A stretch of 49,523 nucleotides of DNA, from the NCBI GenBank assembly GCA_947631855.1, contig CANRMX010000012.1:1-49523 (forward strand). Direction: 5' to 3'. A model generated the notes under the pieces. That model was not told the origin of the DNA. It worked only from the letters and a program-made list of their open reading frames with translations, and searched no databases. The DNA is from an uncultured Clostridia bacterium. Lineage in GTDB: Bacteria > Bacillota > Clostridia > Oscillospirales > Acutalibacteraceae. The position numbers and the translations under genes are program-made. Shown in pieces: positions 1-49,523 of the stretch; the first letter of the stretch is position 1, and each line of letters opens with the position of its first letter.

Positions 1-10
1 CCTCCTTTGG
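1..10 (-). promoter_or_regulatory. Ribosome binding site of a gene left of the window
   Basis: Read on the minus strand this is CCAAAGGAGG, a strong Shine-Dalgarno. It implies a minus-strand gene whose start codon lies just left of base 1. Positions 11-115 would then be its leader; a TACAAT -10-like hexamer (103-108, minus) could serve it, but no good -35 is visible. Confidence 0.5.
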
Positions 11-115
11 GTGCATTGCGGTGTGATAACTCAATGATATCCGATTTGGCCGGTTCCTTCTTCTCTTTTTTGTGAACGTTTTTCCTTCGCTGTCCAATAT
101 GTATTGTAGCACTAC

Positions 116-144
116 AGCCCCGGTCACGCCGGGGCTTCGTTTTT
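116..144 (+). terminator. Intrinsic terminator upstream of oadB promoter
   Basis: AGCCCCGG (116-123) pairs with CCGGGGCT (129-136) across a 5-nt loop, followed by a T-rich run. It insulates the oadB promoter at 148 from plus-strand transcription coming from the left. Confidence 0.75.
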
Positions 145-147
145 TAC

Positions 148-176
148 TTGACATCCTTTCCAAAAAGTGGTATGCT
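148..176 (+). promoter_or_regulatory. Sigma-A promoter of the riboswitch-oadB transcript
   Basis: TTGACA (148-153), 17-bp spacer, TATGCT (171-176). Transcription would start near 183, immediately before the riboswitch-like structure. Confidence 0.8.
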
Positions 177-184
177 GTGTGATA

Positions 185-342
185 CACATGGGGGAGTAGT
201 CGGCGGGCGGAAAATCGCCAGCAGCTAAGTCAACAATCACGAGGCCAACGGCCTATGGGTTAGCTTGAAACGACCAGACCTGGGTGCACACGCGGAGATT
301 CCTTCCGCGGATTTGGTGCGCCGGGCGGGTCGTTTTTCTTTA
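185..342 (+). ncRNA. yybP-ykoY-like (Mn2+) riboswitch with terminator switch
   Basis: The transcript opens with CACATGGG (185-192) followed by GGAGTAG, the typical start of the yybP-ykoY manganese aptamer. CACATGGG pairs with CCTGGGTG (279-286), giving P1. Inside are AGCTAA/TTAGCT (223-228/260-265), a GTCAACA segment and a GGCC-aac-GGCC hairpin. The P1 3' strand is also the 5' arm of a terminator: GACC (272-275) with GGTC (328-331) and 279-289 with 316-325, around an inner CGCGGA/TCCGCG hairpin, then a T-run at 333-337. P1 and terminator are therefore mutually exclusive, the layout of a ligand-ON switch. The aptamer class was assigned by eye from short motifs, so another ion-sensing class cannot be excluded; the switch architecture itself is clear. 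Confidence 0.6.
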
Positions 343-404
343 TTCCTGCATGATTTTTCCCGTCCCCGGCAACCCTATTTTTTGGACAGAAAGGAAGTAG
401 AAAA

Positions 405-1532
405 ATGGAATTCTTATGGGAAAGCCTGCTGTCCGTCACCTGGCAGCAGGTGGTGATGTACCTGGTAGGCGGCGCGCTGATCTGGCTGGCCATCAAAAAG
501 GACTATGAGCCCGCGCTGCTGCTGCCCATGGGCTTCGGCGCCATCCTGGTGAACCTGCCCATGTCCGGCGTCCTCAACCAGTATATGGAGGGCGTGGGCG
601 AGACCCACGGCATCATCCAGTGGCTGTTCGAGGTGGGCATCGAGGCGTCGGAGGCGTTCCCGCTGCTGCTGTTTATCGGCATCGGCGCCATGATCGATTT
701 CGGCCCCCTGCTCTCCAATCCCAAGATGTTCCTCTTTGGCGCGGCGGCCCAGTTCGGCATCTTCATGACCATCGTCTTTGCGGCGTTTTTGGGCTTTGAT
801 ATCCGGGACGCAGTGTCCATCGGCATCATCGGCGCGGCGGACGGCCCCACCAGTCTGCTGGTGTCCCAGGTGCTCCATTCCAATTATATCGGGCCCATCG
901 CGGTGGCGGCCTATTCCTACATGGCGTTGGTGCCCATCATCCAGCCCGTGGCCATCAAGGCCGTCACCACCAAAAAGGAGCGGGCCATCCCCATGACCTA
1001 CCGTCCCGCCGCCGTGACCAAGACCGTGCGGATCCTGTTCCCCATCGTGGTGACTTTGGCCGCCGGATTCGTGGCGCCCGCTTCCGTATCGCTGGTGGGC
1101 TTCCTGATGTTCGGCAATCTGCTGCGGGAATGCGGCGTGCTCAATCGCCTGTCCGAGACGGCCCAGAACGATCTGGCCAATCTCATCACCCTGCTGCTGG
1201 GCATCACCATTTCCTTCTCCATGCGGGCGGAGCGCTTCGTGAATCTCCAGACCCTGATGATCATGGCCCTGGGCCTGTTCGCCTTTGTGTTTGATTCCAT
1301 CGGCGGCGTGCTGTTCGCCAAGCTCCTCAACCTGTTCAGCAAGGAGAAGATCAATCCCATGGTGGGCGCGGCAGGCATCTCCGCCTTCCCCATGTCCGCC
1401 CGGGTGATCGAGAAAATGGGCATCGCCGAAAACAACCAGAATCACCTGCTGATGCACGCCGTGGGCGCCAACGTCTCCGGGCAGATCGCCTCGGCGGTGG
1501 CCGGCGGCATCGTGCTGGGCTTCTTTATGTGA
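405..1532 (+). CDS. oadB: Sodium ion-translocating decarboxylase subunit beta (OadB/GcdB/MmdB family)
   Basis: A 375-residue polytopic membrane protein of the family that couples decarboxylation of biotin-bound carboxyl groups to Na+ export. It shows LLFIGIGAMIDFGPLL, the ion-site motif GIIGAADGPT (residues 140-149, with D146 equivalent to the essential D203 of Klebsiella OadB), the SYMALVPIIQP segment, and the C-terminal GAAGISAFPMSARV region. Length fits short Firmicute beta subunits. The start is set by the AAGGAAG ribosome site at 391-397. The only partner here is the small gene 15 bp downstream; no carboxyltransferase or biotin-carrier gene is in view, so the decarboxylase partners are elsewhere or absent. 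Expression appears controlled by the riboswitch-like leader at 185-342, an unusual pairing. The family call is secure; the transported ion and substrate are inferred. Confidence 0.93.
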   Translation: MEFLWESLLSVTWQQVVMYLVGGALIWLAIKKDYEPALLLPMGFGAILVNLPMSGVLNQYMEGVGETHGIIQWLFEVGIEASEAFPLLLFIGIGAMIDFGPLLSNPKMFLFGAAAQFGIFMTIVFAAFLGFDIRDAVSIGIIGAADGPTSLLVSQVLHSNYIGPIAVAAYSYMALVPIIQPVAIKAVTTKKERAIPMTYRPAAVTKTVRILFPIVVTLAAGFVAPASVSLVGFLMFGNLLRECGVLNRLSETAQNDLANLITLLLGITISFSMRAERFVNLQTLMIMALGLFAFVFDSIGGVLFAKLLNLFSKEKINPMVGAAGISAFPMSARVIEKMGIAENNQNHLLMHAVGANVSGQIASAVAGGIVLGFFM

Positions 1533-1546
1533 CAGGAGGGTAAACC

Positions 1547-1765
1547 ATGCAACTCAATCTTATGCTTACCGCGCTGCTGGCCAGCATCGGCGTGATCGGC
1601 GGAGCGGACGGCCCCACGGTCTTTACCTTCGGCGGATTCAATATGGATACCGTCTGGCAGGCGCTGGAGATCATGGGCAAGGGGATGCTGGGCATCTTCG
1701 TGGTGATGATCCTCATCGCCCTCATCGTGGTGCTCATGAACCGCCTGGGCAGCCCCAAAAAATAG
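1547..1765 (+). CDS. OadG-like small membrane subunit carrying an OadB-type GGADGPT motif
   Basis: A 72-residue protein, 15 bp after oadB with its own AGGAGGG site, so very likely cotranscribed and translated with it. The C-terminal half has one strong membrane helix (MLGIFVVMILIALIVVLMNR) and a short basic tail, like the gamma/OadG subunits that anchor Na+-decarboxylase complexes. The N-terminal half is a second hydrophobic stretch containing VIGGADGPTVF (residues 16-26), which resembles the ion-binding loop of the beta subunit next door. It may assemble with OadB and complete or regulate its ion path. That is inference; membership among OadG-related small transporter subunits is likely from size, topology and context. 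Confidence 0.75.
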   Translation: MQLNLMLTALLASIGVIGGADGPTVFTFGGFNMDTVWQALEIMGKGMLGIFVVMILIALIVVLMNRLGSPKK

Positions 1766-1782
1766 CCCGCTTTTAACTTTTT

Positions 1783-1820
1783 TATTCTATCCCCCCGCCT
1801 TACGGCGGGGGGATAGAATA
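1783..1820. terminator. Long perfect hairpin terminator after the oadB operon
   Basis: A 17-bp perfect stem (1783-1799 with 1804-1820) and a TTAC loop; T-rich sequence lies on both sides. Its core CCCCCCGCC/GGCGGGGGG resembles the repeated palindromes elsewhere in the window, for example at 37669-37699. Confidence 0.8.
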
Positions 1821-1821
1821 T

Positions 1822-2060
1822 ATATTATCTCTAGCTTGGAGCAGCCTGAGCCTGCGTATACTTTGGCCCACCGGATTGAGATAATTGTGCCTCCCCTTTC
1901 GGGGAGGCACTTTTTATGTCTTAAGCTAGCTTACGTGCAAGCGAATCCCACCCTCGTCCCGCACGCACTATCGGGCGCGACTGAAAAACTTGCGGCCTTT
2001 GCTCAGCAAGTGAGCGGAGCGAACGGAGCCCGCGACTTGGCCCGCGCGGCCACGCGCTGC
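1822..2060. repeat. Intergenic mosaic repeat with terminator hairpin
   Basis: Holds no gene. Contains the palindrome GTGCCTCCCC-tttc-GGGGAGGCAC (1887-1910, then TTTTT), which can terminate plus transcription and sits downstream of the minus gene that ends at 2061. The right half (1968-2050) is the dispersed module ATCGGGCGCGAC...CTTGCGGCCTTTG...GTGAGCGGAGCGAACGGAGC seen again near 14.8, 28.3, 28.65, 38.35 and 42.7 kb. Confidence 0.75.
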
Positions 2061-3443
2061 CTATTCCGCGATCTCGATCTTCATGCGGCTGTAGGCTTCG
2101 TGGATCACCTTGTCCATGTCCGCGTCGGATGCTCCTTGGGCGATCTCCGAACAGTCGCTGTACAGGTTGGAAAGCTCCCGGGTGAGCTCGCCCCGGAACT
2201 GCGTGTGGGTGATCTCCCGCCGTATCCGGGTGAATTCTTCAAAATTCCTTTCGCTCAGGGGCCTCGTCAACTCGGGGGCTTCATCGCGCCATTTCGTGGA
2301 ATTTTTCTCTCGATAGTTGCGCAGGTAGTCCCTGACAAAATCCTGGGAAAACACCTCCTCGAACACGGGCGTAGAGGTATGCGCCACCCGGTCGTAGAAC
2401 AGCAGGTTGAGCAGCGCCTCCCGGCTGAGCAGGGCGTCCAGTACGAAAAAGGCGTCGTCGGGCCGCCGGGTGTTGGCGTTGATGGCCGCCCAGGTGGTCA
2501 CGGAGACCTTCACGCCGCCCTCGTCGCAATAGGTGGGCAGCATGGTCAGCGAAGCCCTGGGGACATTCGCGGGCGATAAGCCAGAGATCGAATGGCAGAA
2601 ATCGGGGTCGTTCCACATTCCAAAGTCACTGGTAAGATCATCGGCATAAAAATCCGGCAGTCTCCAGGGGTTCTCCTTCGTTGTTTCGTCGATCTCCAGC
2701 ATCTGGTCGATGCGCTCCCGCAGCTCCTCCTCGGTGAAGGCCAGTGCTCGGTGGTCGGGGTCGTAATTGGCCAGCGTGCCAAAGGTGTGACTTAAATTGT
2801 TGTTACCGGCGGCCACCCCGTCAGAAGCAAAAGCCAGCTCCAGAGAGCCGGTCACCTGCAAAAAGCCGGTGGCGTCGTCCACCACATCCTGCCAGCTGTT
2901 GCCTGCGGGCACCTCGGGCAGCTCCTCCTGCCGGAAGCAGGTCACAGGGAGCCTATAGGCCAGCGGCAGCACCACCCGGCCGTAGGTTTCACTGCAGCCC
3001 GCCGCCATCACCTCCGGGGTCAGCGCATCCCAGTCCATGAACTGTGCTTTTTCCAAATAGTCGTCCAGAGGATAAAACTGGCCCAATTCCATGTTCTTTT
3101 CCGGCGTCAAAAACAGGGAATCTCCGTTGTCGATGATGAACACGTCCGGGCCCTCCCCGGCCATCATCTCCGTGCGCACACGGGTAAAGAGGGCGTCTCG
3201 GGCACTTTCATCCTCTCTCGGTACCACTTCGACTTCCACGTCCTCAGGGCCGCCCATATCCTTCAGGAACTTTTCCAGATCTTCCGCATACATACTGCCG
3301 GTGCGTGGTTCAGAAACAATAAAAGCCCCCTCCAGATCCAGAAGAACTTGAAGGGGTTTTTCTTCTTTTTTGCAGCCAGACAACCCGCCCAGACTGAAAA
3401 GGGCAAGGGCGGCGCAAAGGAACAGGGACACCCCTTTTTTCAT
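2061..3443 (-). CDS. Orphan extracellular solute-binding lipoprotein (paralogue 1 of 3)
   Basis: A 460-residue lipoprotein with an MKKG start, hydrophobic core and lipobox LSGC (Cys24), so anchored on the outer face of the membrane. The fold looks like a type I substrate-binding protein: the RVRTEMMAGEGPDVFIID region (near residues 87-105), LTPEKNMELGQFYPLDDYL, NSWQDV and AAINANTRRPDDAFFVLDALLS are typical of sugar-binding proteins, although overall similarity to known families is weak. Close paralogues lie at 28850-30223 and 40844-42313. No ABC permease or ATPase gene is next to any of them, so they may share a remote transporter or act as sensors. The start follows GAGGGAGGAATTC. Substrate unknown. 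Confidence 0.8.
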   Translation of the reverse strand: MKKGVSLFLCAALALFSLGGLSGCKKEEKPLQVLLDLEGAFIVSEPRTGSMYAEDLEKFLKDMGGPEDVEVEVVPREDESARDALFTRVRTEMMAGEGPDVFIIDNGDSLFLTPEKNMELGQFYPLDDYLEKAQFMDWDALTPEVMAAGCSETYGRVVLPLAYRLPVTCFRQEELPEVPAGNSWQDVVDDATGFLQVTGSLELAFASDGVAAGNNNLSHTFGTLANYDPDHRALAFTEEELRERIDQMLEIDETTKENPWRLPDFYADDLTSDFGMWNDPDFCHSISGLSPANVPRASLTMLPTYCDEGGVKVSVTTWAAINANTRRPDDAFFVLDALLSREALLNLLFYDRVAHTSTPVFEEVFSQDFVRDYLRNYREKNSTKWRDEAPELTRPLSERNFEEFTRIRREITHTQFRGELTRELSNLYSDCSEIAQGASDADMDKVIHEAYSRMKIEIAE

Positions 3444-3484
3444 AAAAGAATTCCTCCCTCAAAATAATATGATATATGAAAAAA

Positions 3485-3522
3485 TCCGCAGTCTGCAAAC
3501 TGAAAAGACTGCGGACTTTTTC
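3485..3522. terminator. Terminator between two minus-strand secreted-protein genes
   Basis: TCCGCAGTC (3485-3493) pairs with GACTGCGGA (3507-3515). Flanked by A-runs on the left and T-runs on the right, so it can work on both strands. It separates 3558-3854 from the lipoprotein gene downstream. Confidence 0.75.
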
Positions 3523-3557
3523 TACATTAGACTATTACAAATCTACGTTAGGGTATT

Positions 3558-3854
3558 TTAGGCATAAGGACAAGTTTCTTGGTACTTTTTGAAAACATCA
3601 AAATACCCGTCATAGCGGCAGTTCCAATGGTAGAAGGTACCATACAGAGTATGCTCATGCGGACCATTGTGATTTGCGCATATAGACACAGATACTGTTT
3701 GCTTACCTGCGGATGTGGTATAAGTTGACTCAGTACCACAGCGCGGGCAAGGCCCACCAGGAGTATTGACAACAGCGCTGACAGGTGCTGCGATCACCCC
3801 AGCACACACGGCCATGGACAGTAAAGCTACCTTTACTTTACCCAGTTTCTTCAT
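3558..3854 (-). CDS. Small secreted protein with a CxxC pair
   Basis: A 98-residue protein with a clear Sec signal peptide (MKKLGKVKVALLSMAVCAGVIAAPVSA) and a mature part of about 70 residues carrying CPRC (zinc-ribbon-like), further Cys residues and a GTFYHWNCRYDGYFDVF segment. I do not recognise the family. It has its own promoter at 3951-3979 and a terminator at 3485-3522, so it is monocistronic. The region is visibly richer in AT than its neighbours, suggesting acquisition. The AAGGAGGAACAAGCA site in front of the ATG supports this start. Confidence 0.7.
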   Translation of the reverse strand: MKKLGKVKVALLSMAVCAGVIAAPVSAVVNTPGGPCPRCGTESTYTTSAGKQTVSVSICANHNGPHEHTLYGTFYHWNCRYDGYFDVFKKYQETCPYA

Positions 3855-3950
3855 TGCTTGTTCCTCCTTAAAAATTAATAAATTATATTTCTACAACAGG
3901 ACAACGAGCACAAATCCTGTTGGAAATACCAAAATCTTCCTTATGAACAA

Positions 3951-3979
3951 ATTATACTTCATGCCAAAATCATTGTCAA
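3951..3979 (-). promoter_or_regulatory. Promoter of the small secreted-protein gene
   Basis: On the minus strand TTGACA (3979-3974), 17-bp spacer, TATAAT (3956-3951). Near-consensus, in AT-rich DNA. The stretch 3855-4087 otherwise holds no gene. Confidence 0.85.
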
Positions 3980-4087
3980 GTCTTTTTTGAAAAAATATGA
4001 TGTTTATTTTTTGAACGCCCATCTTGACAAGGATCGACCGAACGGCGTACAATGGAAGCGCGTCGTGGCCCGGTCGGCCACGGCCTG

Positions 4088-4687
4088 CTAGCGGAGGGTG
4101 AATTGTTCGGGCTGGGTGCGCTTCATCCAGTGCTTGCAGACGCACACCCCCGAAGCCAGGGTGATGCCCAATCCCAGGGCCAGCTGGTGGGCCCAAAAGG
4201 TGAGCAGCCACGCTGCCGGGAGGAATACCCCAAAGGCCGCCAGGCAGCGATGCCAACCGGAGGAAAACCGCACCAATCCAAAGACGATGTAGCACGCCGC
4301 CAGCGCCCAGACCACCGGCGAAACCGGCAGCAGGCCCAGGAGCACCCCGAAGGTGACGGCAATGCACTTGCCGCCGCGAAAATGCCAAAACGCCGAAAAC
4401 CCGTGGCCCAGCACCGGCGCGCAGAGCACCGCCGCCATCCAGAGGGAGCGGGCGGGCAGGAAGCGCAGCCCCAGCAGCACGGGCAGGGCGCCCTTGGCCA
4501 GCTCGCAGAGCAGACACAGGGAGCCCATCACCGGGCCGCAGAGCTCATACACATTGGTGGCCCCGGGATTCCCATCGCCCTGCTGGGTCACGTCCACGCC
4601 CCGCAGGAGCAGCGGCAGCCACCGGCTAAAGTGCACGCTGCCCAGCAGGTACCCGCCGATCGTCAAAATCAAACCCATTCCATCCAT
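4088..4687 (-). CDS. plsY: Glycerol-3-phosphate acyltransferase PlsY
   Basis: A 199-residue integral membrane enzyme that transfers an acyl group from acyl-phosphate to glycerol-3-phosphate, the first step of phospholipid synthesis. The three PlsY motifs are present in order: GSVHFSRW near residue 16, GDGNPGATNVYEL near 38, and GHGFSAFWHFRGGKCIAV near 95, separated by hydrophobic helices. The third motif reads GGKCIA rather than the common GGKGVA, and motif 1 has VHF for IPF, so this is a divergent member, possibly a second paralogue beside a standard housekeeping copy. It is monocistronic, with a minus promoter at 4711-4739. A GTGGCC/GGCCAC hairpin follows the stop codon. Confidence 0.85.
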   Translation of the reverse strand: MDGMGLILTIGGYLLGSVHFSRWLPLLLRGVDVTQQGDGNPGATNVYELCGPVMGSLCLLCELAKGALPVLLGLRFLPARSLWMAAVLCAPVLGHGFSAFWHFRGGKCIAVTFGVLLGLLPVSPVVWALAACYIVFGLVRFSSGWHRCLAAFGVFLPAAWLLTFWAHQLALGLGITLASGVCVCKHWMKRTQPEQFTLR

Positions 4688-4710
4688 TTAATCGCCTCAA
4701 ATCTCCCCCC

Positions 4711-4739
4711 AGTATACCACCGTCCGCGCTTTTTTTCAA
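4711..4739 (-). promoter_or_regulatory. plsY promoter
   Basis: Minus strand TTGAAA (4739-4734), 17-bp spacer, TATACT (4716-4711), about 25 bp before the plsY start. Confidence 0.75.
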
Positions 4740-4801
4740 GATTTTCCCAACCCCTGCGCCAATCCCCCTTGCCGCCGGACAAAAAGCAGCGCAACTACCC
4801 C

Positions 4802-4830
4802 TTGCAAATTTGCGGCAAAAGGTGTATACT
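4802..4830 (+). promoter_or_regulatory. Promoter of the polysaccharide deacetylase gene
   Basis: TTGCAA (4802-4807), 17-bp spacer, TATACT (4825-4830), 45 bp before the start codon. Confidence 0.75.
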
Positions 4831-4874
4831 GAGCGTGAGGGTATACAAAATTTTCCAAAAAGCGAGGGGTTTTT

Positions 4875-6293
4875 ATGAAGTTTCTGAGGAGGATCGCCAG
4901 CCTTGCGCTGGTGCTTGCCCTGTGCTGCGGGATGATCCCGCTGGGCGTGGGGGCGGCCAATCAAAACGGAAATTACAAGCTGGTGGCGCTCACCTTTGAT
5001 GACGGCCCCGGGCCGTACACCGGGCGGCTGCTGGACGCGCTGAAGCAGCGGAACGCCAAAGCCACCTTCTTCATGCTGGGCGAACGGCTGGCCGGCAGCG
5101 CAACCTATCGGGGCTATTTGAAGCGCATGGTGGACGAGGGGCATCAGATCGCCAACCATTCCTATTCCCACCCGGAGATGACGTCCCTGTCCTCCGCCAG
5201 TATCGCCAATCAGCTGAACAACACCCGCCAGTATCTGGCCGCCGCCGGCGGCAATCAGACCTATTATGTCCGGCCGCCCTACGGCTCGTATAATTCCACG
5301 GTGGGCAGCCTGGCCGGCGCGCCGCTGATCCTCTGGTCGGTGGACCCGGAAGATTGGAAATACCGCAACACCGCCACCGTGTACAACAATGTCATGAACT
5401 ACGCGGGCGACGGGGATATCATCCTGCTCCACGATATCTATTCCACCAGCGTGGATGGGGCGATCCGGGTGATCGACGCGCTGCAGGCCAAGGGGTATGA
5501 ATTCGTCACGGTCAGTGAACTGCTGCGCCGCCGGGGCATCACCCCCACCAACGGCAAAGCCTATTATTCCGCGCCCAACAAGGGCATCAATCTGGGCCCG
5601 CAGCAGCCCGCGCCCGATCCCGAATACTACGACGAGAGCAAGCTGGACAAGCATTGGGCCTATCCCGAGATCGCCGAGGTGTTGAAGCGGGGCATCTTCA
5701 ATGGATTGGGCGGCGGACGATTCGGTCCCAATATGTATATGCAGCGGGGGATGTTCGCCACGGTGCTGGGGAATTATGAACAGCACGGCCAGACGGAGAC
5801 CGCCACGCCCTTCACCGACGTGAAAAGCACGGAGTATTACGCGAAGCACGTGCTGTGGGCGTATCAAAACGGCATCCTGGCCGGCTACGGAAACGGCAAA
5901 TTCGGCCCGAAAGACCCCACCACCCGGGAGCAGGCGGCAGTGATCCTCCAGCGGTATCTGGTGTACCGCGGGATTTTGGAGCCGGACGCCGCCCCGCCCG
6001 CCACCAGCTATAAGGATCAGTCGCGCGTTTCCGCCTGGGCTGTGGACGCTGTCGCGGCGTGCACCCAGCTGGGGCTTTTCCGAGGCTACCCCGACGGCTC
6101 TTTCCAGCCGAAAAAGAAGATCACCCGCGCCGAAGCCGCAGTGGTCATGCTCTCGCTGGACGAGCTGATCCAATCCCTCGCCCAGGAGCCCGAGCCCTCT
6201 CCCGAGCCGACTCCTGAACCTACACCTGCGCCGGAAGCCACTCCAGAGCCTACTCCGGAAACTTCCCCTGAGGCCACGCCGGATGCGGCGTGA
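4875..6293 (+). CDS. Secreted polysaccharide deacetylase with SLH domains
   Basis: A 472-residue surface enzyme. A signal peptide (1-28, ending GVGAA) leads into a NodB/CE4 domain with TFDDGPG (D42, D43), the metal-binding histidines in NHSYSHPEM (H95, H99), RPPYGSYN, an SVDPEDW segment and LLHDI. Such enzymes remove acetyl groups from peptidoglycan or other N-acetylated glycans. Residues of about 240-430 hold three SLH repeats (for example GRFGPNMYMQRGMFATVL, GKFGPKDPTTREQAAVIL, GSFQPKKKITRAEAAVVM) that bind secondary wall polymers. The last 40 residues are a PEPTP-rich tail. The tail following the SLH repeats is atypical; such linkers usually separate domains. Ribosome site GAGGGG. Monocistronic. 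Confidence 0.9.
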   Translation: MKFLRRIASLALVLALCCGMIPLGVGAANQNGNYKLVALTFDDGPGPYTGRLLDALKQRNAKATFFMLGERLAGSATYRGYLKRMVDEGHQIANHSYSHPEMTSLSSASIANQLNNTRQYLAAAGGNQTYYVRPPYGSYNSTVGSLAGAPLILWSVDPEDWKYRNTATVYNNVMNYAGDGDIILLHDIYSTSVDGAIRVIDALQAKGYEFVTVSELLRRRGITPTNGKAYYSAPNKGINLGPQQPAPDPEYYDESKLDKHWAYPEIAEVLKRGIFNGLGGGRFGPNMYMQRGMFATVLGNYEQHGQTETATPFTDVKSTEYYAKHVLWAYQNGILAGYGNGKFGPKDPTTREQAAVILQRYLVYRGILEPDAAPPATSYKDQSRVSAWAVDAVAACTQLGLFRGYPDGSFQPKKKITRAEAAVVMLSLDELIQSLAQEPEPSPEPTPEPTPAPEATPEPTPETSPEATPDAA

Positions 6294-6428
6294 CGCGTTC
6301 CAAACACAATTTTCGCTTCACTCAAATAGCGGCGCTTGTTTTGTTGCACTGCATTTGGGCATAAAAAAAGAGCCGTGCTATCGGCCCCTGCGCTTGACAA
6401 TTTCGCGGTATTCTGCTATAATAAAGAC

Positions 6429-6522
6429 ACAAAGGGAAACTTGCCGGTAAGCGGCATGGCCCTCAGATGCATGTTACAAGTAGTAACCGTGATCCTTGGC
6501 CTGGAGCGGTTACTTCTTGTTT
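6429..6522 (+). ncRNA. Antisense RNA antitoxin of cassette 1
   Basis: Promoter TTGACA (6394-6399), 17-bp spacer, TATAAT (6417-6422), a perfect consensus. The RNA begins GGGAAACTTGCCGGTAAGCGG, containing a TGCCG-gtaag-CGGCA hairpin and GGCCCTC. It ends at the hairpin AGTAACCG (6482-6489)/CGGTTACT (6507-6514) plus a T-rich tail. It overlaps the last codons and the 3' end of the toxin mRNA, the RatA-TxpA type of arrangement. Confidence 0.8.
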
Positions 6523-6596
6523 ATTAATGCGACGATCAGAGAAATGATGATGCTGAGCACCATCAGACTGAGATGTAGCGCTTCATAAACAGTAAT
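6510..6596 (-). CDS. Hol-Tox type I toxin peptide, cassette 1 (ATT start?)
   Basis: A 28-codon frame encoding a membrane peptide with TVYEALHLSLMVLSIIISL followed by a short hydrophobic stretch and an NKK tail, matching the putative holin-like toxin (Hol-Tox) family, whose members usually begin MxVYExL. The codon at the initiator position is ATT (6594-6596), 7 nt after the GGAGGG site; the only nearby ATG sits directly against that site and opens a 6-codon out-of-frame peptide. The toxin promoter is AAGCAA/AGTATA on the plus strand, that is TTGCTT (6775-6770), 17-bp spacer, TATACT (6752-6747). Its leader of about 140 nt is folded into several hairpins. Too short for routine gene calling. Toxicity by membrane damage is known for the family, not shown here. 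Confidence 0.75.
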   Translation of the reverse strand: MTVYEALHLSLMVLSIIISLIVALINKK

Positions 6597-6799
6597 GCTG
6601 CATCCCTCCTTCGTCCAGAGATTCCCATCCTTGCGGTGGGTTTCTATGTCATCGGGAGAGTTTAGCACCCCTCTCCCGTTTCCGGGTGGAGGGCCAACCG
6701 CCTACCGTTACTGGCAAGTATTCCCGCGCCGTATCGGCGCAAGGACAGTATAACAGAGAATCCCACAAAAAGCAAGAAGAAGCGCACAATAAGAATCTT

Positions 6800-6985
6800 T
6801 CTTTGGCTGCACCTAACTTAAGAAATAGTGCCTCCCCACCTTCGGTGGGGAGGCACTTGCTCTTTGTGCGGTGGAGCCAAGTGTGCGCAGCCTCAACCTG
6901 CGGTCAAGCCACGTAAAGTTTTTCACTAACCTTTTGCTTGCAAAAGGTTTTAGCCTCTTTTTCAAAAAGGCTGGAAAACTTTCTG
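6800..6985. repeat. Mosaic repeat between cassette 1 and the ABC exporter
   Basis: Contains the palindrome GTGCCTCCCCACC-ttc-GGTGGGGAGGCAC (6828-6856), then the recurring GGTGGAGCCAAGT module and a short AT-rich hairpin stretch (CTTTTTCAAAAAG). These modules recur at 11.4, 12.5, 37.75, 42.6 and 45.3 kb. No gene. Confidence 0.7.
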
Positions 6986-7014
6986 TTGACAATCTCTCCC
7001 GCCCGTGCTACGAT
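6986..7014 (+). promoter_or_regulatory. ABC exporter operon promoter
   Basis: TTGACA (6986-6991), 17-bp spacer, TACGAT (7009-7014). It directs a leader of about 190 nt. Confidence 0.8.
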
Positions 7015-7020
7015 AGACAT

Positions 7021-7211
7021 ACCGTCAATCTGCATGGGGCCGTGACCCCATGCGCAGCAGACGCCGAAGTGCGCGCGGCCGTTACCCGTGCGTGTCCGGC
7101 GGTTATTTGGTCTGTCTGTGCAGGTGAACCAGGGCGACGGCGGGCCGAAGCCGGTCCCGCCGCCGTCCTTTGTTGTGCCGGCAGGCAGGCGTCCGTGAAC
7201 TTGAGGTGCAT
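7021..7211 (+). promoter_or_regulatory. Long structured 5' leader of the ABC exporter operon
   Basis: This GC-rich untranslated leader holds a perfect hairpin CATGGGG-ccgtga-CCCCATG (7033-7052), a multi-branched middle, and a strong hairpin GACGGCGG...CCGCCGTC near 7130-7160 followed by CTTTGTTGT, which could act as an attenuator about 40 nt before the start codon. I cannot match it to a named riboswitch. MDR-type exporters of this family are often controlled by leader attenuation, so regulation here is plausible. Confidence 0.5.
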
Positions 7212-9038
7212 ATGAAAGAAAGAACGAAACCAAAGAAGACCGCCAGCATCCTGCGGTTTTTCCCCTTCACCAAAGGGCTGCGGCACAAATTCGTGCTGGC
7301 CATGGTGATGGTGATCGTAGGCGTGGTGGCGAACTACATGACTCCCCAGGTGATCCGCGTCACAGTGGATTCTGTCATCGGGGAGGTGCCCTTCAACCTG
7401 CCGGGGGTTTTGGTGCGATTCATCGAATCCATCGGCGGGCGGGAGATGCTGCGCCAGCATATCATTCTGTGCGCGGCGGTGTCGCTGCTCTTTGCGGTGA
7501 TCGCCGGATTTGCCAACTATTCCTCCCGGATGCAGCTGACCCGGGCCTGTGAGGGCACGGTGGCGCGGCTGCGGGACAGATTGTTCGGCCACATCCAGCG
7601 GCTGCCCTATGCCTGGCACAATTCTCACCAGACCGGGGACATCATCCAGCGCTGCACCCAGGATGTGGAGCTGATCCGGGCTTTTGTCAGCGACCAGCTG
7701 ATGGAAGTGATCCGCACGGTGCTGCTGATCGTGGTCTCCCTGGCGCTGATGTTCACCATGAACGTGGGGCTGGCCCTGATCGTCTCGGCGTTTATTCCCG
7801 TGGTGCTGACCCTGTCCATCGTGTTCTTTGTCATCGTGGGCAAGCGCTTCCAGATCGCCGACGAGACCGAGGGGCAGCTCACCGCGCTGGTGCAGGAGAA
7901 TCTCACCGGCGTGCGGGTGGTGCGGGCCTTTGGCCGGGAGCGCTACGAGATCGACCGCTTCAACCGCAAAAATGAGGAATTCACCGATTATTGGGTGGAT
8001 TTGGGCAAGATCATGAGCTTCGACTGGGCCCTGGGGGATTTTTCCGCCGGGCTGCAGGTGCTGGTGGTCATCGCGGCAGGGGTGCTGTTCGTGGCCCGGG
8101 GGAACCTCACCGCAGGGGAATTCCTGGCCTTCACGGCCTATAATTCCATGCTGGTGTGGCCGGTGCGGAATTTGGGCCGGCTGCTGTCCGAGCTGAGCAA
8201 GACTTCCATCAGCTCCGCCCGCCTGTGCGAGATTCTGGACGCCGCCGAGGAGGCGGACGGCCCGGAGGCCGGTGTGCCGGAGATTCGCGGGGACATCGTA
8301 TTCGACCACGTGTCCTTCGGCTATCCCGACAGCAGCGTGGAGGTGCTGGAGGACGTGTCCTTCACCGTGAAGGAGGGGACAACCTTCGGCATCCTGGGGG
8401 CCACCGGCAGCGGCAAATCTACCCTGACCTACCTTCTGGACCGGCTGTACGACCTGCCCGAGGGGCAGGGGACGATCACCATCGGCGGGGTGGATATCCG
8501 GCAAATTCGCCGGGACCACCTGCGGAAAAACATCGGCATCGTGTTGCAGGAGCCCTTCCTGTTTTCCAAGACCTTCCGGGAGAGCATCGCCGACGGCGCG
8601 GGCCGGGACGACCTGAGGACCGTGCGGCACTATGCCCGCATTGCCGTCATCGACGACGCCATCGAGAACTTTGCCCAGGGGTATGATACGCCCATCGGCG
8701 AACGGGGCGTCACCATTTCCGGCGGGCAGAAGCAGCGGGTGGCCATCGCCCGGATGCTGATGCAGGACACGCCCATCAAAATTTTCGACGATTCCCTTTC
8801 CGCCGTGGATATGGAGACCGATGCGAAAATTCGCCGGTCCATCCAGGAGAACGTCCACGGCACCACCATCCTCATCGCCCACCGGATCGCCACCCTGATG
8901 AACGCCGACCAGATTTTGGTGCTGGATCACGGCCGGGTGGCCCAGCTGGGCACCCACGAGGAGTTGGCCCACACCGAGGGCATCTATCAGCGCATCTACG
9001 AGATGCAGAAGGGGCAGAGCGAGGAGGCGGCGGAATGA
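7212..9038 (+). CDS. ABC exporter half-transporter, degenerate-site subunit (TM287/BmrC type)
   Basis: A 608-residue fused membrane/ATPase protein. Six membrane helices (residues of about 25-310) precede the nucleotide-binding domain, with Walker A GATGSGKST, signature ISGGQKQR, Walker B IKIFDDSLSAVD and a switch His in LIAHRIATL. The residue after the Walker B Asp is Asp rather than the catalytic Glu, as in the degenerate subunit of heterodimeric exporters such as BmrC/TM287. The partner with a normal Glu is encoded at 9543-11375. It probably exports drugs, lipids or peptides. The ATG at 7212, after TTGAGGTG, is chosen over an upstream in-frame ATG inside the structured leader. The stop overlaps the next start by 4 nt. 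Confidence 0.92.
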   Translation: MKERTKPKKTASILRFFPFTKGLRHKFVLAMVMVIVGVVANYMTPQVIRVTVDSVIGEVPFNLPGVLVRFIESIGGREMLRQHIILCAAVSLLFAVIAGFANYSSRMQLTRACEGTVARLRDRLFGHIQRLPYAWHNSHQTGDIIQRCTQDVELIRAFVSDQLMEVIRTVLLIVVSLALMFTMNVGLALIVSAFIPVVLTLSIVFFVIVGKRFQIADETEGQLTALVQENLTGVRVVRAFGRERYEIDRFNRKNEEFTDYWVDLGKIMSFDWALGDFSAGLQVLVVIAAGVLFVARGNLTAGEFLAFTAYNSMLVWPVRNLGRLLSELSKTSISSARLCEILDAAEEADGPEAGVPEIRGDIVFDHVSFGYPDSSVEVLEDVSFTVKEGTTFGILGATGSGKSTLTYLLDRLYDLPEGQGTITIGGVDIRQIRRDHLRKNIGIVLQEPFLFSKTFRESIADGAGRDDLRTVRHYARIAVIDDAIENFAQGYDTPIGERGVTISGGQKQRVAIARMLMQDTPIKIFDDSLSAVDMETDAKIRRSIQENVHGTTILIAHRIATLMNADQILVLDHGRVAQLGTHEELAHTEGIYQRIYEMQKGQSEEAAE

Positions 9039-9568
9039 ACATCGTGCTGGAGCTGCTGCCGGCGGGGGACAAATCCCTGCTGGCCCGGCTGATGGAGCTG
9101 TATTTTTACGAGCTTTCGGACTACACCGATGCGGACGTGAACGCCCACGGGCTGTACGGCTACGCCCATCTGGACGACTACTGGAACCAGCCCGGCCGGT
9201 TTCCCTACTTAATCCGCGTGGATGGGCAGATCGCGGGCTTCGCCCTGGTGTGCCCGTACTGCGAGTACATCCGCGGCGCAGACGCCCGGAGCATCGGGGA
9301 ATTTTTCGTGCTGCGCCGGTACCGGGGCCAGGGCGTGGGGAGCTTCACCGCCCGCTGGATTTTCGACCATCATCCCGGCCATTGGGAAGTGTGCTATCTG
9401 CAAAGGAATCAAACGGCCGGGGAATTCTGGAAAAAAGTGATTGGCGCCTACACGGAGGGGCGGTATGAAACCTGCGGCGGCGGCACGGACCGGCGGCGGG
9501 GCTTCACGTTCCATACCGGTGGGCGCATGGAGGGAACGATTCGTGAGCAACAGACAAAAGGAACATAA
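9035..9568 (+). CDS. GNAT family N-acetyltransferase
   Basis: A 177-residue cytosolic acetyltransferase. The acetyl-CoA loop is visible as FFVLRRYRGQGVGSF (about residues 91-105), preceded by the beta strand with GQIAGFALV. Its start overlaps the stop of the first ABC gene (ATGA) and its end overlaps the second ABC gene by 26 bp, so the three genes form one translationally coupled operon. A single acetyltransferase between two exporter halves suggests it modifies the exported compound or a related toxic molecule; this is inferred from position only. Substrate unknown. Confidence 0.85.
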   Translation: MNIVLELLPAGDKSLLARLMELYFYELSDYTDADVNAHGLYGYAHLDDYWNQPGRFPYLIRVDGQIAGFALVCPYCEYIRGADARSIGEFFVLRRYRGQGVGSFTARWIFDHHPGHWEVCYLQRNQTAGEFWKKVIGAYTEGRYETCGGGTDRRRGFTFHTGGRMEGTIREQQTKGT

Positions 9569-11375
9569 GGAGCGGTTTACGTCCCTGAAAGTATGGGCGA
9601 AGTTGCTGCCTTTTCTAAAGCCCTACGCCAAAAGCATGGCGGTGGTGCTCATCACCATGCTGGTGAACGCCGGGGTGGACATCGTCTACCCGCTGTTCTC
9701 GGGCTACGCGGTGGATAGATTCATCACGCCCCGCACCACCCAGGGCCTGTGGGGATTTGCCGCGGCTTACCTGCTGGTGGTGCTGGTGCAGATGACCTGC
9801 ACCCTGATCTTCGGCCGGGTGGCCCTGCGGGTGGAGATGTACCTGGGCCGGGACCTGAAAAAGACCCTGTTCACCCATTTGCAGACTCTGAGCTTTTCCT
9901 ATTATAACCAGACGCCGGTGGGTACCATCATGGCCCGGGTGATGAGCGACACCGGGAAGATCGGCGGCGTGTTCGCCTGGAGCCTGGTGGATATCTTCTG
10001 GAGCGGCGCTTACGTGCTGGGCTGCATGGGCGTGATGCTGTGCTTCAACTGGCGGCTCGCCCTGCTGGTGATCGTCACGGTGCCGGCCATCGCGCTGCTG
10101 ACGCTGTACTTCCAGAAGCGTATCCTAAAGATCAACCGGGAGGTGCGCAAGATCAACGCGGAGCTCACCCGGCACTACAACGAGGGCATTTCCGGGGCCA
10201 AGACCTCCAAGACGCTGGTGATCGAGGACAAGAACACCGCGGCCTTTGGGGAAGTCACCGAGCGGATGCGTTCCCGCACGGTGCACGCGGTGATGCTCAA
10301 CGCCGTGTACGTGCCCATCATCGGGTTCCTCACCTCCCTGGCGGTGGCCTTTGTGATCACCGGGGGAGGCGGCATGGCGCTCAAAGGGGACCTGAGCATC
10401 GGCGACCTGACGGTGTTCGTGAATTACGCTTTGATCATCGCCGACCCGGTGCAGACCCTGGCCGGGACGATCTCCAATTTTATTTCCACCCAGGCCAATA
10501 TCGAGCGGGTCACCGCCCTGATGGAGCTCCAGCCGGAGATCACCGACACCCCGGCAGTCATCGAAAAATACGGCACTTCTCTCGATCCCAAGCGGGAAAA
10601 CTGGGAGCCGCTGGAAGGCCGCATCACCTTTGAGGATATTTCTTTCCGCTATCCCGACGGCACGGAAAATGTGCTGGAGCACTTCGATCTGGAGGTGCCC
10701 GCAGGATCCACCGTGGCCATCGTGGGGGAGACCGGCGCGGGGAAATCCACGCTGGTGAACCTGGCCTGCCGATTCTTCGAGCCCACCCAGGGCCGCATCC
10801 TCATCGACGGCCGGGATTACCGGGAGCGCAGCATGCTGTGGCTGCACAGCAATATCGGCTATGTGCTGCAAACGCCCCACCTGTTCTCCGGCACGGTGAA
10901 GGAGAATATCCGCTACGGCCGGCTGGACGCCACCGATGAGGAGATCGTGGCGGCGGCCAAGCTGGTCAATGCCCACGACTTCATCATGCGCATGGAGAAG
11001 GGCTACGACAGCGACGTGGGCGAGGGCGGCGGCCAGCTCTCCACCGGAGAAAAGCAGCTGGTCTCCTTTGCCCGGGCGGTCTTGGCCGATCCCCGCATCT
11101 TCGTGCTGGACGAGGCCACCTCCTCCATCGACACCCACACCGAGGCCCTGATCCAGGAGGCCATTTCCACCCTGCTCACCGGGCGCACCAGCTTCCTCAT
11201 CGCCCACCGGCTGTCCACCATCCGCAAGGCGGATATGATCCTGGTGGTGCGGGGCGGAAAGATCATCGAGCAGGGCACCCATCGGGAATTGATGCAGCGC
11301 GGCGGCTACTACGCCGAGCTGTACTCCCGGCAGTTCGAGACGGAAACAGCGGAGAGCATATTAACTGCCAAGTAG
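9543..11375 (+). CDS. ABC exporter half-transporter, catalytic subunit (TM288/BmrD type)
   Basis: A 610-residue fused membrane/ATPase protein. Six helices, then Walker A GETGAGKST, signature LSTGEKQL, Walker B RIFVLDEATSSID with catalytic Glu, and LIAHRLSTI. The signature departs from LSGGQ, which is common in the partner that faces a degenerate site. It forms a heterodimer with the product of 7212-9038. The start is the GTG at 9543, 8 nt after GGAGGG; an upstream ATG in frame (9441) would lengthen the overlap with the GNAT gene and lacks a good ribosome site. The following mosaic repeat (11541-11571 palindrome) probably terminates the operon. Confidence 0.92.
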   Translation: MSNRQKEHKERFTSLKVWAKLLPFLKPYAKSMAVVLITMLVNAGVDIVYPLFSGYAVDRFITPRTTQGLWGFAAAYLLVVLVQMTCTLIFGRVALRVEMYLGRDLKKTLFTHLQTLSFSYYNQTPVGTIMARVMSDTGKIGGVFAWSLVDIFWSGAYVLGCMGVMLCFNWRLALLVIVTVPAIALLTLYFQKRILKINREVRKINAELTRHYNEGISGAKTSKTLVIEDKNTAAFGEVTERMRSRTVHAVMLNAVYVPIIGFLTSLAVAFVITGGGGMALKGDLSIGDLTVFVNYALIIADPVQTLAGTISNFISTQANIERVTALMELQPEITDTPAVIEKYGTSLDPKRENWEPLEGRITFEDISFRYPDGTENVLEHFDLEVPAGSTVAIVGETGAGKSTLVNLACRFFEPTQGRILIDGRDYRERSMLWLHSNIGYVLQTPHLFSGTVKENIRYGRLDATDEEIVAAAKLVNAHDFIMRMEKGYDSDVGEGGGQLSTGEKQLVSFARAVLADPRIFVLDEATSSIDTHTEALIQEAISTLLTGRTSFLIAHRLSTIRKADMILVVRGGKIIEQGTHRELMQRGGYYAELYSRQFETETAESILTAK

Positions 11376-11580
11376 CGCACATCTGCAAACTTTTTCGAGA
11401 AAAAGTTTGACAAAAAGCTTTACGTGGCTCCACCGCAGGTTGAGCCTGGCGGCCTGACGCCGCGGACACGACCCGCGTGAAAGTAAGATAAAGCGGTAAG
11501 TCAACAGCCCGCGCCGAGGCTACCCTGAGCCGTATAAAACGTGCCTCCCCGCCCGTAGGGCGGGGAGGCACGTTCTCTTA
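11376..11580. repeat. Mosaic repeat and terminator after the ABC operon
   Basis: Holds CTTTTTCGAGAAAAAG (a hairpin), the GTGGCTCCACC module, and the palindrome CGTGCCTCCCCGCCC-gta-GGGCGGGGAGGCACG (11540-11572) followed by TTCTCTTA. It is the first downstream terminator for the exporter operon. No gene. Confidence 0.7.
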
Positions 11581-11779
11581 ATTTCGGCTAAGCAAAAAAG
11601 TTCCTGTTACGCGCTTTTGCTTGCAATTGCGGGGATATTCTGTTATACTGTCCTTGCGCCGGATACGGCGCGGGAATACTTGCCAGTAACGGTAGGCGGT
11701 TGGCCCTCCAGCTTTTCATAAGGAGGGTGAAGATTCTTTTCCGGGTCCACCCCGGCCCTCCTGGAAAGGAGGGATGTCC

Positions 11780-11875
11780 ATGGATGCAGTCACGTGGGCT
11801 GAAATCTTTCAGTACACCATGGTACTCATTTCCTTTGCTGCATTGCTTGTGGCAATCGGACATAAAAAGAAGTAA
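11780..11875 (+). CDS. Hol-Tox type I toxin peptide, cassette 2 (divergent, ATG start)
   Basis: A 31-residue peptide beginning MDAVTWAEIFQYTMVLISFA and ending in HKKK: one membrane helix with a basic tail, a second Hol-Tox subtype. Promoter TTGCAA (11621-11626), 17-bp spacer, TATACT (11644-11649). Unlike the other cassettes it has a proper ATG, 6 nt after GGAGGG, and its leader is a different sequence in which CCCTCC-tggaaa-GGAGGG places the ribosome site inside a stem-loop. This cassette keeps the common 5' hairpin at 11680-11710 and the convergent antisense gene. It sits directly upstream of cassette 3. Confidence 0.8.
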   Translation: MDAVTWAEIFQYTMVLISFAALLVAIGHKKK

Positions 11876-11956
11876 CCGCCCAAAGCCAAAGGATAGCGGA
11901 TACTTCTTTTTTTCGCATTTCTTAGGGCCACCGTCTACCGGCAAGTTTCCCTTTGT
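11862..11956 (-). ncRNA. Antisense RNA antitoxin of cassette 2
   Basis: Minus promoter TTGACA-like TTGACA (11991-11986), 17-bp spacer, TACAAT (11968-11963). The RNA starts with GGGAAACTTGCCGGTAGACGG and GGCCCTAAG and ends in the imperfect stem 11896-11905/11869-11878 followed by a T-rich tract. It overlaps the toxin stop region. Confidence 0.72.
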
Positions 11957-12218
11957 GCTTTTATTGTAGCAGAATTGAAGCGGATTGTCAAGCCTCGCTT
12001 TACAGAGATACGGATGGTGCGAAAATCCCCGCTTTTGCTTGCAATTTCGGGGATTCTCTGTTATACTTTTCTTGCGCCAAATACGGCGCGGGAATACTTG
12101 CCGATAACGGTAGGCGGTTGGCCCTCCACCCGGAAACGGGAGAGGGGTGCTAAACTCTCCCGATGACATAGAAACCCACTGTCAAGATGGGAATCTTTGG
12201 GCAAAGGAGGGATGCAGC

Positions 12219-12305
12219 ATTACTGTTTATGAAGCGCTACATCTCAGTCTGATGGTGCTCAGCATCATCGTGTCTCTGATTGTCGCATTAATAGACAGAA
12301 AGTAA
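12219..12305 (+). CDS. Hol-Tox type I toxin peptide, cassette 3 (ATT start?)
   Basis: A 28-codon frame, TVYEALHLSLMVLSIIVSL then VALIDRK, same family as cassette 1. ATT at 12219-12221 occupies the initiator position 7 nt after GGAGGG. Promoter TTGCAA (12039-12044), 17-bp spacer, TATACT (12062-12067). The leader has hairpins CCCG-gaaa-CGGG and GGGAGA/TCTCCC, plus GGCCCTCC, which is complementary to the ribosome site. No in-frame ATG exists before codon 12. Confidence 0.75.
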   Translation: MTVYEALHLSLMVLSIIVSLIVALIDRK

Positions 12306-12385
12306 CCGCTCCGGCCAAGGAACGCGGTTACTATCTGTAACTCATTTCTGAGGGCCATGCCGCTTACCGGCAAGTTTCCCTTTGT
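12293..12385 (-). ncRNA. Antisense RNA antitoxin of cassette 3
   Basis: Minus promoter TTGACA (12420-12415), 17-bp spacer, TATAAT (12397-12392). Ends at CGGTTACT/AGTAACCG (12325-12332/12301-12308) with a T-rich tail; the same hairpin serves the toxin mRNA from the other side. Confidence 0.8.
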
Positions 12386-12414
12386 GTCTTTATTATAGCA
12401 AAAACGAGGCGGGT

Positions 12415-12620
12415 TGTCAAGCGCGGCTTACCCAGACATACAGAATATGCCCTCCCTGTCCTACGGGCGAGGAGACCCTAAATAATCAAGTTGCAGCCGA
12501 GCCAAGTGAACGCGGCCTCAGGCCGCCCGCCCGTAGGGCGGGGAGCCCCGTTATCTCAGTTGGGTGGAGCCAAGTAAAGTTCTTTTTGCTTACTTTTTCT
12601 TTCAAGAAAAAGTAAGTCCT
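12415..12620. repeat. Mosaic repeat flanking cassette 3
   Basis: About 110 bp starting at the antitoxin promoter (12392-12505) reappear inverted at 37780-37905, next to cassette 6, with only scattered mismatches. The rest contains CCCGCCC-gta-GGGCGGG (12527-12543), the GGTGGAGCCAAGTAAAG module and the hairpin CTTTTTCTTTCAAGAAAAAG (12593-12612). Confidence 0.75.
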
Positions 12621-12631
12621 GCCTGCCCGGC

Positions 12632-13441
12632 TCAGCCGAGCACGCTCGCCGGGTCGAGATACGCCCCGTCCCGGCGGACCTCCATGTGGAGGTGGGGCTC
12701 GTCCGCCATTTCGCTGGGGATGGCGGTGACGGTGCCGATGGGCTGCCCGGCGGTGACGATATCCCCGGGGGCCACGAGGAAATTCTCCCCCAATCCGCAG
12801 TAGGAGACGGCGTAGTCCCCGTGCTCGATGAGCACCACGTTGCCCAGCATGGGATCGGAATAGGTTTCCTTCACCTGGCCGTTTCCGCAGGCCAGCACGG
12901 TCTCGCCGCTTTCGGCGGCCAGATCAAGCCCCGCGTGGATGCGCCAATCCCGCATGGTCTCGGAGTATACCGGCGCGCCGGCGCTGTACGCCTTGAGGAT
13001 CTCGCCCTCCCCCACCGGGTAGATCAGTTCCTGACTCAGCTCGTAGAGTGGGGCGTTGGCGGGCACCATCGTTTCCGGCTCGGCCGGGGCGGAGGAATCC
13101 CCCATGTCCGTGCCCGTCTCTTTGGGCGCGGAAACTACCGGCGCAGAGGAGGGCGCAGGGGTCTCCGAAGTGGGGATCGCCGCGCCGCCCCGGGCAGGAG
13201 AAGCCGTGGGCCGGGGCGTGGCGGTGCTGCGGGGCGCCTCGGGGTCTTCAGGATCGGGCTCCTGCTGGACGGGGGAGGCGGCGGAGACCGGGTTCAGGGC
13301 GTCGTTGTCGGGGGAAAGGTAGCCGTGGACGGCGTCGTAGGTACTCCACGCGGCGATGCCCACCGCCACCATGCACACCGCCAGCGCCAGATAGAAGCCG
13401 TTTTTCCGGGCCTTTTCCTGGGAAAAATGTTTTCCGTTCAT
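12632..13441 (-). CDS. SpoIIQ-like M23 (LytM) membrane protein
   Basis: 269 residues. A cytoplasmic tail, one membrane helix (about residues 14-33, FYLALAVCMVAVGIAAW), a long Pro/Ser/Thr-rich extracytoplasmic stalk (50-140), and a C-terminal LytM domain. The domain has RIHAGLDLA (the HxGxD zinc ligands), a GNGQV core strand, and DEPHLHMEVR with the HxH motif, so the metal site looks intact, as in Clostridia SpoIIQ rather than the inactive Bacillus protein. In sporulation SpoIIQ sits in the forespore membrane and binds SpoIIIAH of the mother cell. The ATG at 13441 follows AAAGGA, which lies in a hairpin (13451-13500). A general cell-wall peptidase is the alternative. Confidence 0.78.
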   Translation of the reverse strand: MNGKHFSQEKARKNGFYLALAVCMVAVGIAAWSTYDAVHGYLSPDNDALNPVSAASPVQQEPDPEDPEAPRSTATPRPTASPARGGAAIPTSETPAPSSAPVVSAPKETGTDMGDSSAPAEPETMVPANAPLYELSQELIYPVGEGEILKAYSAGAPVYSETMRDWRIHAGLDLAAESGETVLACGNGQVKETYSDPMLGNVVLIEHGDYAVSYCGLGENFLVAPGDIVTAGQPIGTVTAIPSEMADEPHLHMEVRRDGAYLDPASVLG

Positions 13442-13450
13442 CGCGTTCAG

Positions 13451-13500
13451 TCCTTTCGGAAATAGAATACAAGGTCTGCCTGTATTCTGGACCGAAGGGA
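13451..13500 (-). promoter_or_regulatory. Hairpin that buries the ribosome site of the SpoIIQ-like gene
   Basis: In the minus-strand mRNA, AGAATACA pairs with TGTATTCT (13488-13481 with 13471-13464), and outside it TCCCTTCGG pairs with CCGAAAGGA (one mismatch), which contains the AAAGGA ribosome site 9 nt before the ATG. Translation may need the hairpin to open. Confidence 0.55.
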
Positions 13501-13780
13501 TTCGATTTATGCGGCGGGGAGAAAAATCCACAAAGGAAAAGGAACCGGCGCAAACCGGCTCCCTTTCCTTGCTTGAGGGGTATATTGAGGAGGGTAGAAC
13601 ATGTACCGCAAGAAATTTGGTGCGGCCAAAAAATCTTGGATACAATCAAATTATACCGCAGTCTCTTTTGAAATTGTTAATACACTGTGAATTTTTATCG
13701 ATTTTTTTCCGAATTCTTTCCGGAACTTCCAGGGAAACCTCACTTTTTTTCGGTTTCTCACCACCGAATGTAAAGAAGAC
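13501..13780. other. Intergenic region between the SpoIIQ-like gene and the XRE gene
   Basis: Contains a GC-rich hairpin (13533-13571; CCGG-cgcaaa-CCGG core), a possible minus promoter for the SpoIIQ-like gene (TATAAT at 13655-13650) and a 29-codon plus-strand frame (13601-13690) behind a strong AGGAGGG site. The small frame has no recognisable features, so I do not call it a gene. Confidence 0.4.
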
Positions 13781-13809
13781 TTGACGGATTTGGATAATTA
13801 TGCTATGAT
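13781..13809 (+). promoter_or_regulatory. Promoter of the XRE regulator gene
   Basis: TTGACG (13781-13786), 17-bp spacer, TATGAT (13804-13809). Confidence 0.8.
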
Positions 13810-13847
13810 TTTGTATAAACCGAGCACACTTTAGGAGGGATGGGACT

Positions 13848-14075
13848 ATGCAAAATCGGGTTGCGGAATTGCGGGCCAAGTGGCTGATGAGCCAGACGGA
13901 GCTGGCCCGCGCTCTGGGGATCTCCCGCCAAACGGTCAGCGCCATCGAGAACGGCCGGTGGACCCCTTCGCTGGAGCTGGCTTTTGCCATTTCCGACTTT
14001 TTCGGCCGGGATATCGAGGAGATCTTCCGCTATGAAAAAGCCCCGGCAGGGCCGGAAAATCTGAAAAATCTTTGA
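13848..14075 (+). CDS. Small XRE-family HTH regulator
   Basis: A 75-residue single-domain regulator. The helix-turn-helix is clear: MSQTELARALGISRQTVSAIENG, followed by PSLELAFAISDFFGRDIEEIF, the standard Xre/YgzD-type end. Such proteins bind short operators as dimers and often repress their own gene. It has its own promoter, an AGGAGGGATGGGACT ribosome site, and sits between the SpoIIQ-like gene and lexA. Targets are not evident. Confidence 0.88.
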   Translation: MQNRVAELRAKWLMSQTELARALGISRQTVSAIENGRWTPSLELAFAISDFFGRDIEEIFRYEKAPAGPENLKNL

Positions 14076-14084
14076 AAAATTCTC

Positions 14085-14122
14085 AAACATACGTTTACAA
14101 ATCCAACGAAATGTGCTACACT
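14085..14122 (+). promoter_or_regulatory. lexA promoter with SOS box
   Basis: TTTACA (14094-14099), 17-bp spacer, TACACT (14117-14122). AAACATACGTTT (14085-14096) fits the Gram-positive LexA box pattern (GAAC-N4-GTTC with one transition per arm) and overlaps the -35, as expected for LexA autoregulation. A second -10 candidate, TATAAT, lies at 14132-14137. Confidence 0.65.
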
Positions 14123-14166
14123 TTGTTTAGGTATAATCAACGCTGAAGATTTGAAGGAGGCCCGGC

Positions 14167-14751
14167 ATGGAACAGTTAACGGAGAGCCAAAGAAAGGTGT
14201 ACGAGTTTTTGCGGAAAAGGGCGCCCACCGGCGTGCCGCCCAGCGTGCGGGAGATCTGCGCCGCCACCGGGATGCGCTCCACCTCCACGGTGCACGCCCA
14301 TCTCAAGACTTTGGAGCGCCTGGGCTACATTTCCCGGGGCGCGGGCCAAAATCGCTCCATCCATATCGAAGGCACCCAGGCCGCCGCACAGGTGCCCATC
14401 CTTGGAAAAGTCACCGCCGGGCTGCCCATTTTGGCAGTGGAGGATATCGAAGGCTATCTGCCCTTCCCGGAAAAGGAGGGCAAAGAGCTGTTCGCGCTGC
14501 ACGTCAGCGGCTTGAGCATGCGGGACGCCGGAATTTTGGACGGGGACTACGTGGTGGCCGAGCAGACCCCGGAGGCCGCCAACGGCGACGTGGTGGTGGC
14601 TATGATCGACGACGAGGCCACGGTGAAGCGCTTCTACCGGGAAAAGGACAACATCATCCGCCTCCAGCCGGAAAATCCCGACTTTGCGCCCATTTATTCC
14701 GACCATGCCACCGTGCTGGGCAGGGTCATCGCGGTGATCCGATACCTCTAA
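14167..14751 (+). CDS. lexA: LexA repressor, SOS regulator
   Basis: 194 residues. An N-terminal winged HTH (PPSVREICAATGMRSTSTVHAHL) joins a C-terminal S24 autoprotease domain. The cleavage site is Ala84-Gly85 in KVTAGLP. The catalytic pair is Ser117 (GLSM) and Lys154 (ATVKRFY). The usual GDSM is GLSM here. LexA represses DNA repair genes and is self-cleaved when RecA filaments form on damaged DNA. The ribosome site GAAGGAGG precedes the ATG by 6 nt. Monocistronic; the next element is a mosaic repeat. Confidence 0.95.
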   Translation: MEQLTESQRKVYEFLRKRAPTGVPPSVREICAATGMRSTSTVHAHLKTLERLGYISRGAGQNRSIHIEGTQAAAQVPILGKVTAGLPILAVEDIEGYLPFPEKEGKELFALHVSGLSMRDAGILDGDYVVAEQTPEAANGDVVVAMIDDEATVKRFYREKDNIIRLQPENPDFAPIYSDHATVLGRVIAVIRYL

Positions 14752-14925
14752 AGGCGGGCGGTGGCCTGAGGCCGCGGGCACGACGCGGGCTCCGTTCGCT
14801 CCGCTCACTTGCTGAGCACAAGGAGTGACTTTTCCGGTCGCGCCCGATAGATATACGCAGTGCCTCCCCGCCCGTAGGGCGGGGAGGCACTATTTCATAA
14901 GTTAGGTGTAGCCCAGGAAAAGTGC
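14752..14925. repeat. Mosaic repeat and terminator after lexA
   Basis: Contains GACGCGGGCTCCGTTCGCTCC...CACTTGCTGAGCACA, the GGTCGCGCCCGATAGAT end module, and the palindrome GTGCCTCCCCGCCC-gta-GGGCGGGGAGGCAC (14860-14890), which likely terminates lexA. No gene. Confidence 0.75.
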
Positions 14926-15122
14926 TTATTATGCGCTTTTTCTTGCTTTTTCGGGAATTCTCTGCTATACTTTATCTTGCGCCGATATGGCGTGGGAATA
15001 CTTGCCAGTAACGGTAGGCGGTTGGCCCTCCACCCGGAAACGGGAGAGGGGTGCTAAACTCTCCCGATGACATAGAAACCCATCGTCAAGATGGGAATCT
15101 TTGGGCAAAGGAGGGATGCAGC

Positions 15123-15209
15123 ATAACTGTTTATGAAACGCTACATCTCAGTCTGATGGTATTGAATATCATCGTCACGGTGATCTTAGCGACCATAAAC
15201 AAGAAGTAA
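15123..15209 (+). CDS. Hol-Tox type I toxin peptide, cassette 4 (ATA start?)
   Basis: 28 codons: TVYETLHLSLMVLNIIVTV then ILATINKK, the most divergent of the ITVYE group, yet the frame is preserved. ATA (15123-15125) stands at the initiator position, 7 nt after GGAGGG. Promoter TTGCTT (14943-14948), 17-bp spacer, TATACT (14966-14971). The leader is almost identical to those of cassettes 3 and 5. Confidence 0.75.
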   Translation: MTVYETLHLSLMVLNIIVTVILATINKK

Positions 15210-15289
15210 CCGCTCCAGGCCAAGGATGACGGTTACTTCTTGTAATCACATCTGAGGGCCATGCCGCTTACCGGCAAGTTTCCCTTTGT
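15197..15289 (-). ncRNA. Antisense RNA antitoxin of cassette 4
   Basis: Minus promoter TTGACA (15324-15319), 17-bp spacer, ATTATA on plus = TATAAT (15301-15296). Terminator stem 15230-15238/15204-15212 with a TTCTTGTTT tail. Shares the GGGAAACTTGCCGG hairpin start. Confidence 0.8.
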
Positions 15290-15550
15290 GCCTGTATTAT
15301 AGCAAAAACGAAGCGGGTTGTCAAGCCTCACCGCTTCTAGATTCGGAAAGTACGAAAGCAGCTCTTTTTCTTGCATTTTCGAGGATTCTCTGCTATACTT
15401 TTCTTGCGTCGAATACGGCGCGGGAATACTTGCCAGTAACGGTAGGCGGTTGGCCCTCCACCCGGAAACGGGAGAGGGGTGCTAAACTCTCCCGATGACA
15501 TAGAAACCCACCGCTAGGATGGGAATCTTTGGGCAAAGGAGGGATGCAGC

Positions 15551-15637
15551 ATAACTGTTTATGAGGCGCTACATCTCAGTCTGATGGTGCTCAGCATCAT
15601 CATTCCTCTGATTGTCGCATTAATAAACAAGAAGTAA
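15551..15637 (+). CDS. Hol-Tox type I toxin peptide, cassette 5 (ATA start?)
   Basis: 28 codons: TVYEALHLSLMVLSIIIPL then IVALINKK. A Pro replaces Ser in the middle of the membrane helix, which could weaken or alter toxicity. ATA at 15551-15553, 7 nt after GGAGGG. Promoter TTGCAT (15371-15376), 17-bp spacer, TATACT (15394-15399). A tandem copy of cassette 4, spaced 428 bp. Confidence 0.74.
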   Translation: MTVYEALHLSLMVLSIIIPLIVALINKK

Positions 15638-15717
15638 CCGCTCCAGGCCAAGGATGACGGTTACTTCTTGTAATCCAATCTGAGGGCCATGCCGCTTACC
15701 GGCAAGTTTCCCTTTGT
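15625..15717 (-). ncRNA. Antisense RNA antitoxin of cassette 5
   Basis: Minus promoter TTGACA (15752-15747), 17-bp spacer, TATAAT (15729-15724). Terminator stem 15658-15666/15632-15640. Confidence 0.8.
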
Positions 15718-15752
15718 GCCTTTATTATAGCAGAATACCGCGAAATTGTCAA

Positions 15753-16138
15753 GCGCAGGGACCGATAACACGGCCCCTTTTTTGCGACCGAAGCGAAGCG
15801 CTATTTGAGGGCAGCGAAAATTGCGTTTGGCCCGCGAAGTGGGTGCGGGCGAAGCTCATCTGCGGTTTGTACGCAAAAAATTCCGCGGCAGCCTGAGGCT
15901 GCGCGCACTTGGCTCCACCGAACTAAGATAATGGGTCTCCCTCCGCCTTCGGCGGAGGGAGACCCTAAAAATCAAGTAAATTCCGCGACCGGGAAAGCCG
16001 TTTCCTAATCGCACCAGCACACCTTACAGCGCACCGCTATCCGAGCAAAGCGAGGATTGCGCAACGCTATTTGAGCGCAGCGAAAATTGCGTTTGGCCCG
16101 CGAAGTGCCTGCAGGCTCAGTCTGCCGCATAGAAAGAA
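15753..16138. repeat. Mosaic repeat block upstream of the SDR operon
   Basis: Modules in order: GAAAATTGCGTTTGGCCCGCGAAGT (twice, near 15817 and 16082), palindrome GGGTCTCCCTCCGCC-ttc-GGCGGAGGGAGACCC (15931-15963), and a 65-bp unit around 15983-16048 (ACCGGGAAAGCCGTTTCC...) that recurs almost unchanged at 45384-45452. Short frames here are not genes. Confidence 0.75.
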
Positions 16139-16142
16139 AAGA

Positions 16143-16171
16143 TTGACGGGCGGGGCGGAATCGAGTAAAAT
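16143..16171 (+). promoter_or_regulatory. Promoter of the SDR-DUF4364-galactosidase operon
   Basis: TTGACG (16143-16148), 17-bp spacer, TAAAAT (16166-16171). A GCGGAAA-gg-TTTCCGC hairpin (16183-16198) starts the leader. Confidence 0.75.
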
Positions 16172-16235
16172 CTATATTAGACGCGGAAAGGTTTCCGCCG
16201 CGAAGCGGTTCAGGCTATAAAGGAGGCAGACAAAA

Positions 16236-16997
16236 ATGGTAACAGCGGTGATTACCGGCGCCACCGGCGGATTGGGCCGGGAATACATCGGGGCCGTGAT
16301 GGAGCAGTACCCTTCGGTGGACGTATTCTGGCTGGTGGCCAGAAATAAAGACGCCCTGAAAGAAGTCGCCCAGGCATATCCGGACAAGACCGTGGCTGCG
16401 ATCTCTCTGGATCTGCAGCGGGAGGACAGCCTCAAGCTGTTCGAGCAGCTTTTGAAGGAGCAGAATCCCGAGATCAAGGTGCTGATCAACTGCGCGGGCT
16501 ACGGCAAATGTACGGATTTCTTTTCCTCCAATCTGGCCCAGCAGGTGGGCATGATCGATTTGAACTGCCGGGCGCTGACGGCCATCACCCGCCTGTGCCT
16601 GCCCTATATGCTGGACAATTCCCTGGTGATCAACGCCTGCTCCATCGCCGGGTTCGTTCCCACTCCCAGGATGTCCGTATACAGCGCCACCAAAGCCTAT
16701 GTGCTGGCCCTTTCCAAGGCGCTGCGGGACGAGCTGCGGCCCAGGGGCATCAAGGTGACGGCAGTGTGCGCCGGGCCCATGGACACCAATTTCTGGTATG
16801 TGGCCGGGGCCCCGGAGGGACATTCCCGGCTGCTGGACTGGCTGCCCAAGCTGTCGCCCAAGGAAGTGGCCTACGGCTCCATGCGGGCGGCCAAGCAGGG
16901 CCGCACGGTGTACACCAGGGGGCTCTTATATAAGGCCTATCGGGTGCTGGCGAAGCTGCTGCCCCACAGCTTCCTGATGCAGTTTACGGAGATCTGA
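16236..16997 (+). CDS. Short-chain dehydrogenase/reductase
   Basis: A 253-residue classical SDR with cofactor loop TGATGGLG (residues 7-14), NCAGYG (near 90), catalytic Ser136 (NACSIAG) and Tyr149-x3-Lys153 (YSATK). An Arg in VARNK (about 37) favours NADP(H). The C-terminus is longer and basic, with LLYKAYRVLAKLLPHSFLMQF, resembling DltE/YqjQ-type short-chain reductases. Ribosome site AAAGGAGG. First gene of a three-gene operon; the gap to the next gene is 14 bp. Substrate unknown. Confidence 0.9.
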   Translation: MVTAVITGATGGLGREYIGAVMEQYPSVDVFWLVARNKDALKEVAQAYPDKTVAAISLDLQREDSLKLFEQLLKEQNPEIKVLINCAGYGKCTDFFSSNLAQQVGMIDLNCRALTAITRLCLPYMLDNSLVINACSIAGFVPTPRMSVYSATKAYVLALSKALRDELRPRGIKVTAVCAGPMDTNFWYVAGAPEGHSRLLDWLPKLSPKEVAYGSMRAAKQGRTVYTRGLLYKAYRVLAKLLPHSFLMQFTEI

Positions 16998-17011
16998 CAG
17001 GAGGGGGAGCC

Positions 17012-17584
17012 ATGAATCAGGACGCCTTTACCGGCGGCGTGGAGCCCGGCGGCCTCCGGAATCAAAACGACATCCGCATCCTGCTGTGCTTTATTCTGGA
17101 CCGGGCCGGAGGCGGTTTCACCGGCGAGGAGCTGGCAAAGATCACCCAGCAGCGGGGCCTGGCCAATTATTTTGAAGTATCGGACGCGCTGGCCGCGCTG
17201 ATCCGGCAGGGCAACGTGCAGGCGGACGGCGCCGGGCTGCTCTCCGTTACGGCGCAGGGCAAGGAGATCGCGGCGGGGCTGGGGGACGATCTGCCCCTTT
17301 CGGTGCGGGACAAGGCCCTGGACGCTGCCCTGCGGCTTTCGGCGGAGGCCCGGGTGCGCAGGGAAAACCGGGTGGATATCCGGGAAACGGACAATGGCTT
17401 TCAGGTCACCTGCCACATTTCCGGCGGGCAGATGGACCTGATGGCGGTGACGCTGTACGTCCCCGACCGGCTGCAGGCCCGGCGGGTGGAGGAGAATTTC
17501 TACCGGGCGCCGGAGGAGGTGTACCGGCTGCTGCTGGCGGCCCTCAGCGGCGACCCGGATTTTTATCCCGCGGAAAGGAAATAG
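17012..17584 (+). CDS. DUF4364 family protein
   Basis: A 190-residue cytosolic protein of the Clostridia DUF4364 family. The N-terminal half (ILLCFILDRA...EELAKITQQRGLANYFEVSDAL) looks like a winged helix of the ArsR/PadR kind, and the C-terminal half is a mixed alpha/beta domain. Likely DNA-binding, but no target is known. AGGAGGGGGAGCC precedes the ATG. Three nucleotides separate its stop from the galactosidase start, so the two are co-translated. Confidence 0.8.
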   Translation: MNQDAFTGGVEPGGLRNQNDIRILLCFILDRAGGGFTGEELAKITQQRGLANYFEVSDALAALIRQGNVQADGAGLLSVTAQGKEIAAGLGDDLPLSVRDKALDAALRLSAEARVRRENRVDIRETDNGFQVTCHISGGQMDLMAVTLYVPDRLQARRVEENFYRAPEEVYRLLLAALSGDPDFYPAERK

Positions 17585-17587
17585 ACC

Positions 17588-19768
17588 ATGATACGATTCA
17601 ACGAAACGACCGGCGTGTTCAAGCTGGACACCAAGACCACCACCTATGCCCTGCGGGTCTATCAGGAAGGATATCTGGTGCACCTGTACTACGGCGCCAA
17701 ACTCCCCGACGATGATCTTTCCCACCTGATGTACCGGGGTTGGTTCGATTCCCTGAGCCCCTGGGCCCACGGCGTGGACGATCCCCTGTTTTCCGCCGAC
17801 ATCGTCCCCATGGAATACCCCACCAACGGCGCGGGGGATTTCCGCATCTCCGCGCTGAGCGTGCGGGGCCGGGACGGCAACACCGTCACCGACGTGCGGT
17901 ATGTGGGGCACAGGATCTTCAAAGGAAAGCCGGGCCTCACCGGCCTGCCCGCCACCTTCGGGAACGAGGACGAATGCGAGACGCTGGAGATCGAAACAGA
18001 AGACCCGGTGACCGGCGTGAGGGCGTTTTTGCTGTACACCGTGTTTGAAGATTCCGGCGTGATGGCCCGGAGCGTGCGCATCGAAAACCGTGGAGAAGCG
18101 GCGGTGGAGCTGGAGCGGGCATACAGCGCCTGCCTGGAGCTGCCCACCATGGACTACGACATGGTGCACCTCTACGGCAAATGGGCCAAGGAGAACACTA
18201 CCACCCGCCACCCGCTGGCCCACGGCATCCAGGCCATCCAGTCCAAGCGGGGCATGACGGGGCCCAATCACAACCCCTTTGTGGCCCTGGCGCAGAAGCA
18301 CGCCACCGAGGAGACCGGCGAGGTCTACGGCGTCAGCCTGATCTACAGCGGCAATTTCTCCATGGAGATCGAGGTGGACACCCGGGGCTGCCCGCGGCTG
18401 CTCACGGGCATCAATCCCACGGACTTCCGCTGGCGGCTGGAGCCGGGCGAAAGCTTCACCACTCCCGAGGCGGTGACGGTCTATTCCGAGAACGGGCTGG
18501 GCGGCATGAGCCGCACACTGCACCGGTTCTATCTCAATCACCTGATGCGCAGCGTGTGGGCAAAGCGCAAGCGGCCTCTGCTCATCAACAGCTGGGAGGC
18601 GGCCTATTTCGATTTCGACGGCGACAAGCTGGTGGAATTCGCCCGCGCCGCCAAGGAGCTGGGCATCGAGATGCTGGTGATGGACGACGGCTGGTTCGGC
18701 AATCGGTTTGACGACCACCGGGCCCTGGGCGACTGGAAAGTCAACGAGAAAAAGCTGGGCGGCACCCTCAAGCAGCTGGTGGACAGGGTGAACGCCCTGG
18801 GGGTGCAGTTCGGCATCTGGTACGAGCCGGAGATGATCAACCCCGACAGCGACCTGTTCCGCGCCCATCCTGATTGGGCCGTCTGCGCGCCGGGCAGGGA
18901 GAGATCCATGTCCCGCTACCAGTGCGTGCTGGACATGACCCGCAAAGAGGTGCGGGACGCGATCTATGAGCAGATGGTCTCCGTGCTGTCCACGGCCAAT
19001 ATCGCCTACATCAAGTGGGACTGCAACCGGCACATCACCGAGGCCGCCAGCCTTGCATTGCCGCCGGAACGCCAGGGGGAATTCTTCCACCGCTACGTGC
19101 TGGGCGTGTACGACCTGATGGATCGGATCACCACCGCCTTCCCGGAAATTCTGCTGGAGAACTGCTCCTCCGGCGGCGGGCGGTTCGATCCCGGCATGCT
19201 GTACTATTCGCCCCAAATTTGGGCCAGCGACAACACCGACGCCATCGAGCGGCTGAGCATCCAGTTCGGCGCGTCCCTGGCCTATCCCATCGCGGCCTTG
19301 GGCGCCCACGTTTCCGCCAATCCCCGCACGGGCATCGAGACCCGTGGGAATGTGGCCCTGTGCGGCACCTTCGGCTACGAGCTGGACCCCGGTAAGCTGA
19401 CGGCGGAGGAAAAGGAGATCGTGAAAGCCCAGGTGGCGGAGTATCACAAGTATTATGAACTGATCCGCTATGGGGATTTCTACCGCCTCACCGCCCCCAC
19501 GGAGGACCCCTTCGTGTGCGATTGGGAATTCGTCAGCGAGGATCAAGACGAAGTCCTGTACACCCGGGTGATCATGCGCCGCCCCGAAAATCTGTATCAG
19601 CCCGTCCGGCTGCGGGGGCTGGATCCGGAGAAATATTACGAGGACGAGGAGACCGGCCAGGTGTATTCCGGCGCGCTGCTGATGCACGCGGGCCTCGATC
19701 TCTCCACGGCCGGCGGCCGGTGGCTCCAGGACGGCGCAAGCCTCAAAAAGCATTTTATTGCGCGGTGA
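17588..19768 (+). CDS. Alpha-galactosidase, GH36
   Basis: A 726-residue cytosolic enzyme (no signal peptide) that removes alpha-1,6-linked galactose from melibiose, raffinose and related sugars. It has an N-terminal beta-supersandwich, a TIM barrel with MLVMDDGWFG, GIWYEPEMINPDSDLF, nucleophile Asp478 in YIKWDCNR, substrate-binding ENCSSGGGRFD, and acid/base Asp548 in WASDNTDA, then a C-terminal beta domain. These positions match the catalytic residues of Bacillus-type AgaN enzymes. The length is standard. It is last in the SDR operon, so imported oligosaccharides are probably the substrate, although no transporter is encoded nearby. Confidence 0.95.
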   Translation: MIRFNETTGVFKLDTKTTTYALRVYQEGYLVHLYYGAKLPDDDLSHLMYRGWFDSLSPWAHGVDDPLFSADIVPMEYPTNGAGDFRISALSVRGRDGNTVTDVRYVGHRIFKGKPGLTGLPATFGNEDECETLEIETEDPVTGVRAFLLYTVFEDSGVMARSVRIENRGEAAVELERAYSACLELPTMDYDMVHLYGKWAKENTTTRHPLAHGIQAIQSKRGMTGPNHNPFVALAQKHATEETGEVYGVSLIYSGNFSMEIEVDTRGCPRLLTGINPTDFRWRLEPGESFTTPEAVTVYSENGLGGMSRTLHRFYLNHLMRSVWAKRKRPLLINSWEAAYFDFDGDKLVEFARAAKELGIEMLVMDDGWFGNRFDDHRALGDWKVNEKKLGGTLKQLVDRVNALGVQFGIWYEPEMINPDSDLFRAHPDWAVCAPGRERSMSRYQCVLDMTRKEVRDAIYEQMVSVLSTANIAYIKWDCNRHITEAASLALPPERQGEFFHRYVLGVYDLMDRITTAFPEILLENCSSGGGRFDPGMLYYSPQIWASDNTDAIERLSIQFGASLAYPIAALGAHVSANPRTGIETRGNVALCGTFGYELDPGKLTAEEKEIVKAQVAEYHKYYELIRYGDFYRLTAPTEDPFVCDWEFVSEDQDEVLYTRVIMRRPENLYQPVRLRGLDPEKYYEDEETGQVYSGALLMHAGLDLSTAGGRWLQDGASLKKHFIAR

Positions 19769-19777
19769 GTTTTTTCC

Positions 19778-19806
19778 TTGACAGCGCCGCGGTTCCCTGC
19801 TATAAT
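19778..19806 (+). promoter_or_regulatory. tRNA-Lys promoter
   Basis: TTGACA (19778-19783), 17-bp spacer, TATAAT (19801-19806), both perfect consensus. Confidence 0.88.
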
Positions 19807-19834
19807 AAATGGGCTGTCGAAAGACAGTCCCTAT

Positions 19835-19910
19835 GACTCATTAGCTCAGTTGGCAGAGCACTTGACTTTTAATCAAGGTGTCCGGGGTTCGAATCCCCGA
19901 TGGGTCACCA
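19835..19910 (+). tRNA. tRNA-Lys (anticodon TTT)
   Basis: A 76-nt cloverleaf with encoded CCA. Acceptor GACTCAT/ATGGGTC, D-arm AGCTCAGTTGGCAGAGC, anticodon stem CTTGA/TCAAG with loop CTTTTAA (anticodon TTT), and T-arm CGGGGTTCGAATCCCCG. A 22-bp copy of its 3' end recurs at 20204-20225, so this gene appears to be the target of an inserted element. Confidence 0.97.
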
Positions 19911-20201
19911 CGTCGCGGCGAGCCCTTGTGGCTCGCCGCATTTTCATGCGAAAATGCGGCTTCGCTTATCGGGCTGCCGCTCCTTGCCGCAAAAAGTCTC
20001 GCTCGGCTCGCCTGCTCGGTTGCAAGCGCCCTCGCGACGGCTCGCTGTCGCTACCAACTTTTTGCGGTTTTGCGTCTGCGGCGCAGAAAATAGCTACATT
20101 CAATTACAAACACCCAGAGGAAAGTTTTTAGTGCAGAGCGGCGAGACCGGGACCCCACAGCGAAGCTGTGGGGTGGGCGAGCCGGTAGGCGGCAAGGCCG
20201 C
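19911..20201. mobile_element. Geneless element between tRNA-Lys and its duplicated 3' end
   Basis: Directly after the CCA, 19911-20100 is a dispersed repeat (copy 2 at 22449-22655) with hairpins GCGGCGAGCC-cttgt-GGCTCGCCGC and GCATTTTCATGCGAAAATGC. A second part (20140-20200) carries GACCCCACAGC-gaa-GCTGTGGGGT. The block ends at a copy of the tRNA 3' end. There is no integrase or other gene inside its roughly 290 bp, so it is a relic or a non-autonomous element. Short frames rich in Arg and Ser here are not genes. Confidence 0.55.
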
Positions 20202-20225
20202 CGGTCGAATCCCCGATGGGTCACC
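20202..20225 (+). repeat. Duplicated 3' end of tRNA-Lys (att-like)
   Basis: GGTCGAATCCCCGATGGGTC plus ACCA; the last 22 bp (TCGAATCC...CACCA) are identical to 19889-19910. With the tRNA it forms direct repeats like attL/attR. Confidence 0.75.
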
Positions 20226-20255
20226 ATGTTAGCGACATAATTTAGATCCAAGCCC

Positions 20256-20282
20256 AAAAAGCCCCGGAATTCCGGGGTTTTT
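20256..20282 (+). terminator. Terminator after the tRNA element
   Basis: The palindrome CCCCGGAATTCCGGGG (20262-20277) with A5 before and T5 after. Confidence 0.85.
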
Positions 20283-20383
20283 GGCGCTCATGGGGCCGTA
20301 CAACAGATGTCAGATTTATGGATCCCAAAAGGCCATTTTGCGGCTTTTGGGAGATCTGAACTCTTAAAATCCACTTTTCAGAG

Positions 20384-20412
20384 AAAGCCGAGTCGAAAGA
20401 CCCGGCTTTTTT
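20384..20412 (+). terminator. Second terminator-like hairpin
   Basis: AAAGCCGAGTC-gaaa-GACCCGGCTTT followed by TTT. The stretch 20283-20573 around it holds no gene. Confidence 0.7.
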
Positions 20413-20573
20413 CATATCAGTACACAATCAAACAACTACCATCGGAAAATGACTGACTTTGCAGGATGGAAGTCAGCCGTTTTTCTGTTTTTAGGAAAGG
20501 GACAGAACATGATCAAAATCAAGCTGATTTCCGGCAACACATTGAGACACGCTTGCCGGGCTGGCGGGATACC

Positions 20574-20602
20574 TTGAATTTCGCTTCACGGTGTGTTATG
20601 AT
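20574..20602 (+). promoter_or_regulatory. Promoter of the MBL hydrolase gene
   Basis: TTGAAT (20574-20579), 17-bp spacer, TATGAT (20597-20602). Transcription would start about 40 nt before the first coding codon. Confidence 0.7.
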
Positions 20603-20647
20603 AATAAAAATTTCGATCAATCGGGGATTGAATGGGGGAAATGATAT

Positions 20648-21412
20648 ATAAATGATTGGTTTACCGTTGAAAAAATAGATGCTCAGACATTTGCAATCAG
20701 TGAATACAAACATTGGGAAGAAACGCACTGTTATCTGCTTTGCGGGCAGGAAAGAGCGCTTTTAATTGATACGGGCTTAGGGGTTGCCAATATCAGGAAA
20801 ATCGTGGACAGCCTGACGGAATTGCCTGTTATGGCGGTTACTACCCATGTTCACTGGGATCACATCGGCGGGCATCGGTATTTTGATAACATAGCCGTGC
20901 ATGAATTGGAGCAAGACTGGCTTTCTGTTCAGTTTCCAATACCTCTGCAAGTTGTCAAAAACAATTTAACGAAATATCCTTGCGATTTTCCAGCAGGATT
21001 TGATATTGACACTTATCGCGTTTTTCAAGGTATTCCGCAAAGAATTTTACGTGACGGTGATTGGCTGGATTTGGGCAATCGGAAGATTCAGGTCGTTCAC
21101 ACGCCGGGACATTCTCCCGGACACTGCTGCTTCTATGAGCCGGAGAGACATTACCTGTTTTCCGGGGATTTGATTTATAAAGGGTGTCTTTACGCATTTT
21201 ATCCGACGACCGACCCCCAACTTTTCTATCACTCCGTAAAGCGCGTGCAGAAATATAAAATCTCAAGAATTTTACCCGGTCACCATCAGCTAAGCATCCC
21301 TGTTTCCTTGATCGATGAAATCGAGGCCGGGTTTGCGCAAATTGAGAGAAACGGGAAACTGAAACAGGGAAATGGACTGTTCGATTTTGGGGACTTTCAA
21401 CTTCAAATCTGA
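20648..21412 (+). CDS. MBL-fold metallo-hydrolase, start codon ATA or lost
   Basis: About 254 residues. The metal site is THVHWDHIGGH, then HTPGHSPGH and a late LPGHH, the complete beta-lactamase-fold set. The frame is open and family-like well upstream of the first standard start (GTG at 20804): NDWFTVEKIDAQTFAISEYK and CYLLCGQERALLIDTG are typical MBL N-termini and contain the first beta strands. The codon where homologues have Met is ATA (20648-20650), behind GGGGGAA. Either ATA is used as a start, translation begins internally, or the gene has lost its start. Substrate unknown. The region is lower in GC than its surroundings. Confidence 0.75.
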   Translation: MNDWFTVEKIDAQTFAISEYKHWEETHCYLLCGQERALLIDTGLGVANIRKIVDSLTELPVMAVTTHVHWDHIGGHRYFDNIAVHELEQDWLSVQFPIPLQVVKNNLTKYPCDFPAGFDIDTYRVFQGIPQRILRDGDWLDLGNRKIQVVHTPGHSPGHCCFYEPERHYLFSGDLIYKGCLYAFYPTTDPQLFYHSVKRVQKYKISRILPGHHQLSIPVSLIDEIEAGFAQIERNGKLKQGNGLFDFGDFQLQI

Positions 21413-21834
21413 ACTACATCTTTAAAGCCATTTTCCTGTATTTGGGCGACCCTGTAAAGGGACAGGAGAATAACGCGCTGCGGCTGCTGGATATCATCCG
21501 TTCGGATGAGATGACGCAGAGGCAGAAGATGGACGCGCTGGAGGAAGATTTTAAGATCCCGATGACGGAGAATGTAGGCAGGGAGGTAACAGAGATGTGC
21601 AACTGGAGCAAAGGTGTGAAGGAAGCCGCGATGGAAAAGGGATTGCAGCAGGGCCTCGCGACGGGCCGTGCGGAAGGCCGTGCGGAAGGCCGCACAGAGG
21701 GCAAGCTGGCTCAAATGCTAAAAGTATTTCTGAAGCAAATCTCAAAGGGTGTATCTTTTGAGGATGCAGCGGATACTGCCGGGGCGGAGACGCCGACGGA
21801 GATCGAGTATCTCCGTGAGCACATGCCCGCGTAA
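21409..21834 (+). pseudogene. 5'-truncated Rpn / PD-(D/E)XK nuclease family transposase
   Basis: The reading frame starts abruptly at the MBL stop codon with LNYIFKAIFLYLGDPVKGQ and continues to MPA at 21834. ALRLLDIIRSDEMTQRQKMD and the charged repeat GRAEGRAEGRTEGK are the usual C-terminal half of Rpn-type recombination-promoting nucleases. The N-terminal catalytic domain is missing, so this is a fragment. The terminator at 21850-21889 follows. Confidence 0.75.
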
Positions 21835-21849
21835 AATGCGTGATTCAAG

Positions 21850-21889
21850 AAGAGAACGGTCTCTGATTTGCAGGAGACCGCTCTTTTTT
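21850..21889 (+). terminator. Terminator after the Rpn fragment
   Basis: CGGTCTC (21857-21863) pairs with GAGACCG (21874-21880), flanked by AAGAG/CTCTT and a T6 run. Confidence 0.8.
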
Positions 21890-22029
21890 CTTGTGGGTAT
21901 GGAAAAATCCTCAGGAATCCGATATAATGGGGGCTGGTAGATAAAGCTTTTTGAAAAAGGGTTCTGTGACCGCGTCTGCAGACGTTTCTTTGTCTTCCAC
22001 ATTCATTATTTATGGAAGGAGGAATCTCC

Positions 22030-22323
22030 ATGGATTCCCAAAAAAGTCACAAACAAACGCTTACGGATTGGTATACGCAGCATGCAAAGCAGGGATGTGT
22101 GAAAAGAGAACTCATTCTGCTGTACAGTGAGACAGTTGCAGAGGACGCAGAAACGATCACCGACAAGGGATACTTTACCGTGTTCCTGAAGCCGGAGGAG
22201 ACTAAGAGCGGACAGCTGGAAGTTGCAGTTTTTGAAGAGACGGTGGTATATGCTCGAGAGGAGAACGGTGATCCCGGGAAAGTGCTTCATTCTACAATGA
22301 AGGTAATCGGTACCATCGGCTAA
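22030..22323 (+). CDS. Hypothetical protein, 97 aa
   Basis: An acidic, soluble, non-secreted protein beginning MDSQKSHKQTLTDWYTQHAK. It has two predicted beta-rich stretches (RELILLYSETV, GYFTVFLKPEE) and VAVFEETVVYARE, and no Cys pairs or known motifs. I do not recognise it. GGAGGAATCTCC gives the start at 22030. TATAAT at 21923-21928 may be its -10. A terminator at 22346-22387 follows. Low-GC, next to the Rpn fragment and repeat element, so probably accessory. Confidence 0.6.
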   Translation: MDSQKSHKQTLTDWYTQHAKQGCVKRELILLYSETVAEDAETITDKGYFTVFLKPEETKSGQLEVAVFEETVVYAREENGDPGKVLHSTMKVIGTIG

Positions 22324-22345
22324 AAGACGTCCAATAACAGATGCG

Positions 22346-22387
22346 AAAAGTCTCCAACTGCGGCGAGAGCCAAAGCTGGAGACTTTT
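22346..22387 (+). terminator. Terminator after the 97-aa gene
   Basis: AAAAGTCTCCA (22346-22356) pairs with TGGAGACTTTT (22377-22387). Confidence 0.75.
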
Positions 22388-22448
22388 GTATTCTTTACGC
22401 ACTACTCATGTACAATTGGCAAAAAAATCTTTTTTGGCGGGAATAGAC

Positions 22449-22655
22449 ACGTCGCGGCGAGCCCTTGTGGCTCGCCGCATTTTCATGCGAAAATGCGGCT
22501 TCGCGTTTCGGGCTGCAAAAAGCTGCGGAGCAGGCTTTTCTCCTTCTCCGCAAAAAGTCTCGCTCGGCTCGCCTGCTCGGTTGCAAGCGCCCTCGCGACG
22601 GCTCGCTGTCGCTAACAACTTTTTGCGGTTTTGCGCCTACGGCGCGGAAAAAGAA
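22449..22655. repeat. Second copy of the tRNA-associated repeat
   Basis: Nearly identical to 19911-20100, with a 28-bp longer segment in the middle (22513-22550). It has the same GGCGAGCC/GGCTCGCC and ATTTTCATGCGAAAAT hairpins and ends near GGTTTTGCG. No tRNA is adjacent here. Confidence 0.8.
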
Positions 22656-22669
22656 TTGCTGCACTCAAT

Positions 22670-22702
22670 CGCACCCCACTTTTCGGGGTGCGATACTTTT
22701 TT
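22670..22702 (+). terminator. Terminator after the repeat copy
   Basis: CGCACCCC (22670-22677), 7-nt loop, GGGGTGCG (22685-22692), then ATACTTTTTTG. Confidence 0.8.
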
Positions 22703-22897
22703 GCCCTCCCGCTGGCACCTCGCGGGACATATGCGGGACACATTTCGTAAGACGAAGCAAATCCGCCCGGAATGTTTCCTTTCCATCTCCCGCTGGCAAT
22801 AATGTCCATCCCAACATATCCAGGGCCGCCCACCCCTATAAATAGCAAGTTTAGATAAAATACTTCTCATTTTCAGGGCGCATTTGTGTACATTTTT

Positions 22898-22926
22898 TTG
22901 ACAATCCCGGGAATCCATGGTACGAT
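22898..22926 (+). promoter_or_regulatory. GH3 gene promoter
   Basis: TTGACA (22898-22903), 17-bp spacer, TACGAT (22921-22926). It leaves a leader of about 175 nt without a gene. Confidence 0.8.
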
Positions 22927-23107
22927 ATACCCACAAAAATGAGGGGCAGCGGTCGGAACCGAAGCAACTGCCGAGCTCGCCGGGGGCAAAATCATGCTGG
23001 CATCCAAGGACTTGCAATAGCGTCCCGGGGTGGCGGCGATCATCCGTGCGGCTTGCCGGGCGGCTTGGGAGATGCAGTTCGGCCGCACCATCCAAGGAGG
23101 AATCACA

Positions 23108-25774
23108 ATGCCAGACGAAACTTTGAAATTGCAGGACGAATTGCGCAAGAAAGCCGGGGGAATGTACCAATTCATCAGCAAGCCCGTGTACAACATCGAC
23201 GATATGGATAACGCCGCTTTCATGCTCGACCACGAGATGGAGGGCGTGTACGTGCTGGGCTGCGCGGCCGATGTGGATCCCGACCATCCCGGCAAGGTGT
23301 ATGTAGACGAAGTGGACGCCGGTGCGCCGGTGCTCAGTCACAGCCCATGGGGCGGGTGCAGTCTGGGCTTTAAGGTCCGGCGATTCATCCGCGAATACGG
23401 CAAAACCTACACGATCCGCTATGAGGGCGGCATGTCCGTGGAGGGTGAGCCCCTGCCGCCCTATACTTTCCAGCTGGAGAGCCTGCCCAAGGTGGAGATC
23501 GGTGCGGTCTACCCGGAGCACGACGAGCTGGTGCTCCAGTCCGCCCGGGAAGGTATGGTGCTGCTGAAAAACGACCACCACGCGCTGCCGCTGGGACAAG
23601 GGGCCGTCATCAATACCTTTGGCAAGGCGGCGGCCACTTTCCGGCTGGGCTGCGTAGGCGCGGGGAAGATCAACCCCCGCTACGGCATCCGCTTTGAGGA
23701 GGGCATCCGCAGATTTTCCTCCCTCCGGCTGAACGAGGAACTGTTTGAATTTTACCGCACCAGAGAGACCAACGAAGTCCCGGATGAGGCCCTGATGCAG
23801 GCCGCGAAAGCGAAATCCGACACCGCGGTCATTGTGCTGACCCGCGGCACAGGCGAATCCCGGGACAATTGCCCCGTACCCGGCGATTATTACCTCACCG
23901 ATGCAGAAAAGCACCTGCTGCAGGCGGTTTCCGCCGCCTTTGCTAAAACGGTGGCGGTGCTCAACGTGGGCTATCCCATCGAGATGGGCTGGGTAGAGGA
24001 ATACAACATCGATGCGGTGCTCTGGTGCGGATTGCCGGGCATGGCGGGCGGCAAGGCGCTGGCCGAGATCTTGGAAGGCACGGTCTCTCCCAGCGGCAAG
24101 CTGCCGGACACCTGGAGCCTGGATTATTACGACATTCCCGCCGCGCAGAATTTCTACATAGCGCCCGAAGGCGCGGACGTTTCGCAGTTCGGGAATACCT
24201 TCGTGACCACGGTGTACGAGGAAGATCTGTACGTGGGCTACCGCTTCTTTGACACCTTCGGCAAGAAAGCGGCGTTCCCCTTTGGCCACGGCCTCAGCTA
24301 CACGACCTTTGAGAAAACCGTGCTTTCTGCGACGGAGACCGGTTGCGCCGTTTCGCTGGAGATCGCCGTGAAGAACACCGGGGCTTGCAGCGGCAAGGAA
24401 GTGGTGCAGCTCTACGCCGCCCTCCCGGACGGCAAGCTGGAGCAGCCCGCCAAGCGGCTGGTGGCGTTCGCCAAGACAAGAGAACTGGCTCCCGGCGAAA
24501 CCCAGACCATCCACCTGGAAATTCCCGCCAAGCGGTTGGAATCCTACGACGAGGACACCGCCAGCTGGATCATCGAGCCGGGAAAGATCGGCGTGCTGCT
24601 GGGCGGCTCCGTGGCGGAGGCCCAAGAAGTCTTTGCCTTTGACGTGCCGGAGCTGGTGGTGCTGCAAAAGGTGGAGAATCGCGTGACGCCGCCCATCCCG
24701 ATCACCCGGCTCTCCAAAAAAGACCCGGCGGGAACGTACCCCACCGGCAAGGACAGCAAGGCGGGGCCGGCCGACGATCTGCCCTATCGCCAGAAGCGCA
24801 ATCAAATCCCGGAGAAGCGCCCGGTGATCGGGAAGAAGCCCGCCCAAACCGTCACCTTCCCCATGGTGGTGGAGGACGAATCCCTGTTGGATGCTTTCGT
24901 GCTGCAGCTCTCCGATTACGAGCTGGCCCGGCTGTCCGTGGGCGCGCGCACCGGCTGGGGCGTGGACGACAACGGCTTTGCGGGCACGCTGTACAACGAG
25001 GGCAAGGTCGCCCATCTCCAGATCCCCGACTACTTCATGGCGGACGGCAACAACGGGCTCAACATGCACGACGCCACCATCGGATTCCCGGTCAGCAATA
25101 CCATGGCGGCCACCTTCAACGAGGAACTGTGCTTTGAGGAGGGCAGGGCCATCGCCACCGAGGGCAGAGACTTGAACCTGCAGTGCATCCTGGCCCCCGC
25201 CATGAATCTGCACCGCAATCCCCTGTGCGGGCGGCATTCCGAGTATTTCAGCGAGGACCCCTACCTGGCCGGACGCATGGGCGGCCAGGAGAGCGCCGGA
25301 TTGGAGGCCGCGGGCGCCAGCTCGGTGATGAAGCACTTTATCGCCAACAATGCGGAGAATTACCGCAACCGCAACCACAGCATCATGACCGAGCGCTGTA
25401 TGCGGGAATTGTACCTGAAGGTTTTCGAGGTGGCCATGGAGGTCAATGTGCCCGACGCGATGATGACCGGGTACAATCCCACCAACGGCGCATGGTGCGC
25501 AGGCGACGAGGAACTGCTGGAGGGCATCCTCCGGGATGAGTGGGGCTATACCGGCTACGTGATGACGAACTGGGGCTCCTCCACCTGCTGCCCGCCCGCG
25601 CCCACCGCCCAAGGCGGCAACAGCTGGGTAGCTCCCGGCTGCATGGACGACAGCGAGCCGAATATGATCGTCGCGGCTCTGGCGAGCGGCGCCATCGACC
25701 GGGAGCGCATCCGCGCCAATGTGCGGGATATGTACGGCACCCTGGCCAGGCGTCTGCGGGCAGAGAAAAAGTAA
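23108..25774 (+). CDS. Domain-permuted GH3 glycosidase with Asn at the nucleophile position
   Basis: 888 residues, cytosolic. Domain order is permuted: the GH3 C-terminal alpha/beta sandwich comes first (ILKND-type LVLQSAREGMVLLKND at about 145), then a fibronectin-like domain (FPFGHGLSYTTF, ending near 510), then the TIM barrel (from about 595), as in Ruminococcus albus beta-glucosidase. Barrel motifs include DGNNGLNMHD, NLQCILAPAMNLHRNP, GRHSEYFSEDP, SVMKHFIANNAENYRN and MMTGYNPTNG. Where the nucleophile Asp is expected (MTDW), it has MTNW: Asn821 (AAC at 25568-25570). The other substrate-binding residues look intact. So it may be inactive, have changed chemistry, or bind glycans only. Start set by AAGGAGGAATCACA. 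Confidence 0.9.
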   Translation: MPDETLKLQDELRKKAGGMYQFISKPVYNIDDMDNAAFMLDHEMEGVYVLGCAADVDPDHPGKVYVDEVDAGAPVLSHSPWGGCSLGFKVRRFIREYGKTYTIRYEGGMSVEGEPLPPYTFQLESLPKVEIGAVYPEHDELVLQSAREGMVLLKNDHHALPLGQGAVINTFGKAAATFRLGCVGAGKINPRYGIRFEEGIRRFSSLRLNEELFEFYRTRETNEVPDEALMQAAKAKSDTAVIVLTRGTGESRDNCPVPGDYYLTDAEKHLLQAVSAAFAKTVAVLNVGYPIEMGWVEEYNIDAVLWCGLPGMAGGKALAEILEGTVSPSGKLPDTWSLDYYDIPAAQNFYIAPEGADVSQFGNTFVTTVYEEDLYVGYRFFDTFGKKAAFPFGHGLSYTTFEKTVLSATETGCAVSLEIAVKNTGACSGKEVVQLYAALPDGKLEQPAKRLVAFAKTRELAPGETQTIHLEIPAKRLESYDEDTASWIIEPGKIGVLLGGSVAEAQEVFAFDVPELVVLQKVENRVTPPIPITRLSKKDPAGTYPTGKDSKAGPADDLPYRQKRNQIPEKRPVIGKKPAQTVTFPMVVEDESLLDAFVLQLSDYELARLSVGARTGWGVDDNGFAGTLYNEGKVAHLQIPDYFMADGNNGLNMHDATIGFPVSNTMAATFNEELCFEEGRAIATEGRDLNLQCILAPAMNLHRNPLCGRHSEYFSEDPYLAGRMGGQESAGLEAAGASSVMKHFIANNAENYRNRNHSIMTERCMRELYLKVFEVAMEVNVPDAMMTGYNPTNGAWCAGDEELLEGILRDEWGYTGYVMTNWGSSTCCPPAPTAQGGNSWVAPGCMDDSEPNMIVAALASGAIDRERIRANVRDMYGTLARRLRAEKK

Positions 25775-25792
25775 CATTCAGAAAAGCAACGG

Positions 25793-25823
25793 GCGGAGCA
25801 GCCATGGGCTGCTCCGCTTTGTT
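25793..25823 (+). terminator. Terminator after GH3
   Basis: GCGGAGCAGCC (25793-25803), atg loop, GGCTGCTCCGC (25807-25817), then TTTGTTTT. Confidence 0.85.
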
Positions 25824-25878
25824 TTGGGCTTGGTCTGATGTTTAATATTCAGTTCTGTTCGGTTCGTCAAACGGAAGG

Positions 25879-26196
25879 TTAGAAAATGCCTTTGTTGTAT
25901 TTCTGTTGCACGGCTATCAGCAGCCCTATCCCGATGGCCAAGCCAACAAGCAGTACCGCGACCGCAGCCGCTTCGATTTCACGGGACGCAGCGAACAAGC
26001 CAATCACGCCACTCAGGAATTGAGATACCGGCAAAACGGATAACGCTTTTCCAAAGGCTTTTCCATACGCCGCTTGATCGGTGACCTTCGTTTGATGGTA
26101 CTCGTGGATCAAATTGGTCCTGCCCTTGTAAATCGCAATACTGCATGCCAGCAGCAACGCTGCAACCAAAAACATGATAACGGAATACGCCAACAT
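25879..26196 (-). CDS. DUF3784-like small membrane protein
   Basis: 105 residues: a first helix MLAYSVIMFLVAALLLACSI, a conserved cytosolic loop with IYKGRTNLIHEYHQTKV and AYGKAFGKAL, then two further helices. This matches the DUF3784 layout common in Clostridia, function unknown. The ATG at 26196 lies 8 nt after GGAGG; an upstream in-frame ATG has no ribosome site. Promoter TTGATT/TATAAT at 26309-26281. The leader contains an inverted repeat (GTCGAG...CTCGAC, 26252-26273). Confidence 0.75.
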   Translation of the reverse strand: MLAYSVIMFLVAALLLACSIAIYKGRTNLIHEYHQTKVTDQAAYGKAFGKALSVLPVSQFLSGVIGLFAASREIEAAAVAVLLVGLAIGIGLLIAVQQKYNKGIF

Positions 26197-26280
26197 CGGA
26201 AACACCTCCACAAGGATATACGCTGCGGCCACTTCGATCAACGGTCAGTTGGTCGAGCAGCCGCCCACTCGACAACTAAA

Positions 26281-26309
26281 ATTATACACCCGAATCGTGA
26301 AGAAATCAA
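26281..26309 (-). promoter_or_regulatory. Promoter of the DUF3784 gene
   Basis: Minus strand TTGATT (26309-26304), 17-bp spacer, TATAAT (26286-26281). Confidence 0.75.
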
Positions 26310-26409
26310 CCGCCAGCGGCAATTTCCTTGGGGAGAATATCCCTTCGATGATTCGCTGCCCTCATTCCTTTCTAGTATCCCCCACCTCCAAGGAACAGGC
26401 AAGGGCACG

Positions 26410-26467
26410 CACCCGGTGTGGAAGCAGAAAAAATCCGATTGACACCGGGTGGGCTTCGGGATATACT
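26410..26467 (+). promoter_or_regulatory. HdeD-like gene promoter with inverted repeat
   Basis: TTGACA (26439-26444), 17-bp spacer, TATACT (26462-26467). A perfect 10-bp inverted repeat, CACCCGGTGT (26410-26419) and ACACCGGGTG (26442-26451), has one arm covering the -35 and spacer, as an operator would. Confidence 0.7.
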
Positions 26468-26572
26468 TATCTTAATAAAACGATCGTATCATGAGAGCAA
26501 AATTCTCTATGATACATCTGGATCGTGCGGGAGCGAACGCCCGCTCGAATCAAATCAAAGGAGAGATGCGCC

Positions 26573-27124
26573 ATGAAATTCCTGAAACGCAACGCAAACG
26601 TGATCTTTATCTGCCTGTTGGAGGCGCTGATCGGGATCCTGCTGCTGTTCGATCCCATCGCCTTCACCTCCGCCATCATCATTGCCTGCGGCGTGGTCCT
26701 GCTGCTGACGGGGCTGGTCGCCACGCTGGATTATTTCCGCACGGACGCGGTGGAGGCCGCGCTGAAAAGGGGCCTGGCCAAGGGGTTGACCATGCTCCTG
26801 GCGGGCGGATTCTGCGTGCTCCAGCCCGGGTGGTTCCTGGCGGCTTTCCCGCTGCTCACCATCCTCTACGGGGTGATCATCCTGCTGGCGGGGCTGAGCA
26901 AAGTCCAATGGGCAGTGGACGCGCTGCGGCTGCACACCGGCCGCTGGATCCTGCCCGCTGTCAGCGCGGTGATCTCCATCGTCTGCGCCCTGGTGATTTT
27001 TTACAATCCCTTTGCGACCACGGTTGCCCTGTGGAAGTTCACCGGGATCACCCTCATCGTGGAAGCGGCGCTGGACGTGGTGGTGCTGTTCCTCGGCAGA
27101 GGCACGGCGGAATATGAAGGGTGA
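26573..27124 (+). CDS. DUF308/HdeD-family membrane protein
   Basis: 183 residues with six hydrophobic helices arranged as pairs: FICLLEALIGILLLFDPIAF, ACGVVLLLTGLVATLDYF, then a repeat of the same pattern ending in EAALDVVVLFLG. The LFDP and FYNPF turns after helices 1 and 5 are typical of the HdeD/DUF308 family, linked to acid or envelope stress. The start follows AAAGGAGAG. The stop overlaps a possible GTG start of the next gene, so the M20 gene is cotranscribed. Confidence 0.85.
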   Translation: MKFLKRNANVIFICLLEALIGILLLFDPIAFTSAIIIACGVVLLLTGLVATLDYFRTDAVEAALKRGLAKGLTMLLAGGFCVLQPGWFLAAFPLLTILYGVIILLAGLSKVQWAVDALRLHTGRWILPAVSAVISIVCALVIFYNPFATTVALWKFTGITLIVEAALDVVVLFLGRGTAEYEG

Positions 27125-27132
27125 GGGGCAGT

Positions 27133-28305
27133 ATGGATTACTTTGAACGGGCGCAGGCCTGCGTCCAGGAATTGCAGGAAAACCGCCGCTATTTCCACAC
27201 CCACGCCGAAGCCGGTCTGCATACGCCCAAGGCCAAGGCCTATGTGATGGAAAAGCTGCGGGAATATGGCCTTAAGCCCCGGGAATGCGGAGAGGGCGTC
27301 ACCGCCACGGTGGGCAAGGGCGGCAAGGTGCTCCTGCTGCGGGCAGACATGGATGCGCTGCCCATGGCGGAGGAGAGCGGCCTGCCCTTTGCCTGTCCCA
27401 CCGGCGAGCAGGCCCACACCTGCGGCCACGATTTCCACGCCGCCATGCTGCTCACCGCCGCCAAGCTGCTCAAGGAGGACGAAGCCTCCTTGCAGGGCAC
27501 GGTGAAATTCATGTTCCAGCCGGCGGAGGAAACCTTCGAGGGCAGCCGGAACATGATCGAGCACGGCATTCTGGACGACCCCAAGCCGGACGCCGCCCTG
27601 GCCTATCACGTCAGCCCCGGCAAGCTCCCCATCGGCACCTATCTGTACAACGATTCCGGCGCCATGATGTTCTCCGTCGATACCTTTACGATCCAGATCC
27701 AGGGCAAGGGCAGCCACGGGGCCTATCCCCATCTGTCCATCGATCCCATCAATATCGGCGCGCACATCTATCTGGCCCTGCAGGAATTGATCGCCCGGGA
27801 GAGCGACCCCAACGACGCGTGCCTGCTCACGGTGGGGCAATTCACCGCGGGCTCCGCGGCCAATATCATCCCGGACACCGCCGTGCTCAAGGGCTCCCTG
27901 CGCACCAATAAACAGGCGGCCCGGGAGAAGCTGGTGCGCCGCCTGCGGGAGGTTTCGGAAGCCACCGCCGCGGTCTATGGCGGCACCGCACAGGTGGAAT
28001 TCACCTGCAGCGTGCCCACGCTGGCGTGCGACAAGGCCCTGACCCAGGCGATCGTGGGCTATATGAACGAGCTGCCTATTCCCAACGCGGTGGGGTATTC
28101 CGGCATCTCCGCCAGCGCGTCGGAGGATTTTTCGCTGATCGCCCAGCGCATCCCCAGCACGTTTATGTATCTGTCCGCCGGCTTTGCGGACGCGCGCGGC
28201 GACTACCCCGCCCACAACCCCAAGGTGCAGTTCAACGAAGAAGTCCTGCCCATCGGCGCGGCCTATCTGGCCCACTGCGCCGCCCGCTGGCTGGCAGCGG
28301 GCTGA
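27133..28305 (+). CDS. M20D metallopeptidase / amidohydrolase
   Basis: A 390-residue cytosolic enzyme that hydrolyses N-acyl amino acids or small peptides. Visible are RRYFHTHAEAGLHT, RADMDALPMAEESGLPFAC, the metal site TCGHDFHAAML, FQPAEETFEGSRNMIEHG, the dimerisation domain with GKGSHGAYPHLSIDPI, and the late ligand region SASEDFSLIAQRIPS. The order matches the hippurate hydrolase / N-acyl-L-amino acid amidohydrolase group. It has a GAGGGGCAGT ribosome site. It is preceded without a gap by the HdeD-like gene. Confidence 0.92.
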   Translation: MDYFERAQACVQELQENRRYFHTHAEAGLHTPKAKAYVMEKLREYGLKPRECGEGVTATVGKGGKVLLLRADMDALPMAEESGLPFACPTGEQAHTCGHDFHAAMLLTAAKLLKEDEASLQGTVKFMFQPAEETFEGSRNMIEHGILDDPKPDAALAYHVSPGKLPIGTYLYNDSGAMMFSVDTFTIQIQGKGSHGAYPHLSIDPINIGAHIYLALQELIARESDPNDACLLTVGQFTAGSAANIIPDTAVLKGSLRTNKQAAREKLVRRLREVSEATAAVYGGTAQVEFTCSVPTLACDKALTQAIVGYMNELPIPNAVGYSGISASASEDFSLIAQRIPSTFMYLSAGFADARGDYPAHNPKVQFNEEVLPIGAAYLAHCAARWLAAG

Positions 28306-28849
28306 GCCCGCATGCACGACGCGGGCTCCGTTCGCTTCGCTCACTTGCCAAGCACAAGTGACAAGTTTTCCGTCGCGCCCGATAGCGCCATGAAGCCGTA
28401 GACACTTGGCGCTACCGAATTTAAGATAATTATGCCTCTCCATCTGGGGAGGCACGTTTTATGTCTTAAGCGAACTTGCGCACAAGCAAAGCCCACCCGC
28501 GCCCGCACACAGTAAATTCCGCGGCGCGCGTGGCCGCGCAGGCCAAGTCGCGGAAAAGTTGTCATCAAACCGCAAACAAGTGGTCGCGTCCGAAAGTTAG
28601 AACAGACAGCAGCCCACTCTTTCTCAGCAGGCGCTATCGGGCGCGAGCGAAAAAGCTACCTTCTTCGCTCGGCAAGTGAGCGAAGCGAACGAAGCCCGCG
28701 AATTAACCCGCGCCGCGAAAAGGGCGTGTAGGCACAGCGCATTTTGCGTCCCGCACGCAGTAAATTCCGCGCCCCGTCAAGTCGTTTCCAGCACCTACCA
28801 GCGTGCGTTTAGCACGCGCTCCGCGAAGTGGCCCGGCCGGTCACGCCGC
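28306..28849. repeat. Large mosaic repeat block between M20 and SBP genes
   Basis: About 540 bp with no gene. Two copies of the GTGAGCGAAGCGAACG(A/G)AGC module in opposite directions (28318-28350 and 28675-28700), CGGGCGCGA modules, and a weak TGCCTC...GAGGCA terminator at 28432-28453. The sequence is clearly degenerate, as if several repeats inserted into each other. Confidence 0.7.
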
Positions 28850-30223
28850 CTATTCCCCCAACATTTGGCGGATGCGCTGGTAGGTCTCGTGCACCAGCTG
28901 CTCCATATTGTCGGGGTCTGACAGGCAGTAATCCAGCAGGTACTCCACTTGCAAGTTGATGTCCCCGCAGAATTGAGCGCAGGTGATCTGCCGGCGAATG
29001 CGGGTGAACTCGTCAAAGTTTTCCTGATTAAAGCTCCATTTGAGCTCGTGATCCGCATTCCGATCGTGATCGTCCTTATGGGCTTCGCTGTAGGCGGCGG
29101 CGAAGTCCGGTGAAAGCGCGTCTTCAAAGACCAGCACATTGTCGGAGGCAAGCGAGGAATAGAAATCCAGTTCCAGCGCGGCCTGGGGGCTGAGGAAAGC
29201 ATCCAGCAGGGCGAACGCGTCTTTGGCACGCTTACTGTTGGCGTTGATAGCCGCATAGCACGTGATCCGCACCGCCACGCCGCCATCGTCGCTGTAGGGA
29301 GGCACCATGGTCAGCGGTTTGCTGATCACGCTGCCTTCGATGTGGTCACGATAGACATCATTGCTGTTGGTATTGGCGAAGTCCGTGCCGATCCGGGTGG
29401 TGAAATACTCCGGCAGTCCCCAGGCATTGACGGAAGCCTTTTGCTCGATCTCCACGATCTCCGTCATCCGCTGGAGCAATTCTTCCTCGGTGAAATTCAA
29501 CTGACGGGGAGAGGCGGCATAATCCGCCGCGGGGCCGAAGGTACAATCGGCAAAATTAAACCCATAATCCCTGCCCTCCGTTCCTTTGAACGCCTCGATG
29601 AGGGCATTGGGGACCTGCAAAAATCCGCTTTCGTCGGTCAGCACGTCCTGCCAGCTGTTCCCGGCGGGCGCCTCCGGCAGATCGTCTTTCTTAAAGCAGG
29701 CCACCGGCAGCCAGTAGGAGATGGGCAAAATGACCTGACCGTACTGCTCGCTGTGCCCCCCGGCCATCACTTCCGGCGTCAGGGCATCCCAATCCATGTA
29801 TTTTGCCTTTTTGATGAAATCGTCCAGCGGGTAGAACTGTCCCAAAGCCATATTCTTTTCCGGGGTAAGGAACAGCCTGTGCTCCCCCGCTGCAAAGATG
29901 ATGAACAGATCCGGCCCTTCTCCGGCCATGATCTCTGTCCGCAGCGAAGCGATACGGATATCGCGTTCAGAAGAATCCCCGGTTTCCAGAGAAGCATCTG
30001 GCAGGAATTCGATCTCGTAATCCTGTGGGACGTCCATTTTATTCATAAACTGCGTAAAGTCTCTTTTCCATGCATTTTCATTCTTTGAACTCACAGCGTC
30101 CACCAGAATACAGATCGGCTCATCGCTCTTGGCCTGGGTTTGGCAGCCGGAAAGCCCGCCGAAGGACATCAGCGCAAGGGCAAGGATGAGGATGACGGAC
30201 AGGACTCTTTTGATGCTCGACAT
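28850..30223 (-). CDS. Orphan extracellular solute-binding lipoprotein (paralogue 2 of 3)
   Basis: A 457-residue lipoprotein with lipobox LSGC (Cys27). Shares with paralogue 1 the blocks RTEIMAGEGPDLFIIF, LTPEKNMALGQFYPLDDFI, MDWDALTPEVMAGG, APAGNSWQDV and YAAINANSKRAKDAF, and the C-terminal helix ending in YQRIRQMLGE. The two are similar enough to be descendants of a recent duplication. No transporter genes are adjacent. It follows an AAAGGAGGCAGTCCT ribosome site; 30224-30503 upstream is AT-rich and otherwise empty. Ligand unknown. Confidence 0.8.
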   Translation of the reverse strand: MSSIKRVLSVILILALALMSFGGLSGCQTQAKSDEPICILVDAVSSKNENAWKRDFTQFMNKMDVPQDYEIEFLPDASLETGDSSERDIRIASLRTEIMAGEGPDLFIIFAAGEHRLFLTPEKNMALGQFYPLDDFIKKAKYMDWDALTPEVMAGGHSEQYGQVILPISYWLPVACFKKDDLPEAPAGNSWQDVLTDESGFLQVPNALIEAFKGTEGRDYGFNFADCTFGPAADYAASPRQLNFTEEELLQRMTEIVEIEQKASVNAWGLPEYFTTRIGTDFANTNSNDVYRDHIEGSVISKPLTMVPPYSDDGGVAVRITCYAAINANSKRAKDAFALLDAFLSPQAALELDFYSSLASDNVLVFEDALSPDFAAAYSEAHKDDHDRNADHELKWSFNQENFDEFTRIRRQITCAQFCGDINLQVEYLLDYCLSDPDNMEQLVHETYQRIRQMLGE

Positions 30224-30503
30224 AGGACTGCCTCCTTTATATGGATAAAATATGCGTATTTCCCCCCAACAAATTTCATGGAGAGGGAAAATACAACGGT
30301 TTTATCGGCCCGACAACCCGCTGGATGACAGGGCCTATTGCTTAAAATTCATTTTACCAGTCTGCCCAAATTCTGTCAACACTTTAATGAAGATTTTTTG
30401 GATTTTTTGAAAGCACTTTGTATGGATCAAACTTTATGCCTTTGCAGCGTGTGAACAGAGGCAGAGCGGTGGGGGATGCAAAATCACAAAAACACAAAGC
30501 CTC

Positions 30504-30532
30504 TTGTGGAGTGCCCGGAATTTTGGTATAAT
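30504..30532 (+). promoter_or_regulatory. pcrA promoter
   Basis: TTGTGG (30504-30509), 17-bp spacer, TATAAT (30527-30532). Confidence 0.75.
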
Positions 30533-30599
30533 AGAGCCGCAATATGCAGCGCGTGCCCCAGGAGACCCGCGCAGAAAAAGACGATCAACGGAGAAAAGC

Positions 30600-33029
30600 A
30601 TGACACCTATCACCAATGAATGGCTCTCCCTGCGCAGGGAGGTCATGGAGCGGGACTTTGCCCGCATGAACCCCATGCAGCGGGAGGCGGTCTTTCACAC
30701 CGAGGGGCCACTGCTGATCCTGGCCGGGGCCGGAAGCGGCAAGACCACGGTCCTCATCAACCGCATCGCGAACCTCATCCGATACGGCAAAGCCTTTCAC
30801 AGCACGTCCCTTTCCGCGCAATTGGACGATCCCGACCGGGCGGCCTGCCGGGCATATCTTGCGGGCGGGGAACTTTCCGAAGACGTGCGGGCGCGGCTGG
30901 CCGTGGAGCCCTGCCAGCCCTGGGAGGTGATGGCCATCACCTTCACCAATAAGGCGGCGGGAGAACTGAAAGACCGCCTGTGCGGGATGCTGGGCGACCG
31001 TGGGGAGGAGGTGTGGGCCTCCACGTTCCACGCGGGCTGTGCGCGCATCCTCCGGCGGGATGGCAGCCGCCTGGGCTTCACGTCCCACTTCACCATCTAC
31101 GATACCGACGACAGCCGCCGGCTGATGAAAGACGTGATGCGGGACCTGAATATCTCCGAGCGGGCGCTGTCGCCCAAGGGCATTTTGGGGGAGATCTCCC
31201 GGGCAAAGGACAGCCTGATCGGCCCCCAGGAATACGAGCGGGCGGCGGGCAGCGATTTCCGGCTGCAGCAGGTGGCCAGGGCATATATCGAATACCAGCG
31301 CCGCCTGGAGGCGGCCGACGCCATGGATTTCGACGATCTGCTGGGCAGCGCCGTGCGGCTGTTCCGGGAGAATCCCGATATTCTGGAGCGGTACCAGCGG
31401 CGTTTCAAATACATCATGGTGGACGAATATCAGGACACCAACCGCGCCCAGTATGAATTTGTCCGGCTGCTGGCGGGCCGGCACGGCAATCTCTGCGTGG
31501 TGGGCGACGACGACCAGAGCATCTACAAATTCCGCGGGGCCACCATCGAGAACATCATGAACTTCGAGGAGGATTTCCCGGGGGCGAAGGTGGTGCGGCT
31601 GGAGCAGAATTACCGCTCCACCCAGAACATTCTGGACGCCGCCAACGGGGTGATCGCCCACAACACCGAGCGCAAGGGCAAGACCCTGTGGACCGCCGCC
31701 GGCCGGGGCGAAAAGCTGAAGCTGCACACCGCCGAAAGCGAGACCGACGAGGCCGACCGGGTGGCAACAGTGATCTTGGAGGGCGTGGCCAAGGGGCGGA
31801 AATTTTCCGATTTTGCCGTGCTCTACCGCATGAATTCCCAATCCCTCTCCTTTGAAAGGATGTTTGCCAAGCAGGGCATCCCCCACCGGATCATCGGCGG
31901 CACCCGGTTCTTTGACCGGAAGGAGATTCGGGACATGATCGCCTATTTGAGCGTCATCTCCAACCCCGAGGACGAGGTGCGGATGCGCAGGATCCTCAAC
32001 ACCCCCAAGCGCGGCATCGGCGAAAAGACCGTGGACACCGCCCAGCAGATCGCCCGGCAGGTGGGCGAGAGCCTGTTTTCCGTCATCGCCCACGCGGAGG
32101 AGTATCCGGCCATTGCCCGGGCGCGGGGGCCGCTGGGGGCATTTGCCCATCTGCTGGAGGGCTTCATCCAGAAGAACGAGAGCGGGCAGCTGCTGCCCAG
32201 CGAGCTGTACGGCGAACTGGTGGAGGCCGTGGGGTATATGGATTTCCTGCGCACCGACGAGCCGGACAAGGCCGAGGATCGGATGGAAAACGTGCAGGAG
32301 CTGTCCTCCATGCTCCAGCGGTATGAGCAGGAGACCGGGGACGAGGCCACCCTGGCGGGCTTTTTGGAGGAAGTCTCGCTGTTCACCGATATCGACAACT
32401 ACGACGCGGAAGCGGATTCTGTGGTGATGATGACCATGCACTCGGCCAAGGGGCTGGAATTCCCGGTGGTGTTCCTGCCCGGCTGGGAGGAGGGCGTATT
32501 CCCGGGCAACGCGGTGCTGTACGACCCCACCCAGGTGGAGGAGGAGCGCCGTCTGGCCTATGTGGCCCTGACCCGTGCCCGGGAGGAGATCTATCTCTAC
32601 CATGCCCAGTCCCGGATGCTTTTCGGCACCACCACCCACAACCGATTGTCCCGGTTTGCCGCGGAGATCCCCGACGAGCTGCTGGAGCGCAGCGCCTCCC
32701 GGAGCTATATCGCCCAGCCCGGCTGGACGTCTGGCGACCGGAGCCCGGCAGGCGGCCGGAGCCCGGCAGGCAACCGGAGCCCGGCGTCCGATTTGACCGG
32801 CACGGTGGCGGAAAGCGGCTTTGCCGGGCAGATCTACAAGCCCCATCCGGTGAAACCCGCCCCGGCGGGCACCTATCGGGCAGGGGACACGGTGCGGCAC
32901 AAGACCTTCGGAGAGGGGCTGGTGCTCACCGCCACGCCCATGGCCAACGACACCCTGCTGGAGATCGCCTTTGACAAGGTGGGCACCAAGAAGCTGTTCG
33001 CCAACTTCGCGCGGCTGGAAAAGCTGTGA
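30600..33029 (+). CDS. pcrA: ATP-dependent DNA helicase PcrA/UvrD
   Basis: An 809-residue superfamily 1A 3'-5' helicase for DNA repair and replication restart. Motifs in order: Q-motif NPMQREAV, Walker A GAGSGKTT (Lys48), ITFTNKAAGEL, VDEYQDTN, GDDDQSIYKFRGA, QNYRST, MTMHSAKGLEFPVVFLPG, and YVALTRARE. Between motifs I and Ia is an insert of about 45 residues (30785-30920) common in Clostridia PcrA. Near the C-terminus there is a low-complexity triplication RSPAGGRSPAGNRSPA, then the RNA polymerase-binding tudor-like domain (GDTVRHKTFGEGLVL). Ribosome site GGAGAAAAGC. Confidence 0.96.
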   Translation: MTPITNEWLSLRREVMERDFARMNPMQREAVFHTEGPLLILAGAGSGKTTVLINRIANLIRYGKAFHSTSLSAQLDDPDRAACRAYLAGGELSEDVRARLAVEPCQPWEVMAITFTNKAAGELKDRLCGMLGDRGEEVWASTFHAGCARILRRDGSRLGFTSHFTIYDTDDSRRLMKDVMRDLNISERALSPKGILGEISRAKDSLIGPQEYERAAGSDFRLQQVARAYIEYQRRLEAADAMDFDDLLGSAVRLFRENPDILERYQRRFKYIMVDEYQDTNRAQYEFVRLLAGRHGNLCVVGDDDQSIYKFRGATIENIMNFEEDFPGAKVVRLEQNYRSTQNILDAANGVIAHNTERKGKTLWTAAGRGEKLKLHTAESETDEADRVATVILEGVAKGRKFSDFAVLYRMNSQSLSFERMFAKQGIPHRIIGGTRFFDRKEIRDMIAYLSVISNPEDEVRMRRILNTPKRGIGEKTVDTAQQIARQVGESLFSVIAHAEEYPAIARARGPLGAFAHLLEGFIQKNESGQLLPSELYGELVEAVGYMDFLRTDEPDKAEDRMENVQELSSMLQRYEQETGDEATLAGFLEEVSLFTDIDNYDAEADSVVMMTMHSAKGLEFPVVFLPGWEEGVFPGNAVLYDPTQVEEERRLAYVALTRAREEIYLYHAQSRMLFGTTTHNRLSRFAAEIPDELLERSASRSYIAQPGWTSGDRSPAGGRSPAGNRSPASDLTGTVAESGFAGQIYKPHPVKPAPAGTYRAGDTVRHKTFGEGLVLTATPMANDTLLEIAFDKVGTKKLFANFARLEKL

Positions 33030-33068
33030 GAGGCCAACAATACAAATCAACAGACTGGAGGAAGACCC

Positions 33069-33893
33069 ATGCAATCCAAATTCTTTACGGCGGAGAAGAT
33101 CTTCGACAACGTGACCCGCATCGGCGGGCTGGCAGGTGAGCTGTGCTATCTGGTGGAGGGCAGCGAAAAGGCCCTGCTCATCGACGGGCTCACCGGGGTA
33201 GGCAGCCTGAAAGCCTTCGTGCGGGAGCTCACCGACCTGCCGGTGACGCTGGTGCTGACCCACGGCCATGTGGATCACATCGGCGCGGCCTTCGAGTATG
33301 GGGAATGCTGGCTCCATCCCGACGACATCGCCCTGCTGTACGAGCACGGCGACGCAGAGGCCCGGCTGGGCTTTGCCAGCGGCGGCGGACGGAAGATCGA
33401 TCCCGCGGACGTGGTGCCGCCCCGGGCCATCCGCACGCTGCCCGTGCAGGACGGCCATGTGTTCGATCTGGGCGGCGTGCAGCTGGAAGTGATCCACGTG
33501 CCCGGCCACACCTATGGCTCCATCGTGCTGCTGGACCGCGCCCGGCGGATCGTCTATTCCGGCGACGCGTGCAACGCCAACACCCTGCTGTTCCTGCCGG
33601 GCTCCACCACCATCCAGGAATACAAGGAGGCCCTGCTGCACTTCAAGACCTTCCAGCCCGCCTTTGACGGGATGTTCGGTGGCCACGGGCCGGGACCGGT
33701 ACCCAACACGCTGGTGGACGAGGCCCTCCAACTCTGCGACGAGATCATGGCCGGTACCGACGATCAGGAGCCGGGGGGCTTCATCGGCCGGGAGTGCCTG
33801 TATGCCCGGAAGAAAAACGAATTCTTCCAGCGGGCGGACGGCGGCATCGCCAACATCGCCTATTCCAAAGACAGGATCTGGAAAGCACAATAA
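33069..33893 (+). CDS. MBL-fold metallo-hydrolase
   Basis: A 274-residue enzyme with metal site THGHVDHIGAA, HVPGHTYGS, the bridging Asp in YSGDACNAN, and a final GGHGPGP histidine. All ligands of a two-zinc MBL site are present. The family includes glyoxalase II-like and quorum-lactone hydrolases; the substrate cannot be read. It is 39 bp behind pcrA with its own GGAGGAAGACCC site, so likely cotranscribed. A terminator follows at 33902-33933. Confidence 0.88.
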   Translation: MQSKFFTAEKIFDNVTRIGGLAGELCYLVEGSEKALLIDGLTGVGSLKAFVRELTDLPVTLVLTHGHVDHIGAAFEYGECWLHPDDIALLYEHGDAEARLGFASGGGRKIDPADVVPPRAIRTLPVQDGHVFDLGGVQLEVIHVPGHTYGSIVLLDRARRIVYSGDACNANTLLFLPGSTTIQEYKEALLHFKTFQPAFDGMFGGHGPGPVPNTLVDEALQLCDEIMAGTDDQEPGGFIGRECLYARKKNEFFQRADGGIANIAYSKDRIWKAQ

Positions 33894-33901
33894 AGCGCTC
33901 T

Positions 33902-33933
33902 GCCCGCCTCCGTGTACACCGGGGCGGGCTTTT
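33902..33933 (+). terminator. Terminator after the MBL gene
   Basis: GCCCGCC (33902-33908) pairs with GGCGGGC (33923-33929), then TTTT. Confidence 0.8.
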
Positions 33934-34008
33934 GCAATTAGAACTAGAGGTAACAGAAACCCCGCCGCGCCATAGAATGGAATGAGAAATCCCAAAGGAG
34001 GAGATTCT

Positions 34009-34902
34009 ATGGCCGAAAACGAAGCCATGCCCGAGCTGGAAAACCGGGACTACTTCAAAGAAGCGGTCTGTATCGACGCAATGCGCATCTACGACAGCTG
34101 CAGCGATAAGGACTGTGTGGAAGACATACGGGTGCTGTTCACCGCCGGACAGCAGGCGCTGGTCAACAGCGCCACCAATGTGCGCCTGAAGGACGTCAGC
34201 GTCCTGACGGCGTACCTGGACTTGCAGCCCATTCCCTTTCACCGCGGATTCTATTCCGTGGACATGACGTTCTTCTTCGACGTGACGGTGGAGCTGTTCG
34301 GCGGGCCGTCATCCTGCCCCATGCCGGTGAGCGGCGTATCGGTGTTCAACAAGAAAGTCATTCTGTATGGCAGCGAGGGCAGCGTGAAGATGTTCTCCTC
34401 CGGCGACTGTTCCGACAGCGTGGAGGTGAAGGACAGCCGCGTGCTGCCGAAAGCCACGGTGCAGGTGGCGGAGCCCATCGCCCTGTCCGCCCGTCTGTGC
34501 GACCGGCCGCTGATGTCCTCGGAGCCCTACTGCCGCATCCCGGAGAGCATCGCCCGGCTGTACGGCGGCGACCTGGAGACCGCGCCCCAGGGCAACAACG
34601 TGTACGCCACCATTGGGCTGTTCACCATCGTGCAGATCGTGCGCAACGTGCAGATGCTGGTGCCCGCCTATGATTTCTGCGTGCCGGAGAAGGAGTGCGT
34701 CACCTCCACCGACGACCCCTGCGACCTGTTCCGGCGGATCGACTTCCCCATGGATGAGTTCTTCCCGCCCAGGGCCTCTGAGCTGAATGGTGAGCCCAAG
34801 ACCGGCAGGGCAGACAGCCGTTCCCGTGATTTTGGCCCCGCACCTCGTCCACGTGAGGTCATGCCGTCCGATTCTCCCGACCCCCATTTCGGGTGGGATT
34901 GA
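34009..34902 (+). CDS. Conserved Clostridia protein, cysteine-containing, possibly spore-related
   Basis: 297 residues, no signal peptide. It carries the blocks DYFKEAVCIDAMRIYDSCSD, RLKDVSVLTAYLDLQPIPFH, FNKKVILYGSEGSVKMFSS and VPEKECVTSTDDPCDLFRRIDFP, which I recall as strongly conserved in a hypothetical family of sporulating Clostridia. The conserved Cys residues and lack of enzyme motifs suggest a structural role, for example in the spore coat. This is inference. The last 35 residues (Arg/Ser/Pro-rich) are not conserved-looking. Start from AAAGGAGGAGATTCT. Confidence 0.75.
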   Translation: MAENEAMPELENRDYFKEAVCIDAMRIYDSCSDKDCVEDIRVLFTAGQQALVNSATNVRLKDVSVLTAYLDLQPIPFHRGFYSVDMTFFFDVTVELFGGPSSCPMPVSGVSVFNKKVILYGSEGSVKMFSSGDCSDSVEVKDSRVLPKATVQVAEPIALSARLCDRPLMSSEPYCRIPESIARLYGGDLETAPQGNNVYATIGLFTIVQIVRNVQMLVPAYDFCVPEKECVTSTDDPCDLFRRIDFPMDEFFPPRASELNGEPKTGRADSRSRDFGPAPRPREVMPSDSPDPHFGWD

Positions 34903-34923
34903 GCGGCCCGATTGATAGAAAGT

Positions 34924-34954
34924 AGTCCACCCCCAGCAAAGCTGGGGGTGGACT
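34924..34954. terminator. Hairpin terminator after 34009-34902
   Basis: AGTCCACCCCCAGC (34924-34937), aaa, GCTGGGGGTGGACT (34941-34954): a perfect 14-bp stem. Lacks a long T-run. Confidence 0.7.
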
Positions 34955-35127
34955 GCCATTGAATCTCAGCTGACGGGCGAAAAATCCCCGGACACCGGCA
35001 GGACTTTTCGGTTTTTTCCCATCTTTTCGGAAAATTCCCCTTACGCGGCCGCAAAAAATATGCTATACTATAGGTAGACGAAAGCGTGGAGAAGCCAAGG
35101 TGTGACAGTGTTGCGGAGGGGAATCAA

Positions 35128-35649
35128 ATGTATCGAATCAGTGATTTAGTGGTGTATGGCAGCAGCGGCGTCTGCCGGGTGATGGAGATCCGCTCACAGC
35201 CCTTTCCCACCACCGGCGAGGAGCGGCTGTACTATGTGCTGCAGGCGCTGGGCGATCACTGCACGATCTCCGTGCCGGTGGATTCCGACAAGGTGTTTAT
35301 GCGGCCGGTCATCTCCCGCCAGGAGGCGGAGGCGCTGATCGATTCCATCCCCCAGCTGGACGCCCAGGCGTATCACAGCAAGGCCCCCAGAGAATTGGCC
35401 GAGCACTACGAGGCGCTGCTCAAGACCCACGACTGCGCGTCCCTGCTGGCCATGACCCGGTCCATCTATCTGAAAAAGCAGGAGCTTTTGCGGCAGAAGC
35501 GAAAGTTCGGCTCCGTGGACGAGCGGTTTTTGAAGCGGGCGGAAGAGCTGCTTTTCGGAGAGCTGGCCGCCGCGCTGGAGATCCCCCGGGACAAGGTGCT
35601 GGATTTCATCACCGCCCGGGTGGGCAGCCAGGCCGGGGCGGAGCAATAA
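35128..35649 (+). CDS. CarD-family transcription regulator
   Basis: A 173-residue protein. The N-terminal tudor-like CarD/TRCF RNA polymerase-interaction domain (VVYGSSGVCRVMEI...ERLYYVLQAL...ISVPVDSD) is followed by a helical C-terminal half (LLAMTRSIYLKKQELLRQKRKF...FLKRAEELLFGELA), as in CarD. CarD stabilises open promoter complexes at rRNA and stress promoters. GGAGGGGAATCAA before the ATG at 35128. A TATACT (35064-35069) with weak -35 is the likely promoter. Confidence 0.9.
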   Translation: MYRISDLVVYGSSGVCRVMEIRSQPFPTTGEERLYYVLQALGDHCTISVPVDSDKVFMRPVISRQEAEALIDSIPQLDAQAYHSKAPRELAEHYEALLKTHDCASLLAMTRSIYLKKQELLRQKRKFGSVDERFLKRAEELLFGELAAALEIPRDKVLDFITARVGSQAGAEQ

Positions 35650-35668
35650 AGCAAAATCACAGGCAGCA

Positions 35669-35702
35669 AAAGGGCCGTCTCTCGCGAGGCGGCCTTTCGT
35701 TT
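35669..35702. terminator. Bidirectional terminator between carD-like gene and cysE
   Basis: AAAGGGCCGTCTC-tcgc-GAGGCGGCCTTT with T-rich tail on the plus side and AAAA on the left. It separates convergent genes. Confidence 0.8.
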
Positions 35703-36586
35703 TATTCGTTTTTCGGGGCGCTTTGGGTCTTCATGCTGACTCTGCTCCCACGGGGCACGGACTGGGTCACAAAGGCGTTGCCGCCCACCACCACGTCCGC
35801 TTCGATCACCGTGTCCCCACCCAGGATGGAGGCCCCGGAATAGATGGTCACGTTGTCGCCGATGGTGGGGTGGCGCTTCACGCCCTTGAGCTTCTGCCCG
35901 CCCTTGGTGGAGAGGCCGCCCAGGGTGACGCCCTGATAAATTTTCACGTGGCTGCCGATCACCGTGGTCTCGCCGATGACGATGCCCGTGCCGTGATCCA
36001 TGAAGAAATAGTCGCCGATCTGCGCCCCGGGATGGATATCGATGCCGGTGACGCTGTGGGCGTGCTCGGTCATGATCCGCGGGATCATGGGCACGCCGAT
36101 GGTAAACAGCTCGTGGGCGATGCGGTACACCGAAATGGCGTACAATCCCGGATAGGACAGGATCACCTCGTCCCTGCTGTTGGCCGCCGGGTCGCCGTCG
36201 AAGGCCGCCTGGATGTCCGTATCCAGCACCGCCCGAATACGCGGGATGCGCTCCATAAAGGCGAAGGTCATTTCCCGTGCCCGATCCTCCAGCCCGTCGG
36301 CCTCGTCGCCGCTGTACCGCAGCACCGCCGCGATCTGCTTGTGCAGGTGGAAGATCACGTCCTCCACGGCGGCGGCCATATAGTGCTCCAGGCTGAACAG
36401 CTTCCGTTCCCGCTCGCCGTAGTAGCCGGGATAGAGCAGCTGCAGCAGCTTCTCCACCAGCTCCAGGATGGCCTTCTTGTCCGGCTGGTTGTACAGGTCG
36501 GTTTTATTCACCGCCCGGTCGTCGCCGTAATCGTCCAGGATCGCCTGCACAATGTGCGCCACCCGGTTGGAATCCAGTTTCTCCAT
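35702..36586 (-). CDS. cysE: Serine O-acetyltransferase
   Basis: A 294-residue enzyme making O-acetylserine from serine and acetyl-CoA. A long helical N-terminal part (residues 1-165, EpsC type) precedes the left-handed beta-helix hexapeptide domain: GIDIHPGAQIGDYFFMDHGTG (catalytic His near 199), VIGETTVIG, VTLGGLSTKGGQKLKGVKRHPTIGD and ILGGDTVI. It is the second gene of a cysK-cysE operon, 15 bp after cysK, and the pair forms the cysteine synthase complex. The C-terminus here is short and basic (SMKTQSAPKNE) rather than ending in Ile, which the CysK-binding tail normally requires. Confidence 0.93.
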   Translation of the reverse strand: MEKLDSNRVAHIVQAILDDYGDDRAVNKTDLYNQPDKKAILELVEKLLQLLYPGYYGERERKLFSLEHYMAAAVEDVIFHLHKQIAAVLRYSGDEADGLEDRAREMTFAFMERIPRIRAVLDTDIQAAFDGDPAANSRDEVILSYPGLYAISVYRIAHELFTIGVPMIPRIMTEHAHSVTGIDIHPGAQIGDYFFMDHGTGIVIGETTVIGSHVKIYQGVTLGGLSTKGGQKLKGVKRHPTIGDNVTIYSGASILGGDTVIEADVVVGGNAFVTQSVPRGSRVSMKTQSAPKNE

Positions 36587-36601
36587 AGGTGCGTCTCCTT
36601 C

Positions 36602-37540
<939 letters not shown>

Positions 37541-37614
37541 TGTTTCGTTTCCTCCTTCATGGGTATATATCCACTGTATGGGAAATTCCTCGTTTGTGCC
37601 CCTCGTGCCATTCC

Positions 37615-37643
37615 ATTATAGCACGGGCGCGGAGTTTTCACAA
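37615..37643 (-). promoter_or_regulatory. cysK-cysE promoter
   Basis: Minus strand TTGTGA (37643-37638), 17-bp spacer, TATAAT (37620-37615). Confidence 0.78.
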
Positions 37644-37668
37644 GTGCGCCTGCTTTTTGTTTTTGATT

Positions 37669-37875
37669 GATATTCCCCCGCCGAAGGCGGGGGAATATCA
37701 TCTCTTACGGCTGGGGGCAGCCTGAAGCGTGATTCTTCACAAGTGCACCTACTTTTTCTTGAAAGAAAAAGGAAGCAAAAAGAACTTTACATGGCTCGAC
37801 CGCAACTTGATGATTTAGGGGCTCCCCGCCCGTAGGACAAGGAGGGTATATTCTGTACGTCTGGGTAAGCCGCGC
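37669..37875. repeat. Mosaic repeat left of cassette 6
   Basis: The palindrome GATATTCCCCCGCC-gaa-GGCGGGGGAATATC (37669-37699), the CTTTTTCTTGAAAGAAAAAG hairpin (37750-37769), the GGCTCGACCGCAACTTGATGA module, and a segment to 37905 that is the inverted copy of 12392-12505 beside cassette 3. Confidence 0.78.
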
Positions 37876-37910
37876 TTGACAACCCACCTCGTTTTTGCTA
37901 TAATAAAGGC

Positions 37911-38003
37911 ACAAAGGGAAACTTGCCGGTAAGCGGCATGGCCCTCAGACACTAGTTACAGATAGTAACCGCGTTCCTTGGCCGGAGCGGTTACTTTCTG
38001 TCT
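37911..38003 (+). ncRNA. Antisense RNA antitoxin of cassette 6
   Basis: Promoter TTGACA (37876-37881), 17-bp spacer, TATAAT (37899-37904). Starts GGGAAACTTGCCGGTAAGCGG, ends at AGTAACCG (37964-37971)/CGGTTACT (37988-37995) plus TTTCTGTC. Confidence 0.8.
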
Positions 38004-38077
38004 ATTAATGCGACAATCAGAGAAATGATGATGCTGAGCACCATCAGACTGAGATGTAGCGCTTCATAAACAGTTAT
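37991..38077 (-). CDS. Hol-Tox type I toxin peptide, cassette 6 (ATA start?)
   Basis: 28 codons: TVYEALHLSLMVLSIIISL then IVALIDRK. ATA (38077-38075) at the initiator position, 7 nt after GGAGGG. Promoter TTGCTT (38258-38253), 17-bp spacer, TATACT (38235-38230). The Asp-Arg-Lys tail matches cassette 3 and differs from Asn-Lys-Lys of cassettes 1, 4 and 5. Confidence 0.75.
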   Translation of the reverse strand: MTVYEALHLSLMVLSIIISLIVALIDRK

Positions 38078-38284
38078 GCTGCATCCCTCCTTTGTCCAGA
38101 GATTCCCGTTTTTGTGACGGGTTTCTATGTCATCGGGAGAGTTTGCGCACCCCTCTCCCGTTTCCGGGTGGAGGGCCAACCGCCTACCGTTACTGGCAAG
38201 TATTCCCGCGCCGTATCCGGCGCAAAGACAGTATAACAGAAAAGAATCGAAAAAGCAAGAAAAAGCGCGTAACAGAAACTTTTT

Positions 38285-38430
38285 GGCTTGGCCGAACTTC
38301 AGTGCCTCCCCGCCTTCGGCGGGGAGGCACATCTTCTATCTTTCGGCCGCGACCGAAAAACTTGCGGCCTTTGCACGGCAAGTGAGCGAAGCGAACGGAG
38401 CCCGCGAATTGGCACGCGCGGCCACGAGCC
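38285..38430. repeat. Mosaic repeat right of cassette 6
   Basis: The palindrome GTGCCTCCCCGCC-ttc-GGCGGGGAGGCAC (38302-38330), then ACTTGCGGCCTTTGCACGGC and the GTGAGCGAAGCGAACGGAGC module, the same order as in 1887-2050. Confidence 0.78.
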
Positions 38431-38475
38431 CGCCAAAAATATTTTGAAATTTGTTGCAATAGATACTTTACATTT

Positions 38476-38504
38476 TCAAAAAAACGTGCTATCATAATTT
38501 ATAT
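38476..38504 (+). promoter_or_regulatory. padR promoter
   Basis: TTTACA, 17-bp spacer, TATCAT, ending about 25 bp before the padR start; AT-rich surroundings. Confidence 0.65.
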
Positions 38505-38526
38505 TCATTCTAGGAGGTACGTTTAT

Positions 38527-38895
38527 ATGAGAAGCGAAAAATTTTCCAAGAGGATGCCTTTAGAGCTGTTGTGCCTTTCGCTGTTGAAAGAGCGCGATAT
38601 GTACGGGTATCAGATGGTGCAGGAGATCGAAGCGCGCAGCGGCGATCTGCTGGTGGTGAACATCACCACGTTGTATGTGGTTCTGAAAAAGCTGGTCGAG
38701 AAGGGTTATGTCACGGTGCATTATAATGATTCCGCCATCACCCGCGAGCGGCTGCGGCTCTATTATCACTATGAAAGCAATGCCGATCTGTATTACGGCC
38801 AGCTCCAGCAGGAGTATCAGCGCACTACCCAGGGCGTGGAAAATTTTTTCTCTGGCGCCGGGAAAGCTGAGGCCGTGAATAATGGCAAGAAGTGA
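38527..38895 (+). CDS. PadR-family transcription regulator
   Basis: A 122-residue winged-helix repressor: LLCLSLLKERDMYGYQMVQEIE, the recognition part ITTLYVVLKKLVEKGYVTVHY, and a C-terminal dimerisation helix. The usual LYPxLxxLE motif reads LYVVLKKLVEKG. PadR proteins commonly control the DUF1700/DUF6120-type membrane gene encoded just behind them; here that gene overlaps by 14 bp. Ribosome site TAGGAGG. Confidence 0.88.
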   Translation: MRSEKFSKRMPLELLCLSLLKERDMYGYQMVQEIEARSGDLLVVNITTLYVVLKKLVEKGYVTVHYNDSAITRERLRLYYHYESNADLYYGQLQQEYQRTTQGVENFFSGAGKAEAVNNGKK

Positions 38896-39324
38896 AGCTC
38901 TGCACCTGTATGTGCATGAAGTTTCCCGCCGGGTGAGGTGCACCGGCGCCGCAAAAAAAGCACTGCAAAAGGATCTGCGCCTTTCTCGGGGGAGCTCCCC
39001 GGGGTGGAGGAGATGAGCTACGGCGCGCTGCTGGGCCATGTGGACGCCCCCGAGGTGGTGGCCGCGGAGTATGCCGCCGTGGTGCCTGGGGTGCGCTTGC
39101 GCAGGCTGCTCACCCGTAGGCAAAAGATCATTATTGCCGTGGTTTCGGTGCTGGTGGCGGCGTTTGTGGTGTGGTTCGCCAACTACGTGAAGGGCGCTTT
39201 AGATTATATCAATGCATATACAGTGGAAGGTCCGGCTATAGAAGGGCCGTGGCAGCCGGATGAGGATATAAAAACACATCCAGGTGTTCGGATTTATTAT
39301 GCTGAAGGAAGTGAAGCCGAATGA
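38882..39324 (+). pseudogene. Frameshifted DUF6120-like membrane protein partner of PadR
   Basis: Frame 1 (38882-39016) gives MARSEALHLYVHEVSRRVRC and stops early. A different frame carries the rest to 39324: LPGVEEMSYGALLGHVDAPE, then RRQKIIIAVVSVLVAAFVVW as a membrane helix and a short extracellular end. Together they resemble PadR-linked DUF6120/DUF1700 proteins (N-terminal helical domain plus one helix). The break is near the G-runs around 38988-39005. A 1-nt indel, sequencing error or programmed frameshift would all fit; the downstream part looks otherwise intact. Confidence 0.65.
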
Positions 39325-39791
39325 GAAAACTTGTTTCGGTTTTGTTATGTGTGATTTTGTGTTTTTCAGTTTGTTCATTGGAGTGTTCCGCTGTAGCTAC
39401 TGAGAAAGTCTTGATTTCCCGCTCCGTGGAAACACTGGAAAATGGCGAGTATATTGTGACAGAACTGTATCAAACCGTGCGGGCCCTGCAGCCTTTGGCA
39501 GAAGGGCGAGAGGTGCAAGGCTCTAAAACTACTAAACTCTATTCTCCCAGCAATACTCTTCTTTGGGATCTGACAGTAGAAGGAACATTTAATTGTATCA
39601 GCGGCGTAAGTGCAAAAGCTACTGGTTCAAATGCTGTGCTGAAGGTATACGCAAGCAATGTTCACGTGGTTAGCAGGAGCGCAAACTATTCCAGCAACAC
39701 CGCCACCGCCACCGGCACAGTATCATATAATTCTGTGAAGAAAACGGCAACCGTTAGTATCTCCTGCGACGTACATGGAAACTTGTACTAA
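39321..39791 (+). CDS. Secreted DUF6147-like protein
   Basis: 156 residues, with a signal peptide (MRKLVSVLLCVILCFSVCS). The mature part is beta-rich and Ser/Thr-rich: KLYSPSNTLLWDLTVEGTF is the hallmark of a secreted family often annotated DUF6147 in gut Clostridia. Function unknown. It overlaps the previous frame by 4 bp, so belongs to the padR operon. AT-richer than the flanks. Confidence 0.7.
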   Translation: MRKLVSVLLCVILCFSVCSLECSAVATEKVLISRSVETLENGEYIVTELYQTVRALQPLAEGREVQGSKTTKLYSPSNTLLWDLTVEGTFNCISGVSAKATGSNAVLKVYASNVHVVSRSANYSSNTATATGTVSYNSVKKTATVSISCDVHGNLY

Positions 39792-39811
39792 GTAAAAATG
39801 AATAATGCAAT

Positions 39812-39845
39812 AAAAAAGTAGAGCAGCTTGCTGCTCTACTTTTTT
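39812..39845. terminator. Bidirectional terminator
   Basis: AAAAAAGTAGAGCAGC-tt-GCTGCTCTACTTTTT between convergent genes. Confidence 0.88.
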
Positions 39846-39858
39846 GGTTTTTTGGACT

Positions 39859-40464
39859 TTACACAGGTGGTTCGTAGATGGGATAGGTTCCTCTCATAAT
39901 ACCATATTCACATGTCACATGGGCATCTTCCAGTGAAGCTGTGGTAAAAGTACAGTAGAAGTATTGAGGAGATTCGCCGTCCCCTTTCAACGGAAAATAC
40001 CAGGACAGCTGGTCTTTTGAGTTTAATGTGCCGCCATGGCTCCAAAGATCGTCAAATGATTCTTCTTCAATACCATCTTCATAGGAGTAAGTTCTTCCCT
40101 GAAAATCACCGGCTGAATAGGAGTAATCCCAGATAGTGAAATGAGCAGGGTTTCCTAACTGCTTTTTTAATAGTTGTACCATGTTTTCGCAGTAAGAACG
40201 GTTTTTCTTGGAATCATCTAACCTCATCTCTGCAACGATAGATGAAATCTGTCCGTCTTCCATAGTAAGCACAACAGGAGATTCTTTCCCGCCAAAATTG
40301 AATGTTTCCGTTTCTTTGGGCAAATCGCCATCCCCAGCGTAATCATTCATAAGGGAGAGCAGTTTTTCATCTATAGCTGGCCCGGAAAACTGCTGAGAAC
40401 AGCCTGCAAGCAAAAGGACGCATAGAAAGAGGATAGCAAATACTACTTTTGTATGTTTCTTCAT
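39859..40464 (-). CDS. Lipoprotein of unknown function
   Basis: A 201-residue protein with signal peptide MKKHTKVVFAILFLCVLLLA and lipobox LAGC. The mature part is acidic and beta-rich (TFNFGGKESPVVLTMEDGQI...IVAEMRLDDSKKN, then FTIWDYSYSAGDFQGRTYSY). Not recognised. The ATG at 40464 lies 9 nt after AGGAGG and overlaps the stop of a 12-codon upstream frame (40461-40499). Promoter at 40555-40583. Confidence 0.72.
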   Translation of the reverse strand: MKKHTKVVFAILFLCVLLLAGCSQQFSGPAIDEKLLSLMNDYAGDGDLPKETETFNFGGKESPVVLTMEDGQISSIVAEMRLDDSKKNRSYCENMVQLLKKQLGNPAHFTIWDYSYSAGDFQGRTYSYEDGIEEESFDDLWSHGGTLNSKDQLSWYFPLKGDGESPQYFYCTFTTASLEDAHVTCEYGIMRGTYPIYEPPV

Positions 40465-40499
40465 TTTAGCTTGCCTCCTGCAATACAATAGGTACACAT
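40461..40499 (-). CDS. Possible 12-aa leader peptide coupled to the lipoprotein gene
   Basis: Minus-strand ATG at 40499-40497, 7 nt after GAGGAGG, encodes MCTYCIAGGKLK and stops at TGA inside ATGA, the start of the lipoprotein gene. Spacing and overlap fit translational coupling. It has no homology evidence. Confidence 0.4.
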   Translation of the reverse strand: MCTYCIAGGKLK

Positions 40500-40554
40500 T
40501 TTACATCCTCCTCTCGGAATAATTTTGTTCAGAGTATTTTCTGAACCTTATTAG

Positions 40555-40583
40555 AGTATATAACTTAAATCTTTAAATGTCAA
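40555..40583 (-). promoter_or_regulatory. Lipoprotein gene promoter
   Basis: Minus strand TTGACA (40583-40578), 17-bp spacer, TATACT (40560-40555). A GTTCAG/CTGAAC hairpin (40528-40547) follows in the leader. 40584-40843 has no gene; a GGAGCAGCC/GGCTGCTCC hairpin lies at 40674-40696. Confidence 0.78.
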
Positions 40584-40843
40584 TACCTTGTTCAAAAATT
40601 TTTGATATATTTTTAAGGAAGTCATCCAACACGAAGATTCAAGAGTGGCATATACTGAAAAAGTCGGATATACAAGGAGCAGCCTGGCTGCTCCTTTCTT
40701 ATGCCTTTCTGTAACAAATTATTTACTAAAAATTAAAAAACTGTACATCTTTTTGGTCTTGAACGCCTCGGAGTTATATGTTACGCTTTATACTGTAAAC
40801 AGCTTGATGAAAAATCAAGAAATATTATTTTAGGAGGTCTGTT

Positions 40844-42313
40844 ATGAACGCAAAAAAATCTATACTCCGAAAGTCCGTATTGCTTTTCCTGTCCATAGCG
40901 ATGCTCTGTCTGGTGGCGGTTTTGCTTTCCTCCTGCAAGGCGGCGGACGACAACAAGCCCCTGCGCGTTCTGGTAGACCTCTATCACGAAACTCCCGCAA
41001 GCGACCCGACAACGAATCCGTCGGAGTGGTTTCAGCCCTGGGGCGGCCGGAGCGCGCTGATCGAAGCGGACGTGGCACGGCTGGAAACGCTGCTGGAAGC
41101 CGACGGCCTGGAGAATTTTGAGATCGAGTGGGTGCCGGATTCTGGCGCGGAGCGTAAATCCGCCCTGACCCGGGTGCGCACGGAGATGATGTCCGGCGAA
41201 GGGCCCGATGTTTTTATTGTGCAGCCCCACTGGGCTTTCAACTACGTGGAAGACGATTCTTTGTTCCTCATCCCCCAAAAAAGTTTGGAGCTGGGCCTGT
41301 TCTACCCGCTGGACGACCTGCTGCCAAAAGCACGGCACTTCTCGCTGGAGGATACCACGGAGGCCATCATGGACGCGGGCGTCAGCGAACGGTTTGGCCG
41401 GGGCATCCTGCCCCTTTCCTATTCCCTGCCCCTGACGGTGTATCGGCAGGAGGATGTGCCGGAGCTGCCGGAAATCTCCACCTGGCAGGAGATGCTGGAG
41501 GAGGAGAATCGGCTGTATCAGCCGGGCACCGCTGTGTACGGTCTGGACAATGTCGTCGTGGATTTGGACCTGTGCGCCTACACCTTTGGGGATTTGACCA
41601 CCTTTGACGAGAACGTCGGCAAGCTGGCGTTTACGGAGGAGGAACTGCTGGCGCGCCTGCGGGAGACCCAGGATCAGCTCACCAAATATCAACAGGGCGA
41701 GCTGGACGATCTGCCCTATTATCGCAGCAACTTTTTCGGGCCAGATTTTGAAGAGGGCTGCATGAGAGCCACCGTCCCGACGGAGACGGAAACGGACAGC
41801 TCCCACTTCAACCGAATTCCCGATATCACCCTGCCATCGGACATAATGCTGCACCCCACCGAGCAGGCGCTGACCTTCGCGCCCATCTACAACGAGGAGG
41901 GCGGCGTCACCGCGTCCATCAGCCTCTTTGCCGCCATCAACGCCAACACCAAGTCCCCGGAGCGGGCGTTTCAGGTGCTGGACGTGCTGATGAGCCAGGA
42001 GGCCATGGGAAAGCTGCTCTTGTATCGTTCCGGCACGAATGTGGATACCCTTTCCGTCCGGGAGGACGTGATGACCGAAGAAGCCCCTTATGTGGAAGTG
42101 GGATGGTTCATGCATGAGCAAAATCTGGAAGCCTTTGCCCAGGTGCGGGAGAAGATCTCCCATGTGTTCTTCGAGAGCACCCTCACCATGGAGCTGGAGA
42201 GGCTGCAAGCGCTTGCCCGGGCCAGCGTGCCCGGCGGCTATGCCCCCGATACCGATCTGGCAGCCAACGTGGCCGAGGCCTACAGCCGGATGCAAAAAGA
42301 ACTGGACGAATAG
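40844..42313 (+). CDS. Orphan extracellular solute-binding lipoprotein (paralogue 3 of 3)
   Basis: A 489-residue lipoprotein with lipobox LLSSC (about Cys31). It has the same blocks as the other two: RVRTEMMSGEGPDVFIV, SLFLIPQKSLELGLFYPLDD, FTEEELLARL, FAAINANTKSPERAFQVLDV and a YSRMQKELDE end. It is the most divergent and carries insertions near residues 50-65 and 285-310. No permease is adjacent. Ribosome site TAGGAGGTCTGTT. The mosaic repeats begin directly after its stop. Confidence 0.8.
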   Translation: MNAKKSILRKSVLLFLSIAMLCLVAVLLSSCKAADDNKPLRVLVDLYHETPASDPTTNPSEWFQPWGGRSALIEADVARLETLLEADGLENFEIEWVPDSGAERKSALTRVRTEMMSGEGPDVFIVQPHWAFNYVEDDSLFLIPQKSLELGLFYPLDDLLPKARHFSLEDTTEAIMDAGVSERFGRGILPLSYSLPLTVYRQEDVPELPEISTWQEMLEEENRLYQPGTAVYGLDNVVVDLDLCAYTFGDLTTFDENVGKLAFTEEELLARLRETQDQLTKYQQGELDDLPYYRSNFFGPDFEEGCMRATVPTETETDSSHFNRIPDITLPSDIMLHPTEQALTFAPIYNEEGGVTASISLFAAINANTKSPERAFQVLDVLMSQEAMGKLLLYRSGTNVDTLSVREDVMTEEAPYVEVGWFMHEQNLEAFAQVREKISHVFFESTLTMELERLQALARASVPGGYAPDTDLAANVAEAYSRMQKELDE

Positions 42314-42783
42314 GCAGCGTGACGCTGCATCCACTTCGCGATTCGCACGCTTAGGGCGTGCTGGCGCGTGCTGGAAACAGCTTTTCCGGTCGCGGCGGGC
42401 AGTGCCCGCTGCCAATTCGCGGGCCAAACGCAATTTTCGCTGCGCTCAAATAGCGTTGCGCAATCCTCGCTTCGCTCGGATAGCGCCGTGTTTTAAGGCA
42501 CGTTGGCGTGATCGAGAATCAACTTTTCCGGTCGCGCCCGATAGATAAGAAGAAGGGCCTCCCCATGAGGGAGGCTCTTTTGCATAGTTGGGTCGGGCCA
42601 AGGAAAGCTTTTTGTCAAACTTTTTCTCGAAAAAGTTTGCCGCCCGTGCCAGCTGCCCCGAGCCGCAAACCGTGTCTGGCGCCTCTTATACCTATCGGGC
42701 GCGACTGCATAAGTTATCCCTTGTTCACGACAAGTGAGCGAAGCGAACGGAGCCCGCGAAGTGCAAACGGCCTCAGGCCGCCC
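42314..42783. repeat. Mosaic repeat block after paralogue 3
   Basis: Contains two GGTCGC end modules, GCGGGCCAAACGCAATTTTC (42420-42439), the GCCTCCC-catga-GGGAGGC terminator (42557-42575), the GTTGGGTCGGGCCAAGGAAAG module, CTTTTTCTCGAAAAAG (42618-42633), and GTGAGCGAAGCGAACGGAGC (42733-42752). No gene. Confidence 0.75.
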
Positions 42784-43105
42784 GCACAGGGGATGTGGTT
42801 CATCGCGCCGCCCAACAGCGCAAACGTAAATCTCGATATACAAAAAACCTTGAAGGCAACTTGTATGTAAACGTAATCTGCTAGAGCTCTTGAATGACTT
42901 TCACCAGCAGCTGCTGCGCCCGGTGGGCGGACTCCGCCGCAAACGTGGGGAAGTCCACCTGGGAGTCGTGGTTTGCCCCGTCGGAGATGGCCCGCAGTAC
43001 CGCACAGGGGATGTGGTTCATCGCGCCGCCCAACAGCGCAAACGTAAATCTCGATATACAAAAAACCTTGAAGGCAACTTGTATGTAAACGTAATCTGCT
43101 AGAGC
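42784..43105. repeat. 218-bp tandem duplication of the mtnN 3' end
   Basis: CGCACAGGGGATG(T/C)GGTTC recurs at 42784, 43002 and 43220, exactly 218 bp apart. The unit 42889-43020 repeats, on the minus strand, the last 46 or so codons of mtnN (MNHIPCAVLRAISDG...KVIQEL) plus stop, joined to a roughly 85-bp spacer (43023-43105). The 42784-42888 copy is only the spacer part. Differences between copy and gene are mostly at third codon positions. Confidence 0.8.
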
Positions 43106-43812
43106 TCCTGAATGACTTTCAACAACAACTGCTGTGCCCGGTGAGCGGATTCCGCCGCGAAGGTGGGGAAGTCCACCTGGGAGTCGTGGTTGGCCCCGTC
43201 GGAAATGGCCCGAAGCACCGCACAGGGGATGCGGTTCATCGCGCAGACATGGGCGGTGGAAGCGCCCTCCATTTCGCAGGCCAGCGCGCCGAAGGTCTCG
43301 TACAGATACGCGCCAAAGGCCGGGTCGGCCACGAACTTGTCCCCCGTGGCGATGGGCCCCACATGGGCGGCCCCATACAGTCCCTGGGCCGCTGCCCGCA
43401 GCTTCTCCACCAGCGCCCCGTCGCAGGGGAATCGGGAGAGCTTGCCGCTGCCAGGCACTTCGATCACCGACAGGGCGTCGCCCATGGGCGTGAGGTCGTA
43501 ATCGTACTGGACGCAGTGGCTGGCGATCACCAGATCGCCGATCTGCACCTGCGGGCCGGTGCCGCCCGCCACGCCGATATTCAGAATGATCCGGGGCGCG
43601 TACACGCTGGCCATCACCTGGGCGCAGGCCGCGGAATTCACCTTGCCCGCGTGGCACTGTGCCACCACGCAGGGCACGCCCCGGAGGGTCAGCCGGGTGA
43701 AGGTCATGGAGGCGTGCTCCTCCCGGGCGGTGATCTCTCCCGCCGCGAGGATGGCTTCGATCTCCACTTGCATGGCGCCGATCACGCCGATGGGTTTTTT
43801 GTTGTGTATCAT
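43099..43812 (-). CDS. mtnN: 5'-methylthioadenosine/S-adenosylhomocysteine nucleosidase
   Basis: A 237-residue cytosolic enzyme that cleaves MTA and SAH to adenine and thio-sugars for methionine recycling. Catalytic residues are visible: Glu17 in IGAMQVEIE (E. coli E12), the substrate Met/Glu pair in ACEMEGAS, and the catalytic Asp in RAISDGANHDSQ. Phosphorylase-fold motifs AGKVNSA and NIGVAGG are present. The gene is 30 bp behind the YcxB-like gene, with AAAGGAGACCCT as ribosome site. A duplicate of its 3' end follows the stop codon. Confidence 0.94.
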   Translation of the reverse strand: MIHNKKPIGVIGAMQVEIEAILAAGEITAREEHASMTFTRLTLRGVPCVVAQCHAGKVNSAACAQVMASVYAPRIILNIGVAGGTGPQVQIGDLVIASHCVQYDYDLTPMGDALSVIEVPGSGKLSRFPCDGALVEKLRAAAQGLYGAAHVGPIATGDKFVADPAFGAYLYETFGALACEMEGASTAHVCAMNRIPCAVLRAISDGANHDSQVDFPTFAAESAHRAQQLLLKVIQEL

Positions 43813-43842
43813 AGGGTCTCCTTTTCCTCTGCCCCGCGGGGC

Positions 43843-45183
43843 TTATTTGGATTTTTCCTCCTGCATTTTCTCCTTGATGAAGGCCAGAAAGCTGTCCATA
43901 TCTCCCACGGAGAAGCCGTATTGATCCAGGATGTGGGCGTTTTCCGGCCCATAATAGAGGTACACATACTGGCCGCTGCGGCGCACCGCCGTGATGCGGA
44001 AATAGGGATAGAGGGTAGAGGGCTGGATGCCCGACACCCGGAATGCCTCGTCGTAGAACATATACTGGGCCACGTTGGAATTGCTGGTGTTGTGGAGCCG
44101 GAGCTGGACTTTCTCCACCGCGCCGGGGATGGTGCACGCCCGATAGGCAAAGAAGACGGTGACGCCCACGGCGATCACCTTCATCCACCACACCATGTTG
44201 AAGACGAACACGGTGATCAGCACCGCCGCGCACACCGCCGCGCCCAGCGCCAGCGACGCCCAGGACTTGACCAGGGCCTGGTACATGCTGAATTTGTGGA
44301 TTGCCTCCCGGGTGCACTCGGTGGCGTTGGCAAAACGCAGCTCACCGGGGTCCCAATCCCGATTGTCCCGGTGCTCCTTTTCGTAGGCGGTCAGCCGCGC
44401 GGCCATTTTATCCCGGCTCTTTTTATTCAGCTTCCGGCGGACCGGGATCACCACGGCAGGGGCCAGCACCATCAGCAGCACAAAGCCCAGCACGATAAAG
44501 ATGGGGATATATTCCCGCAGCTCGATGGGATCGGGCCGGTTCATTTCCTCCACCTGTTCCGGGGTGTATCGCGCGGTGATCCGCACCGAATCCACCATTT
44601 CTTCCAGCATGGACACCGGGAAGTCCTGGAATTCGGCGGTGGAATGGATGTTGAAATTCAGGGTGTGGCCGTTGAAGATCGTGCCGATGGTGATCTCATG
44701 GGCTTCGCCATATTGCTCGGTGGCGCCGTCGGCCCGCAGATAATAGAACGGCTGGCCGTCGATCTCCAGATACCGGCGCTGGACGGTGATGCCATCCGTT
44801 TCCGATTGCAGCAGCTGCGGTAGCAGCGCATCCAGCTCCTCCTGGGACATCTGGCTGAGATCGAACAGCTCCATGGTGGCGTCGTTGAGCCGGGACATGA
44901 CCTTGATGTTGATCTCGCCGTTTTCGGTGTACAGGTCGGCGATCACGGCGAATTCCTCGTTTTCCTCCACCTGATCTTCCCCGTCGGTGACGCCCACCAT
45001 TCCCCAGGTGGGATCGCCGGCCTCGGCGGTGCCCATGTCGTAGCGGATGGCGGCGGGCAGCACAAAGGTGAAGTCGTCGCCCTTCCATTCCCGGACCGCG
45101 CTTTCCGCAGCCAGGACGGGCAGGCAGCAGGCGGCAAGCAGCACAACAGCCAGGCACAGGGCGGATAATTTTTTCAGTTTCAT
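43843..45183 (-). CDS. Membrane protein with a YcxB-like C-terminal domain
   Basis: 446 residues. A signal peptide (1-25), an extracellular domain of about 200 residues (EWKGDDFTFVLPAAIRYDMG...ELFDLSQMSQEELDALL), a membrane helix (IPIFIVLGFVLLMVLAPAVV), a basic cytosolic linker, two more helices, then a C-terminal cytosolic YcxB-type domain (YMFYDEAFRVSG...YVYLYYGPENAHILDQYGFS). YcxB domains are widespread and of unknown function. The extracellular part resembles no family I can name. First gene of a two-gene operon with mtnN. Confidence 0.75.
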   Translation of the reverse strand: MKLKKLSALCLAVVLLAACCLPVLAAESAVREWKGDDFTFVLPAAIRYDMGTAEAGDPTWGMVGVTDGEDQVEENEEFAVIADLYTENGEINIKVMSRLNDATMELFDLSQMSQEELDALLPQLLQSETDGITVQRRYLEIDGQPFYYLRADGATEQYGEAHEITIGTIFNGHTLNFNIHSTAEFQDFPVSMLEEMVDSVRITARYTPEQVEEMNRPDPIELREYIPIFIVLGFVLLMVLAPAVVIPVRRKLNKKSRDKMAARLTAYEKEHRDNRDWDPGELRFANATECTREAIHKFSMYQALVKSWASLALGAAVCAAVLITVFVFNMVWWMKVIAVGVTVFFAYRACTIPGAVEKVQLRLHNTSNSNVAQYMFYDEAFRVSGIQPSTLYPYFRITAVRRSGQYVYLYYGPENAHILDQYGFSVGDMDSFLAFIKEKMQEEKSK

Positions 45184-45239
45184 CGGCGCTCTCAGTCCTT
45201 TTTCAGATGCTTTTTCTTTATTATATCACGCTTGCCCCC

Positions 45240-45480
45240 GCTTCACAACCTACTTTTTCTTGGAAAGAAAAAGCAAGCCTTTTTGAAAAAAGGCTTGGCG
45301 AAAAACTTTACTTGGCTCCACCCAACTGAGATAACGAGCCTCCCCGCCCTACGGGCGGGGAGGCACATCTTCTATCTTTCGGGCGCGACCGGGAAAGTCG
45401 TTTCCTAATCGCACCAGCACACCTTACAGCGCGCCGCTATCCGAGCAAAGCGAAAATTGCGTTTGGCCCGCCGCGACAGA
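45240..45480. repeat. Mosaic repeat upstream of the YcxB-mtnN operon
   Basis: CTTTTTCTTGGAAAGAAAAAG (45251-45271), AAGCCTTTTTGAAAAAAGGCTT, the TTGGCTCCACCCAACTGAGAT module, the palindrome GCCTCCCCGCCC-tac-GGGCGGGGAGGC (45338-45364), then the unit shared with 15983-16048 (45384-45452). Confidence 0.75.
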
Positions 45481-45484
45481 AAAG

Positions 45485-45521
45485 CCCGGAATCATCTGAG
45501 CGCTCTACCAGCTGGGATCAG
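45485..45521 (-). other. Possible tRNA 5'-half relic
   Basis: On the minus strand ATCCCAGCTGGTAGAGCGCT resembles the D-arm of a tRNA (AGCTCAGCTGGTAGAGC). There is no acceptor or T-arm. It borders a mosaic repeat, so it may be an old insertion scar. Confidence 0.3.
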
Positions 45522-45688
45522 TAGCGGATGATAAAGTAGATGACATAGACCCAACTCAGTATTCCGTGAAAAATCGCCCAGCCGACAGAATGCCAGGTCG
45601 TATAGCTGATCACCATCGCCAAGGCGCTTCCAAAGGTAATCCCGGACTTCACGGTTTTTTTAACGATCTTATTTTGATTTTCTTCCAT
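45518..45688 (-). CDS. Small conserved membrane protein, 56 aa
   Basis: Begins MEENQNKIVKKTVKSGITFG, then a hydrophobic segment SALAMVISYTTWHSVGWAIFHG and LSWVYVIYFIIRY: two closely spaced helices with the W-H-S-[VI]-GWA pattern I recall from small proteins of gut Firmicutes and Bacteroidetes. Function unknown. The ATG at 45688 follows GAGGTGGAACT. Monocistronic. Confidence 0.7.
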   Translation of the reverse strand: MEENQNKIVKKTVKSGITFGSALAMVISYTTWHSVGWAIFHGILSWVYVIYFIIRY

Positions 45689-45816
45689 AGTTCCACCTCT
45701 ATAAGTGCCGAGCAGTCGCCCTGCTGTGCAATGCCGAAAGTATAGCACACAAAAGAAACGATTTCAAGATGTCTGCCTCATTCCGCAGCGTGCAGCTGGG
45801 CTGCACTTGTCCGCAC

Positions 45817-46922
45817 TTATACATTGTCCAACAACCGCACCAGCAGGGCGTTGGACACCAGAAAGCCCTCAGGGGTGAGGGAAAGTTGCTCCCCGTCCGC
45901 TCGGTAGAGAGCGGGCGGGCATTTTTGCGCGTTTTGCAGGACGCGGGCAAAGGCATGCTCCCCGGCCGCGCCGTAGCGCTCCCGGCAATCGGCCCGGCGG
46001 AGGCCCCGGGTCAGCCGGAGGTTGAGCAGGGCGAATTCCGCAAAATCCCCGCCCGTGCCATCAGAGACCGGCGGCGCACCCCGGAGAAATCCATCCAGAT
46101 CCCGGGGACAGTGGAATCGCCTGCCCTGATAAAAGCTGTGGGCGGCCGACCCGAATCCCAAATATTCCTCGTCCCGCCAGTAGTGGAGATTGTGCCGCCC
46201 GGCCCGGCCCGGCTGCGCATAATTGCTGATCTCGTACTGCCGGTAGCCCAATTGCTCCAGCCGCTCGGTGAGCAGAAGATACAGCTCCGCCGCGGCGTCC
46301 GAATCCAGGGGCTCCACGCCGCGCTGGGCAAAGGCCGTGCCCGGTTCCACTTTCAGAAGATAGGCCGAAAGGTGCTCCGGGCCCAATCGGGCGCAGAAAT
46401 CCACGCTCCGCGCCAGCGTCTCCCAGGTCTGGCCGGGCAGGGCAAGCATCAAGTCCAGTGAGATATTGTCAAACCCTCCCACCCGGGCGTCGGAAAAGGC
46501 CCTTGCCGCCTGGACAGGACTGTGCTCCCGGCCCAAAAAGGCCAGCTCCTTGGGATCGGCGGACTGCACCCCCATGGACAGCCGGTTGAATCCCGCTTTC
46601 CGCACCGCCGCAAAGAAGGCCCCGTCCACCCGGGTGGGGTTGGCTTCCAGCGTGATCTCCGCATCCTCTGCCACGGAGAAGGTGGCGAAAATATGGGCCA
46701 GCAGCGCGCCCAGCGTCTCCGCGCCCAGCAGATTGGGCGTGCCGCCGCCAAAGTACACCGTGTCCACCGGCAGGCCGGCGTACCGCTCCATCTCCGTCAT
46801 GATCTTTGCCGCGTACCGGGCACGAATCGCCTCGTCGCCGCGGAGGGAATAGAAATCGCAATAGGGGCACTTGCCGGCGCAGAACGGCACATGGACATAC
46901 AGCCCCAGGGGTTTTTGCCCGC

Positions 46923-46926
<4 letters not shown>
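45817..46926 (-). CDS. hemW: Radical SAM heme chaperone HemW
   Basis: 369 residues. The [4Fe-4S] cysteines are C16, C20 and C23 in [34 protein letters not shown] and [11 protein letters not shown] follow, as does the HemW C-terminal domain ([20 protein letters not shown]...LGFGSAAHS). Unlike coproporphyrinogen oxidase HemN it uses the short CxxxCxxC N-terminus and acts as a heme-binding chaperone. Its start overlaps the lepA stop by 4 nt (ATGA), the usual lepA-hemW arrangement in Firmicutes. Confidence 0.93.
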
Positions 46927-48725
<1,799 letters not shown>

Positions 48726-48780
48726 AGGGGTTCTCCTTACAACGGTTCTGAGGGTATTATACACGATTCCCGGCAAAAAG

Positions 48781-48802
48781 AAAAGTCCCCCGAAAGGGAC
48801 TT
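48781..48802 (-). terminator. Terminator of the XRE gene
   Basis: Minus strand AAGTCCC/GGGACTT stem (48802-48796 with 48790-48784) then TTTTCTTTTT. Confidence 0.78.
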
Positions 48803-48805
48803 GCG

Positions 48806-49048
48806 CTATTTGATCTCCTGCTCAAGCGCATCGAACAGGGGAGATGAGAAAAATTCGCCTAAAGTGATGTCCAGCCCATCGCAGAATTTCTTGATGGTGA
48901 GGATGGACACGTCCCGGCGGGTCTTGTCCATCATGCTGTACGCCGTGGACGGCGTGACGCCGGACAGGTTGGCCAGCCCGTTCAGCGTGATCTTCTTCTC
49001 CCTGCACAGCACCCGAAAGCGCTCCGCTACCGCATCCTTGACGCCCAC
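48806..49048 (-). CDS. XRE-family HTH regulator, divergent from the BspA-like gene
   Basis: 80 residues: [20 protein letters not shown], then [20 protein letters not shown], an HTH with a helix shift, and [20 protein letters not shown], the usual end of small XRE regulators. GTG at 49048 is chosen because GAGGTGAGAACT precedes it; longer in-frame starts run into the operator. The palindrome at 49088-49101, between it and 49170, is the probable operator. Confidence 0.82.
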
Positions 49049-49087
49049 AGTTCTCACCTCAAGGATAGTGTAAAAAATTTTTCGCAG

Positions 49088-49113
49088 GTGCGTATACGCA
49101 CTTGCGTATACAC
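49088..49113. promoter_or_regulatory. Palindromic operator between divergent genes
   Basis: The perfect 14-bp palindrome GTGCGTATACGCAC (49088-49101) followed by the half-copy TTGCGTATACAC (49102-49113). It overlaps the -35 region of the TATAAT at 49131-49136 and lies upstream of the XRE gene on the other strand. Confidence 0.65.
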
Positions 49114-49169
49114 TGCGCCTTTCCTGTCGATATAATGGAAATACCAACCTTTATAAAGGAGCGAAAAAA

Positions 49170-49523
49170 ATGAAGAAGAAAATTTTAGCCCTACTGCTCA
49201 CCCTTGCCCTCCTTGCGGCCATGATTCCGCTGGGCGCCAGTGCGGAAACCGCCACAACCGGCAAGTGCGGCGAAAACCTCACCTGGTCCCTGGCGGGCGA
49301 CACCCTGACCATCTCTGGCACGGGCCCCATGCAGAACTACGACATGAGCACCACCTCGAAGGACTTTGTGTGCCTATCCACCCTCACCGGCGGCTGCACC
49401 ACGGCCATCATCGAGCACGGCGTCACCACCATTGGTGACCAGGCGTTCGCCTACTGCAACGAAACCAACGATAAGGTACCCCTTGAGCAGGTCATCATCG
49501 GCGACACCGTCACCACCATCGGC
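49170..49523 (+). CDS. Secreted BspA-like leucine-rich repeat protein (3' end outside window)
   Basis: 118 codons visible. A signal peptide (MKKKILALLLTLALLAAMIP, cleavage near GASA) then CGENLTWSLAGDTLTISGTG, the cap that precedes LRR_5 repeats in BspA-like proteins, and two starting repeats (VTTIGDQAFAYC, LEQVIIGDTVTTIG). Such proteins are cell-surface adhesins. AAAGGAG precedes the ATG. Open to the window end, so full length is unknown. Confidence 0.85.
   Translation, partial: MKKKILALLLTLALLAAMIPLGASAETATTGKCGENLTWSLAGDTLTISGTGPMQNYDMSTTSKDFVCLSTLTGGCTTAIIEHGVTTIGDQAFAYCNETNDKVPLEQVIIGDTVTTIG

What the first reader, a model, noticed from the sequence alone, without database searches (positions are those of the whole stretch)
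6394..38258. Six copies of a convergent Hol-Tox / antisense RNA type I toxin-antitoxin cassette in 32 kb
Cassettes at 6394-6775 (minus), 11621-11991, 12039-12420, 14943-15324, 15371-15752 (plus) and 37876-38258 (minus) are seen directly. In each, a TTGCNN-17-TANACT-type promoter reads a roughly 140-nt leader and a 28-31-codon hydrophobic frame with the Hol-Tox pattern, and a TTGACA-17-TATAAT (or TACAAT) promoter on the other strand reads a ~90-nt RNA ending in the shared hairpin at the toxin stop. The layout is that of TxpA-RatA. Copies 2-3 and 4-5 are tandem. High copy number in one region suggests addiction of repeat-rich DNA or a family still spreading.
Basis: partly seen in the sequence, partly recalled or inferred. 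Interest (0 to 1): 0.78.

Follow-up and report, generated by a model that had tools for sequence, protein, structure and literature searches.

The report
Amplified toxin and antisense-RNA cassettes
These are six of 25 known copies, in one bacterial genome, of a small self-poisoning gene with its antisense-RNA antidote, a known kind of system; the unusual part is that nearly all copies of the commoner version have lost the normal start signal of the poison gene while keeping the antidote.

Summary
The six cassettes are real, at the stated coordinates: facing promoters and a shared terminator hairpin at the toxin stop. They belong to a genome-wide amplification of 25 copies, often tandem pairs. 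An antisense-RNA model built here matches 23 of 29 genomes of the genus, 45 of 150 of the family, other families of the phylum and IMG/VR contigs: a widespread type I toxin-antitoxin family without an Rfam match. The peptides resemble Hol-Tox/TxpA toxins but stay below Pfam's cut-off. First, there are two toxin bodies. In 14 of 15 copies of the commoner one the start position reads ATA or ATT, whereas 100 of 139 callable foreign loci have ATG, GTG or TTG. Second, the toxin leader and the antisense RNA's 5' part are co-varying inverted copies, so a full-length toxin mRNA could pair its ends; some canonical Hol_Tox loci show this too. Most likely: Hol-Tox-like type I modules silenced by 3'-overlapping antisense RNA, most local copies weakened or disarmed at the start codon. 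Expression and toxicity were not tested. Addiction of this region is not supported.

The parts
6394..6775 (-). Cassette 1, class A. Toxin frame 6510-6596 (-) with ATT at the start position, then TVYEALHLSLMVLSIIISLIVALINKK; antisense RNA 6427-6522 (+)
11621..11991 (+). Cassette 2, class B. Toxin frame 11780-11875 (+), ATG, MDAVTWAEIFQYTMVLISFAALLVAIGHKKK; antisense RNA 11863-11958 (-)
12039..12420 (+). Cassette 3, class A, in tandem with cassette 2. Toxin frame 12219-12305 (+) with ATT at the start position; antisense RNA 12293-12387 (-)
14943..15324 (+). Cassette 4, class A. Toxin frame 15123-15209 (+) with ATA at the start position, then TVYETLHLSLMVLNIIVTVILATINKK; antisense RNA 15197-15291 (-)
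15371..15752 (+). Cassette 5, class A, in tandem with cassette 4. Toxin frame 15551-15637 (+) with ATA at the start position; antisense RNA 15625-15719 (-)
37876..38258 (-). Cassette 6, class A. Toxin frame 37991-38077 (-) with ATA at the start position; antisense RNA 37909-38003 (+)
15422..15458 (+). Example of the toxin-mRNA leader block GGGAATACTTGCC..TAACGGTAGGCGGTTGGCCCTC (cassette 5), the inverted copy of the block below
15682..15712 (+). Example of the complementary block opposite the antisense RNA's 5' part, GAGGGCCATGCCGCTTACCGGCAAGTTTCCC (cassette 5)

Best explanation
Each cassette is a type I toxin-antitoxin module of a Hol-Tox/TxpA-RatA-like kind. One promoter makes an mRNA with a structured leader of about 125-145 nt and a hydrophobic peptide of 27-31 residues with a Lys/Arg end. 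A strong opposing promoter makes an antisense RNA of about 95 nt that ends at the hairpin over the toxin stop codon. [quoted passage not shown] The toxin leader is an inverted, co-varying copy of the antisense RNA's 5' part. A toxin mRNA that runs past the hairpin can therefore pair its own ends, possibly a second brake like the hok fold-back. In this genome the module has been amplified to at least 25 copies that mostly share the antitoxin-binding block, so antitoxins should silence most other copies too. In most class A copies the toxin start has drifted to AUA/AUU, so the peptide is made very weakly or not at all. Shown by sequence and comparison: layout, family, copy number, inverted and co-varying ends, the start codons. 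Inferred: transcription, toxicity, pairing in the cell, cross-silencing, attenuation.
For: Six cassettes with facing promoters and a shared hairpin. The antisense model matches 23 of 29 genus genomes, 45 of 150 family genomes and 13 of 249 phylum genomes, own included each time. The antisense RNA is predicted to have 16 pairs, of which 6 change on both sides in some sequence. A 19-nt leader-only pattern found 45 stretches in genome contigs (four are places already used to build the model) and 10 in viral contigs. Of these 55 loci, 54 have a match to the antisense model; of their 59 leaders, 55 have the antisense motif downstream and 54 an SD-preceded ATG or GTG frame. Cognate leader/3' block duplexes average -47.9 kcal/mol against -36.7 for non-cognate over 47 loci, 0 of 10,000 permutations as good. 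67 of 67 modelled mRNAs put at least 12 leader/3' pairs in the minimum-energy fold; with a shuffled 3' block 15 of 67. Start codons in class A: ATA 10, ATT 4, ATG 1. Own copies share a median of 30 nt of exact antitoxin target, against 10.5-19 in four other multi-copy genomes.
Against: No transcript, duplex or toxicity data. Peptides are below the Pfam Hol_Tox cut-off, and Hol_Tox finds nothing in the own genome. No Rfam antitoxin model matches. Predicted SD accessibility hardly differs between full-length and hairpin-truncated mRNA (0.23 against 0.20 unpaired; more open on truncation in 4, less in 12, same in 51 of 67), so the fold-back is not shown to hide the SD. The shared hairpin may end many toxin transcripts before the complementary block is made: 4.7 T in 9 nt on the toxin side, 5.9 on the antisense side. 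Part of the leader/3' complementarity is built in by how loci were chosen. The shared antitoxin target may only reflect recent amplification, and 42 of 506 own pairs share less than 20 nt.
Confidence: 0.75

Rival explanations
1. The start-less class A copies are kept as antitoxin donors. Disarmed toxins leave a reservoir of antisense RNA that protects the cell from the intact class A and class B copies (anti-addiction).
For: 14 of 15 class A copies lack ATG/GTG/TTG, while the own antisense promoters read TTGACA..TATAAT or TACAAT except in the decayed copy L063. Antitoxin-only relatives seem common: 29 of 139 callable foreign loci have neither leader nor intact toxin frame by my filters; a few of these (e.g. 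L203, L172) keep part of the frame. Toxin-less orz antitoxins are reported in E. coli (PMC11264685, passages). Shared target of 30 nt.
Against: Toxin promoters, leaders and SDs are kept, which a pure antitoxin donor would not need. No exact match of 20 nt or more to cassette 5's antisense target was found in 107 foreign loci (maximum 17), so protection against foreign copies is doubtful. The toxin frame shows no stop or frameshift in 15 copies.
Confidence: 0.3
2. AUA and AUU are working, deliberately weak start codons that limit toxin synthesis, as described for non-AUG starts of other type I toxins.
For: The SD and its spacing are kept (gap 7; foreign relatives mostly 6-8). The frame is intact in 15 of 15 copies. 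An ACG sits at the same position in a locus of another family (L091). Non-AUG starts as a brake on type I toxins are in a review (PMC8167048, section 10). ATA and ATT interleave on the tree rather than forming one clade each.
Against: In the main class A group (11 copies) 7 of 13 changes are non-synonymous (my count) against a neutral 68-73%, P 0.11-0.20: no significant purifying selection. Among the foreign frames listed I saw none with ATA or ATT as its only possible start (L226_523 has ATT directly before an ATG).
Confidence: 0.3
3. The 380-bp unit is a passive mobile repeat (MITE-like, its inverted ends acting as terminal repeats), and the toxin-antitoxin parts are relics.
For: Long inverted repeats at the ends, 25 dispersed copies, several cut by contig ends, no conserved position beside lexA.
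Against: The same architecture with ATG or GTG frames occurs in many genera. Similarity runs past the unit into shared flanks, e.g. 12152-12510 with 37786-38144, so the ends are not sharp. Target-site duplications were not looked for.
Confidence: 0.12
4. The class A peptide starts at the internal in-frame ATG (codon 12), or at an upstream GTG, giving a 17-residue or an extended product.
For: Codon 12 is ATG in 15 of 15 copies; the frame is open for 63 or more codons back from the stop in 11 of 15 copies.
Against: By eye no SD precedes codon 12. Going back from the stop the frame is closed after 34, 39 and 44 codons in L057, cassette 5 and L055_419.
Confidence: 0.08

Closest known systems
txpA/RatA (Bacillus subtilis skin element) and Pfam Hol_Tox PF16935 loci
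   Different: Window peptides below the Hol_Tox cut-off; antisense RNA about 95 nt (RatA/txpA overlap about 120 nt, PMC3531473, passages); no Rfam RatA match.
Clostridioides difficile type I modules (e.g. RCd8 to RCd12)
   Same: Convergent, multi-copy in a Clostridia genome.
   Different: Toxins of 34-59 aa without homology to other type I toxins, many in prophages, some beside CRISPR arrays, mostly cognate-specific antitoxins (PMC6563280, sections 4-5). Here most copies share the antitoxin target, and the window copies lie among housekeeping genes.
hok/sok (and, recalled, Helicobacter AapA1/IsoA1)
   Same: Toxin mRNA whose 5' and 3' ends can pair (fold-back / long-distance interaction; PMC8167048, passages and section 10).
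   Different: Here the 5' arm copies the antisense RNA's own 5' part, and no effect on SD accessibility is predicted.
E. coli zor/orz with orz-only loci
   Same: Multi-copy type I module with antitoxin-only copies (PMC11264685, passages).
   Different: Different toxin and RNA; here the usual change in the own genome is start-codon loss with the frame kept.

Membership tests
Type I toxin-antitoxin system | Short hydrophobic toxin frame with SD and start codon | tested here: inconclusive
   Met for six class B copies and one class A copy; 14 of 15 class A copies have ATA/ATT. Met in 100 of 139 callable foreign loci.
Type I toxin-antitoxin system | Antisense RNA gene with own promoter overlapping the toxin mRNA | tested here: met
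   Consensus promoters; RNA model conserved with compensatory pairs. Sequence only, no transcript.
Type I toxin-antitoxin system | Toxicity relieved by the RNA | not testable with these tools
   Needs an experiment.
Pfam Hol_Tox (PF16935) | Score above the curated cut-off 23.3 bits | tested here: not met
   Five window peptides: 8.1-14.1 bits or no match; of ten further peptides (nine foreign, one own) the best reaches 20.4 bits and the own one has no match; no match in the own genome.
txpA/RatA | Convergent genes with overlapping RNA 3' ends | tested here: met
   The modelled antisense RNA ends inside the toxin frame, 10 nt before the stop, in all six.
txpA/RatA | Match to the Rfam RatA model | tested here: not met
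   No such match in the window at gathering score, nor up to E 5 in 11 loci.
hok-like fold-back regulation | Pairing of mRNA 5' and 3' ends | tested here: met
   Predicted in 67 of 67 mRNAs; cognate pairing better than permuted. Prediction only.
hok-like fold-back regulation | Fold-back blocks translation until 3' processing | tested here: inconclusive
   No predicted change of SD accessibility on truncation; processing not testable.
MITE-like mobile repeat | Sharp ends with target-site duplication | not tested
   Shared flanks beyond the unit seen; duplications not searched.

The most novel reading that the evidence does not exclude
A chromosomal type I toxin-antitoxin family has been amplified to 25 or more copies in a disarmed form: the AUG of the toxin was lost from nearly all copies of one class, while the antisense promoter and a common antitoxin target of about 30 nt were kept. 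The genome would hold a collective RNA immunity in which start-less cassettes silence the few armed ones.
Probability: 0.25. Interest if true: 0.7.

Novelty: new member of a known kind. Interest (0 to 1): 0.48.

Why it matters
It brings to light an RNA-defined type I toxin-antitoxin family that is common in Oscillospiraceae-related genomes, reaches Lachnospiraceae, Negativicutes (Anaerovibrio lipolyticus) and virus-derived contigs, and falls below Pfam's cut-off and outside Rfam; the covariance model gives a way to find it. The genome offers a natural experiment: armed (ATG) and start-less copies of one module side by side. That makes two open questions testable, namely what holds many copies of a suicide module in one chromosome, and whether AUA/AUU can serve as a brake on toxin translation.

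Tried and rejected
Regional addiction: rejected, copies are genome-wide and the ten neighbouring genes scanned are housekeeping types. Phage or plasmid source of the local copies: DNA comparison with 'phages' and 'plasmids' gave no match, and three exact patterns gave none in viral contigs. N-terminal extension from an upstream GTG: rejected, the frame is closed in three copies. SD hiding by the fold-back: not supported. The first two versions of the leader/3' comparison with canonical Hol_Tox loci were unsuitable: loci on the minus strand were wrongly oriented in 84, and gap costs were too lenient in 85. The third put 39 of 49 loci of this family and 10 of 23 canonical loci above all 200 shuffles; three further canonical loci without a recognised frame had been dropped, and only the 26 loci handed out for the best of the Hol_Tox matches were tried. 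An exact leader pattern in 295 order genomes was too strict (3 with a match, own included), as was a 31-nt pattern in genome contigs (0). A single phage record matched a relative's peptide at E 0.1, taken as chance; plasmids gave none. The first pN/pS figure (0.39 over all class A pairs) was set aside: the 3' halves look like a mosaic of older lineages. The short hairpin beside several cassettes could not be counted genome-wide: my pattern captured one place.
Full report
Observation. From -35 to -35 each is 371-383 bp: a TTGCNN-17-TATACT-type promoter, a leader, a hydrophobic frame, a hairpin at the stop codon, and an opposing TTGACA-17-TATAAT (one TACAAT) promoter. The antisense RNA is modelled at 92-96 nt in the own copies (98 in the decayed copy L063). 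In cassette 5 it folds into a small 5' hairpin and a strong terminator (z -3.8, 1 of 200 shuffles as stable).

Genome-wide. The window is contig C12 of a 1.84-Mb, 59-contig, 81%-complete assembly. BLAST with cassette 5 gave 31 matches, several of them halves of one cassette. The sequences fetched show 25 distinct copies at 18 places, among them tandem pairs and several copies cut by contig ends (own count). Two toxin bodies share the same ends: class A (TVYEALHLSLMVLSII..) and class B (MDAVTW.. / MNQVTW..).

Family. A covariance model of the antisense RNA (R1, 14 sequences) matches 23 of 29 genomes of the genus at E<=0.01, 45 of 150 of the family at E<=1e-4 and 13 of 249 of the phylum at E<=1e-5; each count includes the own genome. 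Of these 55 loci, 54 have an R1 match at E<=0.01. Of their 59 leaders, 55 had the antisense motif downstream and 54 an SD-preceded frame of 20-48 codons with ATG (47) or GTG (7); a few of these frames look shifted, e.g. L260 and L265. The genus is near Neglectibacter (Oscillospiraceae): the lengths of contigs in G028, G027 and G001 equal those of records titled Neglectibacter sp., Oscillospiraceae bacterium and Bacterium D16-76 (inference). In viral contig L286 the cassette lies about 100 bp from an integrase gene, downstream of tail-fibre, holin and endolysin genes.

Known families. Rfam gives only a tRNA in the window at gathering score, and no antitoxin family up to E 5 in 11 loci. Pfam Hol_Tox gives 8.1-14.1 bits for four class A window peptides (cassette 6's was not scanned) and none for class B. 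Of ten further peptides, nine foreign and one own, one foreign reaches 20.4 bits (E 4.6e-4, full length), one 11.4, and the own ATG copy has no match. I therefore call it Hol-Tox-like, not a Hol_Tox member.

Start codons. The stop lies at a nearly fixed distance from the antisense end, so the frame is known. In class A of this genome the start position reads ATA in 10, ATT in 4 and ATG in 1 of 15 copies, with the SD in place. Among callable foreign loci, 100 of 139 are complete with ATG/GTG/TTG, 10 have a leader but no canonical frame by my filter, and 29 have neither (6 foreign loci were set aside for contig edges or N runs and 2 own ones for contig edges; loci L181, L186 and L188 had been removed beforehand, L181 and L188 because they were refetched). 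Read by eye in the listing, several of the 10 are broken or have a lost stop, at least one (L145) has an ATG that the SD filter missed, and one (L091, another family) has ACG. Fisher's test for own (14 of 21, one of them the decayed class B copy L063 with CTG) against others (10 of 110) gives P 5e-8, but the own copies are paralogues and not independent. In two other amplified genomes 10 of 16 (G412) and 7 of 11 (G415) parsed copies have a canonical start by the same kind of filter. ATA and ATT interleave on a poorly supported tree. I counted 7 of 13 non-synonymous changes in the main class A group of 11, not different from neutral (P 0.11-0.20). So weak use and disuse of the frame cannot be told apart.

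Inverted ends. The leader GGGAATACTTGCC..TAACGGTAGGCGGTTGGCCCTC and the block GAGGGCCATGCCGCTTACCGGCAAGTTTCCC after the hairpin are inverted copies. Hence the antisense RNA begins with a sequence very like part of the toxin leader, and a toxin mRNA running past the hairpin can pair its ends (cassette 5: -144.3 kcal/mol, z -8.7, 100 shuffles). Over 47 foreign loci, cognate leader/3' pairs average -47.9 kcal/mol and non-cognate -36.7; 0 of 10,000 permutations are as low. Among the 20 own copies cognate and non-cognate are alike (-53.9 and -53.8). Loci were chosen by the leader motif and the antisense model, so the core complementarity is partly built in; the cognate excess is not. All 67 modelled mRNAs have at least 12 such pairs, 64 at least 20; with shuffled 3' blocks 15 of 67 have at least 12. 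Against a simple lock, SD accessibility is 0.23 (full) and 0.20 (truncated), more open on truncation in 4, less in 12, same in 51. With a stricter local measure 39 of 49 loci of this family and 10 of 23 canonical Hol_Tox loci exceed all 200 shuffles. The inverted design is therefore not unique to this family.

Readthrough. In the 9 nt after the hairpin the toxin strand has 4.7 T on average and the antisense strand 5.9 (antisense more in 57, equal in 23, less in 4 of the 84 of 130 loci where the hairpin was recognised). The hairpin looks like a better terminator for the antitoxin, and some toxin readthrough is plausible.

Cross-silencing. The toxin-strand segment opposite the antisense RNA shares a median of 30 nt of exact match between the 23 own copies (464 of 506 ordered pairs share 20 nt or more, minimum 8) and 30 nt between classes A and B, but 10.5-19 nt among the 7-10 copies compared in each of four other multi-copy genomes, and at most 17 nt between cassette 5 and 107 foreign loci. 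Cross-silencing within this genome is thus predicted; against foreign copies it is not.

Mobility. Neighbours scanned include a polysaccharide deacetylase, ABC transporters, an M23 peptidase, LexA, a GH36 enzyme and a PLP enzyme. Of 28 genus lexA loci, own included, only the own one carries cassettes within the fetched flanks of up to 1.5 kb. Repeated flanks beyond the unit point to copying of segments rather than clean transposition; target duplications were not looked for.

Literature. Read: PMC6563280 sections 4-5, PMC8167048 passages and section 10, passages of PMC3531473 and PMC11264685, outline, abstract and start of the introduction of PMC11228461. Other papers were seen as listings only. 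Searches for Hol-Tox with type I (none), txpA/RatA (30 of 32 listed), putative holin-like toxin, non-canonical start codon, Oscillospiraceae, long-distance interaction, orphan antitoxin, txpA with Enterococcus or inverted repeat (10 of 25 listed), PF16935 and Ruminococcaceae (12 of 54 listed) showed no description of this family in the rows listed; the library is open-access only.

Verdict. A real, amplified, Hol-Tox-like type I toxin-antitoxin family. The kind is known. What is new is the extent of the family and the near-complete loss of the canonical start codon in one class, whose meaning is open.

Noticed in passing
window 11538-11574, about 14862-14892, about 6825-6855, about 38300-38330: A GC-rich hairpin (GTGCCTCCCCGCC...GGCGGGGAGGCAC type) lies just upstream of cassettes 1, 2, 4 and 6; related ones occur elsewhere in the window (e.g. 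in 1876-1959 and 28421-28504). Perhaps a repeat or terminator family of its own; my genome pattern captured only one place.
   Followed up: partly
window 42782-43217: Two direct tandem copies of 218 nt, 94% alike.
   Followed up: no
window 19987-20090 and 22548-22651; 19909-19977 and 22448-22516: Repeats of 104 nt (96%) and 69 nt (97%) about 2.5 kb apart, just after a tRNA gene at 19835-19907, possibly an integration site.
   Followed up: no
L063 (own contig C38): A decayed class B copy: start position CTG and the antisense promoter replaced by other sequence, so both toxin start and antitoxin promoter appear lost.
   Followed up: partly
L229, L231, L234, L236 (genomes G395, G332, G098, G314): Units that look antitoxin-only or truncated lie next to complete cassettes of the same family.
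   Followed up: partly
L286 8928-10710 (IMG/VR): In this viral contig the cassette sits about 100 bp from an integrase gene.
   Followed up: partly
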